64,000 bases of DNA from Alteromonas sp. M12 (GTDB taxonomy: Bacteria > Pseudomonadota > Gammaproteobacteria > Enterobacterales > Alteromonadaceae), in assembly GCF_037478005.1 (NCBI RefSeq), contig NZ_CP144164.1, forward strand, positions 930,001-994,000. Reading direction: 5' to 3'. A program made the translations under genes and the position numbers. Under the pieces are notes generated by a model. It was not told where the DNA came from and ran no database searches. It saw nothing but the letters and a program-made list of their open reading frames with translations. How positions within the stretch are numbered: position 1 is the first letter of the stretch; the number at the start of each line of letters is the position of its first letter. Positions 1 to 64,000 of the stretch are shown in pieces.

Positions 1-668
1 GGTTGTTTTTCAGATGGTCCACTCCTAAATAACCTTACGAATTCAGTTGCTCAACTTCACATCTTGAACCTAAGTTGTTGATCTTAAGCTAAGTAGCAGT
101 TTTTAGGCCAGCTCAGTGATTACCGGCATTTGAGACTATTGTTTAGACTCCACTGGCAGCAGAAGCAATAAATTAGTCTTTATAGCACTACACAAAATAT
201 TAAAAGTATTTACTTTATCAACATAGTGCTATGAAAAAATAACAGAAAAACAGTAAGATACTGCATATTGATGACGAGTTTGATGGCGTGTTGAATCCGC
301 TACACTCATTATAGCGTTAGCGCTGCATAGCGTTTTTATTCGTTTTTTATCGCTGTTTTATTCGCCCAGTGGATTCAATTAAGGTATTAAAAACTATCAC
401 TATGCATCAATCCTTAAATTGTTTTGTTAATCACTTAATGAAACACTTTAGCCCATAGAATACCGTTGAATTGTGGTTCAAATTAAATTGAACGAAGGAT
501 GTATTAACTGGTATCGGCGAGTTGTCGTGAAGCAGAGACAGTTTAAAGTTTTATGCTTACGATGGATAATTAATACTTTTGAGCTCCACAGAGCTTGAGT
601 AAATAGTTAACACTCTAATCCAGTTGCGAAACAGTTAGTTTCCAACAAATGAAGGTTCAGCGATATTT
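1..668. other. Non-coding leader region upstream of the envelope operon
   Basis: No convincing gene is seen on either strand. The stretch is AT-rich. It contains a short dyad GTTCAA-N6-TTGAAC at 476-493 and a pair of distant inverted arms (TTGAATCC near 291 and GGATTCAA near 371). The promoter of the long downstream operon should lie here, but I cannot pick a convincing -35/-10 pair. A GAAGG at 651-655 is the only ribosome-site-like sequence before the first gene and is rather far (13 nt) from its ATG. Confidence 0.5.
476..493. promoter_or_regulatory. Short palindrome GTTCAA-N6-TTGAAC, possible operator
   Basis: Two perfect 6-nt inverted arms are separated by 6 nt, about 175 nt upstream of the first gene of the operon. 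The size and spacing suit a dimeric helix-turn-helix regulator, but no regulator gene is adjacent. In AT-rich DNA such a dyad can arise by chance, so this is only a candidate site. Confidence 0.2.
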
Positions 669-3401
669 ATGTCACGTATTTTTAGCCGCACAGCAACAGA
701 ATTGATTCGCAACACTGCACTTTGTGTAGTTATCTGCGTTTTATTAGTGAGTTGTGGCGGGGAAAATCAGTTAATTTCGTCATCTCAAGAGCCCGATCCC
801 GTGGTTATTGATGTACCTATAGCTTATGTCAAACGCCCGTTACCTTTAGATGAAGATGGCGTGTTAATCACTGACGACTTAAGACAACCTTTTGAATTTT
901 TGCCCGGAGCGGCTTTATATATTAAGCCCCGTGCGTCCGCCAGTGCAGTGGAAACTAACATAACGGACCGCGCTTTTTTCACTGCAGAACAAATCGAACA
1001 AGCTACAGAACAAAATCCCTTAGCTGGTTACGACGTGAAAGATGTGGATGTGTCTTATGACTCTGAACGATTAGTTTTTGCTATGCGCGCGCCGGAAATT
1101 GAAGGGCTAGATGATGATCAACAACCAACTTGGAATATTTGGGAATATAACCGTATTTCTGACCAATTGCGTCGCGTGATCAGCTCTGATATTCAAGCCG
1201 AAGAAGGGCAAGATACCGGGCCTACCTATTTGCCCGATGGTCGAATTGTATTTAGCTCAACCCGTCAAGCAGGGAATCAGGCAATATTATTAGATGAAGG
1301 CAAACCTCAGTATCTTGGTTTAGACGAAGGCTTAGATGAATATGCGTCAGTGATTCATGTGATGGAGAGTGATGGCTCCAACATTCAGCAAATATCTTTC
1401 AATCAAAGTCATGATTTGGATCCGGTTGTACTAACGAATGGTAAAATTTTGTTTAGCCGTTGGGATCAGGCTGGCAATAATAACAGCATCAATCTTTATC
1501 AAATGAACAGCGATGGCTCCGGTCTCGAGATTCTGTATGGCCGTCATAGTCATGCTAGTGAGCGCACAACCCAAAGTTTGCAGTTTGTAAAAGTCAGAGA
1601 ATTACAAGATGGCAGCATATTAAGTGCGATCCGTCCGTTTGATAGTGACACTATTGGTGGTGATTTTGTCAGTATCGATTACATGAATTACATCGACAAC
1701 AACCAAAGCATCGCTTCGCAAACAGGTTTATCTGGACCAGCACAAACCCCAGCCCTTTTTGATAATATTATTATTGATGGCAGCCTTTCGTTGGGTGGCC
1801 GATTTGCATCAGTTTATCCGCTGTGGGATGGCAGTGGACGAGTTATTTTTAGCTGGAGTCAATGTCGCGTTTATGATCCAGAGCAAGAAATTGCTGAGGG
1901 TGAAGTAGTTGAACGTAAAATTTTACCCTGTGACGATAGCCATCTTGAAAACCCAGATATTCAAGAAGCGCCGCTGTTGTTCGGTCTTTGGATGTATGAC
2001 GGCAATGAAAATACCCAGCTTCCTATTGGTGTGCCTGTTGAAGGTGAAATGTATACCGAAGCGCTGGCGATGGAAGAGCGTGCTTTTCCTGGCAATGCAC
2101 AAATAGCGGATGAATATGAACAAGCCTTGGCTGATGAAAATCTAGCAAAAGTACATATTCGTAGTGTCTACGATTTTGCCGGTGTGGATTCTTCTGCACA
2201 GGGAATCGCGGCGATGGCCGATCCTACTCAAACACCGGTATTACAGCGTCCAGTGCAGTTTTTAAGGGTAGTCAAATCGGTTTCGATTCCCGATGACGAG
2301 GTGAAAGATTTTAGTAATTCCGCATTTGGTCGCAGTCGCAGTCAATTGATGCGTGAAATTATCGGTTATGTCCCTGTTCAACCTGACGGTTCAGCCATGT
2401 TTGAAGTACCGGCAAATTTACCACTGGCGCTTAGTTTGGTCGATATTGATGGTAAGCGGGTGGGAGCGCGCCACCAAAACTGGTTACAGTTTGCTCCAGG
2501 TGAGGTCAAAACTTGTAATGGTTGCCATACACAACAAAGCACACTGCCCCACGGTCGTTTGAGTGCTGAAGCCGAATCCATAAATTTTGGCGCGACTTCC
2601 ACAGGCGTTCCTTTCCCGAATACTAATCCAGCGTTATTTGCGGACTTGGGTGAAACCATGGCGCAAACTGCAGCCCGGATTAATGGAGCCGATTATCCAC
2701 AACCTGACTTAGAATTTGTTGATATCTGGACTGATCCTGCGATAACCACGCCAGCGGAATCATTTACTTATTCCTACGCCGACTTATCCTCACCGTTGCC
2801 AATTACTGCAGCCTGCGCGACAAATTGGACAAACCTGTGTCGGATTCAAATCAATTATCCCGAATCTATCCATCCCATTTTTGAGGTAACACGTGAGGTG
2901 TTTGCTGATGATGGTGTCACGGTAGTCGAAGATAACACCTGTGTGAGCTGTCATTCGCCAACAGATGAAGCTGAAATGCCTCGAGTGCCTGTTGCTCAAT
3001 TAGATTTGAGTGGTTCGGTTTCTACCGACAACCCAGATTATCTCACTAGCTATCGTGAACTGATGTTTGCCGATGTTGAGCAAGAATTAAATGAAGGCGC
3101 CATTATTGATCGCCTAGTACAGGTGTTTGATGCCAATGGTGACCCCGTTTATGAACTAGATGAAGATGGAGAACTAATTCTTGATGCTGAGGGCAACCCA
3201 ATTCCAATCTATCGAACGGTAACTGTGGCCAATACTCTAAGCACTAATGGAGCTCGCAGCAGCGCAGCCTTCTTCACGCTCTTCGAGGATGGTGGCAGTC
3301 ATCAGGGATGGTTAACTAAATCTGAACTGAAACTAATCGCTGAATGGCTGGATATTGGCGCTCAATACTATAATAATCCCTTTGCAGCTCCGGCAGATTA
3401 G
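669..3401 (+). CDS. Two-haem HzsA-like beta-propeller lipoprotein
   Basis: This 910-residue exported protein begins with a lipoprotein signal (lipobox LVSC, no Asp at +2, so probably outer-membrane anchored). Residues about 120-400 carry PD40/TolB-like propeller strands of the form LPDGRIVFSS and NGKILFSRWD. Two c-type haem motifs follow, CNGCH at residues 616-620 and CVSCH at 758-762. The architecture resembles the alpha subunit of hydrazine synthase (HzsA) and the large family of HzsA-related proteins outside anammox bacteria. No beta or gamma hydrazine synthase subunit is present, so hydrazine chemistry is not implied. It heads a 15-gene operon that also encodes a thioredoxin, which could service haem-site thiols. 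A redox or ligand-binding role at the outer membrane is inference. Confidence 0.75.
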   Translation: MSRIFSRTATELIRNTALCVVICVLLVSCGGENQLISSSQEPDPVVIDVPIAYVKRPLPLDEDGVLITDDLRQPFEFLPGAALYIKPRASASAVETNITDRAFFTAEQIEQATEQNPLAGYDVKDVDVSYDSERLVFAMRAPEIEGLDDDQQPTWNIWEYNRISDQLRRVISSDIQAEEGQDTGPTYLPDGRIVFSSTRQAGNQAILLDEGKPQYLGLDEGLDEYASVIHVMESDGSNIQQISFNQSHDLDPVVLTNGKILFSRWDQAGNNNSINLYQMNSDGSGLEILYGRHSHASERTTQSLQFVKVRELQDGSILSAIRPFDSDTIGGDFVSIDYMNYIDNNQSIASQTGLSGPAQTPALFDNIIIDGSLSLGGRFASVYPLWDGSGRVIFSWSQCRVYDPEQEIAEGEVVERKILPCDDSHLENPDIQEAPLLFGLWMYDGNENTQLPIGVPVEGEMYTEALAMEERAFPGNAQIADEYEQALADENLAKVHIRSVYDFAGVDSSAQGIAAMADPTQTPVLQRPVQFLRVVKSVSIPDDEVKDFSNSAFGRSRSQLMREIIGYVPVQPDGSAMFEVPANLPLALSLVDIDGKRVGARHQNWLQFAPGEVKTCNGCHTQQSTLPHGRLSAEAESINFGATSTGVPFPNTNPALFADLGETMAQTAARINGADYPQPDLEFVDIWTDPAITTPAESFTYSYADLSSPLPITAACATNWTNLCRIQINYPESIHPIFEVTREVFADDGVTVVEDNTCVSCHSPTDEAEMPRVPVAQLDLSGSVSTDNPDYLTSYRELMFADVEQELNEGAIIDRLVQVFDANGDPVYELDEDGELILDAEGNPIPIYRTVTVANTLSTNGARSSAAFFTLFEDGGSHQGWLTKSELKLIAEWLDIGAQYYNNPFAAPAD

Positions 3402-3404
3402 TTG

Positions 3405-4154
3405 ATGGAAAGTATGGCAAAGTGGATCGCCCTTATCGGGTTAATGTTAATAATAAATACGGCGCATGCCGAAGAACAGTTGCCTGAAGTGCAAATTGTT
3501 GAGCCTTATATCGATATGCGCACAGGACCCGCTGTAGGTTATCCAATTTTTCACGTAGCTGAAAAAGGCGAATGGATCAGTATTCTTAAACGTCGCACTA
3601 GTTGGTTTAAGGTACGCACTCAAAAAGGCAAAGAAGGTTGGGTGTCGTTAGATGAACTCAAGCTTACTGTGAGCAGTCAGGGTGAGCCTGTACAGATAGA
3701 AGATGGCAGTTTTAGTAGCTATCAACAACGTGATTTTGAATTGGGCGCCAGCGGTGGCTCACTAGAAGGTGTGCCGTCGTTAAGTATTTTTGGTGCTTGG
3801 GTCGTCACCGAGAATATTGCCGCAGAACTGAGTTATAGCCAAGCATTGGGGGACTTTTCTGAAAACCAATTTGGGTTGCTAAGTGTGACCCACACAACGT
3901 TTCCAGAGTGGCGATTATCGCCGTATTTTCGCCTTGGTTTTGGACAAATTAAAACCAAGCCTACAGCTAATTTAGTGCAATCAGGTGAAGAAACTCGAAC
4001 CAACGATTTATTGGTTGGTGGGATTGGGGTGCGGTATTACCTAGCGCAGAATTTTGTCGTGAAATTCGAATATCAAAACTTACTTGCGCTGACTGAGCGT
4101 GATGAAAATGAGGAGCTTGAAGAGTGGAAACTCGGATTTGCAGTTTTTTTCTAG
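3405..4154 (+). CDS. Bacterial SH3 domain fused to a predicted outer-membrane beta-barrel
   Basis: The protein has a cleavable signal peptide ending near AHA-EEQ, then a bacterial SH3 domain (about residues 28-85, with IDMRTGPAVGYPIF and a GWVSLDEL strand). The C-terminal half consists of alternating amphipathic strands ending in Phe, as in outer-membrane barrels. The SH3 part probably binds peptidoglycan or a partner in the periplasm. Starts are possible at TTG 3402, ATG 3405 or ATG 3414; the last gives the cleanest signal peptide. It follows the preceding stop directly and overlaps the next gene by 31 nt, so translation is probably coupled. Specific function unknown. Confidence 0.7.
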   Translation: MESMAKWIALIGLMLIINTAHAEEQLPEVQIVEPYIDMRTGPAVGYPIFHVAEKGEWISILKRRTSWFKVRTQKGKEGWVSLDELKLTVSSQGEPVQIEDGSFSSYQQRDFELGASGGSLEGVPSLSIFGAWVVTENIAAELSYSQALGDFSENQFGLLSVTHTTFPEWRLSPYFRLGFGQIKTKPTANLVQSGEETRTNDLLVGGIGVRYYLAQNFVVKFEYQNLLALTERDENEELEEWKLGFAVFF

Positions 4155-4768
4155 GGGTCATTTTAATTAGTACAGGCAATTTTGCTTATGCGCAGGCAGA
4201 TGATCGAGCTGCGGTACAAAACGTGATTGAGCCTGATCTAAAACGCAGAGATATAAATGAGTCGAATATTGATACTGAAGATTTCGAAATTGGCTTATTC
4301 GCTGGCGTGATTAGCATCGAAGACTTTTCATCTAGCTCATTAGTTGGAGCACGATTAACTTACCACATTAATGAAGATTTTTTTGTGGAGGCTAGTTATG
4401 GTCAAGCAACAGCAGGCGAAACGAGTTTTGAGTTATTAAGTGGCGGCGCGCCTTTCTTAACTGAAGACGAACGAGAATATAGTTATTACGACCTGTCACT
4501 GGGTTATAACCTCAATGGCGAAGTGTTTTTAAGCCGTGATTGGGTGTTCAACTCTGCCACTTATTTTACGCTAGGCGCAGGTAGTACAGAATTCGGCGGC
4601 GATAATCGTTTCACCGTCAGTGTAGGAGCAGGGTATCGGTTGTTATTAACTGACTATTTTGCAGTACATGTGGGGCTAAAAGACCACATTTTTAATAGTG
4701 AAATCATTGGCGAAGAAAAAACAACGCACAACATCGAGTATGGACTCGGTGCCACGTTTTTCTTTTGA
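4124..4768 (+). CDS. Predicted outer-membrane beta-barrel protein
   Basis: This 214-residue protein starts at GTG 4124 behind AGGAG at 4111-4115, inside the end of the SH3-barrel gene. It has a signal peptide ending AYA-QAD, and after about residue 50 it is a run of amphipathic beta strands finishing with aromatic residues (ATFFF), typical of an 8-stranded barrel recognised by the BAM machinery. It resembles small barrels found with gliding-motility-type Exb/AgmX gene sets, but that assignment rests on pattern and context. Barrel topology is a prediction; substrate and role are unknown. Confidence 0.65.
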   Translation: METRICSFFLGVILISTGNFAYAQADDRAAVQNVIEPDLKRRDINESNIDTEDFEIGLFAGVISIEDFSSSSLVGARLTYHINEDFFVEASYGQATAGETSFELLSGGAPFLTEDEREYSYYDLSLGYNLNGEVFLSRDWVFNSATYFTLGAGSTEFGGDNRFTVSVGAGYRLLLTDYFAVHVGLKDHIFNSEIIGEEKTTHNIEYGLGATFFF

Positions 4769-4805
4769 GCCTAATAAATAACAGAATATTTGACGGAGTA
4801 TTGTC

Positions 4806-5318
4806 ATGAATTCAAAACCTTTATCTAACTTTGTTTTATTGTTTATCGCTGTGATGTCTTTAACCATACTAACAGCCTTTACCGCAGGAGCTGCCGAGTT
4901 GCAATCAGCGCCAGATTTCACCTTGAAAAGTAATAGCGGTGAAAATTTGCGACTTGAAGAGCAGCAGGGCAATGTGGTCATAGTCAATTTTTGGGCTTCT
5001 TGGTGTGCTCCTTGCCGTGAAGAGTTACCGCATTTTGATGCTATGCAAAAAGAATATGAAGATCTTGGTTTTACCATTTTAGCCGTGAATGTTGATGAGT
5101 ACCCTGAAAAAGCGAATAACTTGCTCAATGACATTCCCGTTAGCTTTCCGGTCTTGTTCGATAATCAGGATCAAGTGAGCAAGCTTTATGATGTAAGAGC
5201 AATGCCAACGACTGTGATAATCGACCGTGATGGTAATAAACGTTTAACCCATTACGGTTATAAAAGCGGTGACGAAGCTAAGTATGAGAAAGTCGTTAAA
5301 GCGCTACTTCGAGAGTAA
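4806..5318 (+). CDS. TlpA/ResA-family periplasmic thioredoxin
   Basis: A 170-residue thioredoxin-fold protein with an N-terminal signal or anchor segment (residues about 8-28) and the active site WCAPC with Cys67 and Cys70. A cis-proline loop (AMPTT) and the APDFTL start of the AhpC/TSA-TlpA fold are visible. Relatives reduce or exchange disulphides outside the cytoplasm, classically apocytochrome c CxxCH thiols. In this operon the plausible clients are the CxxCH-containing first gene product and the Cys-tailed DUF4266 lipoprotein, which is inference. It lies 37 nt after the barrel gene, with CGGAG upstream of the ATG. Confidence 0.85.
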   Translation: MNSKPLSNFVLLFIAVMSLTILTAFTAGAAELQSAPDFTLKSNSGENLRLEEQQGNVVIVNFWASWCAPCREELPHFDAMQKEYEDLGFTILAVNVDEYPEKANNLLNDIPVSFPVLFDNQDQVSKLYDVRAMPTTVIIDRDGNKRLTHYGYKSGDEAKYEKVVKALLRE

Positions 5319-5374
5319 GCACTTACTTTTATAATTGGCTAGATTTTAAAAAATAAAATACACAAGGATTGATG

Positions 5375-5620
5375 ATGAAAAAACAACTGCTTCGATACAG
5401 TATGGGTGGCTTGATTTTCACCAGCGTGCTGTTTGTCAGCGGCTGTGCAACTTCCATTGAGCCATGGGTGAAGCCCTATGAACGCGACAATTTGGCTGAC
5501 CCAATTATGAGTGCAAATCGCAATCCTGTATCTTTTAGTTATACAATGCATGCGTTCCAAGCGCGCGAAGGTGCTCGTGGTGCGGAAGGCGGTGCTGGCG
5601 GTGGTTGTGGGTGCAACTAG
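5375..5620 (+). CDS. DUF4266 small lipoprotein with Gly/Cys-rich C-terminal tail
   Basis: An 81-residue lipoprotein (lipobox VSGC, lipidated Cys24). The mature part contains EPWVKPYERDNLADPIM, the signature I associate with DUF4266, followed by a Gly-rich tail ending GGGCGCN. AAGGA at 5364-5368 sits 6 nt before ATG 5375, which favours this start over TTG 5369 and ATG 5372. From memory, DUF4266 proteins commonly neighbour DUF3570 and thioredoxin genes, exactly as here. The two terminal cysteines could bind metal, form a disulphide or carry a modification; nothing in the sequence decides this. Confidence 0.8.
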   Translation: MKKQLLRYSMGGLIFTSVLFVSGCATSIEPWVKPYERDNLADPIMSANRNPVSFSYTMHAFQAREGARGAEGGAGGGCGCN

Positions 5621-5633
5621 GGTGAACACTAAT

Positions 5634-6776
5634 ATGAACAACCCCATGCTGGTTATTTACATCCTAATGCCATTGTTGTTGATGGTTTCTAGTACCAGTT
5701 ACGCAGCAGTTTTACCGCAAGAACGTGCTGATGTGATGTATCACTCCTATGAAGGCGATGGTATGTCCATTGATGGCCCATCGGTGTTGGTGCGCAAACA
5801 AATCGGTAATAAAGTGTCGGTTTCAGCAAACTACTATGTAGACATGATTTCCGGCGCATCCATCGATGTATTAGCCACTGCCAGTCCTTACGAAGAAGAG
5901 CGTACAGAACATAGCGTGGGGGTTGATTTCCTTCACAATAAAACCTTAATGAATCTAAACTTTACCAGCAGTTCCGAAAACGATTTTGAAGCGCGGTCGG
6001 TGCATTTTGGTATTTCTCAAGATTTTTTCGGCGACTTAACCACCTTAAGCATGGGTTATTCAAAAGGTTGGGATGAAGTGGGCAAACGCGGTGATGACAA
6101 TTTTCTTGAAGAAGCTGAACGTCAACAATTTCAATTCGGTATAACCCAAGTACTCACAAAAAATATGATTGTTGGTATCAACTTCGAAAACATTTCAGAC
6201 GAAGGTTACTTAAATAATCCCTATCGTGCAGTGCGTTATGTTGATCCGACCGCCGATCGGGGATATCGTTTCGAAACGGAAGTTTATCCAAATACCCGTA
6301 CCAGTAACGCCGCCGCAATCAATCTGAATTACTATTTACCTTATCGAGCCAGCATTTATGGTGAAGCGAGAGTCTTTTCAGATACTTGGGGAATAGATGC
6401 CAATAGTTACAAAATTGGTTATATCCATACCTTTGGTGACAATTGGATTTTGGATTTACGGGTTAGGCAATATCAACAAGGTAATGCCGATTTTTATCAA
6501 GATCTATTTGCTCGCAGCGCTGAATTTAATTTTCGTGCCCGTGACAAAGAAATGAGCTCATTTAAAAATACCTCTGTTGGTTTGAGTGTCACCTATGAAT
6601 ACCGATTTTCTCAGAGTTCTTGGGTGAAAAAAGGTACGATAAATTACGAATTAGACCATCTGCGCTTCCAGTATGATGACTTTAGAAATGTTTTGGCCGA
6701 TGCACCTGTTGGTGAAGAGCCTTTATTTGAATTTTCTGCCAATGTGACACGCTTATTTGTGTCGTTTTGGTATTAG
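5634..6776 (+). CDS. DUF3570 outer-membrane beta-barrel protein
   Basis: A 380-residue protein with a signal peptide ending near SYA-AVL and then long alternating beta strands (for example SVSANYYVDMISGAS, and a C-terminal FVSFWY) typical of a large barrel. The N-terminal block MSIDGPSVLVRK matches what I recall of DUF3570. The open frame extends up to 5511 inside the DUF4266 gene, but ATG 5634, 9 nt after an AGGGTG, gives a proper signal peptide and is preferred. Together with the preceding lipoprotein it forms the DUF4266-DUF3570 pair. It may be a transport or assembly pore; the function of the family is unknown to me. Confidence 0.75.
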   Translation: MNNPMLVIYILMPLLLMVSSTSYAAVLPQERADVMYHSYEGDGMSIDGPSVLVRKQIGNKVSVSANYYVDMISGASIDVLATASPYEEERTEHSVGVDFLHNKTLMNLNFTSSSENDFEARSVHFGISQDFFGDLTTLSMGYSKGWDEVGKRGDDNFLEEAERQQFQFGITQVLTKNMIVGINFENISDEGYLNNPYRAVRYVDPTADRGYRFETEVYPNTRTSNAAAINLNYYLPYRASIYGEARVFSDTWGIDANSYKIGYIHTFGDNWILDLRVRQYQQGNADFYQDLFARSAEFNFRARDKEMSSFKNTSVGLSVTYEYRFSQSSWVKKGTINYELDHLRFQYDDFRNVLADAPVGEEPLFEFSANVTRLFVSFWY

Positions 6777-6784
6777 GGAACGAG

Positions 6785-7321
6785 ATGAAACTGATGACTT
6801 TACGCACTTTTATGCTGACTATTTTGTTGTTCTCGATTGCATTTCAAGGCAATGCGCAGCAATCAGATGTCACTGAACAACAGACGGTTGCAAAGCAATT
6901 ACAACAATTAAGAAAAGAGGTGATTGCGCTTAATCGAGATTTGTTTGTACTTGAGGAAGATTTGCTTTTCCCATCAAGCACTCAAGTTGTGGTGTACCTT
7001 TCCGTGGATGTAGGTACTTACTTCAAGTTAGATGCGGTGGAGTTGAAAATTGACGACAAAGTCGTAACCGAATACCTCTACACAGACCGTCAAGTCGATG
7101 CGCTCTACCGTGGTGGTGTGCAACGCTTACATATTGGCAATTTAGCACAAGGGGAACATCAGATTAGTGCGTTTTTTATTGGCTTGGGTCCACAAGGGCG
7201 TGAATTTAAAAGAGCGACTAGCTTAACCTTCACTAAAGACTCCGATGCCAAAGCGTTGGAGCTCAATATTAATGACCAAACTGGGAAGCAGCAACCTGAG
7301 TTCACAGTGGTAGAACTTTAG
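6785..7321 (+). CDS. Exported coiled-coil protein of unknown function
   Basis: A 178-residue protein with a signal peptide ending GNA-QQS. A predicted coiled coil follows (about residues 37-65, rich in Q, L, K and E). The C-terminal half is beta-rich, with a segment GNLAQGEHQISAFFIG that looks like an immunoglobulin-like or carbohydrate-binding-type sandwich. AGGGA at 6775-6779 lies 5 nt before ATG 6785; the open frame extends to TTG 6767 but that start would spoil the signal. I do not recognise a named family. Its position between the DUF3570 barrel and the TPR proteins suggests a periplasmic linker or adaptor. Confidence 0.55.
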   Translation: MKLMTLRTFMLTILLFSIAFQGNAQQSDVTEQQTVAKQLQQLRKEVIALNRDLFVLEEDLLFPSSTQVVVYLSVDVGTYFKLDAVELKIDDKVVTEYLYTDRQVDALYRGGVQRLHIGNLAQGEHQISAFFIGLGPQGREFKRATSLTFTKDSDAKALELNINDQTGKQQPEFTVVEL

Positions 7322-7339
7322 TGATTGGAATTTTGTTCA

Positions 7340-9292
7340 ATGGTTAAAAAGTTTTTAATCCTACGAAATTCAATGTTGTCAGTGTTCGCCTGGCTGATGC
7401 TCGGTGGACCGGTTTTGTCGGCACAAAAATGTGACACCGTCTTAGTCGATAAAGCATATCAAGAAATTTTGTATTTCTACTTCCAACACGACTTTTATCA
7501 AGCCTTAACCCAATTTGAGATACTCCAACAAGCCTGTCCCGACTCGTTATCAAAAATTACCCAGCCAGGAGTCGATCCGCAGCTACTCAAAGGTGGCATT
7601 AGCTTAGCTTATGGCCTAGATGACCAAGCGGCTGAGATTTTTAATCAGTTATTGACTAAAGCCGCAACCTTGGAGACACAAACTCAAGCTTGGTTTTTGT
7701 TAGGTAAATCATTGTTTGAAAAGCAGCAATACCAAGCTGCATCGACTATTTTGAATAAGATCAATATAGATAATGCTGACCAATATCTACAAACACAAGA
7801 CAAAGACCAATGGTTATATATGCAAAGTCAGCTGTTCAATTGGCAGACCAGCCAATCTATTACTGTGGCTCGGGACAACAGCTATTGGTTAAATGAATTA
7901 TCTGATGATTCGGTTTTTCGCCAATACGTGATTTATAATCAAGGTTTGCATCAACTACAATCTAATCAGTATGTGCAAGGGATTGAAACCTTAGAACAAA
8001 TTGGCTTATCCGATAGCAGTTTTTTGGACGACTTGCTAGGTGGATGGTGGTCACCGTTAACCGTAGTCGACCAAACTGAAACCGATGCACTGCGAGACCG
8101 AGCTAATCTAACAATTGGCTATGCCCATCTTAAAAATCAGCAAGCATTAAATGCATTAGACGCCTTTAATCGAGTTCGACTTGATAGTTTAGATTCTGAC
8201 TCAGCATTACTTGGTTATGGTTGGGCTGCCGCGCAAAGAGAAGAATATCAAATCGCTTTATCGGCTTGGCAACGTTTACAACAACAACCGCGCAGCAACG
8301 AATATGTAATGGAATCGTATTTGGCTTCAGCCTATGCGTTTGAACAGGCATTTGCACCGACTCAAGCATTGGATAATTTACAGCGAGGATTAAAACGCTT
8401 TGCCCTAGAAAAAGATTTATTACGTGCCCATCAACAGGAAATTGACGACCAATATTTTATTCAATTGGCGAAGACCAAGGATTGGTCACTGCAAATACCT
8501 GCCCATTTATCATCGATAATGCTCAGTAGCGCATTTCGGAATAAAATAGCTTGGCTGGAAGAGAGTTTAACTCTGCAAGCGCGGTTTGAACGCTGGCAAC
8601 AGCAGCTTGATACATTCAGTCTAATGTTGGATGAGCGTCAACAAGAAGCGCAGTCACGACAGCAGGCCCTTAAACAAAACGATTTATTGTCTAAATTGCA
8701 ACAATACCAAATGTTACGAGATTCGCTGCAGGCGAAGTTAGTACAATCTTCAACTGAGCCCAAAATATTAGCCGAGCAGCAAGAGTTGGATTGGCAAGCA
8801 CGACTTGAACGCGCTCAGCAACGACATAAAGATGTTAGTGATGCTTGGTTAACGTTGAATAAAAAACCTTTGAAACCTCTCTATGCAGACCGTCTAAAAC
8901 GGTTAGAAGGAATAATGATTTGGAATGCTTCTGAGTCTTACTCTAAAAGACGTTGGCAAGCACAGAAATTGTTAAACGAATTGGATGAATTGATTGCGCA
9001 AACCGCACAACAGCAAGCACAACTCATCGCTCGACTAAATCAGACACCTGAATACCCTGCGCAGCGACAACGGATCGCACAACTACAAGAAAATCTTGAG
9101 GTGCAGCAGCGACGCAATCAATCTATACAAAGCCAACAGTTGGCAAGTTTAAATTTGTTATTTGTGGAACAAATAAACCAACAAATTGCGCAATTGGAAA
9201 GTTATGAGTTACAGGCCCAGTTAGCCGTAGTAAGACTTAACGATAAAGCCTATAGAAAAGCCGAAGCTGACAAACAGGGGGCAAAACAATGA
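7340..9292 (+). CDS. Exported TPR/coiled-coil protein, Gln-rich
   Basis: A 650-residue periplasmic protein with a signal peptide ending VLSA-QKC. Residues about 30-380 show helical repeats of TPR type (for example AWFLLGKSLFEKQQYQAAS and GYAHLKNQQALNALDAF). The last 250 residues are very rich in Gln and look like long coiled coils. It could be a scaffold spanning the periplasm. ATG 7340 is preferred over TTG 7325. The stop overlaps the start of the next gene by 4 nt, so the two TPR proteins are probably made together. No enzymatic motif is visible. Confidence 0.6.
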   Translation: MVKKFLILRNSMLSVFAWLMLGGPVLSAQKCDTVLVDKAYQEILYFYFQHDFYQALTQFEILQQACPDSLSKITQPGVDPQLLKGGISLAYGLDDQAAEIFNQLLTKAATLETQTQAWFLLGKSLFEKQQYQAASTILNKINIDNADQYLQTQDKDQWLYMQSQLFNWQTSQSITVARDNSYWLNELSDDSVFRQYVIYNQGLHQLQSNQYVQGIETLEQIGLSDSSFLDDLLGGWWSPLTVVDQTETDALRDRANLTIGYAHLKNQQALNALDAFNRVRLDSLDSDSALLGYGWAAAQREEYQIALSAWQRLQQQPRSNEYVMESYLASAYAFEQAFAPTQALDNLQRGLKRFALEKDLLRAHQQEIDDQYFIQLAKTKDWSLQIPAHLSSIMLSSAFRNKIAWLEESLTLQARFERWQQQLDTFSLMLDERQQEAQSRQQALKQNDLLSKLQQYQMLRDSLQAKLVQSSTEPKILAEQQELDWQARLERAQQRHKDVSDAWLTLNKKPLKPLYADRLKRLEGIMIWNASESYSKRRWQAQKLLNELDELIAQTAQQQAQLIARLNQTPEYPAQRQRIAQLQENLEVQQRRNQSIQSQQLASLNLLFVEQINQQIAQLESYELQAQLAVVRLNDKAYRKAEADKQGAKQ

Positions 9293-12234
9293 GCCAACCT
9301 GTTTATTTTTCACGACTATTTTCAGTCCGTACGCTTCGTTCGTTAGTCTTGCTTATCAGTACTTTTTATTTGCTCGCGTGTGCAGGCATGTTTGACGAAC
9401 CACCAGCGGTCAATTCTGTGGAAAAACGTAAAACGCTGGGAGAATTCTACTTTGAGCCTGTGACTTTGAATCATGACCCCTTGCCCGATCAGGGACTAAA
9501 GACATTGCGCGATGCGTACGTGAGTTTACTGGATATCGTCGAGGATCAAGAAACCATAAAAATCGTACAATATCGTCTGGCGGATTTAGAAGTATTGCTC
9601 GCTGAGCAACAGCAAGAGGTTGGTTCCGCTCCCATGGATAGGGGGGTTTATGACCTTGCAATTGCCCAATATCAATCAATTTTGGAACGTCATCCTGAAC
9701 AAAAGGAAAATGCAGAGGTTCTTTATCAATTAGCCAAGGCCCATGATTTGCAAGGTGAGTCGCAGCAGAGTTTGCAAGTAATAGATAGGCTTTTAAGTAA
9801 ATACCCTCACACCCTTTATTTAGCTGAATTGCAGTTCAGACGCGGTGAAATTCTATTCAACAATAAAGATTACAGTGCGGCTATTCAGGCTTATCAGACC
9901 GTGCTCGAGCAAGGCCCTTATACTGACTACTTCATGACCGCTGCCTATATGTTGGGCTGGAGCTATTTTAAAGTCGAACTTTATCAAGACGCGTTATTGG
10001 CCTTTACTCAACTACTGGATCAAAAATTACCCAATAGCGTGATAGATTTTCAGATGTTGAGACAATTGAATGCTGAACAGCAATTAGAAAAATTGCCGGT
10101 TGGAGAAAAGCGGCTAGTCAACGATAGTATTCGTATCATGGCGCTGCTGTTTTCATATCAAGGCGCTGAGCAAAGTATTAAAGCTTTCTATCAGCAAGTA
10201 GGCGAACGCCATTACGAAAATTTAGTTTATGACCGTTTAGGCCAACAATTTTTAAACGAAGATCGCTTTAGAGATAGTGCTTTAGTGTATCGAGGTTTTA
10301 CTGACGTTCATCCAGAGCATAATCAAGCGCCGGTGTTTGCGGTAAAACAAATTGATGCATACATTATTGGTAAATTCCCAACATTCGTATTACCGGCCAA
10401 ACAAGATTTTGTTGACCAATACGGTATTAACGGACCATTTTGGCAAGATTGGGGACAACTGATTCAAGAAGAAGTAAAACCTTTCTTGAAAGCTTATATT
10501 CAAGAACTTGCGCAGTACGAACATAGTAAAGCGCAATTGTTAACCAAGGCCGCCAATCAACCAACGGAAGAGCAGTTAGATAAGGTAGATGACAATCGTC
10601 AAAAAGCACAAATTGCTTACGCTCAGGCGGCTAGTTTGTACCGCGAGTTTATTGAAACCTTTCCTCACGATGACTTAACTCCGCAAATTACCTTCAATTT
10701 GGCAGAAAGCTTATTTGAAGCTCAAAATTATCAACAAGCCATCACCGCCTATGAAAGATATGCTTATGAATATCTTAATGAACCCAGAGCTGCAGAAGCA
10801 GGTTATGCGGCGATTTTATCATTTAAGGCTCTACGAGAAACCTTGACTGATGTTGCCGCGCAACAACACTGGCAGGATGAACAACTTGCTAGCCAACAAC
10901 AATTTGTCAGTCGATTTAGTGATGATCCTAGAGCCGTGGATGTGCAGTATGACACCATGCAGCAGCTATTTGATTTACAACGTTATTTACCAGCAATCAA
11001 AAGCGCAGAAGTTGTTTTGTCTTGGCAGCCAGAGGTCAGTGAGGAACGAAAAATGGCCGGTCAATTAGTGATTGCCCATAGTGAGTTTGCGCTGCAACAA
11101 TATCAACGAGCTGAATTGAGTTACGAACAAATTTTGGCTGAATTAAACCAAGATGACCCTCTTTATAAGGACATGCTTGAACGATTGGCCGCCAGTATTT
11201 ATAAACAGGCGGAAGGGAATCTCGCAAAACAATATGTCGCCTTAGCAATCGAAGACTTTTTGAGAGTCATTGCCAAGGCTCCTACCAGTAGCGCTCGTGT
11301 CAACGCACAATATGATGCGGCAACCTATTTGATGGAATTGAAGCAGTGGCCAGAAGCAATAGGGTTGTTAGAAGACTTCAGAGTACGTTTTGCAGCCCAT
11401 TCGTTGGCTGAAAACATACAAGATAAACTGATATTTGCCTATCAACAAAACCAAAACTGGTTGCCTGCCGCTAACGAATTGAAACAATTGTGGCAAGCCA
11501 ATCCAGATTCAGAAGAAGGTCGCGAAGCTCTGTATATTGCTGCCCAATATTATCTCAAGGCCGAGCAACGGGATGCTGCACTTGATAGTTATCGCACCTA
11601 TGCTCATCGTTATCCGCTGCCATTTAACCAAGTCACTGAAGCACGTTTTCAAATGAGTGAGTTTTATGCGCAAAGCAACGAACAGGCGAAACGACGATTT
11701 TGGCTCAAAAAGCTAATTCAAGGTGATGGGCAAGCGAGTGAAGCCCGCACAGACCGTTCACGCTATCTTGCAGCAATGGCTTCTATGGTCTTTGCTGAGG
11801 ATGACGTACAGGCGTTCAACCGCGTCAAGTTATCCTTGCCCTTGAACAAGAGTTTAACTAAAAAACGCCAAGTATTAGATAAAGCGCTCGATTCTTTAAA
11901 TGCAACACTGGAATACAAAATCGCTGAATTTAGTACAGTGGCTAATTTTAAAATTGGTGAAATATATGGACAGTTAGCCCGGGACCTAATGGACTCTGAG
12001 CGACCTAAAGGCTTGTCTGAGTTGGAATTGGAGCAATATAATATTCTTCTTGAAGAACAAGCCTATCCGTTTGAAGAGCAGGCTATTGGTATCCATGAAG
12101 CGAATATTCAGCGCACTTGGCAAGGGGTATACGATCGCTGGGTGAAGGAAAGCTTCGATGCGTTGCGTAAACTGTTACCTGGCCGTTATAACAAACAAGA
12201 ACAGTTATCGGAGGCCACCAATGCGATTTTCTAA
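9289..12234 (+). CDS. Large TPR outer-membrane lipoprotein
   Basis: A 981-residue lipoprotein (lipobox LLAC, Cys31) built almost entirely of tetratricopeptide-like helical pairs; clear units include EVLYQLAKAHDLQGESQQSL, SAAIQAYQTVLEQGPY and AQNYQQAITAYERYAYEYL. BamD/YbgF-type TPR repeats are the closest style. TPR superhelices bind partner proteins, so this is a candidate assembly platform for the envelope complex encoded around it. It overlaps its upstream neighbour by 4 nt (ATGA) and its downstream neighbour by 14 nt. No catalytic motif is visible. Confidence 0.65.
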   Translation: MSQPVYFSRLFSVRTLRSLVLLISTFYLLACAGMFDEPPAVNSVEKRKTLGEFYFEPVTLNHDPLPDQGLKTLRDAYVSLLDIVEDQETIKIVQYRLADLEVLLAEQQQEVGSAPMDRGVYDLAIAQYQSILERHPEQKENAEVLYQLAKAHDLQGESQQSLQVIDRLLSKYPHTLYLAELQFRRGEILFNNKDYSAAIQAYQTVLEQGPYTDYFMTAAYMLGWSYFKVELYQDALLAFTQLLDQKLPNSVIDFQMLRQLNAEQQLEKLPVGEKRLVNDSIRIMALLFSYQGAEQSIKAFYQQVGERHYENLVYDRLGQQFLNEDRFRDSALVYRGFTDVHPEHNQAPVFAVKQIDAYIIGKFPTFVLPAKQDFVDQYGINGPFWQDWGQLIQEEVKPFLKAYIQELAQYEHSKAQLLTKAANQPTEEQLDKVDDNRQKAQIAYAQAASLYREFIETFPHDDLTPQITFNLAESLFEAQNYQQAITAYERYAYEYLNEPRAAEAGYAAILSFKALRETLTDVAAQQHWQDEQLASQQQFVSRFSDDPRAVDVQYDTMQQLFDLQRYLPAIKSAEVVLSWQPEVSEERKMAGQLVIAHSEFALQQYQRAELSYEQILAELNQDDPLYKDMLERLAASIYKQAEGNLAKQYVALAIEDFLRVIAKAPTSSARVNAQYDAATYLMELKQWPEAIGLLEDFRVRFAAHSLAENIQDKLIFAYQQNQNWLPAANELKQLWQANPDSEEGREALYIAAQYYLKAEQRDAALDSYRTYAHRYPLPFNQVTEARFQMSEFYAQSNEQAKRRFWLKKLIQGDGQASEARTDRSRYLAAMASMVFAEDDVQAFNRVKLSLPLNKSLTKKRQVLDKALDSLNATLEYKIAEFSTVANFKIGEIYGQLARDLMDSERPKGLSELELEQYNILLEEQAYPFEEQAIGIHEANIQRTWQGVYDRWVKESFDALRKLLPGRYNKQEQLSEATNAIF

Positions 12235-13036
12235 CGCGCAGGTAACGAACAAATTTTGGCATTCTGTTGGCTGTTTTTATGCACTATTGGGCTTGATTGT
12301 GTTGTTACCTGGTTGTGCCAGTATGGACAGTCTTTTTAGCTCGCCATCGACCTCTGAATCTGCGTCTCAAGAAACGTTGAGTGAGCAACAAACTAATAGC
12401 AATGCTATAACCCCAGAAGTTGCCCCTTTGGATCCCATGCAGGTCAAGATTTTAGCATTAAAATCCCAACCAAATTTATATTTGTCAGGCTCTACTGCGG
12501 TAAAAGCGTCAGTTAAATACCAATTTGACCAAGCCCTTGCCGCGAAGCAGGCGGGAAACCTCAAACAGGCCAACCAGTTATTGCAAAAATTGATTAGCCA
12601 AGAACCCACATTATCCGGTCCCTGGGTACAGTTAGGTGATCTGAAAATGCAACAATTTGCAGACACCGAGAATAACCACGAAGAACAAAAAAAAGCCTAT
12701 TTAGTTGCTGCTAAGGCGGATTATGAAACGGCCCTTGGCTTGAACCAACATAATTATTTTGCGCATAATCGTTTAGCCAAAGTATTCCGAGAAATGGGCG
12801 AGTTTGAGCTAGCTGAACAGCATTATCAATATGCTATTAGCAGTTATCCTGCTTATGACAATGCCTATTTAAACTTGGGAATATTGTATGATTTGTATCT
12901 GGGTAAAAAGCAACTAGCACTTGAAAACTACGAGCTTTATCAAGGGTTACAGGACAAGCCTAAACGACAAGTTAGGGGCTGGATAGCTGATTTACAGCGG
13001 CAGATTGCAAAATCTCAAAATGGAGTTAACAAATGA
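12221..13036 (+). CDS. TPR-repeat lipoprotein
   Basis: A 271-residue lipoprotein (lipobox LPGC, Cys32). After a Ser/Gln-rich linker, residues about 100-250 contain TPR units including ALAAKQAGNLKQANQLLQKL and FELAEQHYQYAISSYPAYD. Start ATG 12221 is placed by a GGAGG at 12210-12214; the open frame reaches further upstream into the preceding gene but would lose the lipoprotein signal. It resembles the TPR accessory proteins that accompany some TonB2-type Exb systems, although those are usually not lipoproteins. It is probably an outer- or inner-membrane-tethered adaptor. Confidence 0.65.
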   Translation: MRFSNAQVTNKFWHSVGCFYALLGLIVLLPGCASMDSLFSSPSTSESASQETLSEQQTNSNAITPEVAPLDPMQVKILALKSQPNLYLSGSTAVKASVKYQFDQALAAKQAGNLKQANQLLQKLISQEPTLSGPWVQLGDLKMQQFADTENNHEEQKKAYLVAAKADYETALGLNQHNYFAHNRLAKVFREMGEFELAEQHYQYAISSYPAYDNAYLNLGILYDLYLGKKQLALENYELYQGLQDKPKRQVRGWIADLQRQIAKSQNGVNK

Positions 13037-13377
13037 AAATTAGACGCAAAATGTTAAGCTTCTCATTCATTACTTTGTTCAGTTCTGTTAGTGTGTTTGC
13101 GCAATCTGAGCAGCAACCCTTAGATACTAATCAAGACGAGACAAAATCCAATCAAATAGTCACTGAGGTAAACGGAAAAATACTGATCCAAGATACAATT
13201 CGAGGTAATAGGGAACAGCCAAGAGTGTTATCAATTGTGCCTTGGCAACCTCCGCGAGATAAGGCATCCCTACCGAGCCCTTTTGTAAAACGAATAGAAC
13301 AAGACTTTATGCCGTTAGATCGTGAAGAGTTCACCCGCAAAGTGGAACACTTTGAACGCGCTACGGGTAAAAAATAA
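13033..13377 (+). CDS. Small exported protein of unknown function
   Basis: A 114-residue protein with a signal peptide ending VFA-QSE and a mature part of about 90 residues, including VLSIVPWQPP and a basic, helical C-terminus. It overlaps the preceding TPR gene by 4 nt (ATGA), so it is translationally coupled and clearly part of the operon. I recognise no family. A 123-nt gap follows before the Exb module. That gap contains nested inverted arms (AATAACT with AGTTATT, enclosing GGCT with AGCC) which could modulate readthrough. Confidence 0.5.
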   Translation: MKIRRKMLSFSFITLFSSVSVFAQSEQQPLDTNQDETKSNQIVTEVNGKILIQDTIRGNREQPRVLSIVPWQPPRDKASLPSPFVKRIEQDFMPLDREEFTRKVEHFERATGKK

Positions 13378-13500
13378 AACAATAACTGGCTAACAGCCGA
13401 GTAGTAAGTTATTAAAATGATTAACTGTGTGGATAATCACATACGCTAAAAACAGACAGTAATGCGTAGACTGTCGGTATTGCAAAATTAAGGTAATTTT

Positions 13501-14154
13501 ATGGATATTATAGTTCGCTTCTTTCAAGAAGGTGGTTCCTTTATGTTTCCCATTGCTGTGGTTCTGGCATTAGGAGTCGCTATCGCAATTGAGCGCTACG
13601 TGTTTTTAAGCAAGGCAAAAAAAACCAATCAAAAAGCATTCAAGTTAATCGAACCTATGTTGGAATCTGCCAACTATGAAGGCATTTTGAATTTTGGCAA
13701 AACGAATAAAGCGCCCATCAGTCGCATCATTGGCGCCGGTATCGCCAGAATGTCGTTGAGCCAACGCCGTGAAGATATTGAATACGCCATGGAAGAGGGC
13801 TTGATGGAGACGACGCCGCGTTTAGAGAAGCGCACAGCTTACCTAGCTACATTGGCAAATATATCTACTTTGTTAGGCTTGTTAGGGACTATTATTGGTC
13901 TTATCGCTGCATTTTCAGCCGTTGCAACTGCCGATCCATCAGAAAAGGCTAGCTTACTTTCACAAAGTATCTCTGTGGCCATGAATACAACTGCATTTGG
14001 CTTGATAGCGGCTATTCCGCTGTTGGCTTGTCATTCTATATTGCAAACTAAAACCACTGAGATTATTGATAGTATGGAAATGGCTGGGGTGAAGTGTTTA
14101 AACACCTTGATGGGACGCCAGGCAATTTCTACCCGTTCACGTAACACGGATTAA
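13501..14154 (+). CDS. MotA/TolQ/ExbB-family proton channel subunit
   Basis: A 217-residue inner-membrane protein with three predicted membrane helices (about residues 14-33, 113-140 and 160-182) and the family core TLLGLLGTIIGLI followed by NTTAFGLIAAIPLL. ExbB/TolQ pentamers surround ExbD/TolR dimers and convert proton-motive force into movement or force on a TonB/TolA-like partner. It lies 6 nt upstream of the first ExbD gene. Context (two ExbD genes, a TonB-like gene and many envelope proteins) is closer to AglR-type motors or TonB2-type systems than to Tol-Pal. Confidence 0.85.
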   Translation: MDIIVRFFQEGGSFMFPIAVVLALGVAIAIERYVFLSKAKKTNQKAFKLIEPMLESANYEGILNFGKTNKAPISRIIGAGIARMSLSQRREDIEYAMEEGLMETTPRLEKRTAYLATLANISTLLGLLGTIIGLIAAFSAVATADPSEKASLLSQSISVAMNTTAFGLIAAIPLLACHSILQTKTTEIIDSMEMAGVKCLNTLMGRQAISTRSRNTD

Positions 14155-14160
14155 TTCCAT

Positions 14161-14700
14161 ATGTTGGGCAGAAAAAAACGTCTGCAAAAGCAGGATGCGG
14201 AATTAGATATCACTTCATTTATGAATTTGATGATAGTTTTAGTGCCTGTGTTACTGATGATGATGGTGTTTTCTCGAATCACCGTTTTAGAACTGACGTT
14301 ACCAGAACTTGGTGAAGCCTCAGAGCAAACTGATTTGGATGAAGAAGACAAACAGTTGGAAATTATCGTGCGTCACTCAGGTCTCGAAGTTTTTTATCCC
14401 CAAGGGTATTTAGTTAAATCGATTCCAAACTTGGATCAAGAGTATGATTATGAAGCGCTGCAATATGTGTTAAAACAAATTAAACAAACGCTCAAAAATC
14501 AAGAATTGGAAAAGAACCAAGCCACATTGTTGCTAGAACATGACATACCTTATCAGGTCATAGTGGCATTAATGGATACCACCCGTTCATATGAAGACGT
14601 CGTAGTGGCATCTGTGGTTCAAGCTGAATTGTTTCCACAAATTTCATTGGGTGATGCGCCACTAGAAGACGTTTCTAACCAATCGAACCAAACCCCATAG
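14161..14700 (+). CDS. ExbD/TolR-family protein 1, key Asp replaced by Asn
   Basis: A 179-residue protein with one membrane helix (about residues 18-37, ITSFMNLMIVLVPVLLMMM) and a periplasmic ExbD/TolR domain. In ExbD and TolR the N-terminal part of the helix carries an essential proton-binding Asp (ExbD Asp25, TolR Asp23) in an xxDVxLVLL context. Here the aligned residue is Asn22 (MNLMIVLV). The neighbouring second ExbD keeps the Asp. The pair may form an asymmetric heterodimer with a single titratable site; that is inference from alignment by eye. Confidence 0.8.
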   Translation: MLGRKKRLQKQDAELDITSFMNLMIVLVPVLLMMMVFSRITVLELTLPELGEASEQTDLDEEDKQLEIIVRHSGLEVFYPQGYLVKSIPNLDQEYDYEALQYVLKQIKQTLKNQELEKNQATLLLEHDIPYQVIVALMDTTRSYEDVVVASVVQAELFPQISLGDAPLEDVSNQSNQTP

Positions 14701-14713
14701 CAGAGGATTAGCG

Positions 14714-15244
14714 ATGAAAAAATCAGTACGCGCCTCTCGCATGGAGAGACATCACAAGCGCATGGCACAAACGTCCAAACTAAGTTTGGTATCGTTAATG
14801 GATATTTTTACGATTCTGGTATTTTTCTTAATGTTTAATGCATCAGATGTGCAGGTTTTACAAACTGATAAAAGTGTTAAATTGCCAGAATCTACAGCCG
14901 ATACGGCAGCCCAAGAAACCTTAGTTTTGCTGGTAAATGCCAAGCATATTTTACTGCAAGGTCAAAAAATGGCTGACGTTGCTCAGGTGATGTCACAATC
15001 TGATGAGATCATTCCTGCACTCGAAAAAGAGCTAGCCTATCAAAAAAGTCGCACAAAAATTATTGCGGTTGACAGCAGTGAAGAACAAGATCCAAATGAG
15101 ATTGCTCGAGCGATTACCATAATGGGTGATCAGGCCATTCCTTACAGTTTACTTAAAAAAATAATGCAAACTTGCGCGCAAGCGGGCTATACCAATATAT
15201 CTCTTGCGGTAGAGCAACAACTACCAGCTGAGGGGGATAAATGA
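14714..15244 (+). CDS. ExbD/TolR-family protein 2 with conserved Asp
   Basis: A 176-residue protein with a basic cytoplasmic N-terminus, one membrane helix (about residues 23-42) and a periplasmic ExbD-like domain (C-terminal part ALLKK-type helix then TNISLAVEQ). The helix contains SLMDIFTILVFFL, so Asp30 sits where ExbD Asp25 and TolR Asp23 sit. It is expected to pair with the first ExbD inside the ExbB pentamer. GAGGATTAG precedes the ATG, and the stop overlaps the next start by 4 nt. Confidence 0.82.
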   Translation: MKKSVRASRMERHHKRMAQTSKLSLVSLMDIFTILVFFLMFNASDVQVLQTDKSVKLPESTADTAAQETLVLLVNAKHILLQGQKMADVAQVMSQSDEIIPALEKELAYQKSRTKIIAVDSSEEQDPNEIARAITIMGDQAIPYSLLKKIMQTCAQAGYTNISLAVEQQLPAEGDK

Positions 15245-16245
15245 GTTCCCTAAGTCATTATCAGTTTAGAAGCCAGTTGCCCTGGTCTTCTAGTGAGCAG
15301 GAAAACAAATTTTTCAGCAAATTAACCATTGGGGTTTTAGCGATTACCTTTATGCTGGCCCTAATCGTTAAATTGCAGCAGTTACCAGAGCAAACCCGAG
15401 AAGAAAAGGAGCGGGTTCCGCCCCAGTTGACTAGAATTATCGAGGCTCAAAAAGTTGAACCACCTAAACCTATAGAGCCGCCTAAACCCATTCCGGAAGA
15501 GATTCCTGAGGTTAAAAAAGAGCAGCCAAAAGAACCGCCCAAGCCACCAAAGCCAGAAAAAAAGGCAGAAAAACCGAAAGAAAAACCGCAACCTAAAGTC
15601 GAGGTGAAAAAACCAACTGACGCAGAATTAGCCAACCAAGCTAGGGAAAAAGCCAGTCAAAGCGGTTTGCTACAATTTACCGATGATTTGAACAGTATGC
15701 GTGAGCAAGCCAATATAAATAATTTGGCGGATACCGAAATGATCAAAGGTGCAGGCAAAACTAATGAACAGCAACGTGCTTTTGTGGGCAAAAAAGTGGC
15801 AGATAAAAGTGGCGGTTTAAACACCAGCGATTTATCAACTGACGTGGGAGCAAGAGGCCAATTAGCTGGCCGTAAAACCACAGAATTTGATGCCCCCAAT
15901 GAAGGTTTAGCGTCTCTTGCTGCTAAAGAGCTAGTCACCGAAGATACTGTGCTAGGCAGTCGAGATATTGAATCGATTCGTAAAGGTTTTGATGTCAACA
16001 AAGGTGCCTTGTACACCATTTATCGTCGAGCTTTAAGAGATGATCCCAGTTTACAGGGAAAAATTACGGTTAACCTCGAAATCGCCCCTGATGGTTCTGT
16101 AACCAAAGTAAAACTGGTATCTAGTGAATTGGACTTTCCAGAGTTGGAAGAAAAGTTACTTAATCGGATTCGATTGATGAACTTTGGTGCTGATCAAGTA
16201 ACCGCTACGATTTTGGATTACTCCTTAGACTTTTTCCCATTTTAA
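15241..16245 (+). CDS. TonB-like energy transducer with AgmX/PglI-type C-terminal domain
   Basis: A 334-residue protein with one membrane anchor (about residues 27-45), a long Pro/Lys/Glu linker (about residues 70-125, repeated PPKP and EKPKEK) that could span the periplasm as in TonB, and a C-terminal domain (about 235-334) with GKITVNLEIAPDGSVTKVKLVSS. That domain matches the AgmX/PglI C-terminal, TonB-related family. It is likely the element moved by the Exb-type channel and the contact to outer-membrane partners. It closes the 15-gene operon. No clear rho-independent terminator follows; a REP array begins 12 nt downstream. Confidence 0.8.
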   Translation: MSSLSHYQFRSQLPWSSSEQENKFFSKLTIGVLAITFMLALIVKLQQLPEQTREEKERVPPQLTRIIEAQKVEPPKPIEPPKPIPEEIPEVKKEQPKEPPKPPKPEKKAEKPKEKPQPKVEVKKPTDAELANQAREKASQSGLLQFTDDLNSMREQANINNLADTEMIKGAGKTNEQQRAFVGKKVADKSGGLNTSDLSTDVGARGQLAGRKTTEFDAPNEGLASLAAKELVTEDTVLGSRDIESIRKGFDVNKGALYTIYRRALRDDPSLQGKITVNLEIAPDGSVTKVKLVSSELDFPELEEKLLNRIRLMNFGADQVTATILDYSLDFFPF

Positions 16246-16257
16246 TTCTCAATATCC

Positions 16258-16496
16258 TGTAGCACGGGCTTTGGCCCGTGGTGACCAATTCAACCAATCC
16301 ACGGCATAAATGCCGCGCTACTAATGTCTGTAGCACGGGCTTTAGCTCGCGGTAAACAATTCAACCTATCCACGGCATAAATGCCGTGCTGCTAATGTTT
16401 GTAGCACGGGTTTTGGCCCGTGGTGACCAATTCAACCAATCCACGGCATAAATGCCGCGCTACTAATGTCTGTAGCACGGGCCTTAGCCCGTGGCG
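16258..16496. repeat. Tandem array of GTAG-headed inverted REP pairs, 71-bp period
   Basis: Units begin at 16258, 16329, 16400 and 16471, an exact 71-bp period, with the fourth unit cut after its first hairpin. Each unit holds a plus-strand element, GTAG followed by the stem CACGGGC/GCCCGTG (16259-16280 in unit 1), and a minus-strand element, GTAG followed by a CGCGGCAT/ATGCCGTG stem (16299-16321). GTAG-headed imperfect palindromes in inverted pairs are the signature of REPs mobilised by RAYT (TnpA-REP) transposases. No RAYT gene is in the window. Stem changes between units are partly compensated. The array could also protect or terminate the upstream operon transcript. Confidence 0.85.
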
Positions 16497-16574
16497 AACA
16501 TCAAATTCCACAACGCTTTTTTTACCGGCGACAAAATATTGTATCTAATCAGCAATCAACGTAAACTGCGCGCC

Positions 16575-16947
<373 letters not shown>

Positions 16948-17092
16948 CTTTTCCCGCTTTATTTGTTTTTCCTTAAATAAACCTTCTAAGTACATAAAAA
17001 TTATAGAGTTATTAAAATGAATGGGGTAAATTCAGTTAAATGGGTTTATGTCGGCACCTGTATTATTAATTCGCTTTATATTAGGAACGTAA

Positions 17093-17554
17093 ATGAAAGG
17101 AACTATTCTCGATTTTCAGCCAGACTCTAAACAAGGTGTGATCTGCGCCGAAAATAAACGTTTTACCTTTAGTATGGATGAATGGAAATACAGTCAGTCG
17201 GCTCGTCCTGGACAACATGTTGAATTTAGTGCGCACTTGGGAAAAGCGAAAGAAATCAAGGCACTTTATAAAGCACCAAATGCAATCGTACTAGCATCAG
17301 ACGCCGAAAATGCAGTTAAACGATCAAAATGTGCAGTGGCGTCTTTACTGTTTGGTATCCTTAGTCTAATTTTCATTAGCTCTTTATTGGCGGTGATCTT
17401 TGGTCACATAGCTCGCTCTAAAATACGTCACAGTCATGGTAAATTGATAGGTAACAAAATGGCTCTGTGGGGGTTATGGTTAGGATATATCGGTATCATT
17501 ATTAATATTATTTTCTTTATTATCCTTGCCGCACAATCAGGTAGTGGATATTGA
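17093..17554 (+). CDS. Cold-shock-like domain fused to a DUF4190 membrane module
   Basis: A 153-residue protein in two parts. Residues 1-60 resemble a cold-shock/OB-fold domain (MKGTILDFQPDSKQGVIC, then RFTFSMDEW and PGQHVEF). Residues about 80-150 form a DUF4190-like module with two membrane helices (VASLLFGILSLIFISSLLAV and LWLGYIGIIINIIFFIIL) around a HIARSKI turn. OB-fold domains of this type bind nucleic acid, so the fusion would tether one to the inner membrane; which side it faces is not certain. It stands alone between rnpB and an orphan gene. AGGAACGTAA precedes the ATG. Role unknown. Confidence 0.7.
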   Translation: MKGTILDFQPDSKQGVICAENKRFTFSMDEWKYSQSARPGQHVEFSAHLGKAKEIKALYKAPNAIVLASDAENAVKRSKCAVASLLFGILSLIFISSLLAVIFGHIARSKIRHSHGKLIGNKMALWGLWLGYIGIIINIIFFIILAAQSGSGY

Positions 17555-17841
17555 AAAAGGCAATATTTCGCCATACGACCCTATTGTTGCCGTTTTATCA
17601 GGATACATAATTGAGCCATCCAAATAGCTGTCAAACAGTTATTATTATTTAATCTGATTGTGTTTTTATGATTGTTGGCTAACTGTCTGAATTTATTAGA
17701 TAAATTAAAGATTGTTTAGTTGTTTCTTATTGTGCTCAATACGTCCGAACAGATATTTGTAGTGCCTGTGATGGTTATCACTGTTGGCACACATTCTGCT
17801 AATTAATTCGCATAATCATCTGTTTTGAATTGACCATTGAT

Positions 17842-18471
17842 ATGCAAGTATATTCCCAACCACTCTCTTTATTTGATTATATTGGTAATCAAACCCAATC
17901 GAATCAAGATCTTGAAAATATTGCCCAAGCTAATAAACAAGATATTAAAGGTGGTTTAGCGGTTTTAAACACTGGCTTAGCTAATCAAGATTTTGAAGAA
18001 ACCTTAAAGTTACTTGAAAAAGGTGAAATCGACTTAGACTTGAATACTGTCGAAAATTATTTTGAGTTTAATCAGAACAGATTAAACAAAGAAATTGAAC
18101 AGCTATCTGCCCAGTATGACGGCATAAACAGCCTTAAAATTAGCGTTGAGGATGAAAAATTAACCGTTATAGGGGACGGTCCATCGGCAGAATCATTACA
18201 ACGTTATCTTGATCGCGATAGTCGACTAAACGACTTAGTACAACAAACTTCAAAATTATCGCAATTTGTTGAATGGGGTAAAGCTAAAGAGCAAGCGGCA
18301 GTTTATCAGCAAGAAAATATGCCAGAAGAGACACTTATTGATTATTTAAAAGAAGCTAGAGACGTAGTCAACAATGTAAATGAACTCACTGTGACTGCAA
18401 CAGGTGGGGATTTTGCCTCTCACGGTCATACCGATATACTAACTAAAAAGTATTCTACCTCTGAAAACTAA
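17842..18471 (+). CDS. Hypothetical acidic helical protein
   Basis: A 209-residue (from ATG 17842) or 213-residue (from TTG 17830) protein with no signal peptide or membrane helix. It is acidic, Gln/Asn-rich and largely helical (for example NRLNKEIEQLSAQYDGIN), with a short beta-like segment LKISVEDEKLTVIGDG near the middle that looks like a BON- or LysM-adjacent strand pair but is not diagnostic. There is no good ribosome site for either start. I recognise no family. The 287 nt before it (17555-17841) hold nothing I can name. Confidence 0.45.
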   Translation: MQVYSQPLSLFDYIGNQTQSNQDLENIAQANKQDIKGGLAVLNTGLANQDFEETLKLLEKGEIDLDLNTVENYFEFNQNRLNKEIEQLSAQYDGINSLKISVEDEKLTVIGDGPSAESLQRYLDRDSRLNDLVQQTSKLSQFVEWGKAKEQAAVYQQENMPEETLIDYLKEARDVVNNVNELTVTATGGDFASHGHTDILTKKYSTSEN

Positions 18472-18703
18472 ATACTTTTAAAAACCAGCACTGATATTCA
18501 TTAATCCGCTTTTCGTTATCTTTGTCATTGAATTTATGTCGATGCGGGCATTTTTGATTTATATTAATGTTTGCGACATTTTATTCGAATAAAATGCTGT
18601 TTAGTCTTTAGTCTAATTGTTAATCAATAAAGAAGTAGGGTAGATTGGTTAAAATATATACCTTTATTCATATTGGTTATCCAAAATTCATTCAGAGGTT
18701 GAT

Positions 18704-19231
18704 ATCAACAAGACCATTATCCCGACAATACTCGATATAGAGGCCAGTGGTTTTGGGAGCCATAGTTATCCAATTGAGGTGGGCGTTGTGACTTATTTGT
18801 CTCAGCGCTATTGTCGATTGATACAACCAGAAGCTGATTGGCATCATTGGACACAGGAAGCTGAGGACCTACACGGTATTTCTCGAGATGTATTACTGCA
18901 AAAAGGTACTGCTGCATCCCAAGTATGCGAAGATTTGAATAACCTTTTGAGAGGTCAAACCGTTTATTCTGATGGTTGGGTGGTGGACTACCCTTGGCTG
19001 ATCAAACTTTTTAGTGCTGGTAAACAGCACATGAAATTCAAATTTAGTCCGTTAGAAAATATTCTGTCTGAAAAACAAATGGAACTTTGGCATGATACCC
19101 AAGAGAACTTAGTTAAAAGCATGGATTGTCGACGTCACAGGGCCAGTTGTGACGCAGAGTTAGTTCAGAACGTATATATGCAAACTCAGCACGATACTGA
19201 ACTGACTAACTCTACTTCATTTCATTTTTAA
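18704..19231 (+). CDS. DEDDh-family 3'-5' exonuclease, start codon unclear
   Basis: The frame encodes an RNase-H-fold exonuclease of the DnaQ superfamily. Motif I is LDIEASG (coding from 18731), motif II lies near YSDGWVVDYPW, and motif III is HRASCD. The first ATG/GTG/TTG in this frame is GTG 18779, which lies after motif I and would remove two catalytic acids. The frame is open back to a stop at 18650, so translation must start upstream at a rare codon: ATC 18704 sits 5 nt after AGAGG at 18694-18698 and is my choice, with ATT 18716 as an alternative. A frameshift or sequencing error is the other explanation. It converges with the dipeptidase gene, overlapping by 4 nt. Confidence 0.6.
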   Translation: MNKTIIPTILDIEASGFGSHSYPIEVGVVTYLSQRYCRLIQPEADWHHWTQEAEDLHGISRDVLLQKGTAASQVCEDLNNLLRGQTVYSDGWVVDYPWLIKLFSAGKQHMKFKFSPLENILSEKQMELWHDTQENLVKSMDCRRHRASCDAELVQNVYMQTQHDTELTNSTSFHF

Positions 19232-20424
19232 TGTTTAGCTGCGTACTCTTCTACTTCACGCCAAACGCGAAGTAAATTTGTTCCGAGTATTTTAGCAATA
19301 TCAGATTCGCTATAACCCTTATCCAATAGGCCTTGAACTAAGTTTGGATAAGCAGATACATCTTTCAAACCTATGGGCAATGAATCGCCAACACCATCGT
19401 AATCTGAACCAATACCAACATGATCAATGCCAACCAATTTGACAACATGGTCGACGTGCTCTACGACCGTATCAACATTGGCATAGGGGAAAGGATTGTT
19501 TTTGAAATACTGTTCTTCAAAATTCTCTAACTCAGCACTGTCTGCACCAAACTCCTCTTCAATGGCTTTACGCTTTTCACCCATAGTGATGCGCCAACCT
19601 CTGGACACTTGGTCGACAAAGGTAGAACCGAAATTGATCATGACTACACCGCCGTTTTCGGCCAAGGCCACTAACATTTCGTCGGTCATATTACGTTCAA
19701 AACCCGGAGTAAAGCGGCGCAAGGATGAATGGGAAGCAATAACTGGCGCTTTACTCAACTCTATTACTTGGTAAAAGGCATCATCTGAGACATGGGAAAT
19801 ATCTATCATAATTCCGATGTTGTTCATTTCGCCAACCAGTTCTTTACCAAATGGGCTCAGGCCTTTCCATTTTTTGCGAAGATCGTATGAAGAATCGGAA
19901 ATGTGATTGGCTAATGAATGGGCTAAGGTGATATATCGGATACCGCGGTCATAGAAGGTTTTCAGGTTTTCCATGTCTCCTTGCAGCGGTGAACCATTCT
20001 CCATACCCATAGGCAAAGAGATTAAGCCTTGAGCAAATTGTTTTTCAACATCAGCTGGTGATTTTGCTATGGCAAACTTATCTGGGGCTCTACCTACGAT
20101 GGCTTCAACGTAATCAATTAATTTGTGAGCTAAGGCCGTGGATTTTGGGGAGTCATCTAAAGATGCTGGAATATAAATTGACATAAAAGGAGCGTTTAGT
20201 CCGCCTGCTTTAGCTCTAGGGTAATCGAAATCCCCAGAATCAGTGGCGACAGTCACATCTTCCCATTTTTGCTGTAGACGATAAGGTACATCAATGTGAC
20301 CATCGACTAAAATATATTTTTGAGTCAGTTCAGTGGCTTTTTTTGAAGCATGAAATTCACTATCAGACGCAGTGACACAACCGCTCAATGCCAACGCTAT
20401 ACAAATCCATAAACTCTTTTTCAT
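19228..20424 (-). CDS. Membrane dipeptidase (peptidase family M19), lipoprotein
   Basis: A 398-residue zinc dipeptidase of the renal dipeptidase family. It has a lipoprotein signal (lipobox LSGC, Cys16). Metal-site features of M19 are visible: HID at 43-45, the Glu of GMENGSPL, the His of DISHVSD, the His of IASHSSLRRF, and the Asp of IGSDYDGVG near the C-terminus. Such enzymes hydrolyse dipeptides, including ones with a D-residue at the C-terminus, outside the cytoplasm. It is transcribed leftward, convergent with the exonuclease gene. Exact substrate not predictable. Confidence 0.9.
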   Translation of the reverse strand: MKKSLWICIALALSGCVTASDSEFHASKKATELTQKYILVDGHIDVPYRLQQKWEDVTVATDSGDFDYPRAKAGGLNAPFMSIYIPASLDDSPKSTALAHKLIDYVEAIVGRAPDKFAIAKSPADVEKQFAQGLISLPMGMENGSPLQGDMENLKTFYDRGIRYITLAHSLANHISDSSYDLRKKWKGLSPFGKELVGEMNNIGIMIDISHVSDDAFYQVIELSKAPVIASHSSLRRFTPGFERNMTDEMLVALAENGGVVMINFGSTFVDQVSRGWRITMGEKRKAIEEEFGADSAELENFEEQYFKNNPFPYANVDTVVEHVDHVVKLVGIDHVGIGSDYDGVGDSLPIGLKDVSAYPNLVQGLLDKGYSESDIAKILGTNLLRVWREVEEYAAKH

Positions 20425-20931
20425 ACTATCTGTTCCTTATTATTTTACGATTAGACGATTGTTCTAAAGACGCGCTGTTTCAAAAGCGTGTGGTTATAAA
20501 TTTTTGTGCTTCTTTTAACGCTGTAGCACGGTTATTTGGATTTACTTAAATGTCTGCAGCTTTAGTTGTTTCCGTCCAAGGCTAGTTAAACCCCAAGCAA
20601 CTTCATTGCTTGATTTACCTTATCAATACAGCAAATCACGTTAACTGTACGCAATGTATCAGTGTGACTAACAAAGTGATGGAAAAGTTGAGTGTTAAAG
20701 CCTGATTAACTTAAGCCTCACCGAGGTATCTAAAGCTGCGACAAACTATCCCGTATTTTTTAGTTGAAAACAAGGTGATAGGCTAAGCAAGACCTGAGGA
20801 TTGTTAAATATAGTTTCCAACTTTGGTCTTTTATCGCCTACCATTGTACTGAATATGCTCAACGGTTTACTCATAAACCTGTCCGCGGGGGAAAATTGAA
20901 TTAATGAATATTATTTATATGGCTCGAAACC
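20425..20931. other. Intergenic region between divergent dipeptidase and GlpD-like genes
   Basis: About 500 nt without a gene. It holds a solitary CTGTAGCACGG at about 20520-20530 that matches the head of the REP units found near rnpB but lacks the rest. A 7-bp hairpin CAAGCAA/TTGCTTG lies at 20594-20612 with no T-run. Promoters for both flanking genes should lie here, but I see no convincing consensus pair. Confidence 0.5.
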
Positions 20932-22545
20932 ATGAACTTACGTAAAAGTAATATTGCAAAACTTCCGCAAGATACTTTCGACGTGCTTATTGTGGGAGGC
21001 GGGATCAATGGCGCAGTGTCAGCAGCGGCGTTGTCGGCCAAAGGAGCCAAAGTTGCGTTAATCGATAAAGGTGACTTTGCTGGTTCCACGAGTTCAAATT
21101 CATCCAATCTTGCTTGGGGGGGGATTAAGTATCTTGAGAGCTTTGAATTTGGATTGGTTAATAAACTATGTAAAAGCCGCAATCATTTAATGAGGCATTA
21201 TCCATCCACAGTTCAAGAGATTCGTTTTTTCACCAGCATTCAACGGGGATTTCGTTTCTCACCTGCATTCATTTATATGGGAACCCTTTTATATTGGCTG
21301 ATGGGGCGCTTTTTCACAAAAATGCCTAAATATTTGTCCTGTGAAAAGATCAAACAAATGGAAAGTATTATCAATACCGAGCATATATCAGGCGGATTTG
21401 AATACTCAGATGCTTATTTACATGATAATGATGCGAGGTTTGTGTTCAATTTCGTTCGCTCTAGCATGAGTTATGGGTGCATTGCCGCCAACTATGTAGG
21501 GCTAGAACATTCCCGCAAAGTCGACGGATTATGGTTAAGTGAAGTGACCGATCAGATCAGTGGCGAAAAGATAGAAATTCGCTCGAAGGCTATTATTAAC
21601 GCAACAGGCCCTTTTGTTGACCAAATAAATCAAATGAATAAACAAACAACGGAGCACCACCATGTATTTTCCAAAGGTGTGCACCTAATCGTCGACAAAA
21701 TCACTGACAGTCATAAAGTGCTGACGTTTTTTGCTGATGATGGCCGATTGTTTTTTGTGATCCCCATGGGACCCAAAACCTGTATTGGCACCACTGATAC
21801 ACAAGTTCCCAGTCCGAATACGCAAGTCTCTGAGCAAGATAGAGAATTTATCTTGTCGAACGTTAATAAACTATTGGCCCTAGCTAAACCGCTGACTAAA
21901 AATGACATCATCGCAGAACGATGTGGAGTAAGACCTTTGGCTATCAAAGGAAGCGGAGGGAAAGCCGATTGGGTTAAATTGTCCCGTAAACACGCAATTG
22001 ATGTTGATAAAGACAATCACTATTTATCTATATTTGGTGGTAAGTTGACAGATTGCCTTAACGTCGGTGATGAAGTCTGTGAGTTTATAGAGTCCTTTAA
22101 TATTCCATTAGCTTACAAAGATTATAAATGGTACGGCGAACCTGGAGAGGCCGTAAAACGCGAGTTTTTCCATCGGGCTAAGCTGATGGGGTTCGATGAG
22201 CTTACACCTGCAAGTTCCTCCGAGCCTCTGTCTCAACGTTTTTGGAGGAGGTACGGACGTAACGCGATTAATATGCTGGAAAGCATTCGTGAAAATCCTG
22301 CTATGGGTAAGCTATTAATTGAAAACAGCGAGTATCTGCGGGTTGAAGTTGAACATGCCGCTAATCGAGAGATGATAACAACCTTAGATGATTTTTTGCG
22401 GCGGCGCTCAAAAATAGCCTTAGTTGTCTCCCAGCAAGATATCTTGCAAGCCCCAGGGCTAAAAGAAGCATGTGAAATTCTGTTTGGCGATGAGGCTGAG
22501 GCTAAATTGGCAGAATATATTGCCACAGTCGTTAATTCTGCATAA
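20932..22545 (+). CDS. GlpD-like FAD-dependent glycerol-3-phosphate dehydrogenase family protein
   Basis: A 537-residue flavoprotein. The N-terminus has the dinucleotide-binding motif DVLIVGGGINGAVSAAAL and KGDFAGSTSSNSSN-type FAD contacts followed by WGGIKYLE, which corresponds to the HGGxRYLE segment of GlpD. CIGTTDT and ERCGVRPL match the GlpD core and a C-terminal helical domain is present. GlpD oxidises glycerol 3-phosphate to dihydroxyacetone phosphate and feeds the quinone pool. This copy is divergent and has no glpK, glpF or glpR beside it, so its substrate could differ. The start at ATG 20932 has only a weak ribosome site. Confidence 0.8.
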   Translation: MNLRKSNIAKLPQDTFDVLIVGGGINGAVSAAALSAKGAKVALIDKGDFAGSTSSNSSNLAWGGIKYLESFEFGLVNKLCKSRNHLMRHYPSTVQEIRFFTSIQRGFRFSPAFIYMGTLLYWLMGRFFTKMPKYLSCEKIKQMESIINTEHISGGFEYSDAYLHDNDARFVFNFVRSSMSYGCIAANYVGLEHSRKVDGLWLSEVTDQISGEKIEIRSKAIINATGPFVDQINQMNKQTTEHHHVFSKGVHLIVDKITDSHKVLTFFADDGRLFFVIPMGPKTCIGTTDTQVPSPNTQVSEQDREFILSNVNKLLALAKPLTKNDIIAERCGVRPLAIKGSGGKADWVKLSRKHAIDVDKDNHYLSIFGGKLTDCLNVGDEVCEFIESFNIPLAYKDYKWYGEPGEAVKREFFHRAKLMGFDELTPASSSEPLSQRFWRRYGRNAINMLESIRENPAMGKLLIENSEYLRVEVEHAANREMITTLDDFLRRRSKIALVVSQQDILQAPGLKEACEILFGDEAEAKLAEYIATVVNSA

Positions 22546-22767
22546 TTTTGCTGGTATGCACAATTTTTAACAAACTATTTCTAATTTAAGCTTTTTGGGT
22601 GGTGACTTCCCAGCCCAAATAAAACATACTTGCACACTTTCTGGCACAAACTGACTTATATTTTACAGCGCTCAGGCAGTGCAAAGAGCAAGTAAAGTGT
22701 TTGAAAGTGATTTTAATCTCCGTCGTGTTTTCCCCACGGAGCATCATTTAAAAGAGAACAAGAAGTA

Positions 22768-23547
22768 ATGAAAACGAATTATATTCCACTGGATAAAAAT
22801 AAACATAGCGCGCTAAAAGTAAAGACGCAGCATAACTTTGAATTTGCCAAAGAGACTCATTTAGCATCAGCTTCCTTACGTGAGTTCGCTCAAATTGCCA
22901 GTTGTATGCCTATTGCCTTTATTAAGGATCAACCTTCAGGTAATTTCCATTCAATTGCTATGTTAGGTTTGGAGCAAGGTACTAATTTATATTTCAAAGA
23001 TGACAAATGGTTAGGTCATGTTATGCCTTTGAATATTCAACGCTATCCTTTTGATGTGCGCCCTGACGGTGACAAATTAGGCGTTTACATCGACGAAAAC
23101 AGTGTTCTGGTTGGTGAAGAAGAAGGCGAAAGCTTGTTCACAGCAGAAGGCGAACCAACAGATTATTTGAAAAATCGTCAAGACCTTCTGGGTGAAATTA
23201 CCAATAGTGAATTGGCAACTCAGCGTTTTGTTAAAAAGATCGTTGAATTAGATTTGCTTGATGCTGTGCAATTAAATGTTCAATATGCTAGTGGCGAAAA
23301 GCGTGCTGTTACCGGTATTTTCACGATCAATGAAAAACGTCTGAATGAGTTATCTGACGAAATTATTATTGAATTGAAAAACAGCGGTTTTCTTGGAGCT
23401 ATCTACACGGCAATGTTATCACTCACTCAACTAAACCGTTTAGCCCAATTGTCAGTGAACACCGACAAGCCAATTCGCGCAATTCAAATAAGTTTAGTTG
23501 ACGATGCTAAAAAAGAGACAGTTAAAGAAGAAGCGCCAAGCGCGTAA
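22768..23547 (+). CDS. SapC family protein
   Basis: A 259-residue cytoplasmic protein with the SapC pattern: N-terminal PLDKNKHSALKVK, then CMPIAFIKD, a GLEQGTNLYF segment and PLNIQRYPFDVRP. SapC-family genes in marine gammaproteobacteria often neighbour TonB-dependent receptors and tryptophan-halogenase-like genes, but here it stands alone. The biochemical role of the family is not established as far as I know. GAGAACAAGAAG precedes the ATG and a strong terminator follows at 23578. Confidence 0.85.
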   Translation: MKTNYIPLDKNKHSALKVKTQHNFEFAKETHLASASLREFAQIASCMPIAFIKDQPSGNFHSIAMLGLEQGTNLYFKDDKWLGHVMPLNIQRYPFDVRPDGDKLGVYIDENSVLVGEEEGESLFTAEGEPTDYLKNRQDLLGEITNSELATQRFVKKIVELDLLDAVQLNVQYASGEKRAVTGIFTINEKRLNELSDEIIIELKNSGFLGAIYTAMLSLTQLNRLAQLSVNTDKPIRAIQISLVDDAKKETVKEEAPSA

Positions 23548-23577
23548 AACGTTATCACGTTTTTGATATAGCTAAAC

Positions 23578-23612
23578 AAAAGCCAACAGTACAATTACTG
23601 TTGGCTTTTTTG
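23578..23612. terminator. Bidirectional rho-independent terminator
   Basis: A 14-bp perfect stem (AAAAGCCAACAGTA at 23578-23591 with its complement at 23596-23609) around a CAAT loop is followed by T residues on the plus strand and preceded by A residues, so it can end both sapC and the convergent galM. The galM stop codon and its last four codons lie inside the right arm. Confidence 0.92.
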
Positions 23613-24662
23613 TTTAACTTGGTAACTTGTCCGCGAGACGAAAGGTGTATTGGCTAGCAAAGTCGCACTTGGGAAAGTCGCTTGATTGGGGCTGTTCGGA
23701 TAGAATTGGGATTCAATACAAAAGCCATGATAGGCAGCGTATTTAGTGTTATTTTTTCCTAGGGTATTCTCACCTAAAAAATTGCCAGTATAAATTTGTG
23801 CCCCCGGCATGGTCGTTTCCGTCACTAATGTTCGGCCAGATTTTGGCTCAGTCACTTGTGCGACCAATTGCAGTTTTTGTTGATCTTGTGAGAATCCATC
23901 CACACACCAATTGTGGTCAAGACCACTGGCCGCTTTGATTTCTTCATCTTGCTGTTTAATCGCTTTACCAAAAGGAGTTGGCTGACGTAAATCAAAAGCC
24001 GTATTATCGACTGATTTAATTTCTCCGGTTGGAATCGCATTTTCATCTGCTGGCGTGTAAAAATTGGCAGATAGGGTAATTTGTTGATCAAAAATACTCC
24101 CTGAGTCATGTCCAGCTAAATTAAAATAACTATGTTGAGTGGGGTTGAATACAGTATCTTGATTACAAAGCCCACGGTATTCAATGGTTAATCGGTCTTC
24201 TTGATCGAGTGTGAAAATAACATCTACAGTGAGGGTTCCAGGAAAGCCTTGATCACCATCTTCACTTATTAAGCTCAAGGTAATACTTGGATCTGGACGC
24301 TCAAGCAAATTACTAACTGACCAAATTCGATTATGGAATCCGTCAACCCCACCGTGCAGGCAATTACCTTGTAAATTTGTGCTGACCGAGTATTGCTTTT
24401 CAGCTATTTTAAATAGCCCTTTTTCGATTCGATTTGCATAGCGACCTACTGTTCTGCCTAAATAACTTTGATCAGATAAATAGTCATCCACACTATCAAA
24501 GCCTAAAACAATATCTACGTTGGGATCGGTAGCTAATGTCCACGATCGAATAATTGCTCCTAAGGTCAATATTTCAACTGACATACCGTTTTTGTTGGTC
24601 AAAATGTAACTATCTACTACTTGGCCATCGGGCATTTTTCCAAATTGATTTGTATCGATCAT
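23595..24662 (-). CDS. galM: Aldose 1-epimerase (mutarotase)
   Basis: A 355-residue enzyme that interconverts alpha and beta anomers of aldoses such as galactose and glucose. Family hallmarks are visible: GRYANRI, LHGGVDGFH with the substrate-binding His, NPTQHSYFNLAGH with the catalytic His, and the catalytic Glu in IESQFYPNSPN. Length is typical. No signal peptide, so it acts in the cytoplasm. No other galactose gene is adjacent. Its 3' end runs through the shared terminator stem. Confidence 0.93.
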   Translation of the reverse strand: MIDTNQFGKMPDGQVVDSYILTNKNGMSVEILTLGAIIRSWTLATDPNVDIVLGFDSVDDYLSDQSYLGRTVGRYANRIEKGLFKIAEKQYSVSTNLQGNCLHGGVDGFHNRIWSVSNLLERPDPSITLSLISEDGDQGFPGTLTVDVIFTLDQEDRLTIEYRGLCNQDTVFNPTQHSYFNLAGHDSGSIFDQQITLSANFYTPADENAIPTGEIKSVDNTAFDLRQPTPFGKAIKQQDEEIKAASGLDHNWCVDGFSQDQQKLQLVAQVTEPKSGRTLVTETTMPGAQIYTGNFLGENTLGKNNTKYAAYHGFCIESQFYPNSPNQATFPSATLLANTPFVSRTSYQVKQKSQQ

Positions 24663-25012
24663 ACTTCATCTCTCCCTGCTTAGGTTGGTTGATCAACGGC
24701 TTGCCTCAGTTAGCCAATCACTATTCTATTGGGACACGAAATTCTCAATAAACTGCGTAATACTGAGTATCTTAATATAAGTTGACGCCTAGCTTATTAT
24801 AAAAAAAACTATCCTCATGATTATTTTGCGTTTTTTAGAATAAGAAGGAAATTTCAAGTAAGATTTTTTAGCTTATTTTAAATCTAATGGATCCTCGATT
24901 TTCACTGTACATAAAAACAGCTTTGAAGGCTTTCTTTATATATATCAGCCGCTTTCGTCTAGCCCTTAGTTTAATTGGTATTCGCGGCTTCTCTTTAACC
25001 CGTTTTTTGTCC

Positions 25013-25042
25013 TTGACAATGGGGTTAGTGGAAACCTAAACT
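25013..25042 (+). promoter_or_regulatory. mraZ promoter (sigma-70 type)
   Basis: A perfect -35 TTGACA at 25013-25018 and a -10 TAAACT at 25037-25042 are separated by 18 nt. Transcription would begin about 25049, placing the MraZ repeats at the start site. This matches the Pmra arrangement that drives the dcw cluster in other gammaproteobacteria. Confidence 0.8.
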
Positions 25043-25049
25043 CTCATTT

Positions 25050-25085
25050 GTGGGTAATTGTGGCAGAAAGTGGATCAAAGTGATC
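25050..25085 (+). promoter_or_regulatory. MraZ operator: four direct repeats at 10-bp spacing
   Basis: GTGGGT at 25050, GTGGCA at 25060, GTGGAT at 25070 and GTGATC at 25080 occur at exact 10-bp intervals, with 4-nt AT-rich spacers. MraZ is known to bind repeated TGGGN or GTGG-type hexamers with this one-turn spacing upstream of its own gene and to repress the cluster. Three good repeats plus one degenerate repeat are seen here. Confidence 0.85.
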
Positions 25086-25150
25086 TTAATGTGTTGCAAA
25101 CTGATGCTAAAAAAATAATAAAAGCAAACTAATAACAAAGGCTAGGGGAT

Positions 25151-25609
25151 ATGTTCCGCGGCGCTAACGCAATCAATCTAGACGTAAAAGGCAGGGTGGC
25201 GATACCTACACGGTATCGGCAGTTGTTGCTAGATGATTGTCAGGGACAACTGGTTTGCACAATCGATACACAGCAAAGCTGTCTGCTACTTTACCCACTT
25301 CCTGAATGGGAAGAGATTGAGCTTAAACTTAGTAAACTTTCTAGCATGATACCTCAAGAACGCCGCTTACAGCGACTTCTTTTGGGTTACGCGATGGAAG
25401 GCGAAATGGACAAGAATGGTCGCTTTCTCTTGTCGGCTCCACTTCGTCAACACGCCAACTTGGGCAAAGAAATTATGCTAGTAGGACAACTTAATCGCTT
25501 CGAAATTTGGGATGCGCAAATATGGCAGCAACAGGTTCATCAGGATATTGAAACTGAAAAAGGTGGCGAATTTGAATTGACTGAGCGTTTACAGGACTTC
25601 TCACTTTGA
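25151..25609 (+). CDS. mraZ: Transcriptional regulator MraZ
   Basis: A 152-residue DNA-binding protein of the AbrB-like swapped-hairpin fold, with two MraZ half-repeats: the first starts [22 protein letters not shown], and the second has [16 protein letters not shown]. It represses its own operon, the dcw cluster, by binding the four-repeat operator just upstream. AGGGG precedes the ATG. Its stop overlaps the rsmH start, the usual arrangement. Confidence 0.97.
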
Positions 25610-26556
25610 TTACTGAAAACCAATCGTCACAAACTTTGCACCGCTCAGTGTTGCTGGATGAATCCATTGAGGGGTTGGATATCAAGCCCGATGGCATTTA
25701 TATGGATGCCACTTTTGGACGTGGTGGTCACACTGAAAAAGTGTTGCAGAAGTTGTCGGCCAATGGACGCTTGATTGCACTTGACCGTGACCCTTACGCG
25801 ATTGAAGCGGCAAAACGTTTTGCCGATGACAGCCGTTTTTGTATTGAACATGTGGCATTTTCGAATATCGAAGAGGTGGCACTCAAACATCAGGTATTGG
25901 GCAAAGTCGACGGTATATTGATGGATCTTGGGGTGTCTTCGCCGCAGTTAGATGACGCGCAACGAGGTTTTAGTTTTATGCGCGAAGGTCCATTAGATAT
26001 GCGCATGGACACCAGCAAAGGTATTAGTGCAGCTCAATGGCTGGCAAAAGCCGAAGAAGATGACATTACTCAGGTTATCAAAGAGTTTGGTGAAGAAAAA
26101 TTTGGTAAACGAATTGCTCATGCAATTGTCAATAGCCGTGATGAATTTCCGTTAACGACAACATTGCAATTAGCAAAGTTAGTCGATGAAGCGGTGCCGG
26201 TTAAAGATAAATATAAACATCCTGCGACCCGTACTTTTCAGGCAATTCGTATTTATATTAATAGCGAATTAGATGAAGTTCGGGACGGGCTTAAAGGTGC
26301 ATTAGCGTGCCTTTCTTCTGGAGGACGACTGGCAGTGATCAGTTTTCATTCGTTAGAAGATCGATTGGTAAAACGCTTTATGCGCGAACAAAGTCGCGGC
26401 ATGCAGGTTCCAGCCCGTATGGCAATTACGCAGGCACAAATAGATGCAACACGGGCAATGAAATTAATAGGCAAGGCGACTAAGCCCAGCGAGTATGAAA
26501 TTAAAGTGAATGCGAGGTCGCGAAGTTCGGTGTTAAGGGTGGCTCAGAAGCTGTGA
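25606..26556 (+). CDS. rsmH: 16S rRNA m4C1402 methyltransferase RsmH
   Basis: A 316-residue SAM-dependent methyltransferase (formerly MraW) that N4-methylates C1402 of 16S rRNA. Motif I is visible at [16 protein letters not shown], with [16 protein letters not shown] and the C-terminal [14 protein letters not shown], all typical. Translation starts at TTG 25606, overlapping the mraZ stop (TTGA), with CAGGAC upstream, so it is translationally coupled. Length is normal. Confidence 0.96.
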
Positions 26557-26873
26557 CAGAGACTAGGACCAACTTCAATTTGGTCAACTTAATCTTCACC
26601 GAGCTAGCCCGTCATCCGATACGGGTTTTGTTGTTTTTAATGGTATTGATAAGTGCGTTCGCAGTGATCATGAGTGCGCACCATAATCGGCAGATGTCGA
26701 TTGCTTTAGAGCAGTTGATGCAAGAACAAGATCAATTAGATATCCAGTGGCGTCATCTTATTTTAGAACAGGGTGCACTAACGGATCATAACCGCATTGA
26801 AGTGGCGATGAAAAAGCAACTTAATATGCACAGACCAAGTCCAGAAAATGAAATTGTGGTGCGCTTGAAATGA
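26553..26873 (+). CDS. ftsL: Cell division protein FtsL
   Basis: A 106-residue bitopic division protein with one membrane helix (about residues 23-43) and a periplasmic coiled coil with leucine heptads ([18 protein letters not shown]). It forms the FtsQLB complex that activates septal synthesis by FtsWI. GTG start overlapping the rsmH stop by 4 nt, and overlapping ftsI by 4 nt. Identification rests on size, topology and position as much as on sequence, which is poorly conserved in this family. Confidence 0.9.
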
Positions 26874-28609
26874 CGAAGGCTAGGACTAAACAAGCTAAGA
26901 AAAACATTGCTCCAAGTATGGTGCAATGGCGTTTCATAGTGGTTGTTGGTGCCATATTAGCCGTGTTTGCAGTGTTAACTGTCAGAGCCGCTTATATTCA
27001 GGTAATTAATCCTGATCAACTAATTGAAGAAGGCGATAACCGTACGCTTCGAGTACGGAATAATGAAGTTTATCGTGGCTTGATCACTGACAGAAACGGT
27101 GAGCAATTAGCGGTAAGTGTGCCTGCAAAAGCGGTATGGGCACATCCACCTACAGTCACAGATCCAGAAAAAGGCGCACTAGCTGACACTCGCAGATGGC
27201 AAGCACTTGCAGAGGTGTTGGGTCAGGATGTGGATAAGTTGATTAAAAAAGCCAGCAACGAAAATAGCAAATTTGTTTATTTGCAACGCCAAGTGTCTCC
27301 GGCAATGGCAACGTTTGTGAAGAAGCTAAATATTCCCGGCGTATACCTTGTCAACGAATCTCGCCGTTATTATCCAGCGGGCGAAGCTTCTGCTCATGTG
27401 GTCGGTTTCACCAATGTGGATGATCAGGGAATTGAGGGGATTGAGAAGTTATATGATGAATACCTTTCGGCAACCCCAGACTCCAGAACGATCCGTCGCG
27501 ATGCTAAAGGCCGTCAAGTTGAAATTCTTGAACAAGAAGAAGGAAAAGATCCCCAAGATATCCAACTTACTATTGATCAACGGATTCAAGCGCTTGCATA
27601 TCGTGAATTAAAATCAGCAGTGCATTTTTATCGTGCTACATCTGGCTCTGTGGTGGTTGCGGATGTAAACACCGGTGAAATATTAGCGATGGTAAATAGT
27701 CCATCTTTCAATCCAAATAATCGCCAAGGTGTATCCCCTCGAAAAATTCGAAACAGAGCCATTACCGATACCTTTGAGCCAGGTTCCTCAGTTAAACCTT
27801 TGGCTGTAGTGAGCGCCTTAGAGTTTGGTTCTGCTGATACTGAGACGATTATAGATACCTCTCCAGGCTGGCGACGTCTTGGCGGAAGTATTGTTCGTGA
27901 TTCCCGTAATTATGGCAAATTGACGTTGCAGCAAATCATTCAAAAATCCAGCAATATCGGTACATCCAAGCTGGCTTTATCGGTGCCTAAAGAGTTCCTG
28001 CTAGATACTTATTACAACATGGGATTGATGAGTGAAACGGGAACTAATTTAATTGGTGAACAGGGGGGTCTTTTCAACGAACAGCGGAGATGGTCAAAAT
28101 TTGAATTGTCTACGTTGTCGTTCGGTTATGGATTATCTGTTACCACTATGCAATTAGCCCGGATGTACTCCATCTTAGGTAACGGCGGCATTAAGCAGCC
28201 ACTAAGTATTGTCATGTCAGATGAACAGAAAATGACAGAAAGAGTCATTAGTGAAGAGAATGCCCATCGTGTATTAATCATGATGGAGAGTGTACTTGAA
28301 GACGGCGGCTCTGGTCGCAAGGCTCGAGTACCTGGATATCGCGTTGCAGGTAAAACAGGCACAAGCCGCAAAGCCATTAAAGGCGGATACGGTGAGCAAT
28401 ATGTGAATATTTTTGCTGGTGTAGCGCCTGTATCGGATCCACAACTGGCCGTGGTTGTGCTAATTAACGAGCCGAAAGGTGATTTGTATTATGGCGGCGA
28501 CACTGCTGCCCCTGTTTTTAGCACTATTATGGCAAATACATTGCAATTGTTGAATGTGCCGCCCGATGCCAAAAACGTCTCCTCAATCGCTAAACGAGGA
28601 GAGCAATAA
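26870..28609 (+). CDS. ftsI: Septal peptidoglycan transpeptidase FtsI (PBP3)
   Basis: A 579-residue class B penicillin-binding protein that crosslinks septal peptidoglycan. One membrane helix lies near residues 22-43, then the PBP dimer domain (RGLITDRNGEQLAVS). Transpeptidase motifs: SSVK with Ser306 as nucleophile, SSN within KSSNIGTS, and KTGT in AGKTGTS. It works with FtsW and depends on FtsQLB and FtsN. Length is typical; the stop overlaps the murE ATG by 1 nt. Confidence 0.97.
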   Translation: MTKARTKQAKKNIAPSMVQWRFIVVVGAILAVFAVLTVRAAYIQVINPDQLIEEGDNRTLRVRNNEVYRGLITDRNGEQLAVSVPAKAVWAHPPTVTDPEKGALADTRRWQALAEVLGQDVDKLIKKASNENSKFVYLQRQVSPAMATFVKKLNIPGVYLVNESRRYYPAGEASAHVVGFTNVDDQGIEGIEKLYDEYLSATPDSRTIRRDAKGRQVEILEQEEGKDPQDIQLTIDQRIQALAYRELKSAVHFYRATSGSVVVADVNTGEILAMVNSPSFNPNNRQGVSPRKIRNRAITDTFEPGSSVKPLAVVSALEFGSADTETIIDTSPGWRRLGGSIVRDSRNYGKLTLQQIIQKSSNIGTSKLALSVPKEFLLDTYYNMGLMSETGTNLIGEQGGLFNEQRRWSKFELSTLSFGYGLSVTTMQLARMYSILGNGGIKQPLSIVMSDEQKMTERVISEENAHRVLIMMESVLEDGGSGRKARVPGYRVAGKTGTSRKAIKGGYGEQYVNIFAGVAPVSDPQLAVVVLINEPKGDLYYGGDTAAPVFSTIMANTLQLLNVPPDAKNVSSIAKRGEQ

Positions 28610-30132
28610 TGCAGCAGTTTCAGGCAATTAATAATATTAAAGCGGTACTCGCTAAATTTCAGATTGATGCACCCGATGTACAAGTCAGCGAGCTAGTATT
28701 AGACAGTCGTGAAGTGGCGGTTCACAGTGTTTTTGTGGCAATAAAGGGACATCAATTAGACGGACGAGATTTTATCCCGCAGGCAATTAGCCTTGGTGCA
28801 AAACTGATACTGCAAGAAGTTGAGCAACCGCAACTTCATGGCGAAATTGAAATGCGCGAGCAAAGTGTTTTGATTTCGTTTTATCAGTTAGGTCAAAAGC
28901 TATCTTTGCTAGCCGCCGCATTTTATGGTTCACCGGCTCAATACTTAGATGTGATTGGCGTAACGGGCACAAACGGTAAAACTTCGGTTGTACAATTAAT
29001 CAGTCAATTGCGTTTCTTATGTGGCGACGTATCAGCTTCGATTGGTACTTTGGGCGCGGGATTGTACAGCGTAGACAACTATCAATTAGAAAAAACCCTT
29101 AACACCACGCCAGATGCCTGCCAGGTACAAAAATTATTGGCTAAGTATGTGGGTTTGGGTGCCAAACAAGTTGCCTTAGAAGCGTCCTCTCATGCATTAG
29201 TTCAAGATCGCATTCAAGGGCTTAAAATGGACGTGGCGGTGTTTACTAATTTGACTCGTGACCACTTGGACTATCACGGGGACATGAACGAATATGCCAA
29301 GGCAAAACGCCAATTACTTAATCAGCCAGAACTGAAAAATCTGGTGTTAAATGCAGATGATCCAGAAACCGCTAATTGGATTAGTGCTGCTTCAAAACAA
29401 CAAAAAATCACGTTGTTTTCGACCCAATTGAGTGCCGAAAATGTGGCCGATACACAGCAATATTGTTTCGCCAGTAATATTCAATACGATCAACGCGGAT
29501 TGTCTTTTCAATTGAATTCATCATGGGGAAATGCGGACATCCATTGTGGTCTATTAGGTAAGTTCAATGTAGCCAATTTACTGGCCGCAATCGCTAGCCT
29601 TCTAGTCTTAGGCTTATCGCTGCCAAAATTAGCGAAGTTGTGTAAAAAATTAAAACCCGTCGCTGGACGGATGGAGTTATTTGAACACCCTAAGGCTGGC
29701 AATCTCATCGTCGACTTCGCACATACTCCAGATGCGTTAGAGCAGGCCTTGAAATCAGCGAGAGTACATAGTCAAAAGCAACTTATTTGTGTGTTTGGAT
29801 GTGGTGGCGACAGAGATAAAGGTAAACGCCCATTAATGGCAGCGGCAGCCGAGCAATATAGTGATCAAATTATTATCACCTCAGACAATAGTCGCTCTGA
29901 ACCTTCTTCCTCAATTGTTGCCGATATACTTGCCGGAATAACGGACCAAAGCAAAGTCAAAGTAGAAACGGATCGTAAAAAAGCGATTCAATTAGCTATA
30001 GCGCAGAGTCAGAAAGGCGATCTGATTGTGGTTGCTGGCAAAGGACATGAAACAGAACAAGTCATCGGCCAACAGAGTCTGCCATACGATGAACGAAACT
30101 ACGTTAACACTCTGTGTGTGGGGGAAATGTAA
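28609..30132 (+). CDS. murE: UDP-MurNAc-tripeptide synthetase MurE
   Basis: A 507-residue cytoplasmic Mur ligase that adds meso-diaminopimelate to UDP-MurNAc-L-Ala-D-Glu. The ATP loop GVTGTNGKTSV, the NTTPDA loop, the EASSHALVQDR segment and KGHE near the C-terminus are all present. The DAP-recognition motif, DNPR in E. coli, reads DNSR here (in TSDNSRSEPSS). The Asn and Arg that contact DAP are kept. Gene order between ftsI and murF supports the assignment. Confidence 0.96.
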   Translation: MQQFQAINNIKAVLAKFQIDAPDVQVSELVLDSREVAVHSVFVAIKGHQLDGRDFIPQAISLGAKLILQEVEQPQLHGEIEMREQSVLISFYQLGQKLSLLAAAFYGSPAQYLDVIGVTGTNGKTSVVQLISQLRFLCGDVSASIGTLGAGLYSVDNYQLEKTLNTTPDACQVQKLLAKYVGLGAKQVALEASSHALVQDRIQGLKMDVAVFTNLTRDHLDYHGDMNEYAKAKRQLLNQPELKNLVLNADDPETANWISAASKQQKITLFSTQLSAENVADTQQYCFASNIQYDQRGLSFQLNSSWGNADIHCGLLGKFNVANLLAAIASLLVLGLSLPKLAKLCKKLKPVAGRMELFEHPKAGNLIVDFAHTPDALEQALKSARVHSQKQLICVFGCGGDRDKGKRPLMAAAAEQYSDQIIITSDNSRSEPSSSIVADILAGITDQSKVKVETDRKKAIQLAIAQSQKGDLIVVAGKGHETEQVIGQQSLPYDERNYVNTLCVGEM

Positions 30133-31523
30133 TGATTGAAGTATCTCTTGATTGGATAGCACAACAAACAAGCGGACAGCTGGTTGGAGATAACGCAAAT
30201 GTGTCTGGCGTAAGCACAGACACAAGAAGTTTAGTGCAAGGGGATGTTTTCATTGCTTTGGTCGGCCCTAATTTTGATGGTCACAAATTTATTGATGAAG
30301 CAGCCAAAAATGGTGCGGCAGCGTTTATCGTGTCACAAAATATCGACACCCATTTACCCTATATTTTAGTCGAAGACAGCAAACTTGCTTTAGGCGCATT
30401 GAGCGCTGCGGTAAAACAAAAAGTTGCACCCAAAACTGTGGGAATTACCGGTAGTAGCGGCAAAACAACCGTGAAAGAAATGGTTGCCGGAATTTTGTCT
30501 CGGATCGGAAACGTATTGGCCACCAACGGAAACTTCAACAACGATATTGGCGTGCCTCTGACATTATTAAGATTGCAACAGAATCACGATTTTGCAGTAA
30601 TCGAAATGGGTGCTAATCACTTAGGTGAGATTGCCTATACCACTAATTTAGTGAAGCCCGACGTGGCGACAATCGTCAATGCAGCTGCGGCTCACCTAGA
30701 GGGTTTTGGTAGTTTACTGGGCGTTGCCCGTGCTAAAAGTGAAATTTTTAGAGGGTTGAGTAGTAAAGGTACAGCAATCATTAATCGAGATAGCCAATTT
30801 AGCGATTTTTGGACTGGTAAGTTGAAAGAGTGCCATATTCAAGGTTTTTCAGTAAGCCAAGAAACCGACTTTTATGCACAGGATGTCACTTTGGGCATCG
30901 ATGGTTGCGCGCAATTTATGTTGTGTACACCTAAAGGCAAGATTCATCTTACCTTAGCATTACCCGGAATTCACAATGTTGGCAATGCGCTAGTGGCAGC
31001 TGGATTGGCCATGAATGTTGGCGCCAATTTAGAAGATATTAAATTTGGTTTGCAAAATATGCAGCAAGTCAGTGGTCGACTGCAAGTCAAACAATTAACT
31101 AACCAAGTTAAAATTCTAGATGATACCTACAACGCAAATGTGGCATCGGTAAATGCAGCAATTGATTTACTTAGTAGTTTCAGCGGTTACCGTATTTTGA
31201 TCTTGGGTGACATGGGAGAATTAGGTGAAAAAGCTCGTTATTACCACGAACTTGTTGGCGAATATGCTAATCAAAAAGGCATCGATAATTTAGTTACCTT
31301 AGGGGTTTTGAGTCAGGCTGCAAGTGATGTATTTGGCGGTAAACATTTCAGTGATATTAATTTGTTAGTTGAACATATTAGTGCTTCTTTAGCGTCTGAG
31401 CAGCGAGATATTACCATTTTAGTAAAAGGCTCCAGAAGTGCCCGAATGGAAAGAGTCGTTAAAGCATTGGAGGAATCTCCTGTGGGAAAGTTTGAAAGAG
31501 TTAGGGAGCGAATTGCATGCTAA
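30132..31523 (+). CDS. murF: UDP-MurNAc-tripeptide D-alanyl-D-alanine ligase MurF
   Basis: A 463-residue Mur ligase that joins D-Ala-D-Ala to the UDP-MurNAc-tripeptide, the last cytoplasmic step before the lipid carrier. The ATP loop is [14 protein letters not shown] and the family segment [12 protein letters not shown] follows. ATG 30132 overlaps the murE stop (TAATG); the in-frame GTG 30114 upstream lies inside murE and is less likely. Its 3' end overlaps mraY by 7 nt. Confidence 0.96.
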
Positions 31524-32599
31524 TTTGGTTGGCTGAGTGGTTGCAGCAATATGATTCTGGGTTCAACGTATTCTCATACCTTACGTTGCGCGCAATCCTT
31601 AGCACACTTACCGCGTTATTGATGGCCGTATTAATTGGACCAAGCATGATTCGCTGGTTGCAAACGATGCAAATCGGTCAAACGGTGCGTGATGATGGGC
31701 CGCAAAGCCATTTGTCTAAATCCGGCACACCTACTATGGGTGGTTTGTTAATTTTAGCTGCAATTCTAACGAGTGCGTTGTTATGGGCAGACTTGAGCAA
31801 CCGCTATGTTTGGGTTGTATTGTCGATTGTCGTCGGTTACGGGCTAATTGGATTTGTCGATGACTACCGCAAAGTAGTGCGTAAAGATCCCAAAGGTCTG
31901 ATTGCCAAATGGAAGTACTTTTGGCAGTCAATTATTGCCATCGCGGTAGCGGTTTACTTATACGCAAATAGTCAAGATCCTGCCGAGACAGCTCTGCTAG
32001 TGCCTTTTTTCAAAGAAGTCATGCCGCAGCTTGGTATGTTTTTTATGGTAGTGGTGTATTTCACTGTGGTAGGCACCAGTAATGCGGTAAATCTTACCGA
32101 CGGCCTAGATGGATTAGCAATAGTACCCACTATTTTGGTTGCAGGCGCGCTCGCTATTTTTGCTTATACCACCGGCAATATTAACTTTTCAGCGTACTTA
32201 AATATTCCCTATATTCCAGAAACCAGTGAATTAGTGATTGTTTGTACCGCGATTGTTGGCGCAGGTTTAGGGTTTTTATGGTTTAACACCTACCCAGCCC
32301 AGGTGTTTATGGGAGATGTAGGCTCATTGGCGTTAGGCGGTACTTTGGGAATTATGGCGGTACTTGTTCGCCAAGAAATAGTGTTGATTATTATGGGTGG
32401 TGTATTTGTCGTTGAAACCTTGTCGGTGATATTGCAAGTGGGGTCCTTTAAATTACGTGGCAAACGCATATTTAGAATGGCACCTATACATCATCATTTT
32501 GAACTTAAAGGTTGGCCAGAACCAAGAGTCATCGTTAGGTTTTGGATTATTTCATTGATTTTAGTGCTAATCGGTTTAGCCACATTGAAGTTGAGATAA
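31517..32599 (+). CDS. mraY: Phospho-MurNAc-pentapeptide transferase MraY
   Basis: A 360-residue polytopic inner-membrane enzyme that transfers phospho-MurNAc-pentapeptide to undecaprenyl phosphate to make lipid I. Ten hydrophobic segments are apparent. Conserved blocks include [21 protein letters not shown] with the Asp pair, [20 protein letters not shown] and the [13 protein letters not shown] loop. Length matches E. coli MraY exactly. Confidence 0.98.
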
Positions 32600-32608
32600 A
32601 TAGACGTT

Positions 32609-33913
32609 ATGCAAACCCCTGATTTAAAAAACATGCAGGTTGTTGTGGTTGGTTTAGGACTGACCGGCAAGTCTTGCGTGAAATTTTTACAGGAGCACGG
32701 GGCGAACGTAATCGGCATGGATCGTAATCCTGTTGAAATGCCAGTTGGGGTAAAAACACTCAGCGGTGATTTCAGTCAAGAGGTCTTACTCAATGCCGAT
32801 TTGGTCGTATTGAGTCCAGGGGTTAATCCAAATGGTAGTGTCTTCCAAAACGTGCAAAAAGCGGGCGTGGAGGTGATAGGTGATGTGGAATTATTCGCTC
32901 GCTTTAATACTACTCCAGTCATTGCTATTACCGGTTCTAATGGAAAATCGACAGTAACTTGTTTGGTTAATGAAATGCTTAACTGTGCGGGTATGAAAGC
33001 GCAAATGGGCGGAAATATAGGCACTCCGGTGTTGGACTTACTCAATACTGATGCCGATTATTTAGTACTCGAATTGTCCAGTTTTCAGCTTGAATTATTG
33101 CAATCATTAACCCCAGTTTGCGCAACCATTTTGAATGTGAGTGAAGATCACATTGATCGTCATCAAACATTTTTGGCTTATACCGACGCCAAACAGCGTG
33201 TTTATCGCAACGCTGAATATACTATCGCCAACCGTGATGATGTTAAAACTTGGCCAAAAAATTATGTGACCAAAACCAGTTTCGGCTTGAGCCTCTCTCC
33301 TGTAGGAATTAGCTGGGACGCGACAACGGAAATGATTTTAGTCGATGGTGAAGGGTTTATTTCTGCACAACAGTGCGCTTTGCAGGGGCTGCATAATATT
33401 TTAAATATTCAAGCCGCTATCGCCTGTGTTATTCCACTTGGTGTTGAACAGCCTGCAATAACTAAAGCGGTAAGCTTATTTACTGGTTTAGCACACAGAT
33501 TTGAAGTGGTCAGCGAACAGCATAATGTACGTTGGATAAATGATTCAAAAGCCACCAATATTGGGGCCACTATTGCTGCTTTACAAAGCCTTAAAAATAG
33601 AGGCGCGAGTAAACTTATATTGATTGCTGGTGGCGATGGTAAAAAAGCCGATTTCACACAGCTACAACCAATGTTGCTAGATGATGTAGATTTATTAATA
33701 ACCTTAGGTAAAGACGGTAGGGAAATAGCGTCGTTAAAACCGGGCAGTATTGAAGTGGCCGATTTGATGGAAGCGGTTACCTTTGCAAACGGTATCGTAG
33801 AAAGTGGGGATATCGTTTTATTGTCCCCAGCTTGTGCAAGTTTGGATATGTTTGACAACTATCAACATCGCGGTGATGTTTTCAAACAAGCTGTTTTGGA
33901 GGTCGCTCAATGA
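32609..33913 (+). CDS. murD: UDP-MurNAc-L-alanine D-glutamate ligase MurD
   Basis: A 434-residue Mur ligase adding D-glutamate to UDP-MurNAc-L-Ala. The N-terminal Rossmann part (VVVGLGLTGKSCVKFL) binds UDP, the ATP loop is ITGSNGKSTV, and NDSKATNIGAT and LSPACASLDMFDNY are family signatures. Separated from mraY by 9 nt and overlapping ftsW by 4 nt. Confidence 0.97.
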   Translation: MQTPDLKNMQVVVVGLGLTGKSCVKFLQEHGANVIGMDRNPVEMPVGVKTLSGDFSQEVLLNADLVVLSPGVNPNGSVFQNVQKAGVEVIGDVELFARFNTTPVIAITGSNGKSTVTCLVNEMLNCAGMKAQMGGNIGTPVLDLLNTDADYLVLELSSFQLELLQSLTPVCATILNVSEDHIDRHQTFLAYTDAKQRVYRNAEYTIANRDDVKTWPKNYVTKTSFGLSLSPVGISWDATTEMILVDGEGFISAQQCALQGLHNILNIQAAIACVIPLGVEQPAITKAVSLFTGLAHRFEVVSEQHNVRWINDSKATNIGATIAALQSLKNRGASKLILIAGGDGKKADFTQLQPMLLDDVDLLITLGKDGREIASLKPGSIEVADLMEAVTFANGIVESGDIVLLSPACASLDMFDNYQHRGDVFKQAVLEVAQ

Positions 33914-35208
33914 CTCAAAGCAGGACAACCACTATGAGCACGCAAAGTGATTCGCTATTGCGCAGCATGTTTTCTCAACGCCATGATGGAAAGCAAGTCA
34001 GTGGCAGTGTGTTTGATGTTAACTTTATTTTGATCAGTATCGCGTTAATGGCGATTGGTTTAGTGATTGTTACCTCTGCTTCTATGCCGGTGGCTGCGCG
34101 ACTATTTGATAATCCATTTCATTTTGCGATTCGTCACGGTATCTATTTGTGCTTGGCCTGTGTTGCAGCATGTATTGTGATGCAAATTCCAATGCAATGG
34201 TGGCGAGTAAGCAATCCTTGGCTTCTTTTATTAGCCGTAGTGTTGTTGATTTCGGTGCTCTTTGTTGGCCGCACAGTAAACGGCAGTCGTCGCTGGTTGG
34301 CGATAGGCCCCATCACTATTCAAGTGGCTGAGTTAGCAAAGTTATTCTTCTTCTGTTATTTGGCTGGCTACATGGTGCGCAGATACGAAGAAGTAACCGA
34401 AAATCTCAAAGGCTTTATTAAGCCGCTAGCGGTGTTTTTTGTGTTGGCTTTATTAATTCTATTGCAACCGGATTTAGGCACCGTTGTGGTGATGTTTGCC
34501 ACCACTCTTGGATTATTGTTTTTAGCGGGTGCAAAACTTTGGCAGTTTTTCGGCTTGGTATTCACTGGATTATCAGCGATTACGGCCTTGATTTTGACCG
34601 CAGATTATCGAATGGAGCGAATGAGTTCGTTCTTGAAACCTTGGGATGATCCCTTTGGTGCTGGTTATCAATTAACCCAGTCATTAATGGCTTACGGAAG
34701 AGGTGACTGGTTTGGTCAAGGATTAGGAAATAGTCTTCAAAAGCTCGAATTTTTGCCGGAAGCTCATACCGATTTTATTGTGGCGATACTCGCCGAGGAG
34801 TTCGGCTTTTTGGGCGTCGCATGTGTTTTAGGCTTGTTATTTGTTTTGGTCTTCAAAGCCCTAAAATTAGGTAATTTAGCGTTGCTTGCAGAACGTCCAT
34901 TTGAAGGTTATTTAGCCTATGCCATCGGCATTTGGTTTAGTTTTCAAACGGCGGTCAATGTTGGTGCTAGTGCTGGCATACTTCCTACCAAAGGTTTGAC
35001 TCTACCACTGGTCAGTTACGGCGGTTCAAGCTTAATTGTAATGGCTGTCGCGGTAGCCATTTTAATTCGAATTGATTTTGAAATCCGGGTTGATGGTGTT
35101 CAAGCCATGAGCAAGGGGACAAAGAAAAAAGCCAGTAAGGGTAAGTCTAAAGTGAAAAAAATGCTTGCTGAAGCAGCCCAGAAAAATAGTGAGGCCGTGG
35201 CAGAATGA
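33910..35208 (+). CDS. ftsW: Septal peptidoglycan glycosyltransferase FtsW
   Basis: A 432-residue SEDS-family membrane protein that polymerises septal glycan with FtsI. Multiple membrane helices are visible, plus the SEDS blocks NGSRRWL, LLQPDLGTVVVMF, LPEAHTDFIVAILAEE and LPLVSYGGSSL. The start is drawn at ATG 33910, overlapping murD; ATG 33943 is an alternative that would shorten the cytoplasmic tail. The C-terminus carries an extra Lys-rich segment (residues about 400-420). Confidence 0.97.
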   Translation: MTQSRTTTMSTQSDSLLRSMFSQRHDGKQVSGSVFDVNFILISIALMAIGLVIVTSASMPVAARLFDNPFHFAIRHGIYLCLACVAACIVMQIPMQWWRVSNPWLLLLAVVLLISVLFVGRTVNGSRRWLAIGPITIQVAELAKLFFFCYLAGYMVRRYEEVTENLKGFIKPLAVFFVLALLILLQPDLGTVVVMFATTLGLLFLAGAKLWQFFGLVFTGLSAITALILTADYRMERMSSFLKPWDDPFGAGYQLTQSLMAYGRGDWFGQGLGNSLQKLEFLPEAHTDFIVAILAEEFGFLGVACVLGLLFVLVFKALKLGNLALLAERPFEGYLAYAIGIWFSFQTAVNVGASAGILPTKGLTLPLVSYGGSSLIVMAVAVAILIRIDFEIRVDGVQAMSKGTKKKASKGKSKVKKMLAEAAQKNSEAVAE

Positions 35209-36293
35209 ATGACATGAGCAGAACTATTTTGATTATGGCTGGCGGCACGGGAGGACATGTTTTCCCAGGCATAGCGGTGGCAAAAGAATTACAACAACGT
35301 AATTGGCAAATCCATTGGTTAGGCACAGCTGCTCGTATGGAAGCTGATATTGTTCCTAAAGCTGGTTTCGACATCAGTTTTATTGATGTGGCGGGTGTTC
35401 GCGGTAATGGAATCGTACGTTTGTTAAAAGCTCCGTTTCAAGTGATTCATTCGGTGTGGCAAGCTTTAGCTGTGATCAAACAAGTTAAACCTGATGTGGT
35501 ATTGGGCATGGGTGGTTTTGCTAGCGGCCCTGGCGGTATTGCGGCGTGGATTCGTGGAGTGCCTTTGGTTGTCCATGAACAAAATGCGTTGCCAGGTTTA
35601 ACCAATAAAGTATTGGCTAAGTTCGCTGCCCGCGTATTGACCGGCTTTAATCAGGCATTTGGAAAGCAGTCTGAAAACAAATATAGCTGGGTGGGTAATC
35701 CGGTGAGAAGTGATTTTGCCGACCTACCTGCTAAGCAGCTCAGTGATGATAAATGCAATATTCTTATTGTTGGTGGTTCGTTGGGCGCCAGTGCCCTTAA
35801 TAGCTATGTTCCGCCCGCTTTATCTGGTATTGCCAACGCACAAGTACGTCATCAAACGGGCAAAGGACAGCAACAGATAGTTGCTGATACCTATCAAAAG
35901 TTATGGCCTGACAGCACGAATTGGCAAGTCATGGAGTTTATCGATGATATGGCTCAGGCCTATGCATGGGCAGATGTGGTCATCTGTCGAGCAGGGGCTT
36001 TAACCGTTGCTGAAGTCGCAATGGTTGGCGTGGCAGCTATATTTGTTCCTCTTCCACATGCTGTGGATGACCATCAAACAATGAATGCAAGGGCATTAGT
36101 GGATCATCATGCAGCCGTTTTATTACCTCAACCTCAATTAGAAGAAGGTGGTTTGAAAGTTATTATTCAACAACTTGTTAACGACGCACAAAGTCGAATT
36201 AATATGGGCCAAAAAGCCAAATCTTTAGCTAAACCTCTAGCCACCAAAACGGTTAGTGACATCTGTGAATCGTTGGCAGGAGTGGCGTCATGA
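35205..36293 (+). CDS. murG: UDP-GlcNAc transferase MurG (lipid II synthesis)
   Basis: A 362-residue GT-B glycosyltransferase that adds GlcNAc to lipid I on the inner face of the cytoplasmic membrane. Glycine-rich loop 1 is [12 protein letters not shown], with [13 protein letters not shown] and [12 protein letters not shown], then [11 protein letters not shown] in the second domain and [10 protein letters not shown] for the UDP-GlcNAc site. It overlaps ftsW and murC by 4 nt each. Confidence 0.98.
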
Positions 36294-37744
36294 TTAAGCC
36301 TGATAAAGCTAACTACCACGTACCGGAAATGCGTCGCATTAAACAAATTCATTTTATCGGAATTGGCGGAGCGGGTATGGGCGGTATAGCCGAAGTTTTG
36401 TTAAATGAAGGTTACGCAATTTCAGGTTCGGACCAACAAAATAATGGTATGACCCAGCGTTTGCAAAGCAAAGGTGCCAAGGTCTTTATTGGTCACCGTG
36501 AAGAAAACATTAAAAATGCCAATGTGGTGGTAGTGTCCAGTGCGATTGATCATACCAATCCGGAAATTATCGCTGCTAAAGAAGCAAGAGTACCTGTTAT
36601 TCGTCGAGCTGAAATGTTAGCGGAACTAATGCGCTTTAGACATGGCATTGCGGTTGCGGGAACCCATGGGAAGACCACAACTACCAGTTTACTGGCGACA
36701 ATCTTTGCTCAAGCCGAATTAGATCCTACATTTGTGATAGGTGGTCTATTAAACAGTGCTGGCACAAATGCCAAATTAGGTAGCAGCCGGTATTTGATTG
36801 CTGAAGCGGATGAAAGCGACGCGTCTTTTGTGCATCTGCAGCCAATGGTATCCATAGTGACCAATATTGAACCTGATCATATGGAAACTTATGACGGTGA
36901 TTTCCAGCGGATGCAAGACACCTATTTGGATTTTTTGCACAACTTACCCTTCTATGGTTTGGCGGTAATGTGTATAGATGATCCTGTAGTTCAAGCACTA
37001 TTGCCACGTGTGGGACGTAAAGTAATGACCTACGGTATAGACGAGCAAGCTGATGTGCGCGCGGTCAATATTGAGATGGGCTTTAATCAAAGTCGTTTTA
37101 CCGCGCAGCGCTCAGGACGTTCGGATTTGCAGGTGACCTTAAATATTGCCGGCAAACATAATATTTTAAATGCGTTATCGGCCATTGCTGTCGCCACAGA
37201 TGAAGGCGTTGAAGATCAGGCTATTGTCGATGCGTTAGGTGCTTTTGAAGGAATTGGTCGTCGTTTCGAACAACTAGGTTGTTTCGACACCGGAGAAGGT
37301 GAAGTGATTTTGGTTGATGATTATGGTCATCATCCTACGGAAGTGGCTGCGACCATTGCAGTTGCTCGCAATAACTGGCCAGATAAGCGATTAGTGATGG
37401 CCTATCAGCCCCATCGATTTACTCGTACTCGTGACTTATATGAAGACTTCGTGCGGGTGCTATCACAAGTTGACTGTTTGTTATTACTCGAAGTGTATTC
37501 TGCTGGAGAAGCGGCGATTGAAGGTGCTGATAGCAAGGCTTTATGTCGCTCTATAAGACAACGTGGGCAAATCGAGCCAATTTATGTGGCGAACAAAGAT
37601 GAGTTGCCCAAATTACTTTCAGAAGCGTTAAGAGATCAAGATGTTTTGATGACACAAGGAGCTGGAAATATTGGCCAGATAGCCAAATATTTGCAGTCGA
37701 TTGAATTAAGCAAAGAACGAATGAATACAGGGTTTGCCGAATGA
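36290..37744 (+). CDS. murC: UDP-MurNAc L-alanine ligase MurC
   Basis: A 484-residue Mur ligase adding the first amino acid, L-Ala, to UDP-MurNAc. Visible signatures: [17 protein letters not shown] (UDP-binding), [16 protein letters not shown] (ATP loop), EADESDASF and [11 protein letters not shown]. Length is normal for a gammaproteobacterial MurC. It overlaps ddlB by 4 nt. Confidence 0.98.
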
Positions 37745-38688
37745 CGCTTGGATTAAACATTGATGTAAAACAGTTTGGTAAAGTGGCCGTCTTATTTGGT
37801 GGTCATTCTGCCGAACGCGAAGTTTCTTTGCGTTCCGGAAATGCTGTTCTTAAAGCGCTGCAAAGTGCTGGCGTCGATGCCCATAAATTTGATCCTGCTG
37901 AACATCTGATAACAGAGCTTGTGGAACAAGGATTTAAGCGTGTGTTAATTATGCTGCACGGTCGTGGCGGCGAAGATGGCAGCATGCAAGGGGCGTTACA
38001 AGTTCTGCAATTGCCTTACACTGGCAGTGGGGTGTTAGGTTCTGCCCTAGCAATGGACAAAATTAAAACTAAACAAATTTGGCAAACATTGGGCTTACCA
38101 ACCGCAAATTATCAGATTGCTGAGAAAAGTAGCTTTGATGCAGGATCTTGCAGGGTTATAATGCAAGAGTTGGGGGACACAGTCATGGTTAAGCCTGCGC
38201 AGGAAGGTTCCAGCATAGGTATGACCAAAGTGACGAATGCTGCACAATTAGACGCTGCCATTCAAGACGCATTTAAATACGATAATAGCGTCTTGCTAGA
38301 GCGCTTCATTCATGGTCCAGAATACACAGTTACTATTTTAAATGGTAAAGCTTTGCCATCAATTCGTATGTCTACCCCACATACTTTTTATGATTATGAC
38401 GCAAAGTATCATTCTGATTCTACAGAATATTTTTGTCCTAGTGGGTTATCTATTGAAGATGAAAATAGGCTTGGTGAGCTAGCTCTCCAAGCCTTCGATG
38501 CTGTGTCAGGTATCGGTTGGGGACGGATTGATTTTATGCGTGACCAAAGTGGACAGTTTTATTTATTGGAGGCCAATACTGTACCAGGCATGACTGAAAA
38601 AAGTTTAGTGCCAATGGCAGCGAAACAGGCAGGAATGACCTTTGAGCAATTAGTGTTGGCAATATTGCAAACGGCGGATCAGCACTAG
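37741..38688 (+). CDS. ddlB: D-alanine-D-alanine ligase
   Basis: A 315-residue ATP-grasp ligase making D-Ala-D-Ala for MurF. The N-terminal [17 protein letters not shown], the ATP-grasp segment [16 protein letters not shown], and the metal and substrate motif [17 protein letters not shown] are clear. Its location between murC and ftsQ identifies it as the DdlB paralogue. The TAG stop shares its last base with the ftsQ GTG start. Confidence 0.97.
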
Positions 38689-39434
38689 TGCAACAATTAG
38701 CCGACAATAGCCAGACTAATCGCCGCTATCAATTAGCTGGCATGGTCTTTTTGGCAGTTGTTTTGCTCAGTCTAGTTTATGCCATTTGGTGGTTAGACAA
38801 TTGGTTGGAAGATGCGCAAAGAGCACCAATAAACCAGGTTATTGTTAGTGGAAAAAGAGTAAATATTAAAGATGAGCTGATCGAAAATACCATTCGTTCA
38901 AAACATCCTGAAAGTTTTTTCGAAGTAGATGTGGATCGACTTCATCGGGAAATTGAAGCTTTACCTTGGGTTCATCGCGCATCCGTTCGCAAGCGTTGGC
39001 CGAATAGCTTGAATATTCATGTAGTGGAAGAGATCGCCAGTGCAAGATGGAATCGCGATTCGCTATTGAATCAATACGGTGAAATGTTTGATGCGCAGTT
39101 ACCAGATGCAATGTTGCCTGCTTTGTTCGGTCCCGGTGGCAGTGAGCAAACAGCATTGGATGGTTATCGTGATATGCAAACTTTACTTAACTCAGCCAGT
39201 TTGAGTATTGATGAATTATATCTAAGTGAGCGTTTTGCATGGAACTTACGTCTAAAAAATGGCATTCGACTTAACCTCGGACGCTCAGAATATGTAGATA
39301 GATTGCAACGTTTTGTCGACGTTTATCCACTGCTTAAAAAGCAAGATAAACAAGTAGATTACATTGACTTGCGCTACGACACGGGGTTAGCCGTGGGATG
39401 GAAAAGCGCATCAACAAATGAACAAGAGAGTTAG
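38688..39434 (+). CDS. ftsQ: Cell division protein FtsQ
   Basis: A 248-residue bitopic division protein: a membrane helix near residues 17-36 is followed by a POTRA domain (INQVIVSGKRVNIKDELIE) and the beta domain (LPWVHRASVRKRWPNSLNIH, then LNQYGEMFDA). It recruits FtsL and FtsB to the septum. GTG start at 38688 is coupled to the ddlB stop. Length is slightly shorter than the E. coli protein (276). Confidence 0.95.
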   Translation: MQQLADNSQTNRRYQLAGMVFLAVVLLSLVYAIWWLDNWLEDAQRAPINQVIVSGKRVNIKDELIENTIRSKHPESFFEVDVDRLHREIEALPWVHRASVRKRWPNSLNIHVVEEIASARWNRDSLLNQYGEMFDAQLPDAMLPALFGPGGSEQTALDGYRDMQTLLNSASLSIDELYLSERFAWNLRLKNGIRLNLGRSEYVDRLQRFVDVYPLLKKQDKQVDYIDLRYDTGLAVGWKSASTNEQES

Positions 39435-39455
39435 TTAAAGTGGGTAGCAAATAAT

Positions 39456-40685
39456 ATGTCTAAGGTGGCAGAAAGAAATCTAATCGTTGGCTTAGACATG
39501 GGCACAAGTAAAGTGAAAGCTGTGGTCGGAGAGATTCTTGACGACGGTGATATCAGCATTGTCGGTGTTGGCACTCATTCAGCCAAAGGTATGGATAAAG
39601 GTGGCGTCAACGACTTGAACTTGCTTGTACAGTCTGTGCAACGAGCTGTAGGCGAAATGGAGTTGATGGCTGATTGTCGCGTATCTTCTGTGTTTATGTC
39701 GATATCTGGTCGTCATGTGAAGTGTCAAAACGAAAGCGGCATGGTACCGATTAATAATCAGGAAGTGACCCAAGATGATGTTGACAACGTCGTACATGCG
39801 GCTCGTTCAGTGCCTATTGCATTAGAGCGTCGTTTGTTACATGTGCTCCCTCAGGAGTACACCATCGATGTGCAAGAAGGGATAAAAAACCCTATTGGTA
39901 TGTCTGGTGTTCGAATGGAAGCCAGAGCACACATTATTACTTGCGCTGATGATATGGCGAAGAATTTAGTGAAATGTGTTGAGCGCTGTGAACTCAATGC
40001 AGATCAAATGATATTTTCAGCATTGGCCTCAAGTTACGCAGTTTTAACTGATGATGAAAAAGAATTGGGTGTTTGTGTTGTTGATATCGGTGGTGGAACC
40101 ATAGACATGGTGGTGTACACCGATGGTGCTATTCGTCATACCGCGGTTATACCGGTGGCAGGAAATCAAATCACCAGTGATATCGCTAAGATATTTAGAA
40201 CCCCGATCAATCATGCTGAAGAGATAAAAATTAACTATGCCTGCGCGCTGCGCGACATGGTGAGTATGGAAGAACAAATACAAGTGCCAAGTGTCGGTGG
40301 GCGTCCATCAAGAATGATGTCTAGACACACTTTGGCTGAGGTGATTGAGCCTCGTTATCAAGAATTGTTTGAATTGATCCATGAAGAGATCAAAGCCAGT
40401 GGGTTGGAAGAGCAAATTGCCGCTGGAATAGTGTTAACTGGCGGCTCGGCCAAAATGGAAGGTGCCGTTGAATTTGCTGAAGAATTGTTTCAAATGCCAG
40501 TTCGAGTTGGAGAACCCATTGGCATGAAAGGATTATCTGAATACGTTGAAGATGCGAGTTTCGCAACTGCAGTGGGATTATTGCAATATGGCAAAGAATC
40601 CATGCAATCGAAATCTGCGCAAAAAGCCGGCTCCAGTGAAGGATTATGGCATCGTGTTCAAAGTTGGTTTAAGGGGGAATTCTGA
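39456..40685 (+). CDS. ftsA: Cell division protein FtsA
   Basis: A 409-residue actin-like ATPase that tethers FtsZ to the membrane. Phosphate-binding LDMGTSKVKAVVGE, the 1C subdomain region, VVDIGGGTIDMVVY and LTGGSAKMEG are visible. The C-terminus (WHRVQSWFKGEF) is the amphipathic membrane-targeting helix. It lies 21 nt after ftsQ and 84 nt before ftsZ; the latter gap may hold an ftsZ promoter or leader. Confidence 0.97.
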   Translation: MSKVAERNLIVGLDMGTSKVKAVVGEILDDGDISIVGVGTHSAKGMDKGGVNDLNLLVQSVQRAVGEMELMADCRVSSVFMSISGRHVKCQNESGMVPINNQEVTQDDVDNVVHAARSVPIALERRLLHVLPQEYTIDVQEGIKNPIGMSGVRMEARAHIITCADDMAKNLVKCVERCELNADQMIFSALASSYAVLTDDEKELGVCVVDIGGGTIDMVVYTDGAIRHTAVIPVAGNQITSDIAKIFRTPINHAEEIKINYACALRDMVSMEEQIQVPSVGGRPSRMMSRHTLAEVIEPRYQELFELIHEEIKASGLEEQIAAGIVLTGGSAKMEGAVEFAEELFQMPVRVGEPIGMKGLSEYVEDASFATAVGLLQYGKESMQSKSAQKAGSSEGLWHRVQSWFKGEF

Positions 40686-40769
40686 GGATGGAAATATCTC
40701 GGGATCTTAAAAAATTGAACGTGGGTGTTAACGACTCATGTTTTATCGCGCAAAAATCGGAGAAAAATA

Positions 40770-41936
40770 ATGTTTGAATTAATGGATAGTCACAGCGAAG
40801 AAGCTGTCATCAAGGTTATCGGCGTCGGCGGCGGCGGTGGCAATGCAATTGAGCACATGGTTTCGCAAAGTATTGAAGGTGTAGAGTTTATTGCGGTAAA
40901 CACTGACGCCCAAGTTTTGCGTAGTTCATCTGCTAACCTCACTTTACAAATCGGCTCAGGTGTCACTAAGGGGCTAGGAGCTGGTGCTAACCCAAATATA
41001 GGTCGCCAAGCTGCAGAGGAAGACCGTGAAAATATTCGTCAAGCCCTTGAAGGTGCTGACATGGTATTTATTACCGCTGGAATGGGCGGTGGAACAGGTA
41101 CAGGTGCTGCACCAGAAGTGGCTAAAGTGGCTAAAGAATTAGGCATTTTGACAGTTGCTGTTGTGACCAAACCGTTTCCGTTTGAAGGTAAAAAACGTAC
41201 AGAATTCGCTGATCAAGGTATTGAAGAGTTATCAAAATACGTTGATTCATTAATTACTATTCCTAACGAAAAGTTATTGAAAGTAATGGGGCGTGGTACG
41301 CCATTGCTTAAAGCTTTTAGCGAAGCCAATGATGTGTTACGTGGTGCGGTTCAGGGTATTGCCGAGCTAATCACGCGTCCAGGTTTGATAAACGTTGACT
41401 TTGCAGACGTGAAAACTGTGATGTCTGAAATGGGTACAGCGATGATGGGAAGTGGCTCTGCTAAAGGTGAAGACCGTGCAGAAGAAGCGTCTGAAGCGGC
41501 TATTGCTTGTCCATTGTTGGAAGATATCGATCTATCTGGTGCCCGCGGTATTTTGGTTAATATCACTGCTGGTCCTGACTTTGCGATTGATGAGTTTGAA
41601 ACAGTTGGTAATGCGGTTAAAGCCTTTGCCTCTGAAAATGCAACCGTCGTTGTAGGTACCGTTATTGATATGGATATGAGTGATGAATTGCGAGTAACCG
41701 TTGTGGCTACAGGCATTGGTGCAGAACGTAAACCAGATATCTCATTGGTTAGCAGTCAAGGCTCACGGGTATCAGCGGAAGCAAAACAATTCAAATTACA
41801 GCCTGATGGCGGTGATCGAATTGGTAATACAGCCACTGATATGAATAAAGCTGTCGCAACCGAAGAAAAAACGGAAGCCAATACTGATTATGAGTATTTG
41901 GATATTCCTGCATTTTTACGCAAGCAGGCAGACTGA
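40770..41936 (+). CDS. ftsZ: Cell division GTPase FtsZ
   Basis: A 388-residue tubulin-like GTPase that forms the Z ring. The tubulin signature [10 protein letters not shown] lies near residue 107, NTDAQVL and the T7 loop NVDFADVK are present, and the conserved C-terminal peptide [13 protein letters not shown] binds FtsA and ZipA. The open frame extends to 40725, but ATG 40770, after CGGAG at about 40758, is the expected start (MFELMDS). Confidence 0.98.
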
Positions 41937-42124
41937 TTTTTCGCCGATTTTGAATTTTTGGGCGAATTAGTGGTCATAGCTAGATAGATAATTACGAATT
42001 TTTGAAAGCTTAAAAACGCGAAGGGTTATACTGTGCTTGGTCATAAGGTGATAGATGTCGAATGTGAAATTGACAATATTACTGACTAGATGTGAAAGTG
42101 CGGTTTAACAAATATGACAGATTT

Positions 42125-42153
42125 TTGACATTAGACCAGTTGGTCAGTATAAT
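42125..42153 (+). promoter_or_regulatory. Perfect sigma-70 consensus promoter for lpxC, with internal dyad
   Basis: TTGACA at 42125-42130 and TATAAT at 42148-42153 are separated by exactly 17 nt, a full consensus promoter 50 nt upstream of lpxC. The spacer contains the small dyad GACCA-GT-TGGTC (42134-42145), which could be a repressor site that tempers such a strong promoter. Confidence 0.9.
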
Positions 42154-42203
42154 ACGCGCCGGTTTTTAGCTGATATAATGTTTTTGGGATAGGCAACAGT
42201 TAG

Positions 42204-43118
42204 ATGATAAAGCAACGCACAATCAAACATGCTGTGCAAGAAACAGGGATAGGTCTGCACAAAGGTGAAAAGGTCTCCATGACTCTCCGGCCTGCGCCGG
42301 CGAATACTGGTATTGTATTTCGCCGCATAGATCTTGAGCCCCATGTGGATATTCCTGCCAAAGCGAATGCTGTAGGCGACACAGTGCTGTGTACCTGTTT
42401 GAGTAATGAAAACGGGGTATCAATCTATACTGTTGAGCATTTATCCTCAGCCCTGGCTGGTTTAGGCATCGATAACATTATTGTTGAAGTAGACAGTAAT
42501 GAACTTCCGATTATGGACGGCAGCGCGAGTCCGTTCATTTTCTTGCTGCAATCAGCGGGTATTGAAGAGCTAAATGCACCCAAAAAGTTCATTCGTATTA
42601 TTAAACACATACGTGTTGAAGACGGCGATAAGTGGGCGGAGTTTCATCCTTACGATGGCTTCAGAGTGGATTTCAAAATTGATTTTGAACACCCTGTTAT
42701 TAGTCAAACTCGTCAACACATTGTGATGGATTTTGATGCATCCTCTTACGTTGATCAGGTAAGTCGAGCCAGAACTTTTGGTTTTATGCGCGACTTCGAA
42801 TACATGAATGCCAATAATTTGGCCTTGGGCGGCAGCATGGAAAATGCAGTTGCTCTGGATGAATACCGAGTGTTGAATCCTGAAGGTTTACGTTATCAAG
42901 ATGAGTTTTTGAAACATAAAATTCTTGATGCGGTAGGCGATTTATACCTGGGAGCTCACAGTATTGTTGGTGAGTTGAAAGCATACAAATCAGGTCATGG
43001 TCTAAATAACAAGCTACTCAATGCGATGTTAAATGACCAGACTTGCTGGGAATATGTAACGTACGAAAATCAAGATGAAGTCCCCATTCATTTTGCATCT
43101 GCAGTTTTAGCAAATTAG
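42204..43118 (+). CDS. lpxC: UDP-3-O-acyl-N-acetylglucosamine deacetylase LpxC
   Basis: A 304-residue zinc deacetylase catalysing the committed step of lipid A synthesis. Zinc ligands are seen in [11 protein letters not shown] (His), [12 protein letters not shown] (His and Asp), and the catalytic His of [10 protein letters not shown]. The N-terminus starts [21 protein letters not shown] as usual. It has its own consensus promoter and a strong terminator, so it is a single-gene unit after ftsZ. Confidence 0.98.
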
Positions 43119-43130
43119 CTATTGAACATC

Positions 43131-43157
43131 AAAATGCCGCATCTGCGGCATTTTTTA
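43131..43157 (+). terminator. Rho-independent terminator of lpxC
   Basis: A 10-bp perfect stem AAAATGCCGC/GCGGCATTTT with an ATCT loop is followed by a T-run. It lies 12 nt after the lpxC stop codon. Confidence 0.93.
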
Positions 43158-43195
43158 GTTTAGCATCTGGCTAAAAGAACAAAACACTTCATATA

Positions 43196-43229
43196 AATAC
43201 CTTGATAACCTAATGTTCTACAAGGTATT
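43196..43229. repeat. Perfect 9-bp inverted repeat upstream of the M23 peptidase gene
   Basis: AATACCTTG at 43196-43204 and CAAGGTATT at 43221-43229 are exact inverted arms around a 16-nt AT-rich spacer. It is not followed by a T-run, so a terminator is unlikely. It could be an operator with half-sites about 2.5 turns apart (25 bp centre to centre) or an mRNA hairpin in the leader of the peptidase gene. Confidence 0.35.
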
Positions 43230-43404
43230 GTTTGGGGTTAGAAAAAAACGAAATGCAGCTTGGCGAAAAATAACGAACAAAAAGCCAATGAAACTGTATG
43301 AAAAGTAATCGGTTGGATTGTTTCCAGATACCTATTAGAGCTATTAACCTAGGGCTAACAGGTTTAGTATCCATTCCAGCTAAATAATCACGAGAATACC
43401 TTAC

Positions 43405-44307
43405 ATGAGTTTAACACTACATTATAAAGGCAAATCAACGGAGTTTTCCTATCACATAGGAAAGCGGCGATTGGTTGTCGGCTTTGTTTTGGTATGCGGG
43501 CTGGTTATGCTTTCAAGTCGCACTAATCATAAGATTGATGAGTCTCATGCTCGTATAGAGTATGCAAAAAGCGGCTTTATTGAGCAAAAACGAGACGTAT
43601 CAGAGCTAAAATCAGCAACAGAACAACAATTAGCTGGCATTATGCTTAATTTGGCAGACGTGCAAAGCCAGATTCAACGTGTCAATGCGTTAGGGGCAAG
43701 GTTGGTAGAACAAGCTGGTTTAAATCAAGATGAGTTTGGCTTCCACGAGTTGAGTAGTGTTGGTGGTCCAATCACCGATTCAGTTATTACTATTCAAGGC
43801 AGTAATGAGTTGCTGGAGCGCATTGATTCGATGCTTGAAAGCTTAGATAGTAAAACTCAACAACTTGCAGCCCTTGAATCCATCATGATGAATCACCATA
43901 TAGACGATCAGACTCATTTAGAAGGGCGTCCAATCACCTCAGGGTGGTTATCTTCATACTATGGTGTGCGGAAAGACCCATTTAGTGGCTTGCCGACAAT
44001 GCATAAAGGTCTCGATTTTGCTGGCAAACAAGGTGACGCTGTTGTGTCTACTGGAGCTGGCCTAGTAACATGGGCGGGGGAGCGATATGGTTATGGTCAA
44101 TTAGTTGAGATTGATCATGGCAATGGTCTTGTCACACGTTATGGTCACAATCAAGGCATAAGTGTTAAGATTGGGGATGTGGTCACCAAAGGCCAAGAAA
44201 TAGCCCTTATGGGAAGTACCGGACGGTCAACAGGCGTTCATGTGCATTACGAAGTGATTAAAAACGGCAAGCAGCAAGATCCGTTGCCGTTTGTTTATCG
44301 AAAGTGA
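43405..44307 (+). CDS. M23-family (LytM) metallopeptidase
   Basis: A 300-residue inner-membrane-anchored protein: a membrane helix near residues 23-39, a coiled-coil periplasmic stretch, and a C-terminal LytM/M23 domain. Metal-site residues are intact (MHKGLDFAG with His and Asp, and HVHYEV with the HxH pair), so it is probably an active peptidoglycan endopeptidase rather than an EnvC/NlpD-type degenerate activator. In E. coli secM lies at this position before secA. A terminator separates this gene from secA. Confidence 0.9.
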   Translation: MSLTLHYKGKSTEFSYHIGKRRLVVGFVLVCGLVMLSSRTNHKIDESHARIEYAKSGFIEQKRDVSELKSATEQQLAGIMLNLADVQSQIQRVNALGARLVEQAGLNQDEFGFHELSSVGGPITDSVITIQGSNELLERIDSMLESLDSKTQQLAALESIMMNHHIDDQTHLEGRPITSGWLSSYYGVRKDPFSGLPTMHKGLDFAGKQGDAVVSTGAGLVTWAGERYGYGQLVEIDHGNGLVTRYGHNQGISVKIGDVVTKGQEIALMGSTGRSTGVHVHYEVIKNGKQQDPLPFVYRK

Positions 44308-44334
44308 TAAGTGATTTAACCACGTAAATTTGAA

Positions 44335-44362
44335 AATCGGCTCCATTGGGAGCCGATTGTTT
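44335..44362 (+). terminator. Rho-independent terminator between M23 peptidase and secA
   Basis: The stem AATCGGCTCC/GGAGCCGATT (44335-44344 with 44349-44358) around an ATTG loop is followed by GTTTT. It lies 28 nt after the peptidase stop and 33 nt before the secA ATG, so secA must be transcribed by readthrough or from a promoter close to this hairpin. Confidence 0.8.
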
Positions 44363-44394
44363 TATCTCTCTATTAGATTGGAAGCTGTAAATCG

Positions 44395-47115
44395 ATGTTT
44401 TCGAGTATATTCAGAAAAATTTTCGGTAGTCGTAATGACCGCCTGCTAAAAAAACTTAACAAACGTGTTGTCGAAATTAACGCCTTAGAGCCTGAGTTCG
44501 AAGCCTTGGACGATGAGCAGCTTAAAGCTAAAACGGTTGAGTTTAAGCAACGCATTCAAGATGGCGTTAGTCTAGATGACATCATGGTTGAAGCTTTTGC
44601 TGTTGTAAGAGAAGCCAGTAAACGGGTTTTCTCGATGCGTCATTTTGATGTGCAAATGGTCGGTGGCCAAGTGCTGCATGAAGGTAAAATTGCTGAGATG
44701 CGTACCGGTGAGGGTAAAACCCTTACTTCTACGTTGCCTGCTTATTTGAATGGTTTATCTGGTAAGGGCGTGCATGTTATTACCGTAAACGATTACTTGG
44801 CTAAACGTGATGCTGATTGGAGTCGTCCATTATTTGAATTCCTCGGTTTGACAGTGGGTTGTAATGTTCCTGGTATGTCTCATGCTGAGAAAAAAGAAGC
44901 CTACGCAGCGGATATTACTTACGGTACCAACAACGAATTTGGTTTCGATTATCTTCGCGACAATATGGCGTTTAGTCCCAATGACCGAGTGCAAAAGAAA
45001 CTGTATTTTGCAGTAATAGATGAAGTTGATTCCATTCTGATTGATGAAGCCAGAACACCGCTTATTATATCTGGTCAGGCGGAAGACAGTTCAGAGTTAT
45101 ATCGCCAAATTAACTTAATTATTCCACATTTAGTGCAGCAAGCTGACGAAGATAAAGAAGGCGATGAAGCGGGCCGTGAAGGTGAAGGTGATTTCACCAT
45201 CGATGAAAAAGGTAAGCAAATTCACTTAACTGAACGTGGTCAGATTCACGTTGAAGAAATACTCAAAGAAAACGGTATCTTGCCGCAGGATGAATCATTA
45301 TTCGCAGCTTCAAATATTTCTTTACTGCATCACGTTAATGCTGCTTTGAGAGCCCATAAATTATTTAATAAAGACGTTGACTACATAGTCAATGGCGACG
45401 AGATAGTCATTGTTGATGAACATACCGGCCGTACTATGGAAGGACGCCGTTGGTCAGAAGGTTTGCATCAGGCTGTTGAAGCTAAAGAAGGTGTGAAAAT
45501 TCAAAACGAAAACCAAACACTTGCCTCAATAACGTTCCAGAACTACTTCCGACTTTATGAAAAACTGGCAGGTATGACGGGGACAGCTGATACTGAAGCA
45601 TTTGAGTTTAACCATATTTATGGTTTGGAAACTGTGGTTATTCCAACCAACAAACCTATGCTTCGTGACGATAAAGCAGACTTAATTTACCTAACTGCCG
45701 AAGAGAAATACGAAGCGATAGTTGAAGACATAAAAGAATGTGTTAAACGCGGTCAACCAACTTTGGTGGGTACAGTTTCCATTGAAAATTCAGAGTTGCT
45801 TTCGCGAGTCTTGAAAAAAGCTAAGATTCCCCATGAAGTATTGAACGCCAAACAACATTTGCGTGAAGCCGATATTGTCGCACAGGCAGGTCGTCCTGGT
45901 GCGGTGACAATAGCGACTAACATGGCTGGTCGTGGTACAGATATAGTGTTGGGTGGTAACTGGCAATCTGAAGTTGCAAAAATACATGACCCTAAACCTG
46001 AAAAAGTAGCCAAAATCAAAGCGCAGTGGGAAGAAGATCACAAGAAAGTTATTGAAGCTGGTGGACTACATATCATTGGTACTGAGCGTCACGAATCAAG
46101 ACGTATTGATAATCAATTACGTGGTCGTTCTGGTCGTCAAGGTGACCCAGGTTCTTCACGTTTCTATCTATCTTTAGAAGATGCACTAATGCGTATTTTT
46201 GCTTCTGAAAAAATGGGCAATATGATGAAACGCTTAGGCATGGAACACGGTGAAGCTATTGAACACCCTTGGGTGACGCGTGCCATCGAAAATGCGCAAC
46301 GTAAAGTTGAAGGACGCAACTTCGATATGCGTAAACAGCTTTTAGAATATGATGATGTAGCCAATGATCAACGTAAAGTAATTTATGAACAACGTAATGA
46401 GTTGTTAGATGAAGGTGAAATCAGTGAAACCATTCAGGCAATCAGAGAAGATGTAGTCAATAGTGTTATTGACGACTACATACCGCCTCAATCTCTTGAA
46501 GAGATGTGGGATGTTGCCGGTTTAGAAGAGCGTATTCAAGGTGACTTCTTATTGGAATTACCCATCCAGAAGTGGCTAGATGAAGACGACAAATTATTCG
46601 AAGAAAAGCTACGTGAACGTATCCATGCCGGTGTAAATGACGCCTACAAAGAAAAAGAAGAGGCGGTTGGTGCAGATGTTATGCGTCAATTTGAAAAAGC
46701 AGTCATGTTGCAAAATCTGGATAGTTCGTGGAAAGAACATTTGGCTGCGATGGATCATTTACGCCAAGGTATTCATTTACGAGGTTATGCTCAGAAAAAT
46801 CCAAAACAAGAATACAAACGTGAATCTTTCCAACTGTTTTCTGAGATGCTAGAGAATCTTAAAGTCGAAGTGATCAACATTCTTAGCAAGGTACGGGTTA
46901 AAGCCGAATCTGATGTTGAAGCAGTTGAAGAGCAACGTAGGCAAGCCGATGAAGTTCAAAAGAGTTACGAACATGAATCGCCAAATGAGCCAGAGCAAAG
47001 TGCTAACGCTGGACCTACAACAACAGTGCGTGAAGGCGCTAAAGTTGGCCGTAATGATCCCTGTCCTTGTGGTTCAGGTAAAAAATACAAGCAGTGTCAC
47101 GGTAAACTAAGTTAA
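44395..47115 (+). CDS. secA: Preprotein translocase ATPase SecA
   Basis: A 906-residue motor ATPase that drives preproteins through SecYEG. Walker A is MRTGEGKTL near residue 103, the DEAD-type box is [15 protein letters not shown], and the helicase motifs [16 protein letters not shown] and [15 protein letters not shown] are present. The C-terminal zinc motif [14 protein letters not shown] (SecB and phospholipid binding) is intact. No secM-like arrest peptide gene is seen upstream; the preceding gene is an M23 peptidase. Confidence 0.98.
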
Positions 47116-47131
47116 CCTTATTTGAATATAT

Positions 47132-47157
47132 AAAAAGGGCATTTTTGCCCTTTTTTT
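47132..47157 (+). terminator. Rho-independent terminator of secA
   Basis: The stem AAAAAGGGCA/TGCCCTTTTT with a TTTT loop is followed by further T residues. It ends just before mutT, which therefore needs readthrough or its own start signal. Confidence 0.9.
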
Positions 47158-47171
47158 GTGGAAATTAACGA

Positions 47172-47561
47172 ATGAAAATTGTAGACGTGGCGGTTGGCGT
47201 CATTAAACGGGATAATCTAATCTTTATTAGTAAGCGAGCTGACGATTTGCATCAAGGAGGGTTATGGGAGTTTCCTGGCGGCAAGATTGAAGCAAACGAA
47301 ACCGTTGCCCAAGCCACAGCGCGCGAGTTACATGAAGAGGTTGGTATCGATGTTGTTTCGCAGTCTGAATTTATGTTAATTGAACATGATTACGGAGATA
47401 AACAAGTTCGTTTACATATTCAATTAGTTGAACAATTTAGCAATGAGCCCTGCGGAAAAGAAGGTCAACTAACTCAGTGGGTGGCTATCGATAGCCTTGC
47501 TAGCTTGACCTTTCCGGCAGCGAATCAAGCCATTATAGCGAAGCTTGAATCCGACTTTTAA
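47172..47561 (+). CDS. mutT: 8-oxo-dGTP diphosphatase MutT
   Basis: A 129-residue Nudix hydrolase that removes 8-oxo-dGTP from the nucleotide pool. The Nudix box is complete: GGKIEANETVAQATARELHE followed by EVGI. The N-terminal VAVGVIKRDNLIFISKR and GGLWEFPGG are typical of MutT rather than other Nudix proteins. The position after secA is the usual one in gammaproteobacteria. Its 3' end overlaps the convergent lipoprotein gene by 29 nt. Confidence 0.95.
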   Translation: MKIVDVAVGVIKRDNLIFISKRADDLHQGGLWEFPGGKIEANETVAQATARELHEEVGIDVVSQSEFMLIEHDYGDKQVRLHIQLVEQFSNEPCGKEGQLTQWVAIDSLASLTFPAANQAIIAKLESDF

Positions 47562-48186
47562 GCTTATCTGCATAGTCTTTTTGTTTTATAACAGTTGCTA
47601 ATTCTTGGTTGATTGAGCGAATTAAAATGATTAATTCTCTGTGTTCCTTGGATTTGCTTTTGAGCAACTGATCAATTTGCGAAAGTTGATTCAAGCAACA
47701 GTCTTTCACATCCTCGTTATATTGTTTGCCAAGGAATTCGACTAATTGCGCCGTGTCATTCCCTCTGGCGCTGAACGGTTGGTTTTTGGCTTCTTCAATC
47801 TGTTTACGTAATTCAGATGTGCGATCAACCACTTGATTGAGTAGAGATTTGGCTCTTTCTACCAGGTTTGGTTCCAACGCTTGAATTACCCCTTCGAGCT
47901 CAGTTAATTTTTCATCTTGATAATGGGTAATATTATTTTTTGCATAAACCTGGCGAGCATCGCGCAACCCTTGGTTGGCAATAATTAAGGTATCTAGATT
48001 TGCCATAGGGGCATTTCTGACTTCAGGGGTTAATAACAACAAGGCTTTATCGAGGGGGATTTGTGCTTGCGTAACAGTTGCTTCTCGGTACAACATTGCA
48101 TCCGTTTTGGCTGGCTCTTGCTGGCAGCCCACTAATATTTGCAAACAACACAGCAAAACCACATTACACCAGATCGTTTTAACCAC
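47533..48186 (-). CDS. Hypothetical lipoprotein with helical repeats
   Basis: A 217-residue protein with a lipoprotein signal (lipobox LVGC, followed by QQEPAKTD). The mature part is helical and charged, with coiled-coil character (about residues 60-150), and has a Cys pair in DVKDCCLNQ. I recognise no family. It is transcribed leftward after the diguanylate cyclase (117-nt gap) and converges on mutT with a 29-nt coding overlap. It may bind the cell wall or a partner; nothing more can be said. Confidence 0.6.
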   Translation of the reverse strand: MVKTIWCNVVLLCCLQILVGCQQEPAKTDAMLYREATVTQAQIPLDKALLLLTPEVRNAPMANLDTLIIANQGLRDARQVYAKNNITHYQDEKLTELEGVIQALEPNLVERAKSLLNQVVDRTSELRKQIEEAKNQPFSARGNDTAQLVEFLGKQYNEDVKDCCLNQLSQIDQLLKSKSKEHRELIILIRSINQELATVIKQKDYADKLKSRIQASL

Positions 48187-48303
48187 TCTACAGCCTTAAA
48201 AAATGAACAGTTTTAATTGCAAGGGAGTATAGCAAAGGGCCTAGGCAACTAATACAACTCAAATGAAGTGATCAGGTGAACTGCAGGCAGCCTAAGTCAA
48301 AGG

Positions 48304-49767
48304 TTATCCGTGGGCATAGGTCTTTTGTGGATTACTACGTACGGGCTGTTTCACCGAGCATACTTTGTTACGCCCGCTATTTTTGGCCTCATACAAAGCT
48401 GCATCTGCACTGTCGATAAGTTGTGTCAAATTAGATTTACCCGTATCTGCGCTTATCCCAAAACTAGCGGTAATTTGAATCACTTTTTTATCTGCAACAA
48501 AGATATGTTTGGCGATAACTGTTCGCGCCCTGTCTGCGATGTGATTAGCAATCGTAATATCCGCTGCAGGGAGCAGAATAACGAACTCTTCTCCGCCCCA
48601 TCTAGCGACAATATCAATATCCCTTAGAAAAGACTGAAGTAAAGTGGCGACTTCGCACAATGCCTTATCACCAGCGCTATGACCGTAAGTATCGTTTATA
48701 TCCTTAAAGTGATCTAAATCCACCATTATCACAGCAATGGATTTATTCATTCTGGCTACTTTTTCATAGTGCCAAGCTAAATGTGCCCTATTGGGAAGCT
48801 GAGTTAATGGATCTCTTTGATGGCGTTTTGCAAATTCACCTTGTAACGACTTGCCAATTAACCAAATAATCAAAATTGCAGTAAAGATTGCGATAATGAT
48901 GTAAACGGTTTGAATTATAAAGTCTTCAGTTGCAGCAATCTGCCGAACTTTTAAAGGGTTAATTAAAAACATTTTCCAATTTAATGACTCGAAATCTGCC
49001 TCTGCAATGAGCAAGTCATCTCCTGCTACTTCAACAAGATAATTGTTGTAGTGGTTGATATTATTTCGTTTAGAAATAAATGGGGCATACCAAGGCAGTT
49101 GATTTAGCTGCAAGATGCGCTTGCCGTCAGCTACCAAGTTTGTGTCAGAAGACAGTACAATGTTGTCATTGTGATCAACAAAAACAAAATCGTAACCATA
49201 TTGCCTTTTAAAATCGTCGAAGGCATTGATGAAAGTAGTTAATTTTTTGTTTAGCCCTATGAACCCAAGAAACTCACCTTCGTCATTATGTACTTTTACA
49301 TCATAATAAATGCGTATATCTTGGCGATTGCCTAATATGCCGACGATTTTATGCTTGGTTTTTTTGGCGCGAAAATACCATTCAACTTTATTTTCATCCA
49401 AAGCCAATGATGGACCATCGGAATTATATTGAGTTCGGTTGCTTTCGTTGGCAACAAAAAACTCCATTTTGAATTCTTCCGATAAATCTTTGAGCTTCTG
49501 TTCAATTGCGATTTGATCGATAACTGTGTCATTCATCAACGTTTTCAGGCTTGATGCCCGCGCTATTGTTTCAGCGATAAACAAAGGTTTTACGATTTCT
49601 TCTGAGACTAAATTGAAGGCAGGGGTAAGGCTCTCTTGCTCCAATAGACTTTGTGTTTCTACTGACTTCAAAAGTGAAATAATTGCGCTTAGGGCCACTG
49701 CAAAAATGAATGCAACTATGGCAACTATAACTTTATTCTTGAAGTATCTTCGCCATTTTTGGACCAT
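48304..49767 (-). CDS. Membrane-bound diguanylate cyclase with periplasmic sensor domain
   Basis: A 487-residue protein with membrane helices near residues 12-33 and 290-310 flanking a periplasmic Cache-like sensor domain (including RIYYDVKVHNDEGEFLGFIG). The cytoplasmic GGDEF domain follows (RDPLTQLPNR, DLDHFKDINDTYGH). The catalytic motif is GGEEF, and an inhibitory site RDID lies five residues upstream, so it should make c-di-GMP and be product-inhibited. The ligand of the sensor is not predictable. No EAL domain. Confidence 0.93.
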   Translation of the reverse strand: MVQKWRRYFKNKVIVAIVAFIFAVALSAIISLLKSVETQSLLEQESLTPAFNLVSEEIVKPLFIAETIARASSLKTLMNDTVIDQIAIEQKLKDLSEEFKMEFFVANESNRTQYNSDGPSLALDENKVEWYFRAKKTKHKIVGILGNRQDIRIYYDVKVHNDEGEFLGFIGLNKKLTTFINAFDDFKRQYGYDFVFVDHNDNIVLSSDTNLVADGKRILQLNQLPWYAPFISKRNNINHYNNYLVEVAGDDLLIAEADFESLNWKMFLINPLKVRQIAATEDFIIQTVYIIIAIFTAILIIWLIGKSLQGEFAKRHQRDPLTQLPNRAHLAWHYEKVARMNKSIAVIMVDLDHFKDINDTYGHSAGDKALCEVATLLQSFLRDIDIVARWGGEEFVILLPAADITIANHIADRARTVIAKHIFVADKKVIQITASFGISADTGKSNLTQLIDSADAALYEAKNSGRNKVCSVKQPVRSNPQKTYAHG

Positions 49768-50128
49768 TACTTAAACCTATATTTACTGAGCGTAGGACTT
49801 TAACAAACCAGCCAATAAACACCATTCAACTTTAGTATAAAAATTAGGCGGAAAAAATACTAAGAAATCTCTTTGCGGTTACGTTTAGAGGCTAAAGGTC
49901 GTGCTAAATCAGGGGCTTGTTATCGGCCAATATAATTTAGACTCAGGGGCTTAATCCGTAACTAGGAGGGAGGATTGTGCTTTATTGTCCATTTTTACAC
50001 GGTAAATGTTATTATACAGAAGCTGCAACCATAGAAGAGATGAATAAAGAGGTAATATTTCGTCTTTAAGTATATTTACTTAGCTTTGGTTACCTTAATT
50101 TACCTTAAACATTTAGACTAAGAAGATT
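49768..50128. other. Intergenic region with a possible small ORF
   Basis: About 360 nt between the divergent diguanylate cyclase and the 92-residue gene. Apart from the small ORF listed separately at 49977-50069, I see a TATAAT at 49931-49936 without a good -35, and no hairpin terminator. Confidence 0.45.
49977..50069 (+). CDS. Possible 30-residue small protein with very strong ribosome site
   Basis: A GTG-started ORF of 30 codons is preceded by AGGAGGGAGG at 49964-49973, about as strong a Shine-Dalgarno as can be written, 3 nt from the GTG. The peptide starts MLYCPFLHGKCYYTEAA and carries a C-x6-C pair, then an acidic helix. No membrane segment. It could be a genuine small protein, a leader peptide for the next gene 59 nt downstream, or a chance purine run. 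Family unknown. Confidence 0.4.
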   Translation: MLYCPFLHGKCYYTEAATIEEMNKEVIFRL

Positions 50129-50407
50129 ATGGCCAAATCCAACATTTCCAAATTACTGGATAAACATGACAACTTGATTCATTCCGAGATGATGAAAGTA
50201 GTTTCTCATGTACAACGCAAAGATGAAGACTGGATCATGAATACAGTGATGGTTGAAGGACAAGACGTGCCTTTTAAATTTCGTCGTAAGAAACAGTACA
50301 AAAACCTCAATGGTTGTCAGGTGAATCTTACTTATTACCCAATAGTTGAAACTGTTGCGGGAATAGAATTTGAAGCGATGAAAGTGGTTAGAATCAAAAT
50401 AGCTTAG
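50129..50407 (+). CDS. Conserved-looking small protein of unknown function
   Basis: A 92-residue basic cytoplasmic protein without signal or membrane segment (MAKSNISKLLDKHDN and then FKFRRKKQYKNLNG). It has a helical N-terminus and a beta-rich C-terminal half. It lies 11 nt before recO and may be co-transcribed with it. I do not recognise a named domain, but composition and position look like a real gene. The presumed -10/-35 lies in the AT-rich stretch before it. Confidence 0.65.
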   Translation: MAKSNISKLLDKHDNLIHSEMMKVVSHVQRKDEDWIMNTVMVEGQDVPFKFRRKKQYKNLNGCQVNLTYYPIVETVAGIEFEAMKVVRIKIA

Positions 50408-50418
50408 GAATTTTGGCG

Positions 50419-51147
50419 ATGGCTGAGCACAATGCAATGCTCAATGGGTTAGTTCTTCATCGACGACAATATCGGGAAACCAGTTTTCTTGTAGATTTTT
50501 TCACTAAGCAACAGGGGCGTATCTCTGCCGTGTGCCGCGGAGTCAGAGGCGGTAAAAGCGCCAAGTCGAATGAAAAAAAGAGTCTTCTACAGCCATTCCA
50601 ACCCCTGAGCCTAACGTTCAGTGGAAGGCATGAATTGAAAAACCTTGCACAAATTGAAGGAAATGGCAGAGCTTTTTTGTTGCAAGGTGCAGTATTATTT
50701 TCCGCAATGTATTTGAATGAACTGCTTAATCGAGTATTGCCAAAAGAAGTGTCATATCCTGAAGTGTTTGACCTTTATATGGCCAGCCTGCTTCGCCTTG
50801 CTAACAATGAATCAATTGAAGTTGTATTACGGGAATTTGAAATCAGTCTTATTCACAATATTGGTTACGGATTCGATTGGCAATCTGATTGTCATTCTGG
50901 CGACAAATTAGAACCCAATGGCTATTATAGTTTCATTAGTGATCGCGGTTTTTATCGTCTTAATCAGGTGGAGCAAACCGCTAATTGTTTTCTAGGAACA
51001 GATTTAGAAAATGTTGCTAGTTTTCAGTGGGACAAACAAAGTTTACTAGTTGCCAAGCGTGTTACACGGATGGCTTTTAAACCTATTATCGGTGATAAAC
51101 CGTTAAAAAGCAGAGAGTTATTTATTAAATTGGAGCGAACTGAATGA
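50419..51147 (+). CDS. recO: DNA repair protein RecO
   Basis: A 242-residue protein: an N-terminal OB fold ([34 protein letters not shown]) and a helical C-terminal domain. RecO with RecR loads RecA onto SSB-coated DNA and anneals strands. AGGA at 50406-50409 lies 9 nt before ATG 50419; the frame extends to TTG 50413. It overlaps pdxJ by 4 nt, and the order recO-pdxJ-acpS is the gammaproteobacterial arrangement. Confidence 0.95.
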
Positions 51148-51875
51148 GTGATATCTTCTTGGGTGTGAATATTGATCACATCGCCACATTGCGAAATGCG
51201 CGAGGAACCCAATACCCTGATCCTGTGCATGCCGCCGATATTGCAGAGCGCGCAGGCGCTGATGGGATCACAGTTCACTTGCGTGAAGACCGCCGGCACA
51301 TTAAAGATCGCGATGTGAGACTGCTTCGAGAAACCATCAATACTCGCTTAAATTTAGAGATGGCAGTGACCGAAGAAATGCTCGCGATAGCTATCCAGAC
51401 TAAACCTGAGTTTTGTTGCTTGGTGCCTGAAAAAAGACAGGAGCTTACCACTGAAGGTGGTTTAGATGTTGCGGGTAATCTCAGTAAATTAACAGAGGCT
51501 TGTTCGCGATTGGGCGAACAAAATATCCAAGTGTCGCTATTTATCGATGCGCAAAAGAATCAAATCGATGCTGCGCTAAAAGCGGGCGCGCCGTACATTG
51601 AAATACATACAGGTCAATATGCCGAGGCAACTACCGAAGCTCAAATGTTAGTAGAGTTGGAAAAGCTTAAAACTGGGATAAGTTACGCCCATTCTTTGGG
51701 ATTAAAGGTTAACGCCGGTCACGGTTTGCATTATCACAACGTCAAACCGATTGCTGCATTGGATGAAATTATTGAATTGAATATAGGCCATGCGATTATT
51801 GCCCGTGCTGCGTTTGATGGATTAGCCACTGCGGTTGCCGATATGAAACGACTGATGTTAGAGGCGAGGGCATAA
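51144..51875 (+). CDS. pdxJ: Pyridoxine 5'-phosphate synthase PdxJ
   Basis: A 243-residue TIM-barrel enzyme condensing 1-deoxyxylulose 5-phosphate with 3-amino-2-oxopropyl phosphate to make pyridoxine 5'-phosphate. Family blocks: [48 protein letters not shown], and [15 protein letters not shown]. Length and position next to acpS are typical. Confidence 0.97.
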
Positions 51876-51876
51876 G

Positions 51877-52260
51877 TTGGCCGTTTTAGGTCTGGGTACA
51901 GACATTATAGAAATAGTGCGATTAGAGAAACAACTTGAAAAATCAGATCGATTGCCTTTACGTATTTTAACGTCCACTGAAATGCAGATTTATCGTGAAC
52001 ACCCTTATCCTTCACGATATTTAGCGAAGCGATTTGCCGCTAAAGAAGCGGCAGTTAAAGCCTTAGGTACGGGGATTGGGAATGGTGTGGGTTGGCAACA
52101 AATCGAAATTACCAGTGGTGAGTTGGGTGAACCTATAATTCGCTTTAGTGGACACTTTGCAAAATTGTGTGAGCAGCGTGGTATTGATAATGCCTTGGTG
52201 TCTATTTCAGATGAGCAGCACTATGCAATGGCCACAGTGATTTTGGAGCAGAGTAAATAA
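51877..52260 (+). CDS. acpS: Holo-[acyl-carrier-protein] synthase AcpS
   Basis: A 127-residue phosphopantetheinyl transferase that activates acyl carrier protein. The two signature motifs are present: GLGTDIIEIVRLEK (metal-binding Asp) and RFAAKEAAVKALGTGI. Translation starts at TTG 51877, one base after the pdxJ stop, so coupling is expected. Confidence 0.96.
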   Translation: MAVLGLGTDIIEIVRLEKQLEKSDRLPLRILTSTEMQIYREHPYPSRYLAKRFAAKEAAVKALGTGIGNGVGWQQIEITSGELGEPIIRFSGHFAKLCEQRGIDNALVSISDEQHYAMATVILEQSK

Positions 52261-52262
52261 CC

Positions 52263-53717
52263 ATGGTTAACTTCTATTCACCGAAAAAGAACAAAAGTAG
52301 TGATGCTTCCAAGAGTCAGTTGATTGGTCGGCGTGTTATCGTGACGATTTCTCACTTAGATCATTTGGCCCAAGGTGTTAGTGCAGATCACGACCCGCTT
52401 ATTTTTATCGAAGGTGTTTTACCTGGCGAAACCGTCGAAGTTGAAATAACAGAAGATCGTGGCAAAGTCTGTAATGCTCGTTTACTCAACATTCTTCAGC
52501 CATCGGAATTTAGACAGCTTCCTTTTTGTGAACATGTTGATGTCTGTGGTGGATGCCAAACCCAACATTGCCAAACCGATGCGATGTTGCAATTTAAGCA
52601 AGCCGCGATACAAAACCTAATCTTACACACCGCGTTGGATACTAATCAATCTGCGCCACCGGCGAAAAGGGTGCTTAGCAAAGCCACTCGCGGAGGCAAA
52701 AATAAAAAGATGCGCAAGTTCAGCGATAAACAATCCAATTTAGATTGGCAAGCTGCACTTCACTCTAGTCCAACGGGGTATCGACGTAAAACACGGTTGT
52801 CTGTCGATGCGAGAAATGCAGATGCGTTAAAGCTTGGTTTTCGAACCAAAGGCAGTAATAAAATATTTAGCTTGCAACAATGTCCTGTGCTTAACCAACA
52901 ACTTGAGCAGTTGATTGAGCCATTACAACAAATGTTCGCTAAGTTGCAAACACCTTCAAATATAGGTCATGTTAGTCTGCTAAACGCTGATAATGGTGTA
53001 CAAGTTTGTATCCGCACGATTCACTCCTTGAGTCACCAAGATTGTGCGTTATGTGCTGAGTTTGCTGAAAAATATGGTCTACAGTTAATTTTAGAAGATA
53101 AGCAAAACAGACAAGAGTTTGTTACCCAGCCCGATAAGCAGTTGGCTTATGAAATTAATCCTAAGTTGAGTCTGCAGATCCACAATGATGATTTTGTGCA
53201 GGTAAATCCGCAGGTTAATCAGAACATGATCAAGCAAGCAATGGATTGGCTAGAGTTAGACAAATCTGACGCTGTTTTGGATTTATTTTGTGGAATTGGT
53301 AATTTTAGCCTGCCCATTGCGGCTCAATGCGACCGTTTAGTTGGTGTCGAAGGTGTACCTAAAATGGTGCAAAGAGCCCAACATAATGCAACTATCAACA
53401 AACTCAATAATTGTCATTTCATTCATTCTGATTTGAATAGCACAAAATTATCTGAGCATGAGCAAATTAAAACCTGCAATAAAGTGTTACTTGATCCTGC
53501 CCGAGAAGGTGCACTGGCTGTTGTTAAACAGCTAGCTACTTTAAAGCCATCTCATATTCTTTATGTGTCCTGCAATCCTGCCACTTTCGCCCGTGATGCA
53601 GCACAATTAATTGAAAAAAATTATAGACTCGATAAATTATGTGTAATGGATATGTTTCCACAAACTGCACACACTGAATTGATGGCATTATTTGTGCCTC
53701 TGAATAAACGAAAGTAA
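52263..53717 (+). CDS. rlmD: 23S rRNA m5U1939 methyltransferase RlmD
   Basis: A 484-residue SAM methyltransferase. An N-terminal TRAM domain is followed by a 4Fe-4S cysteine cluster (CEHVDVCGGCQTQHC), then the catalytic domain with LDLFCGIGNFSLPIA, LLDPAREGA and the catalytic Cys in YVSCNPATFARD. The cluster distinguishes RlmD from TrmA. An insert rich in Lys (about residues 130-160) separates the cluster from the rest. It lies immediately upstream of relA as in E. coli. Confidence 0.95.
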   Translation: MVNFYSPKKNKSSDASKSQLIGRRVIVTISHLDHLAQGVSADHDPLIFIEGVLPGETVEVEITEDRGKVCNARLLNILQPSEFRQLPFCEHVDVCGGCQTQHCQTDAMLQFKQAAIQNLILHTALDTNQSAPPAKRVLSKATRGGKNKKMRKFSDKQSNLDWQAALHSSPTGYRRKTRLSVDARNADALKLGFRTKGSNKIFSLQQCPVLNQQLEQLIEPLQQMFAKLQTPSNIGHVSLLNADNGVQVCIRTIHSLSHQDCALCAEFAEKYGLQLILEDKQNRQEFVTQPDKQLAYEINPKLSLQIHNDDFVQVNPQVNQNMIKQAMDWLELDKSDAVLDLFCGIGNFSLPIAAQCDRLVGVEGVPKMVQRAQHNATINKLNNCHFIHSDLNSTKLSEHEQIKTCNKVLLDPAREGALAVVKQLATLKPSHILYVSCNPATFARDAAQLIEKNYRLDKLCVMDMFPQTAHTELMALFVPLNKRK

Positions 53718-53735
53718 CTCTACTGGGCTATTATT

Positions 53736-55892
53736 ATGGTTTCTATCCGAACAGTTCATCAACCAGAACGACCTACATTTGATAAATGGCTTGATTGCCT
53801 GAACCTGTCGGAGAGCACCAAACAAAAACTACGAGACACATCTGAATCACCGGAAATCTTGCTTGTCGGCCAAGAAATGGTGGAAATTCTGCATGAATTA
53901 AATATGGATGATGAAACGCTTCAAGCGTCTTTAGTGTATCCATATTGTGAAGTGCATGGTTTAGATGATGATCAAATCGAAGAAGAGTTTGGCAAGGGCG
54001 TGCGTCATTTAATCAGTGGTGTACGTCGTATGGATGCGATTAAAACCTTGCATAGCCGTAGCAGTAAAAAGGCTGATGAAGCGCAAATAGACAATATCCG
54101 GCGCATGTTGTTAGCCATGGTCGAAGATGTTCGCACGGTATTAATCAAATTAGCTGAGCGAATTTGTACGCTACAGAAAATGAAAAAAGCGGATGAAGAA
54201 ACCCGTGTTATTGTTGCGCGTGAATGTTCAACTATCTACGCTCCCCTTGCTAATCGGTTAGGAATTGGTCAACTGAAGTGGGAGATAGAGGATCTATCGT
54301 TTCGTTATTTACACCCAGAAACATACAAACAAATTGCTAAATTATTAGATGAAAAGCGTACCGACAGACAACAATATATCGAAGAGTTTGTTACCAATTT
54401 ACAAACTGAAATGGATAATGCCAATATAAAAGTTAAAGTCTACGGCCGACCAAAACACATTTATAGTATATGGAAGAAAATGCAGAAAAAGCATTTGTCT
54501 TTTGAGCAACTGTTTGACATTCGAGCGGTCCGAATCATCGCTGAAAGACTGCAGGATTGTTATAGCGCTTTGGGTATCGTCCATTCACTGTTTAAACATA
54601 TTCCGAATGAATTCGATGATTATATTGCCACTCCCAAACCTAATGGATATCAATCAATACATACAGTTGTTAATGGTCCTGAAGGACGTCCGGTTGAAAT
54701 ACAGATTCGTACTGAGCAAATGCATCAGGATGCGGAGCTAGGGATTGCCGCCCATTGGAAGTATAAAGAAGGGGTCAGTTCAGAGCGCTCAGCTTACGAA
54801 GATAAAATTAATTGGTTGCGTAAAATTCTGCTGTGGCAAGAAGAAGTCGCAGAATCAGGCGATTTGGTGGAGGAGTTACGCAGTCAGGTTTTCGACGACA
54901 GGGTTTATGTCTTTACCCCTAAGGGCGATGTTATTGATTTGCCGCTGGGTTCAACTCCATTAGATTTTGCTTATTACATCCATAGTAATGTAGGTCACCG
55001 CTGTAATGGTGCCAAAGTAAATGGCCGTATTGTTACCTTTACTTATCAATTGCAAACTGGCGATCAGGTTGAAGTATTGACGGGTAAGAATTTAAATCCT
55101 AGTCGTGATTGGATGCACCCTAGTTTGGGTTACGTGCATTCCTCAAGGGCACGAGCAAAAATTCATACTTGGTTTAAAAAACAAGACAAAGAGAAAAACC
55201 TACTAGCTGGAAAAGAACTGCTAGATCGTGAACTCTCCAAAGCTAATTTGGTTTTGAAAGATGCCGCTAAGGCGTGTGAACGATTCAATGTGAATCAGGT
55301 TGAGGATTTATACGCTGCCATTGGTGGTGGTGATCTGCGCATTATGCAGGTGGTTAATTATTTACAACAATTAGATGCGCCGCCACCGGAAATCGATCCT
55401 CGCGTTAAAACCACCCAAAGTAAACCTGCAAAAGGTACCACGGATACCATAGTCGTGGAGGGGGTTGGGAATCTCATGAGTCAAATTGCTAAGTGTTGTC
55501 AGCCTTTACCGGGTGATTCAATACAAGGCTATATCACTATGGGACGAGGTATTAGCGTGCATCGAGAAAATTGTGATCAGCTAAGCCACTTATTGGACCA
55601 ACATCCAGAACGGGAAATAGAAGTAAACTGGGCGAATGATTTAAGAGGCAGCTTCCTAACCGACTTAGATGTTCACACTTCCGACCGCGATGGCATTTTA
55701 CGAGATATTACTACTGTGTTGGCGAACGACAAGGTCACTTTGTTGGGGGTTAACAGCTTAAGTAACACTAAAGACCAAACAGCTAAAATCAAGATATCTC
55801 TGGAAGTTAAAGATCTTGCTAGTTTGTCTAGAACCATTGCCAGATTGCAACAAGTTAAAGGAGTCACTGATGTCGTCAGGCTCGACAAGTGA
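53736..55892 (+). CDS. relA: (p)ppGpp synthetase RelA
   Basis: A 718-residue ribosome-associated alarmone synthetase. The N-terminal hydrolase region is degenerate (YPYCEVHGLDDDQ in place of the HD motif), as in RelA rather than SpoT. The synthetase domain (FDIRAVRIIAER, TPKPNGYQSIHT), the TGS domain (DDRVYVFTPKGDVIDLPLGS), the zinc-finger-like CCQPLPGD, and a C-terminal ACT domain follow. It overlaps mazG by 23 nt. Confidence 0.97.
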   Translation: MVSIRTVHQPERPTFDKWLDCLNLSESTKQKLRDTSESPEILLVGQEMVEILHELNMDDETLQASLVYPYCEVHGLDDDQIEEEFGKGVRHLISGVRRMDAIKTLHSRSSKKADEAQIDNIRRMLLAMVEDVRTVLIKLAERICTLQKMKKADEETRVIVARECSTIYAPLANRLGIGQLKWEIEDLSFRYLHPETYKQIAKLLDEKRTDRQQYIEEFVTNLQTEMDNANIKVKVYGRPKHIYSIWKKMQKKHLSFEQLFDIRAVRIIAERLQDCYSALGIVHSLFKHIPNEFDDYIATPKPNGYQSIHTVVNGPEGRPVEIQIRTEQMHQDAELGIAAHWKYKEGVSSERSAYEDKINWLRKILLWQEEVAESGDLVEELRSQVFDDRVYVFTPKGDVIDLPLGSTPLDFAYYIHSNVGHRCNGAKVNGRIVTFTYQLQTGDQVEVLTGKNLNPSRDWMHPSLGYVHSSRARAKIHTWFKKQDKEKNLLAGKELLDRELSKANLVLKDAAKACERFNVNQVEDLYAAIGGGDLRIMQVVNYLQQLDAPPPEIDPRVKTTQSKPAKGTTDTIVVEGVGNLMSQIAKCCQPLPGDSIQGYITMGRGISVHRENCDQLSHLLDQHPEREIEVNWANDLRGSFLTDLDVHTSDRDGILRDITTVLANDKVTLLGVNSLSNTKDQTAKIKISLEVKDLASLSRTIARLQQVKGVTDVVRLDK

Positions 55893-56706
55893 GTCAGGTG
55901 GACTGAGCCATTATCCACAAGTAGAGCGCTTGCTTAGCATCATGGCACGCCTGCGTGATCCTGAAAATGGTTGTCCGTGGGACAAACAGCAAAGTTTTGA
56001 AACTATAGTGCCTTTTACCATCGAAGAAGCCTATGAAGTTGCTGATGCAATAGAACATGGCAGCATGCAGGATATTCAAGATGAACTAGGTGATTTGTTA
56101 TTTCAAGTTGTGTTTTATGCACAATTGGGGAAAGAGCAGCAAGCGTTTGATTTTGAAGGGATAGCGCAAACAATCTGCGATAAGCTTATACGTCGTCACC
56201 CCCATGTATTTGCCGAGCAAAAACAGACTTCAGTAGAACAAGTAAGCCTGACTTGGGATGCGATCAAACAGCAGGAACGAGTACAAAAGGGGATTCATCC
56301 ACAAGCCAGTATTTTGGATAATATTCCAATCGGAATGTCGCCATTGATGCGAGCGCAAAAAATCCAAAAAGAGTGTGCCAAAGTGGGATTTGATTGGCCT
56401 GATGTTGCTCCTGTGGTTGATAAAGTGGAAGAAGAGATCGCTGAGGTAATGGAAGAGGTGAAGCAAGATCCCCAGGATCATCAACGTATTGAAGAAGAAA
56501 TGGGCGATTTGTTGTTTGCGGTGGTGAATCTATCTAGACATTTAAAGGTGAACCCTGAAACAGCACTTAGAAAAGCCAATCGAAAATTTGCTGGGCGCTT
56601 TGCCAAAGTAGAGCAACATTTTGCTGCACAAAAAACCGAGCTCAGTGATGCTACCCTAAGCCAGATGGAAGCCATCTGGCAAAAGGTTAAACATTTAGAA
56701 GGTTAG
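55870..56706 (+). CDS. mazG: Nucleoside triphosphate pyrophosphohydrolase MazG
   Basis: A 278-residue all-alpha NTP pyrophosphatase with two MazG domains. The first has MARLRDPENGCPWDKQQSFE, the EEAYEVADAIE metal site and DELGDLLFQVVFYA. The second has EEIAEVMEEV and EEMGDLLFAVVNLSRH. E. coli MazG hydrolyses NTPs and affects ppGpp levels, which fits its coupling to relA. AAGGAG at 55858-55863 sets ATG 55870. Its stop lies inside the end of the convergent protease gene (12-nt overlap). Confidence 0.96.
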   Translation: MSSGSTSESGGLSHYPQVERLLSIMARLRDPENGCPWDKQQSFETIVPFTIEEAYEVADAIEHGSMQDIQDELGDLLFQVVFYAQLGKEQQAFDFEGIAQTICDKLIRRHPHVFAEQKQTSVEQVSLTWDAIKQQERVQKGIHPQASILDNIPIGMSPLMRAQKIQKECAKVGFDWPDVAPVVDKVEEEIAEVMEEVKQDPQDHQRIEEEMGDLLFAVVNLSRHLKVNPETALRKANRKFAGRFAKVEQHFAAQKTELSDATLSQMEAIWQKVKHLEG

Positions 56707-58788
56707 TTTTCGCGCGCCTAAACCAGCAAGTAATAGCAGTAGCAACCAAGTCATAGAACCACCCCCTCCAGAACTACTATCAGTTGGAGTCGTTGGGTTG
56801 CTAACTGGCGTTGTCGGAGTGAATACAAAGTTACGCACTTTCCCTTGGTCGTCGCCTTCTGAAACACTCAAGTCTTTGCGATAGGATATTTCTATTAAGT
56901 GATTACCTTCAGCAAGCGATATGCTCTGAGTCGTAAAATCCACTTCACCGGAAATAAATTCTTGTTCTTCACCATTTACCAGCAGATAAAGAGCGTCAAA
57001 AGGCTCTGTTGGTTCATCTTCGTTTTCTTCTGATGAAACTGCCCACTCAAAATTCAATGTGCCTTCGCCTTCAATCAGGGCGATCAAAATACTCTCTTGA
57101 TTACTTGAAATATTGCCACTTACAATACCTCCCAAAGAGCTACTTCGCCAAGCCGCGTCGCCACCACTGTATATCGTCACTGCTGCGTTTGCTGTGCCTA
57201 TTGAACTAGCCAAATTAGTAGCTTGGTCAACCGCATAACCTTGAATACTAATATTGCTAGTGGGAATATCTTGTACATCAGATGTAATCGAAATTGTAGC
57301 TGACTTAAGCCCTTGAGATTGTGCATTAAAGGTGAGCAAAAGCTGACAGCTCTGTTGTGCCGTTAAGCTCGTGCATTGACTGCTATCGATACTAAAGTCG
57401 TTGCTATTAGACAGGCTAATAGTTGGCATAATCGTACTGTTCGAATTATTAGTCACTGTATATTGCTGTACAAAATTTACGTTGACTGGTGTGTTGGTGA
57501 TCTTCGCTTCTCCTGTAATACCAACGCCATAGCGAGTGGCGTTAATGAAGCCGAGCAAAGCGCCGACTCTGGCATATACACCAGGATAACCTTCAGCTGC
57601 ACAGCCTATGCCCCAGCTGGTGATACCCACTTGCATGGGGCCTGAACTCGTTTCAACAAACAAAGGCCCGCCACTATCGCCTTGACAGGCACTTGCTCCA
57701 CCTGAATCCAGTGCTGCACATATCATTTGCTCGGTAATACCAGTAGCTGATTGACTTACCCCTTGTGAATTAGCTAATTCACTGCGACATTGGGTATTGG
57801 TGAGCAGGGGAAGTTCCACTTCTTGCAGTATATCTGGGAAGTTGCCAGTAGGTCCCTCGTTCGGCAGGTAACCGGTGCGGCCACCCCAACCAATAGATGT
57901 CGCAATCGTATTCTCGATAGCGAGTTGGTCTGTGGTGCTTGAGTCTGCAAGTTGAATAGCCGTGTTTTCAAGACTCTGCTCTAATTCTATCAGCGCCACA
58001 TCGTTATCGAAGGTTTCTGAATCATAATTAGGATGGGAATAAATCCGCTTAATGGCTAATGCTTGATCTGCACCATCTCTGAGATCGTATTCACCAACGT
58101 TAACTCTGTATTGATCTGCAAATTCAGAGTCTACACAATGGGCTGCGGTTAATACCCATTGCTCACCTAAAAATGTTGCTCCGCAAACGACATCTTGAAC
58201 CGAACCTTGCAAAGTCGTAACAGCAATGCTGGCGGTGGCATTTTCTAATTGGATGAGTGCTTGTCCGTCTTCTTGAGTAATACCCACAATTGGGATGCTG
58301 CCATTGAAGTCGTCGCCCAGTGTTCCTGATTCTAAGGGCCCATCGACGTTGTTATAGATAATCGCGCCAATTCCACCACCGGATTCACAATTGAGCGCTT
58401 TTTCGGAAAAATTAATTTCACCACGTTCGATTAAACAAATATTATTTGTTACGCCTTGGCATTGTGCATCGCCGATACCACAGTCAACTATAATACCCGT
58501 CGCTTCACCGTCTGGTCCAAACCCGAATGGATCAGATTGATAAGCAGTATTATTTACCGTAACCGTAGTTTCCACTTCTGTACCCACTACCACTAATGCC
58601 GACATAAAGGGATACTCTCCCTCATCAGCAGATGAGCCTCCAACAATCAGAGGGGTAATAGCCGAGTCTTTTTTTTCGCTACTTTGCTGTTTGCTCAACG
58701 CTATTTGCTCTGAACGTAAACTGGTAGCAGAGGCTAAGTTAAATTGTATGGCTGTAACAACCAACAAAAACCACTTAATATACTTCAT
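56695..58788 (-). CDS. Secreted trypsin-like (S1) protease with inserted PA domain and GlyGly-CTERM
   Basis: A 697-residue exported protease. Signal peptide to about residue 21. The mature catalytic chain begins IVGG (48-51); the residue before it is Leu, not Arg. A PA-like domain (about 70-195) interrupts the S1 fold before CGATFLGEQWVLTAAHC. The triad is His217, Asp263 (DNDVALIEL) and Ser372 (CQGDSGGPL). A beta-sandwich region follows (about 425-660). The C-terminus is a sorting signal: SSSGGGGS, a Leu-rich helix and basic residues, the GlyGly-CTERM pattern processed by rhombosortase, usually for type II-secreted proteins. Confidence 0.9.
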   Translation of the reverse strand: MKYIKWFLLVVTAIQFNLASATSLRSEQIALSKQQSSEKKDSAITPLIVGGSSADEGEYPFMSALVVVGTEVETTVTVNNTAYQSDPFGFGPDGEATGIIVDCGIGDAQCQGVTNNICLIERGEINFSEKALNCESGGGIGAIIYNNVDGPLESGTLGDDFNGSIPIVGITQEDGQALIQLENATASIAVTTLQGSVQDVVCGATFLGEQWVLTAAHCVDSEFADQYRVNVGEYDLRDGADQALAIKRIYSHPNYDSETFDNDVALIELEQSLENTAIQLADSSTTDQLAIENTIATSIGWGGRTGYLPNEGPTGNFPDILQEVELPLLTNTQCRSELANSQGVSQSATGITEQMICAALDSGGASACQGDSGGPLFVETSSGPMQVGITSWGIGCAAEGYPGVYARVGALLGFINATRYGVGITGEAKITNTPVNVNFVQQYTVTNNSNSTIMPTISLSNSNDFSIDSSQCTSLTAQQSCQLLLTFNAQSQGLKSATISITSDVQDIPTSNISIQGYAVDQATNLASSIGTANAAVTIYSGGDAAWRSSSLGGIVSGNISSNQESILIALIEGEGTLNFEWAVSSEENEDEPTEPFDALYLLVNGEEQEFISGEVDFTTQSISLAEGNHLIEISYRKDLSVSEGDDQGKVRNFVFTPTTPVSNPTTPTDSSSGGGGSMTWLLLLLLAGLGARKLTF

Positions 58789-59096
58789 CTAACTGACTCC
58801 AATAGAAAATTGTATTCGTGCATACGCATAACAGACAAATGATATCCCAGACAGTGCGCGTTATGACCATAAAAATGACCTATGGTTTACATTGTTGGGC
58901 AATATATCTCAAACAAGGTTAATTAACTAATTTAGTGTTTTCAGGTATCTCAACTTGATACGGCTGTAATAAATACCAATATTTTCGCTGCAACTTGCCT
59001 TTACAATGGATCAAGTTAGATGAATAGAATATGAATTGATTGGCTTAATTGCCTAAAAAACTTGCAATATACTCTCGCGTTTTATGAAAACTTCTG

Positions 59097-59102
59097 TATA
59101 AT
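59097..59102 (+). promoter_or_regulatory. -10 element of the rplM-rpsI promoter
   Basis: A consensus TATAAT preceded by TG and followed by a GC-rich discriminator (TCGCGCCC) lies about 180 nt upstream of rplM. No strong -35 is found at the usual spacing. A GC-rich discriminator is the feature expected of stringently controlled ribosomal promoters, which fits the gene product. Confidence 0.6.
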
Positions 59103-59123
59103 TCGCGCCCTGCCCAGTTACGC

Positions 59124-59140
59124 CCACTTTGGGAAAGTGG
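59124..59140 (+). promoter_or_regulatory. Hairpin in the rplM leader mRNA
   Basis: The inverted arms CCACTTT and AAAGTGG enclose a GGG loop about 20 nt after the expected transcription start. Ribosomal protein L13 autoregulates its operon through the leader in E. coli, so this structure could take part in such control; the match to the E. coli site is not established here. Confidence 0.4.
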
Positions 59141-59280
59141 AAGAATCAATCGACTCGAAGGGGTCAATATGTTGATTTAAGAGGTTTTCTGGATTGTTGA
59201 ATATAAGATGTTAAACATCGGATATTTGGCTAGAGCAGAAAATTAACCAGTAACAATTTATATATTTCGGGTATTTTAAA

Positions 59281-59709
59281 ATGAAAACTTTTGTTGCAAA
59301 ACCAGAGACGGTAAAACGCGACTGGTATGTGGTTGACGCCGCAGACAAAACACTAGGCCGTTTGGCCACAGAGATCGCGATACGTTTACGCGGTAAGCAT
59401 AAGCCAGAGTACACACCTCATGTTGACACTGGTGATTACATTATCGTAATCAATGCTGAAAAAGTAACTGTTACTGGCCGTAAGGCACAGAACAAAATCT
59501 ATTATTCCTACACTGGTTACCCAGGTGGATTGAAAGATACAACATTTGAGAAACTTCAAGCTCACAAGCCTGAAATGATCATTGAGAAAGCGGTAAAAGG
59601 TATGTTGCCTAAAGGTCCTCTTGGACGTGCTATGTTCCGCAAAATGAAAGTGTACGCTGGTACTGAGCATTCACATGCTGCTCAACAGCCTCAAGTTCTA
59701 GACATTTAA
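59281..59709 (+). CDS. rplM: 50S ribosomal protein L13
   Basis: A 142-residue ribosomal protein beginning [20 protein letters not shown], with [20 protein letters not shown] and the C-terminal [17 protein letters not shown], all canonical for uL13. It has the usual length and is followed 12 nt later by rpsI. A long leader with a hairpin precedes it. Confidence 0.98.
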
Positions 59710-59721
59710 GGAGCGAGAAAA

Positions 59722-60114
59722 ATGGCAGATACTCAATACTACGGCACTGGCCGTCGCAAAAGCTCTACCGCTCGTGTTTTTCTACGTCCAGGTAGTGGCA
59801 ACATTGTAGTTAACAAACGTCCTTTGGATGTTTTCTTTGGTCGTGAAACAGCACGCATGGTTGTTCGTCAGCCACTTGAGCTAGTTGAAATGACTGATAA
59901 ATTTGACCTATACGTCACCGTAGCCGGTGGTGGTATTAGTGGTCAAGCTGGCGCAATCCGTCACGGTATTACTCGTGCTTTGATGGAATATGACGAAACA
60001 CTTCGTCCAGCTCTTCGTAAAGCCGGGTTCGTAACTCGTGATGCACGTAAAGTTGAACGTAAGAAAGTGGGTCTTCATAAAGCGCGTAAGCGTCCTCAAT
60101 ACTCAAAACGTTAA
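59722..60114 (+). CDS. rpsI: 30S ribosomal protein S9
   Basis: A 130-residue ribosomal protein with [19 protein letters not shown] at the start and the basic C-terminal tail [12 protein letters not shown] that reaches the P-site tRNA. GGAGCGAG precedes the ATG. It shares an operon with rplM and is followed by a terminator. Confidence 0.98.
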
Positions 60115-60416
60115 TTTTTACGTTACGAATATTTCAAAAAACCCAGCAACGCTGGGTTTTTTATTGTTAAAAATTTGATGTTTTTATGTCTATTAAATTT
60201 GATTGAGTTGTCCTAAGACAAATTAATCCCACAAAACATAGGTTTATTTACTTAATTCCTTGTCTTTATTAGGGGTTTTCTTTTATCATTTCATGTTAAT
60301 AGATAAATTCAACAAAACCGTAATTTCTTGTGACAGTTAGCTGCTAGCAAATCGCTATCGGAACCAACTAGTTATGTTCAAGAAGTATCACTAAATCCGA
60401 ACTTGGAGAAGAGTGG
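60115..60416. other. Intergenic region between rpsI and petA
   Basis: About 300 nt holding the rpsI terminator (listed separately) and an AT-rich stretch. A possible petA promoter is TTGTCT at 60260-60265 with TATCAT at 60284-60289 (18-nt spacing), which is weak. No gene is seen. Confidence 0.45.
60138..60163 (+). terminator. Rho-independent terminator of rplM-rpsI
   Basis: A perfect 10-bp stem AAAACCCAGC/GCTGGGTTTT with an AAC loop is followed by T residues, 23 nt after the rpsI stop. Confidence 0.93.
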
Positions 60417-61052
60417 ATGAGCAATGTGTCTGTCGATACAAATGATTCGTCAAAGAATGACAATCAGCCCCAAGACAACCCTAGACGCCGATTCCTCACT
60501 GTAGCTACATCAGTGGTGGGTGCAGCAGGCGTTGCAGGTGTCGCAGTACCTTTTATTGGTTCTTGGAACCCGAGTGAAAGGGCGAAAGCCGCTGGAGCTG
60601 ATGTGCAAATTGACATTGGTAAAATTCAGCCGGGGCAAATGATCCGTGTTATCTGGAGAAGTAAACCAGTTTGGGTTGTAAGGCGGACGCCAGAACTGCT
60701 AGCTTCATTGGCAAAACACGAAGATATACTCAAAGATCCAGATTCTGAGCAAGAGCAACAACCTGCTTTTGCTAAAAATCGTTACCGTTCTCTGAAGGAA
60801 GAGTACCTAATCTTAGTGGGTATTTGTACGCATCTTGGATGCTCTCCTCAGCATTTGACTGACGGCGCATTTGCCGAATACGTCGAAGGCGTAGACGAGG
60901 GATTCTTCTGCCCTTGTCATGGTTCCAAATTTGATATGGCTGGCCGCGTGTTTGATGGTGTACCTGCACCACTGAATTTGGTTGTTCCGCCTTATCAGTA
61001 TGTTGATGATAATACCGTTATTATCGGTTCAGAAGCCGAGGGGGCAGCATAA
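60417..61052 (+). CDS. petA: Cytochrome bc1 complex Rieske iron-sulphur subunit
   Basis: A 211-residue subunit of ubiquinol-cytochrome c reductase. A twin-arginine signal/anchor (PRRRFLTVATS, then a hydrophobic stretch to about residue 50) is followed by the Rieske domain with CTHLGC and CPCHGSKFD, supplying the two Cys and two His that bind the 2Fe-2S cluster. First gene of petABC; the stop is one base before petB. Confidence 0.97.
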   Translation: MSNVSVDTNDSSKNDNQPQDNPRRRFLTVATSVVGAAGVAGVAVPFIGSWNPSERAKAAGADVQIDIGKIQPGQMIRVIWRSKPVWVVRRTPELLASLAKHEDILKDPDSEQEQQPAFAKNRYRSLKEEYLILVGICTHLGCSPQHLTDGAFAEYVEGVDEGFFCPCHGSKFDMAGRVFDGVPAPLNLVVPPYQYVDDNTVIIGSEAEGAA

Positions 61053-61053
61053 G

Positions 61054-62322
61054 ATGTTTAAAAGTCTTTTAGATTGGATTGAATATCGTATTCCGATGAT
61101 GCGCGTTGCTAACATGCACGCGATTCAATACCCTGCACCAAAAAATATGAATTTTTGGTATATATTTGGCTTCTTGGCCACAATTGTACTGATAAACCAA
61201 ATTGTCACCGGTGTGTGGCTAACCATGAATTTTGTACCTTCATCTGAAGGTGCTTTTGCTTCTGTAGAATACATCATGCGTGATGTGCCTTACGGAGACG
61301 TACTTAGATACATGCACTCTACAGGGGCTTCGGCTTTCTTTATCGTGGTGTATTTGCACATGTTCCGCGGAATGATGTACGGCTCTTACCAAAAGCCTCG
61401 TGAACTACTGTGGTTGTTTGGTATGTTCATTTACCTTGCGCTAATGGCTGAAGCCTTCATGGGTTACGTACTTCCTTGGGGACAAATGTCCTACTGGGGT
61501 GCGCAGGTAATTGTATCCTTGTTTAGTGCAATCCCTGTAATTGGTCCAGACTTAGTTGAATGGATTCAAGGGGACTACGTTATCTCTGGTGCTACCCTCA
61601 ATAGATTCTTCGCCTTGCATGTTATTGCATTGCCACTGGTCATCGTCATTCTAGTGTTCTTACACATAGTTGCGTTGCATGAAGTAGGTTCAAATAACCC
61701 TGATGGCGTTGAAGTTAAGCGCAAAAAAGGTTCATTGACTGAAGATCAAAAAACCAAATTTGAAATGCACGAATACTACACTAAAAAATACGACATCATT
61801 GATGACGTCGTACCTTTCTTCCCACATATTGTGTTGAAAGACATGGTTGCATTTGCTGCATTCTTATTTATCTTCTGTTACATCATGTTCTTCGCGCCTG
61901 GAATGGGTGGGTACTTCCTAGAACATCCTAACTTTGAAATTGCTAACCCGTTGAAAACTCCTGAACATATTTTCCCTGTTTGGTATTTCACACCCTTCTA
62001 CGCAATCTTAAAAGCCGTTCCTGATAAGCTCGGTGGTGTTATCGGTATGTTCGCTGCAATCATTGCTTTGTTCTTACTACCTTGGATTGACCGCGGTAAA
62101 GTGAAATCTTGGCGTTATCGTTGTGGTTTACATCGCTGGAATCTATTGGTATTTGCAGCCGTGTTTATCTTCTTAGGTTACTTAGGTGGTACACCACAAG
62201 AAAATTGGAAAATAATTGCGTCTCGAATCGCAACTATCATGTACTTTGGATTCTTCGTTTTAATGTTTATTTACAGCAGAAATGAGAATACTAAGCCGGT
62301 ACCAGAGAGGATCACGAAATGA
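61054..62322 (+). CDS. petB: Cytochrome b subunit of the bc1 complex
   Basis: A 422-residue membrane protein with eight or more hydrophobic helices. The four haem-binding histidines lie in the helices with LRYMHSTGASAFFIVVYLHM and FALHVIALPLVIVILVFLHI, and the quinone-site motif appears as PVWYF (PEWY in most relatives). The full open frame reaches back to 60982 inside petA, but ATG 61054 with GAGGGGGC upstream is the natural start (MFKSLLDWIE). Confidence 0.97.
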   Translation: MFKSLLDWIEYRIPMMRVANMHAIQYPAPKNMNFWYIFGFLATIVLINQIVTGVWLTMNFVPSSEGAFASVEYIMRDVPYGDVLRYMHSTGASAFFIVVYLHMFRGMMYGSYQKPRELLWLFGMFIYLALMAEAFMGYVLPWGQMSYWGAQVIVSLFSAIPVIGPDLVEWIQGDYVISGATLNRFFALHVIALPLVIVILVFLHIVALHEVGSNNPDGVEVKRKKGSLTEDQKTKFEMHEYYTKKYDIIDDVVPFFPHIVLKDMVAFAAFLFIFCYIMFFAPGMGGYFLEHPNFEIANPLKTPEHIFPVWYFTPFYAILKAVPDKLGGVIGMFAAIIALFLLPWIDRGKVKSWRYRCGLHRWNLLVFAAVFIFLGYLGGTPQENWKIIASRIATIMYFGFFVLMFIYSRNENTKPVPERITK

Positions 62323-63053
62323 AAAAGTTTGTATTAGTGTTAACTTTATTGTTTTCGGGACTTGCTGGTGCAGCCGGTGGTGGAATCGAAAACGACCATA
62401 TAGATATTGATTTGAACGACAAAGCAGCATTACAAAATGGAGCTAAGTTGTTCAATAACTACTGCTTAGGTTGTCATAACATGCAGTACCAACGTTATGA
62501 GCGCAGTTTCAAAGATTTAGGGATTCCTAATGAATTGGGACAGGAATATTTGCAGTTCACCGGTGAAAAAGTATCTGACCATATAAAAAGTGCTATTCCT
62601 GCTGAGAATGCCGCTAAATGGTTTGGCGCTCCACCACCTGACCTGACGCTAGTAGCGCGGGTGAGAGGTGCCGACTGGTTGTATACTTATTTGCGTACTT
62701 TCTACGTAGACGAAAGCAAAACCTTTGGGGTTAACAATAAGCGTTTCCCTGATGTAGGTATGCCTCACGTATTGCAAGAATTGCAAGGTACACCGCGTGA
62801 AACCCATGAAGAACGAATGATCGACGGTGAAATGAAAGAAGTTTACGTTGGCATTAAAACTGATGGTAATGGCGAGCTTAACGCTGAAGAATACGATAAG
62901 GCTGTGGGTGACTTAGTCCATTACCTTGTCTATGTTGGTGAGCCTGGTCGTTTGAATCTTGAAGCGACTGGTAGATGGGTTCTTGCCTTCATCGTTGTGT
63001 TGTTTATCTTTGTTTACTTACTTAAGAAAGAATATTGGCGTGATGTTCACTAA
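62319..63053 (+). CDS. petC: Cytochrome c1 subunit of the bc1 complex
   Basis: A 244-residue c-type cytochrome with a signal peptide (to about GAAGG), the haem motif CLGCH (in NNYCLGCHNMQ), and a C-terminal membrane anchor (WVLAFIVVLFIFVYLLKKEY). It passes electrons from the Rieske centre to soluble cytochrome c. It overlaps petB by 4 nt and is followed by a terminator. Confidence 0.97.
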   Translation: MKKFVLVLTLLFSGLAGAAGGGIENDHIDIDLNDKAALQNGAKLFNNYCLGCHNMQYQRYERSFKDLGIPNELGQEYLQFTGEKVSDHIKSAIPAENAAKWFGAPPPDLTLVARVRGADWLYTYLRTFYVDESKTFGVNNKRFPDVGMPHVLQELQGTPRETHEERMIDGEMKEVYVGIKTDGNGELNAEEYDKAVGDLVHYLVYVGEPGRLNLEATGRWVLAFIVVLFIFVYLLKKEYWRDVH

Positions 63054-63079
63054 TTCACCCAAAATTAAGGTATAATCCG

Positions 63080-63107
63080 AAAAGGGGCGAGTCTGCCCCT
63101 TTTTTTA
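63080..63107 (+). terminator. Rho-independent terminator of petABC
   Basis: The stem AAAAGGGGC/GCCCCTTTT around a GAGTCT loop is followed by additional T residues, 27 nt after the petC stop. Confidence 0.9.
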
Positions 63108-63205
63108 ATGAGTCTAATACCTTGGCGGTGTTAGGCAGCCAATCAATTTTGTGGTTTAAAACAAAGAATTGGTTGACCTGTTTTGTTGATTCTGGAGGAT
63201 AGTTA

Positions 63206-63838
63206 ATGGCTGTAGCCGCGAATAAACGTTCAATCATGACGTTGTTCTCAGACACAAGTGATATTTACAGTCACCAAGTGCGTATTGTACTTGCGGAAAA
63301 AGGAGTGGGTGTTGAAATCAGCTATACTGATCCAACCAACCTTCCTGAAGATTTACTTGATTTAAATCCCTATGGCACAGTGCCTACGCTGGTCGATAGA
63401 GAACTTGTTTTGTACAAGTCCCATATTATTATGGAATACTTGGATGAGCGTTTCCCACATCCTCCTCTTATGCCAGTTTATCCTGTTTCTCGCGGCCAAA
63501 GTCGTTTGATGATGCACCGTATAGAACAAGATTGGTATTCAGTAGCTGAAAAGATTCTTTCTGGTAAAGGTGATTTGGATGCAGCACGCAACGAATTGCG
63601 CGAAGCGTTACTTAGCCTAGCTCCATTATTTGCTGAAACTCCATTCTTTATGAGCGAAGAGTTTAGTTTGGTTGACTGTTACTTAGCTCCGCTATTGTGG
63701 AGGTTGCCTGCACTTGGTATCGAATTAACCGGTGCTGGCAGTAAAGAAGTATTAGCCTATATGAATCGCATATTTGCTCGTAGCTCCTTTAAAGCTTCGT
63801 TGACTGATCAAGAAAGAGAGATACACGATCCACTATAA
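63206..63838 (+). CDS. sspA: Stringent starvation protein A
   Basis: A 210-residue glutathione-S-transferase-fold protein that binds RNA polymerase and aids stress and stationary-phase transcription. The N-terminus MAVAANKRSIMTLFS and the blocks YSHQVRIVLAEKGV, TLVDRELVLY and MEYLDERFPHPPLMPVYPV closely follow E. coli SspA. GGAGGATAGTTA precedes the ATG. Its position between petABC and sspB is the standard one. Confidence 0.97.
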   Translation: MAVAANKRSIMTLFSDTSDIYSHQVRIVLAEKGVGVEISYTDPTNLPEDLLDLNPYGTVPTLVDRELVLYKSHIIMEYLDERFPHPPLMPVYPVSRGQSRLMMHRIEQDWYSVAEKILSGKGDLDAARNELREALLSLAPLFAETPFFMSEEFSLVDCYLAPLLWRLPALGIELTGAGSKEVLAYMNRIFARSSFKASLTDQEREIHDPL

Positions 63839-63857
63839 GTGGTTTAGGTAGCATATT

Positions 63858-64000
63858 ATGATGACTTCAAATCAACCGTATTTGTTAAGAGCATTTTACG
63901 AATGGATCGTAGACAACGACTTAACACCTTATTTAGTTGTTGATGCAACTGTTCCTGGTACTAACGTGCCACAGGAGCATGTGCATGATGGACAAATTGT
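63858..64000 (+). CDS. sspB: ClpXP specificity-enhancing factor SspB, 5' part
   Basis: The first 47 codons are visible before the window ends. The N-terminus MMTSNQPYLLRAFYEWIVDN and the following LTPYLVVDATVPGTNVP are characteristic of SspB, the adaptor that delivers ssrA-tagged proteins to ClpXP. ATG 63858 or 63861 may be the start. It follows sspA by 19 nt, as in other gammaproteobacteria. Confidence 0.93.
   Translation, partial: MMTSNQPYLLRAFYEWIVDNDLTPYLVVDATVPGTNVPQEHVHDGQI

Follow-up and report, generated by a model that had tools for sequence, protein, structure and literature searches.

The closest described counterpart to part of the locus analyzed here is the gammaproteobacterial Agl/Glt core complex (AglRQS together with GltC, GltD, GltE, and GltG), which was described in 2011 and to which no function was assigned in the accessible text of that paper (Luciano et al., PMC3169522). 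According to the same text, the core alone was not thought to drive motility, and the non-delta core clusters were noted to hold an additional gene without a myxobacterial homologue. The accessible text of a second paper records the earlier suggestion that the core complex may represent a basal transport machinery, and describes slime or spore-coat glycan as being moved by Agl-Glt/Nfs (PMC3858216); in the available part of a review, AglQ and AglS are both stated to carry the conserved Asp. A separate line of work, that of Meheust et al. in 2021, describes DUF3570-DUF4266-thioredoxin-ApbE flavinylation clusters, with flavinylation shown for a Chlorobium DUF3570 protein, as the available text has it (PMC8238504). 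For hydrazine synthase alpha, the accessible part of a 2025 study reports no homologue of other experimentally confirmed function among the top structural matches (PMC12758564). No paper on the combination of motor core and redox module was found in open-licence PMC text, and the original prediction named no described pathway of this whole composition; its motor half had been published in 2011 (PMC3169522).

The window, a 64,000-nucleotide stretch of the Alteromonas sp. M12 genome (contig NZ_CP144164.1, positions 930,001 to 994,000), harbors 15 co-directional ORFs on the + strand between positions 669 and 16245, the DUF4266 gene (5369 to 5620) among them. With best-guess starts, the gaps from g01 to g15 are 3, -31, 37, 50, 13, 8, 18, -4, -14, -4, 123, 6, 13, and -4 nt, so that the ORF check bore out the proposed 15 same-strand genes with gaps of at most 123 nt. 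The domain names were likewise confirmed, namely, HZS_alpha with two CxxCH motifs (gene 1), AhpC-TSA/ResA (gene 4), DUF4266, DUF3570, ExbB, two copies of ExbD, and the AgmX/PglI tail. Judged by sequence comparison, genes 1 to 6 constitute a redox/outer-membrane module and genes 7 to 15 match the gammaproteobacterial Agl/Glt core complex, the 15 window genes representing most of a predicted system of approximately 19 genes which is common to many relatives.

The redox module opens with g01 (669 to 3401), which encodes the HzsA-like lipoprotein; this protein bears two haem motifs of the c type, scores 60.4 bits against HZS_alpha (PF18582; cut-off 26.6), and has a weak match to PDB 5c2v. Two CxxCH motifs were present in 80/80 relatives, such motif counts being confined to near-full-length ORFs. 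It is followed by g02 (3402 to 4154, with a probable ATG start at 3405), whose product combines an SH3 domain and an outer-membrane barrel (SH3_3 and OMP_b-brl, both above cut-off), and by g03 (4124 to 4768), which specifies a barrel of the OMP_myx_plus family (TIGR04565, 170.6 bits; cut-off 60). A periplasmic thioredoxin of the TlpA/ResA type is encoded by g04 (4806 to 5318; AhpC-TSA, 101 bits), its WCxxC motif being retained in 71/71 relatives, while g05 (5369 to 5620; PF14086, 78 bits) encodes the small lipoprotein-like DUF4266 protein, for which 73 of 74 relatives carry CxC within the last 25 residues. The DUF3570 gene, g06 (5634 to 6776; PF12094, 136 bits), lies in an ORF that opens at 5511 and has its likely ATG start at 5634. 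Its product is modeled as a 16-stranded outer-membrane barrel, as suggested by the 16 long strands of its AlphaFold structure (pLDDT 84.9) and by porin matches (best E value, 1.2e-9), the side of the outer membrane that its motif faces being a prediction. The predicted flavinylation site, encoded by the SGAS codons at 5850 to 5861, aligns with the TGAS of the genome's own canonical DUF3570 protein. This column, the only one in which strict flavinylation motifs were found, holds strict [S/T]GA[S/T] in 29 of 69 relatives and a relaxed form in 68/69.

The motor core begins with g07 (6767 to 7321, start probably at 6785), a small exported protein which matches no family above cut-off and holds a conserved place, as it opens the core in most of the core loci in the order and class samples. 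The next three genes encode TPR or TPR-like proteins: g08 (7325 to 9292), a periplasmic protein with a conserved place in the core; g09 (9289 to 12234), a large lipoprotein-like protein (TPR_16, 65.7 bits); and g10 (12158 to 13036, start probably at 12221), also lipoprotein-like (TPR_19, 27.9 bits; cut-off 25). Some TPR models exceed the cut-off for genes 9 and 10, whose relatives show a lipobox-like pattern in 37/43 and 33/36 cases, respectively, whereas gene 8 is matched by TPR models only below it. The small exported protein g11 (13033 to 13377) belongs to no Pfam family and holds a conserved place before ExbB; on the basis of cluster place and lack of a family match, g07 and g11 are candidates for the additional core gene without a myxobacterial homologue. 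Within the 123-nt gap separating g11 from ExbB (13378 to 13500), a site scan listed no terminator-like sites and one weak promoter-like match (9/12) starting at 13390, in a promoter scan whose 24 promoter-like sites were fewer than in shuffles (mean, 36.9).

Beyond this gap lie g12 (13501 to 14154; MotA_ExbB, 100 bits), an ExbB/TolQ/AglR-type channel, and two ExbD genes, g13 (14161 to 14700; ExbD, 46 bits) and g14 (14714 to 15244; ExbD, 57.9 bits). ExbD1, encoded by g13, has Asn at the usual position of the proton-carrying Asp, where 36 ExbD1 proteins have Asn (31), Ser (4), or Asp (1); ExbD2, encoded by g14, keeps the Asp, as do 36/36 ExbD2 proteins. The final gene, g15 (15241 to 16245), encodes a transducer with an AgmX/PglI (GltG-type) C terminus (NF033768, 55 bits; cut-off 40), which reaches 46.7 bits against the GltG model, far under the 650 bits required for the equivalog. 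In 19/22 order loci and 18/20 class loci, the TPR genes are followed by ExbB and its downstream genes; the exceptions are mostly contig ends, with L054 and L205 truly lacking these genes in the stretch examined. By these likenesses, the ExbB-ExbD1-ExbD2 motor is a putative variant of the Agl/Glt motor that would work like it.

Contrary to the original prediction, the set does not start at 669, as three divergent genes, U1 to U3, lie directly upstream of the window. U1 and U2 are c-type cytochromes, which together with the HzsA-like protein carry five haem motifs; U2 also holds a LamG (lectin-like) domain. U3 is a Tat-signal protein to which the alkaline phosphatase superfamily fold test assigns an alkaline-phosphatase-like fold, with invariant Asp and His residues listed in its alignment. 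DUF1501 was absent among the Pfam matches of U3, a protein which we take to resemble DUF1501, and the names of its homologues are uninformative, being "hypothetical" or "general secretion pathway protein GspF" (120 of at least 7999 matches). U3 occurs in 39 of 276 class genomes, 36 of them with HzsA and 37 with the core, and is lacking from 5/41 HzsA genomes; U1, U2, and U3 are each present in 57/58 long loci among the best 80 matches listed. A system-type ApbE flavin transferase is encoded 54 kb downstream, and this own copy (at 999794) groups with the system-linked copies of relatives in a tree in which such copies do not form one clade (4 label changes). Among the best 80 matches listed, ApbE adjoins the core or sits beyond U3 in 27/80 loci, an arrangement also seen in order loci; with a presence in 109/119 order genomes, it is not system-specific. 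Gene comparison shows U1 to U3 to be near-constant, and ApbE to be a recurrent neighbor, of the system; because all four lie outside the window, they were invisible to the first reading. Among further neighbors, the commonest unknown cluster, a methyltransferase-like gene, was found in 10/80 loci (best matches listed). A search of the divergent U1/HzsA region for a shared regulator site, with 14 binding-site patterns in 75 regions, yielded nothing trustworthy. Separately, CRP- and LexA-like near-matches were in excess in these regions over one mononucleotide shuffle.

For comparison across genomes, g09 served as the core marker, with a 99-residue match in G093 excluded from the core count, and system-type DUF3570 was delimited by a threshold of 270 bits, which was chosen after the scores were seen. 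Profiles excluded ORFs below 60% of the median length, and gene tables omitted unmatched ORFs below 90 to 100 aa. The alignments covered 10/16 HzsA genomes (A1), 10/22 cores (A2), 45/72 U3 ORFs (A3), and the window with 33/69 DUF3570 ORFs (A5). The 80 loci are the best matches listed and partly overlap the order and class samples; of the 26 genomes that have the core but lack HzsA, 19 were examined at the locus level, in 20 stretches.

Among 276 sampled Gammaproteobacteria, an HzsA-like gene was present in 41 and the core in 66, the core occurring in 40/41 HzsA genomes versus 26/235 genomes without HzsA (Fisher, 2e-29, kinship ignored); 26 families have HzsA, and 25 have HzsA plus core. The single exception is G149, in which a fragmented HzsA gene and U3 are present and the core is lacking. 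System-type DUF3570 was found in 43 class genomes, with the core in 43/43. Rather than occurring mostly apart, the two halves lie at most 25 kb from each other in 29/40 genomes from 19 families, the other 11 having them on different contigs of draft assemblies, and this linkage recurs in several gene arrangements. Among the best 80 matches, the 58 loci that show at least approximately 9 kb to either side contain each of genes 1 to 6 in 57 or 58 cases, with part of the core within reach in 50/58. Gene content across approximately 25 families therefore shows that the redox module almost never occurs without the motor core, and chance co-location was rejected on the strength of the 58-locus conservation, the 29/40 linkage, and the 43/43 DUF3570 genomes. 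Against the proposed joining of the halves stands the window's own order, in whose 16 HzsA genomes they are adjacent in this arrangement in 8 and demonstrably non-adjacent in 5. Together with the 26/66 core genomes that lack HzsA, this indicates a motor half that can stand as a machine of its own; the dependence is thus one-way, and the core would have another or wider task. DUF4266 is not system-specific, since 15 of the 31/119 order genomes that have it lack HzsA.

One common origin for the pairing of HzsA with the core was unsupported, as a tree of 54 TPR proteins needs 8 HzsA-label changes (shuffled mean, 18.3), at least 6 of which the supported branches make unavoidable. This tree, built by a quick method and showing several long branches, took proteins longer than 800 aa (longer than 850 aa for at most 20 chosen loci from the best-match set), with ORFs above 1150 aa trimmed to their last 1000.

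The reading that we favor, with a confidence evenly poised between acceptance and doubt, is that genes 1 to 15, U1 to U3, and the system-type ApbE form one trans-envelope system in which a proton-driven motor works a flavin/thiol/haem complex. Gene comparison supports the earlier proposal of an energized machine that spans the envelope, is laid out like gliding (Agl/Glt) systems, and has a redox end. In such a system, the Agl-type motor, composed of ExbB and two unlike ExbDs, one of which keeps the proton-carrying Asp, would use the proton gradient to move the GltG/TonB-like rod, which may in turn work on the periplasmic TPR proteins and outer-membrane barrels. These could act by moving, assembling, or gating a complex that comprises the c-type cytochromes (HzsA-like, U1, and U2) and the phosphatase-fold U3. 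ApbE would place flavin on DUF3570, and TlpA, the DUF4266 CxC tail, and the DUF3570 flavin may form an electron relay across the periplasm and outer membrane to the haems. The likeliest guess for the substrate, given that U2 has a lectin-like domain and U3 a phosphatase-like fold, is a glycan or ester-bearing polymer. A more specific proposal, which we regard as tentative and rather unlikely, is that redox chemistry located at or across the outer membrane is driven or gated mechanically by a gliding-type PMF motor; its strokes would open or move the flavin-bearing barrel and its haem partners, and a surface redox enzyme complex would be energized from the inner membrane, as TonB energizes import.

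A serious, if less probable, competitor to the single redox system is that the core serves as a motor for transport or assembly in general, with the redox module as one client, the cytochrome lipoproteins and U3 being delivered to or placed at the surface with electron flow uncoupled from motor movement. Such a motor would account simply for the one-way dependence and for the core standing alone in 26/66 core genomes, and it accords with the basal transport machinery suggested earlier in the accessible text of PMC3858216; L047 and L192, however, in which the barrels, TlpA, and DUF3570 accompany the core and HzsA is absent, tie the relay closer to the core than they tie the cargo proteins. We consider it improbable that the locus encodes a gliding- or Nfs-type surface-motion machine which moves a polymer and whose thiol and haem proteins serve only maturation or repair: the Agl/Glt-type motor, the AgmX/PglI tail, the OMP_myx_plus barrel, the LamG domain of U2, and the slime or spore-coat glycan transport described in the available text of PMC3858216 would fit it, but the number and constancy of the thiol and haem proteins exceed what a service role would explain, and the 2011 authors did not consider the core sufficient by itself to drive motility (PMC3169522). 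Least probable of all is that two independent systems sharing lineages and habitat are neighbors by history, as the non-adjacency in 5/16 order HzsA genomes might suggest, since co-presence persists even where the halves are non-adjacent, linkage is repeated in several arrangements across 19 families, and system-type DUF3570 is accompanied by the core in 43/43 genomes.

The near-obligate flavin/thiol/haem company offers a concrete handle on one form of a core complex which has been without a function since 2011, in cultivable host genera (Marinobacter, Alteromonas, and Aliiglaciecola). It would also provide a setting for two orphan families, the HzsA-like cytochromes found outside anammox and the paired DUF3570 and DUF4266, and, with its HzsA-like gene in 41/276 sampled Gammaproteobacteria, the system is not rare.

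Compared with known systems, g01 shares with hydrazine synthase alpha the Pfam middle domain, a propeller-type PD40 repeat, and two CxxCH motifs, but reaches 44.6 bits against an NCBIfam equivalog cut-off of 800, on which ground hydrazine synthesis by g01 was rejected. TonB/ExbBD import systems likewise have an ExbB/ExbD-type motor and a proline-rich single-span transducer; here, in contrast, two unlike ExbDs are encoded, the operon is without a TonB-dependent receptor, and g15 falls under the cut-off of the TonB models (TonB_C, 19.5 bits against 24.6; TIGR01352, 21.8 against 27.1), leaving the suggested TonB2 plan unsupported. The clusters of Meheust et al., as set out in the accessible text of PMC8238504, have in common with this locus a DUF3570 protein with [S/T]GA[S/T], DUF4266 with CxC, a thioredoxin-like protein, and ApbE. 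They differ in that the window DUF3570 has one SGAS motif where the published set has two [S/T]GA[S/T] motifs (strict in only 29/69 relatives), its thioredoxin is of another family (AhpC-TSA/Redoxin), and the HzsA-like protein, U1 to U3, and the motor are additional, ExbB occurring 0 times in the main text of that paper. The Agl/Glt core complex shares the joint encoding of an ExbB-type protein with two ExbD-type proteins, a transducer with a GltG/AgmX-type C-terminal domain (recognized by NF033768, though not by the full GltG equivalog), and Marinobacter, which is among the genera both named in PMC3169522 and found here. The small extra genes and the three proteins of TPR or TPR-like type, which here lie in one cluster, may be likened to it by place and TPR content; no GltC, GltD, or GltE model came up in the profile search that gave the TIGR04565 match. 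ExbD1 has Asn or Ser in 35/36 cases here, in contrast to the Asp given for both AglQ and AglS in the available part of the review. Finally, the words thioredoxin, cytochrome, and redox are all absent from the main text of PMC3169522, whereas the core described here is accompanied by a redox module.

The fifteen open reading frames that the original prediction had placed at 669-16245 of the window are present, with gaps of at most 123 nt, and its domain names (HzsA-like, DUF4266, DUF3570, ExbB, two ExbDs and an AgmX/PglI tail) were matched in Pfam and NCBIfam. The redox module comprises the HzsA-like g01 (HZS_alpha match, two CxxCH motifs), g02 (SH3 and barrel), the barrel protein g03 (TIGR04565; 170.6 bits against a cut-off of 60), the TlpA/ResA-type thioredoxin g04, DUF4266 (g05) and DUF3570 (g06). 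It is followed by the core, consisting of the small proteins g07 and g11, for which no family was matched in either database, three proteins with TPR matches, which in one of them stay under cut-off, and g12-g15, which encode ExbB, two ExbDs and the protein with the AgmX/PglI tail (the transducer). The window lies at 930001-994000 of a 5.01-Mb single-contig genome, whose host is called an Aliiglaciecola because the HzsA-like proteins of Aliiglaciecola lipolytica D2R05 and A. lipolytica E3 are 99% and 85% identical, respectively, to its own. Downstream of the operon lie genes for a DUF4190 membrane protein (17093-17554) and an M19 dipeptidase-family protein (19228-20424). Among the examples listed, relatives of the window DUF4266 (5369-5620) have a nearly constant, Gly-rich C-terminal GGGCGCN.

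Gene content across genomes gives good support to the view that the redox module and the motor form a unit, and a working mechanism for the pair is something that we infer. The original prediction had proposed that co-occurrence be sought in other genomes, and in a class sample of 276 Gammaproteobacteria (completeness of at least 90%) HzsA was found in 41 genomes and the core in 66, with 40 harboring both (Fisher 2e-29, kinship ignored); HzsA was spread over 26 families and the combination over 25. The one HzsA genome lacking the core, G149, carries HzsA as two partial matches and possesses U3 (see below), and the core was present without HzsA in 26 genomes. System-type DUF3570, defined as a profile A5 score of at least 270 bits, occurred in 43 class genomes, all with the core; beneath this threshold were an additional fragment in G184 (169.5 bits) and then matches of at most 152 bits, which were taken for other DUF3570s. 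As families, DUF4266 and the flavin transferase ApbE are unspecific, being present in 31 and 109, respectively, of 119 genomes of the order.

Within those 119 genomes, 23 were matched when the 981-aa TPR protein served as query, and 22 were counted as core relatives, G093 being left out as its match spans 99 residues only. The order loci share nine core genes (small, TPR-like, TPR, TPR, small, ExbB, ExbD, ExbD, transducer), which the HzsA-to-DUF3570 block accompanies at some loci and not at others; the HzsA-like gene was detected in 16 genomes, all among the 22 with the core (Fisher 2.8e-15, kinship ignored). The original prediction would have been contradicted by halves found mostly apart. 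This is not seen in the class, where HzsA and core are at most 25 kb apart in 29 of the 40 genomes with both (19 families) and on different contigs in 11; the order speaks in part against the prediction. There, the two blocks are neighbours in the window's arrangement in 8 of 16 genomes (G000, the genome under study, G006, G016, G020, G031, G090, G105 and G113), G016 being so counted though its contig ends inside the core, and are demonstrably non-adjacent in five: approximately 20 kb apart in G003, more than 1 Mb apart in G014 and G059, and on separate contigs with other genes flanking each block in G013 and G029. In G038 the blocks are oriented toward each other and separated by ApbE, and the assemblies of G017 and G058 are too fragmented for placement, both G017 contigs stopping inside g07, as expected under adjacency. 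G016 also harbors a further core that lacks the redox module (L039, on contig G016:C12).

Gene content falls into nested states: some loci carry the core by itself, some add barrels, TlpA and DUF3570 to it, and others hold the full system; no HzsA was found with the intermediate set, as at loci L047 and L192. This nesting suggests that the relay is linked with the motor and that the cytochromes and U3 are in turn linked with the relay. The main rival explanation, a plausible one, is that the motor only transports these proteins. In the tree of the large TPR protein, the company of HzsA was gained or lost several times.

Divergent from HzsA, and just upstream of the window, are three genes (minus strand, 924524 to at least 929999) encoding U1 (~430 aa; one CxxCH, DUF1585 match under cut-off), U2 (~840 aa; LamG domain, two CxxCH, lipobox-like pattern in 66/72) and U3 (~540 aa; twin-arginine pattern in 64/72). 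In a scan of named GTDB genomes with the HzsA alignment, the best 80 loci among the matches listed, which are closest relatives and hence biased and share some genomes with the order and class samples, contained U1 in 78, U2 in 75 and U3 in 74; each was present in 57 of the 58 loci spanning both sides. These 80 loci belong to gammaproteobacterial taxa by title, two being given as Pseudomonadota only, and include Aliiglaciecola, Paraglaciecola, Glaciecola, Alteromonas, Marinobacter, Hahella, Aliikangiella, Kangiellaceae and others, as well as symbionts of Ctena and Escarpia. The core lies right after DUF3570, after ApbE or past U3 on the opposite strand, and 50 of the 58 long loci show at least part of it. 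In the class, U3 was found in 39 genomes (36 with HzsA, 37 with the core) and was absent from 5 of the 41 with HzsA. Several databases label U3 homologues "general secretion pathway protein GspF" (e.g., L100:3856-5460), a label which looks wrong because the modelled U3 fold is alkaline-phosphatase-like. In 10 of the best 80 loci (e.g., L174:2923-4410), the neighbourhood of U3 includes a gene resembling that for carnosine N-methyltransferase (PF07942, 33.1 bits, cut-off 27).

ApbE follows the transducer gene at L042, L044, L046, L048, L049 and L052 and is located past U3 elsewhere, being within reach in 27 of the best 80 HzsA loci. The host encodes three ApbEs, of which that at 999794, ~54 kb beyond the operon, clusters with ApbEs that are system-linked in related genera (95/85 and 99/98 in the tree), the remaining two forming long branches elsewhere; overall, system-linked ApbEs are not one clade (4 label changes, as low in 9 of 500 shuffles). 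A separate canonical DUF4266-DUF3570-ApbE cluster is present outside the window (G000:C1:4706942-4709274), and the SGAS of the system DUF3570 aligns with the TGAS of the canonical one. In 69 DUF3570 relatives, this column reads [S/T][G/S/A]A[S/T] in 68 and the strict [S/T]GA[S/T] in 29; no strict column (at least 35%) was found in the 15 other families tested, a set outside which the ExbDs and transducer fall, and U3 has one relaxed column (59/72). The modelled DUF3570 is a barrel of 16 long strands (pLDDT 84.9) resembling outer-membrane porins, in which the motif ends strand 3, on the side with the longer loops; by ordinary porin topology, this would be the outer face.

The TPR part of the core (g08-g11) adjoins the type VI secretion genes TssF, TssG and a ClpV-like AAA at two loci, L054:7738-19554 (which also has a gp25-like gene) and L205:2954-13921; no ExbB, ExbD or transducer was found within these stretches, and both loci group with the motor-bearing L199 in the TPR-protein tree. 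At the aligned ExbD position, which we take to be the one that usually carries the proton, ExbD2 has Asp in all 36 cores (with and without HzsA pooled) and ExbD1 (14161-14700) has Asn in 31, Ser in 4 and Asp in 1. The usual membrane Asp is thus missing from ExbD1 in 35 of 36, HzsA present or not, and an Asp-less ExbD1 may be characteristic of such motors.

Both halves have described counterparts (PMC3169522; PMC8238504); no paper on their combination was found in open-licence PMC text. Luciano et al. report that aglRQS, gltC, D, E and G and one additional gene share a cluster in several Gammaproteobacteria and give it no known function (PMC3169522), and a 2013 paper presents the complex as standalone in many gammaproteobacteria, perhaps a basal transport machinery (PMC3858216). 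The core is provisionally equated with this published Agl/Glt cluster on the grounds of its gene content, its AgmX/PglI tail and the genera common to both. AglQ and AglS each carry a conserved aspartate, according to a review (PMC9389320), whereas here Asp is retained in ExbD2 and mostly replaced by Asn in ExbD1; the motor therefore looks, from its aligned residues, like an asymmetric variant of the Agl type.
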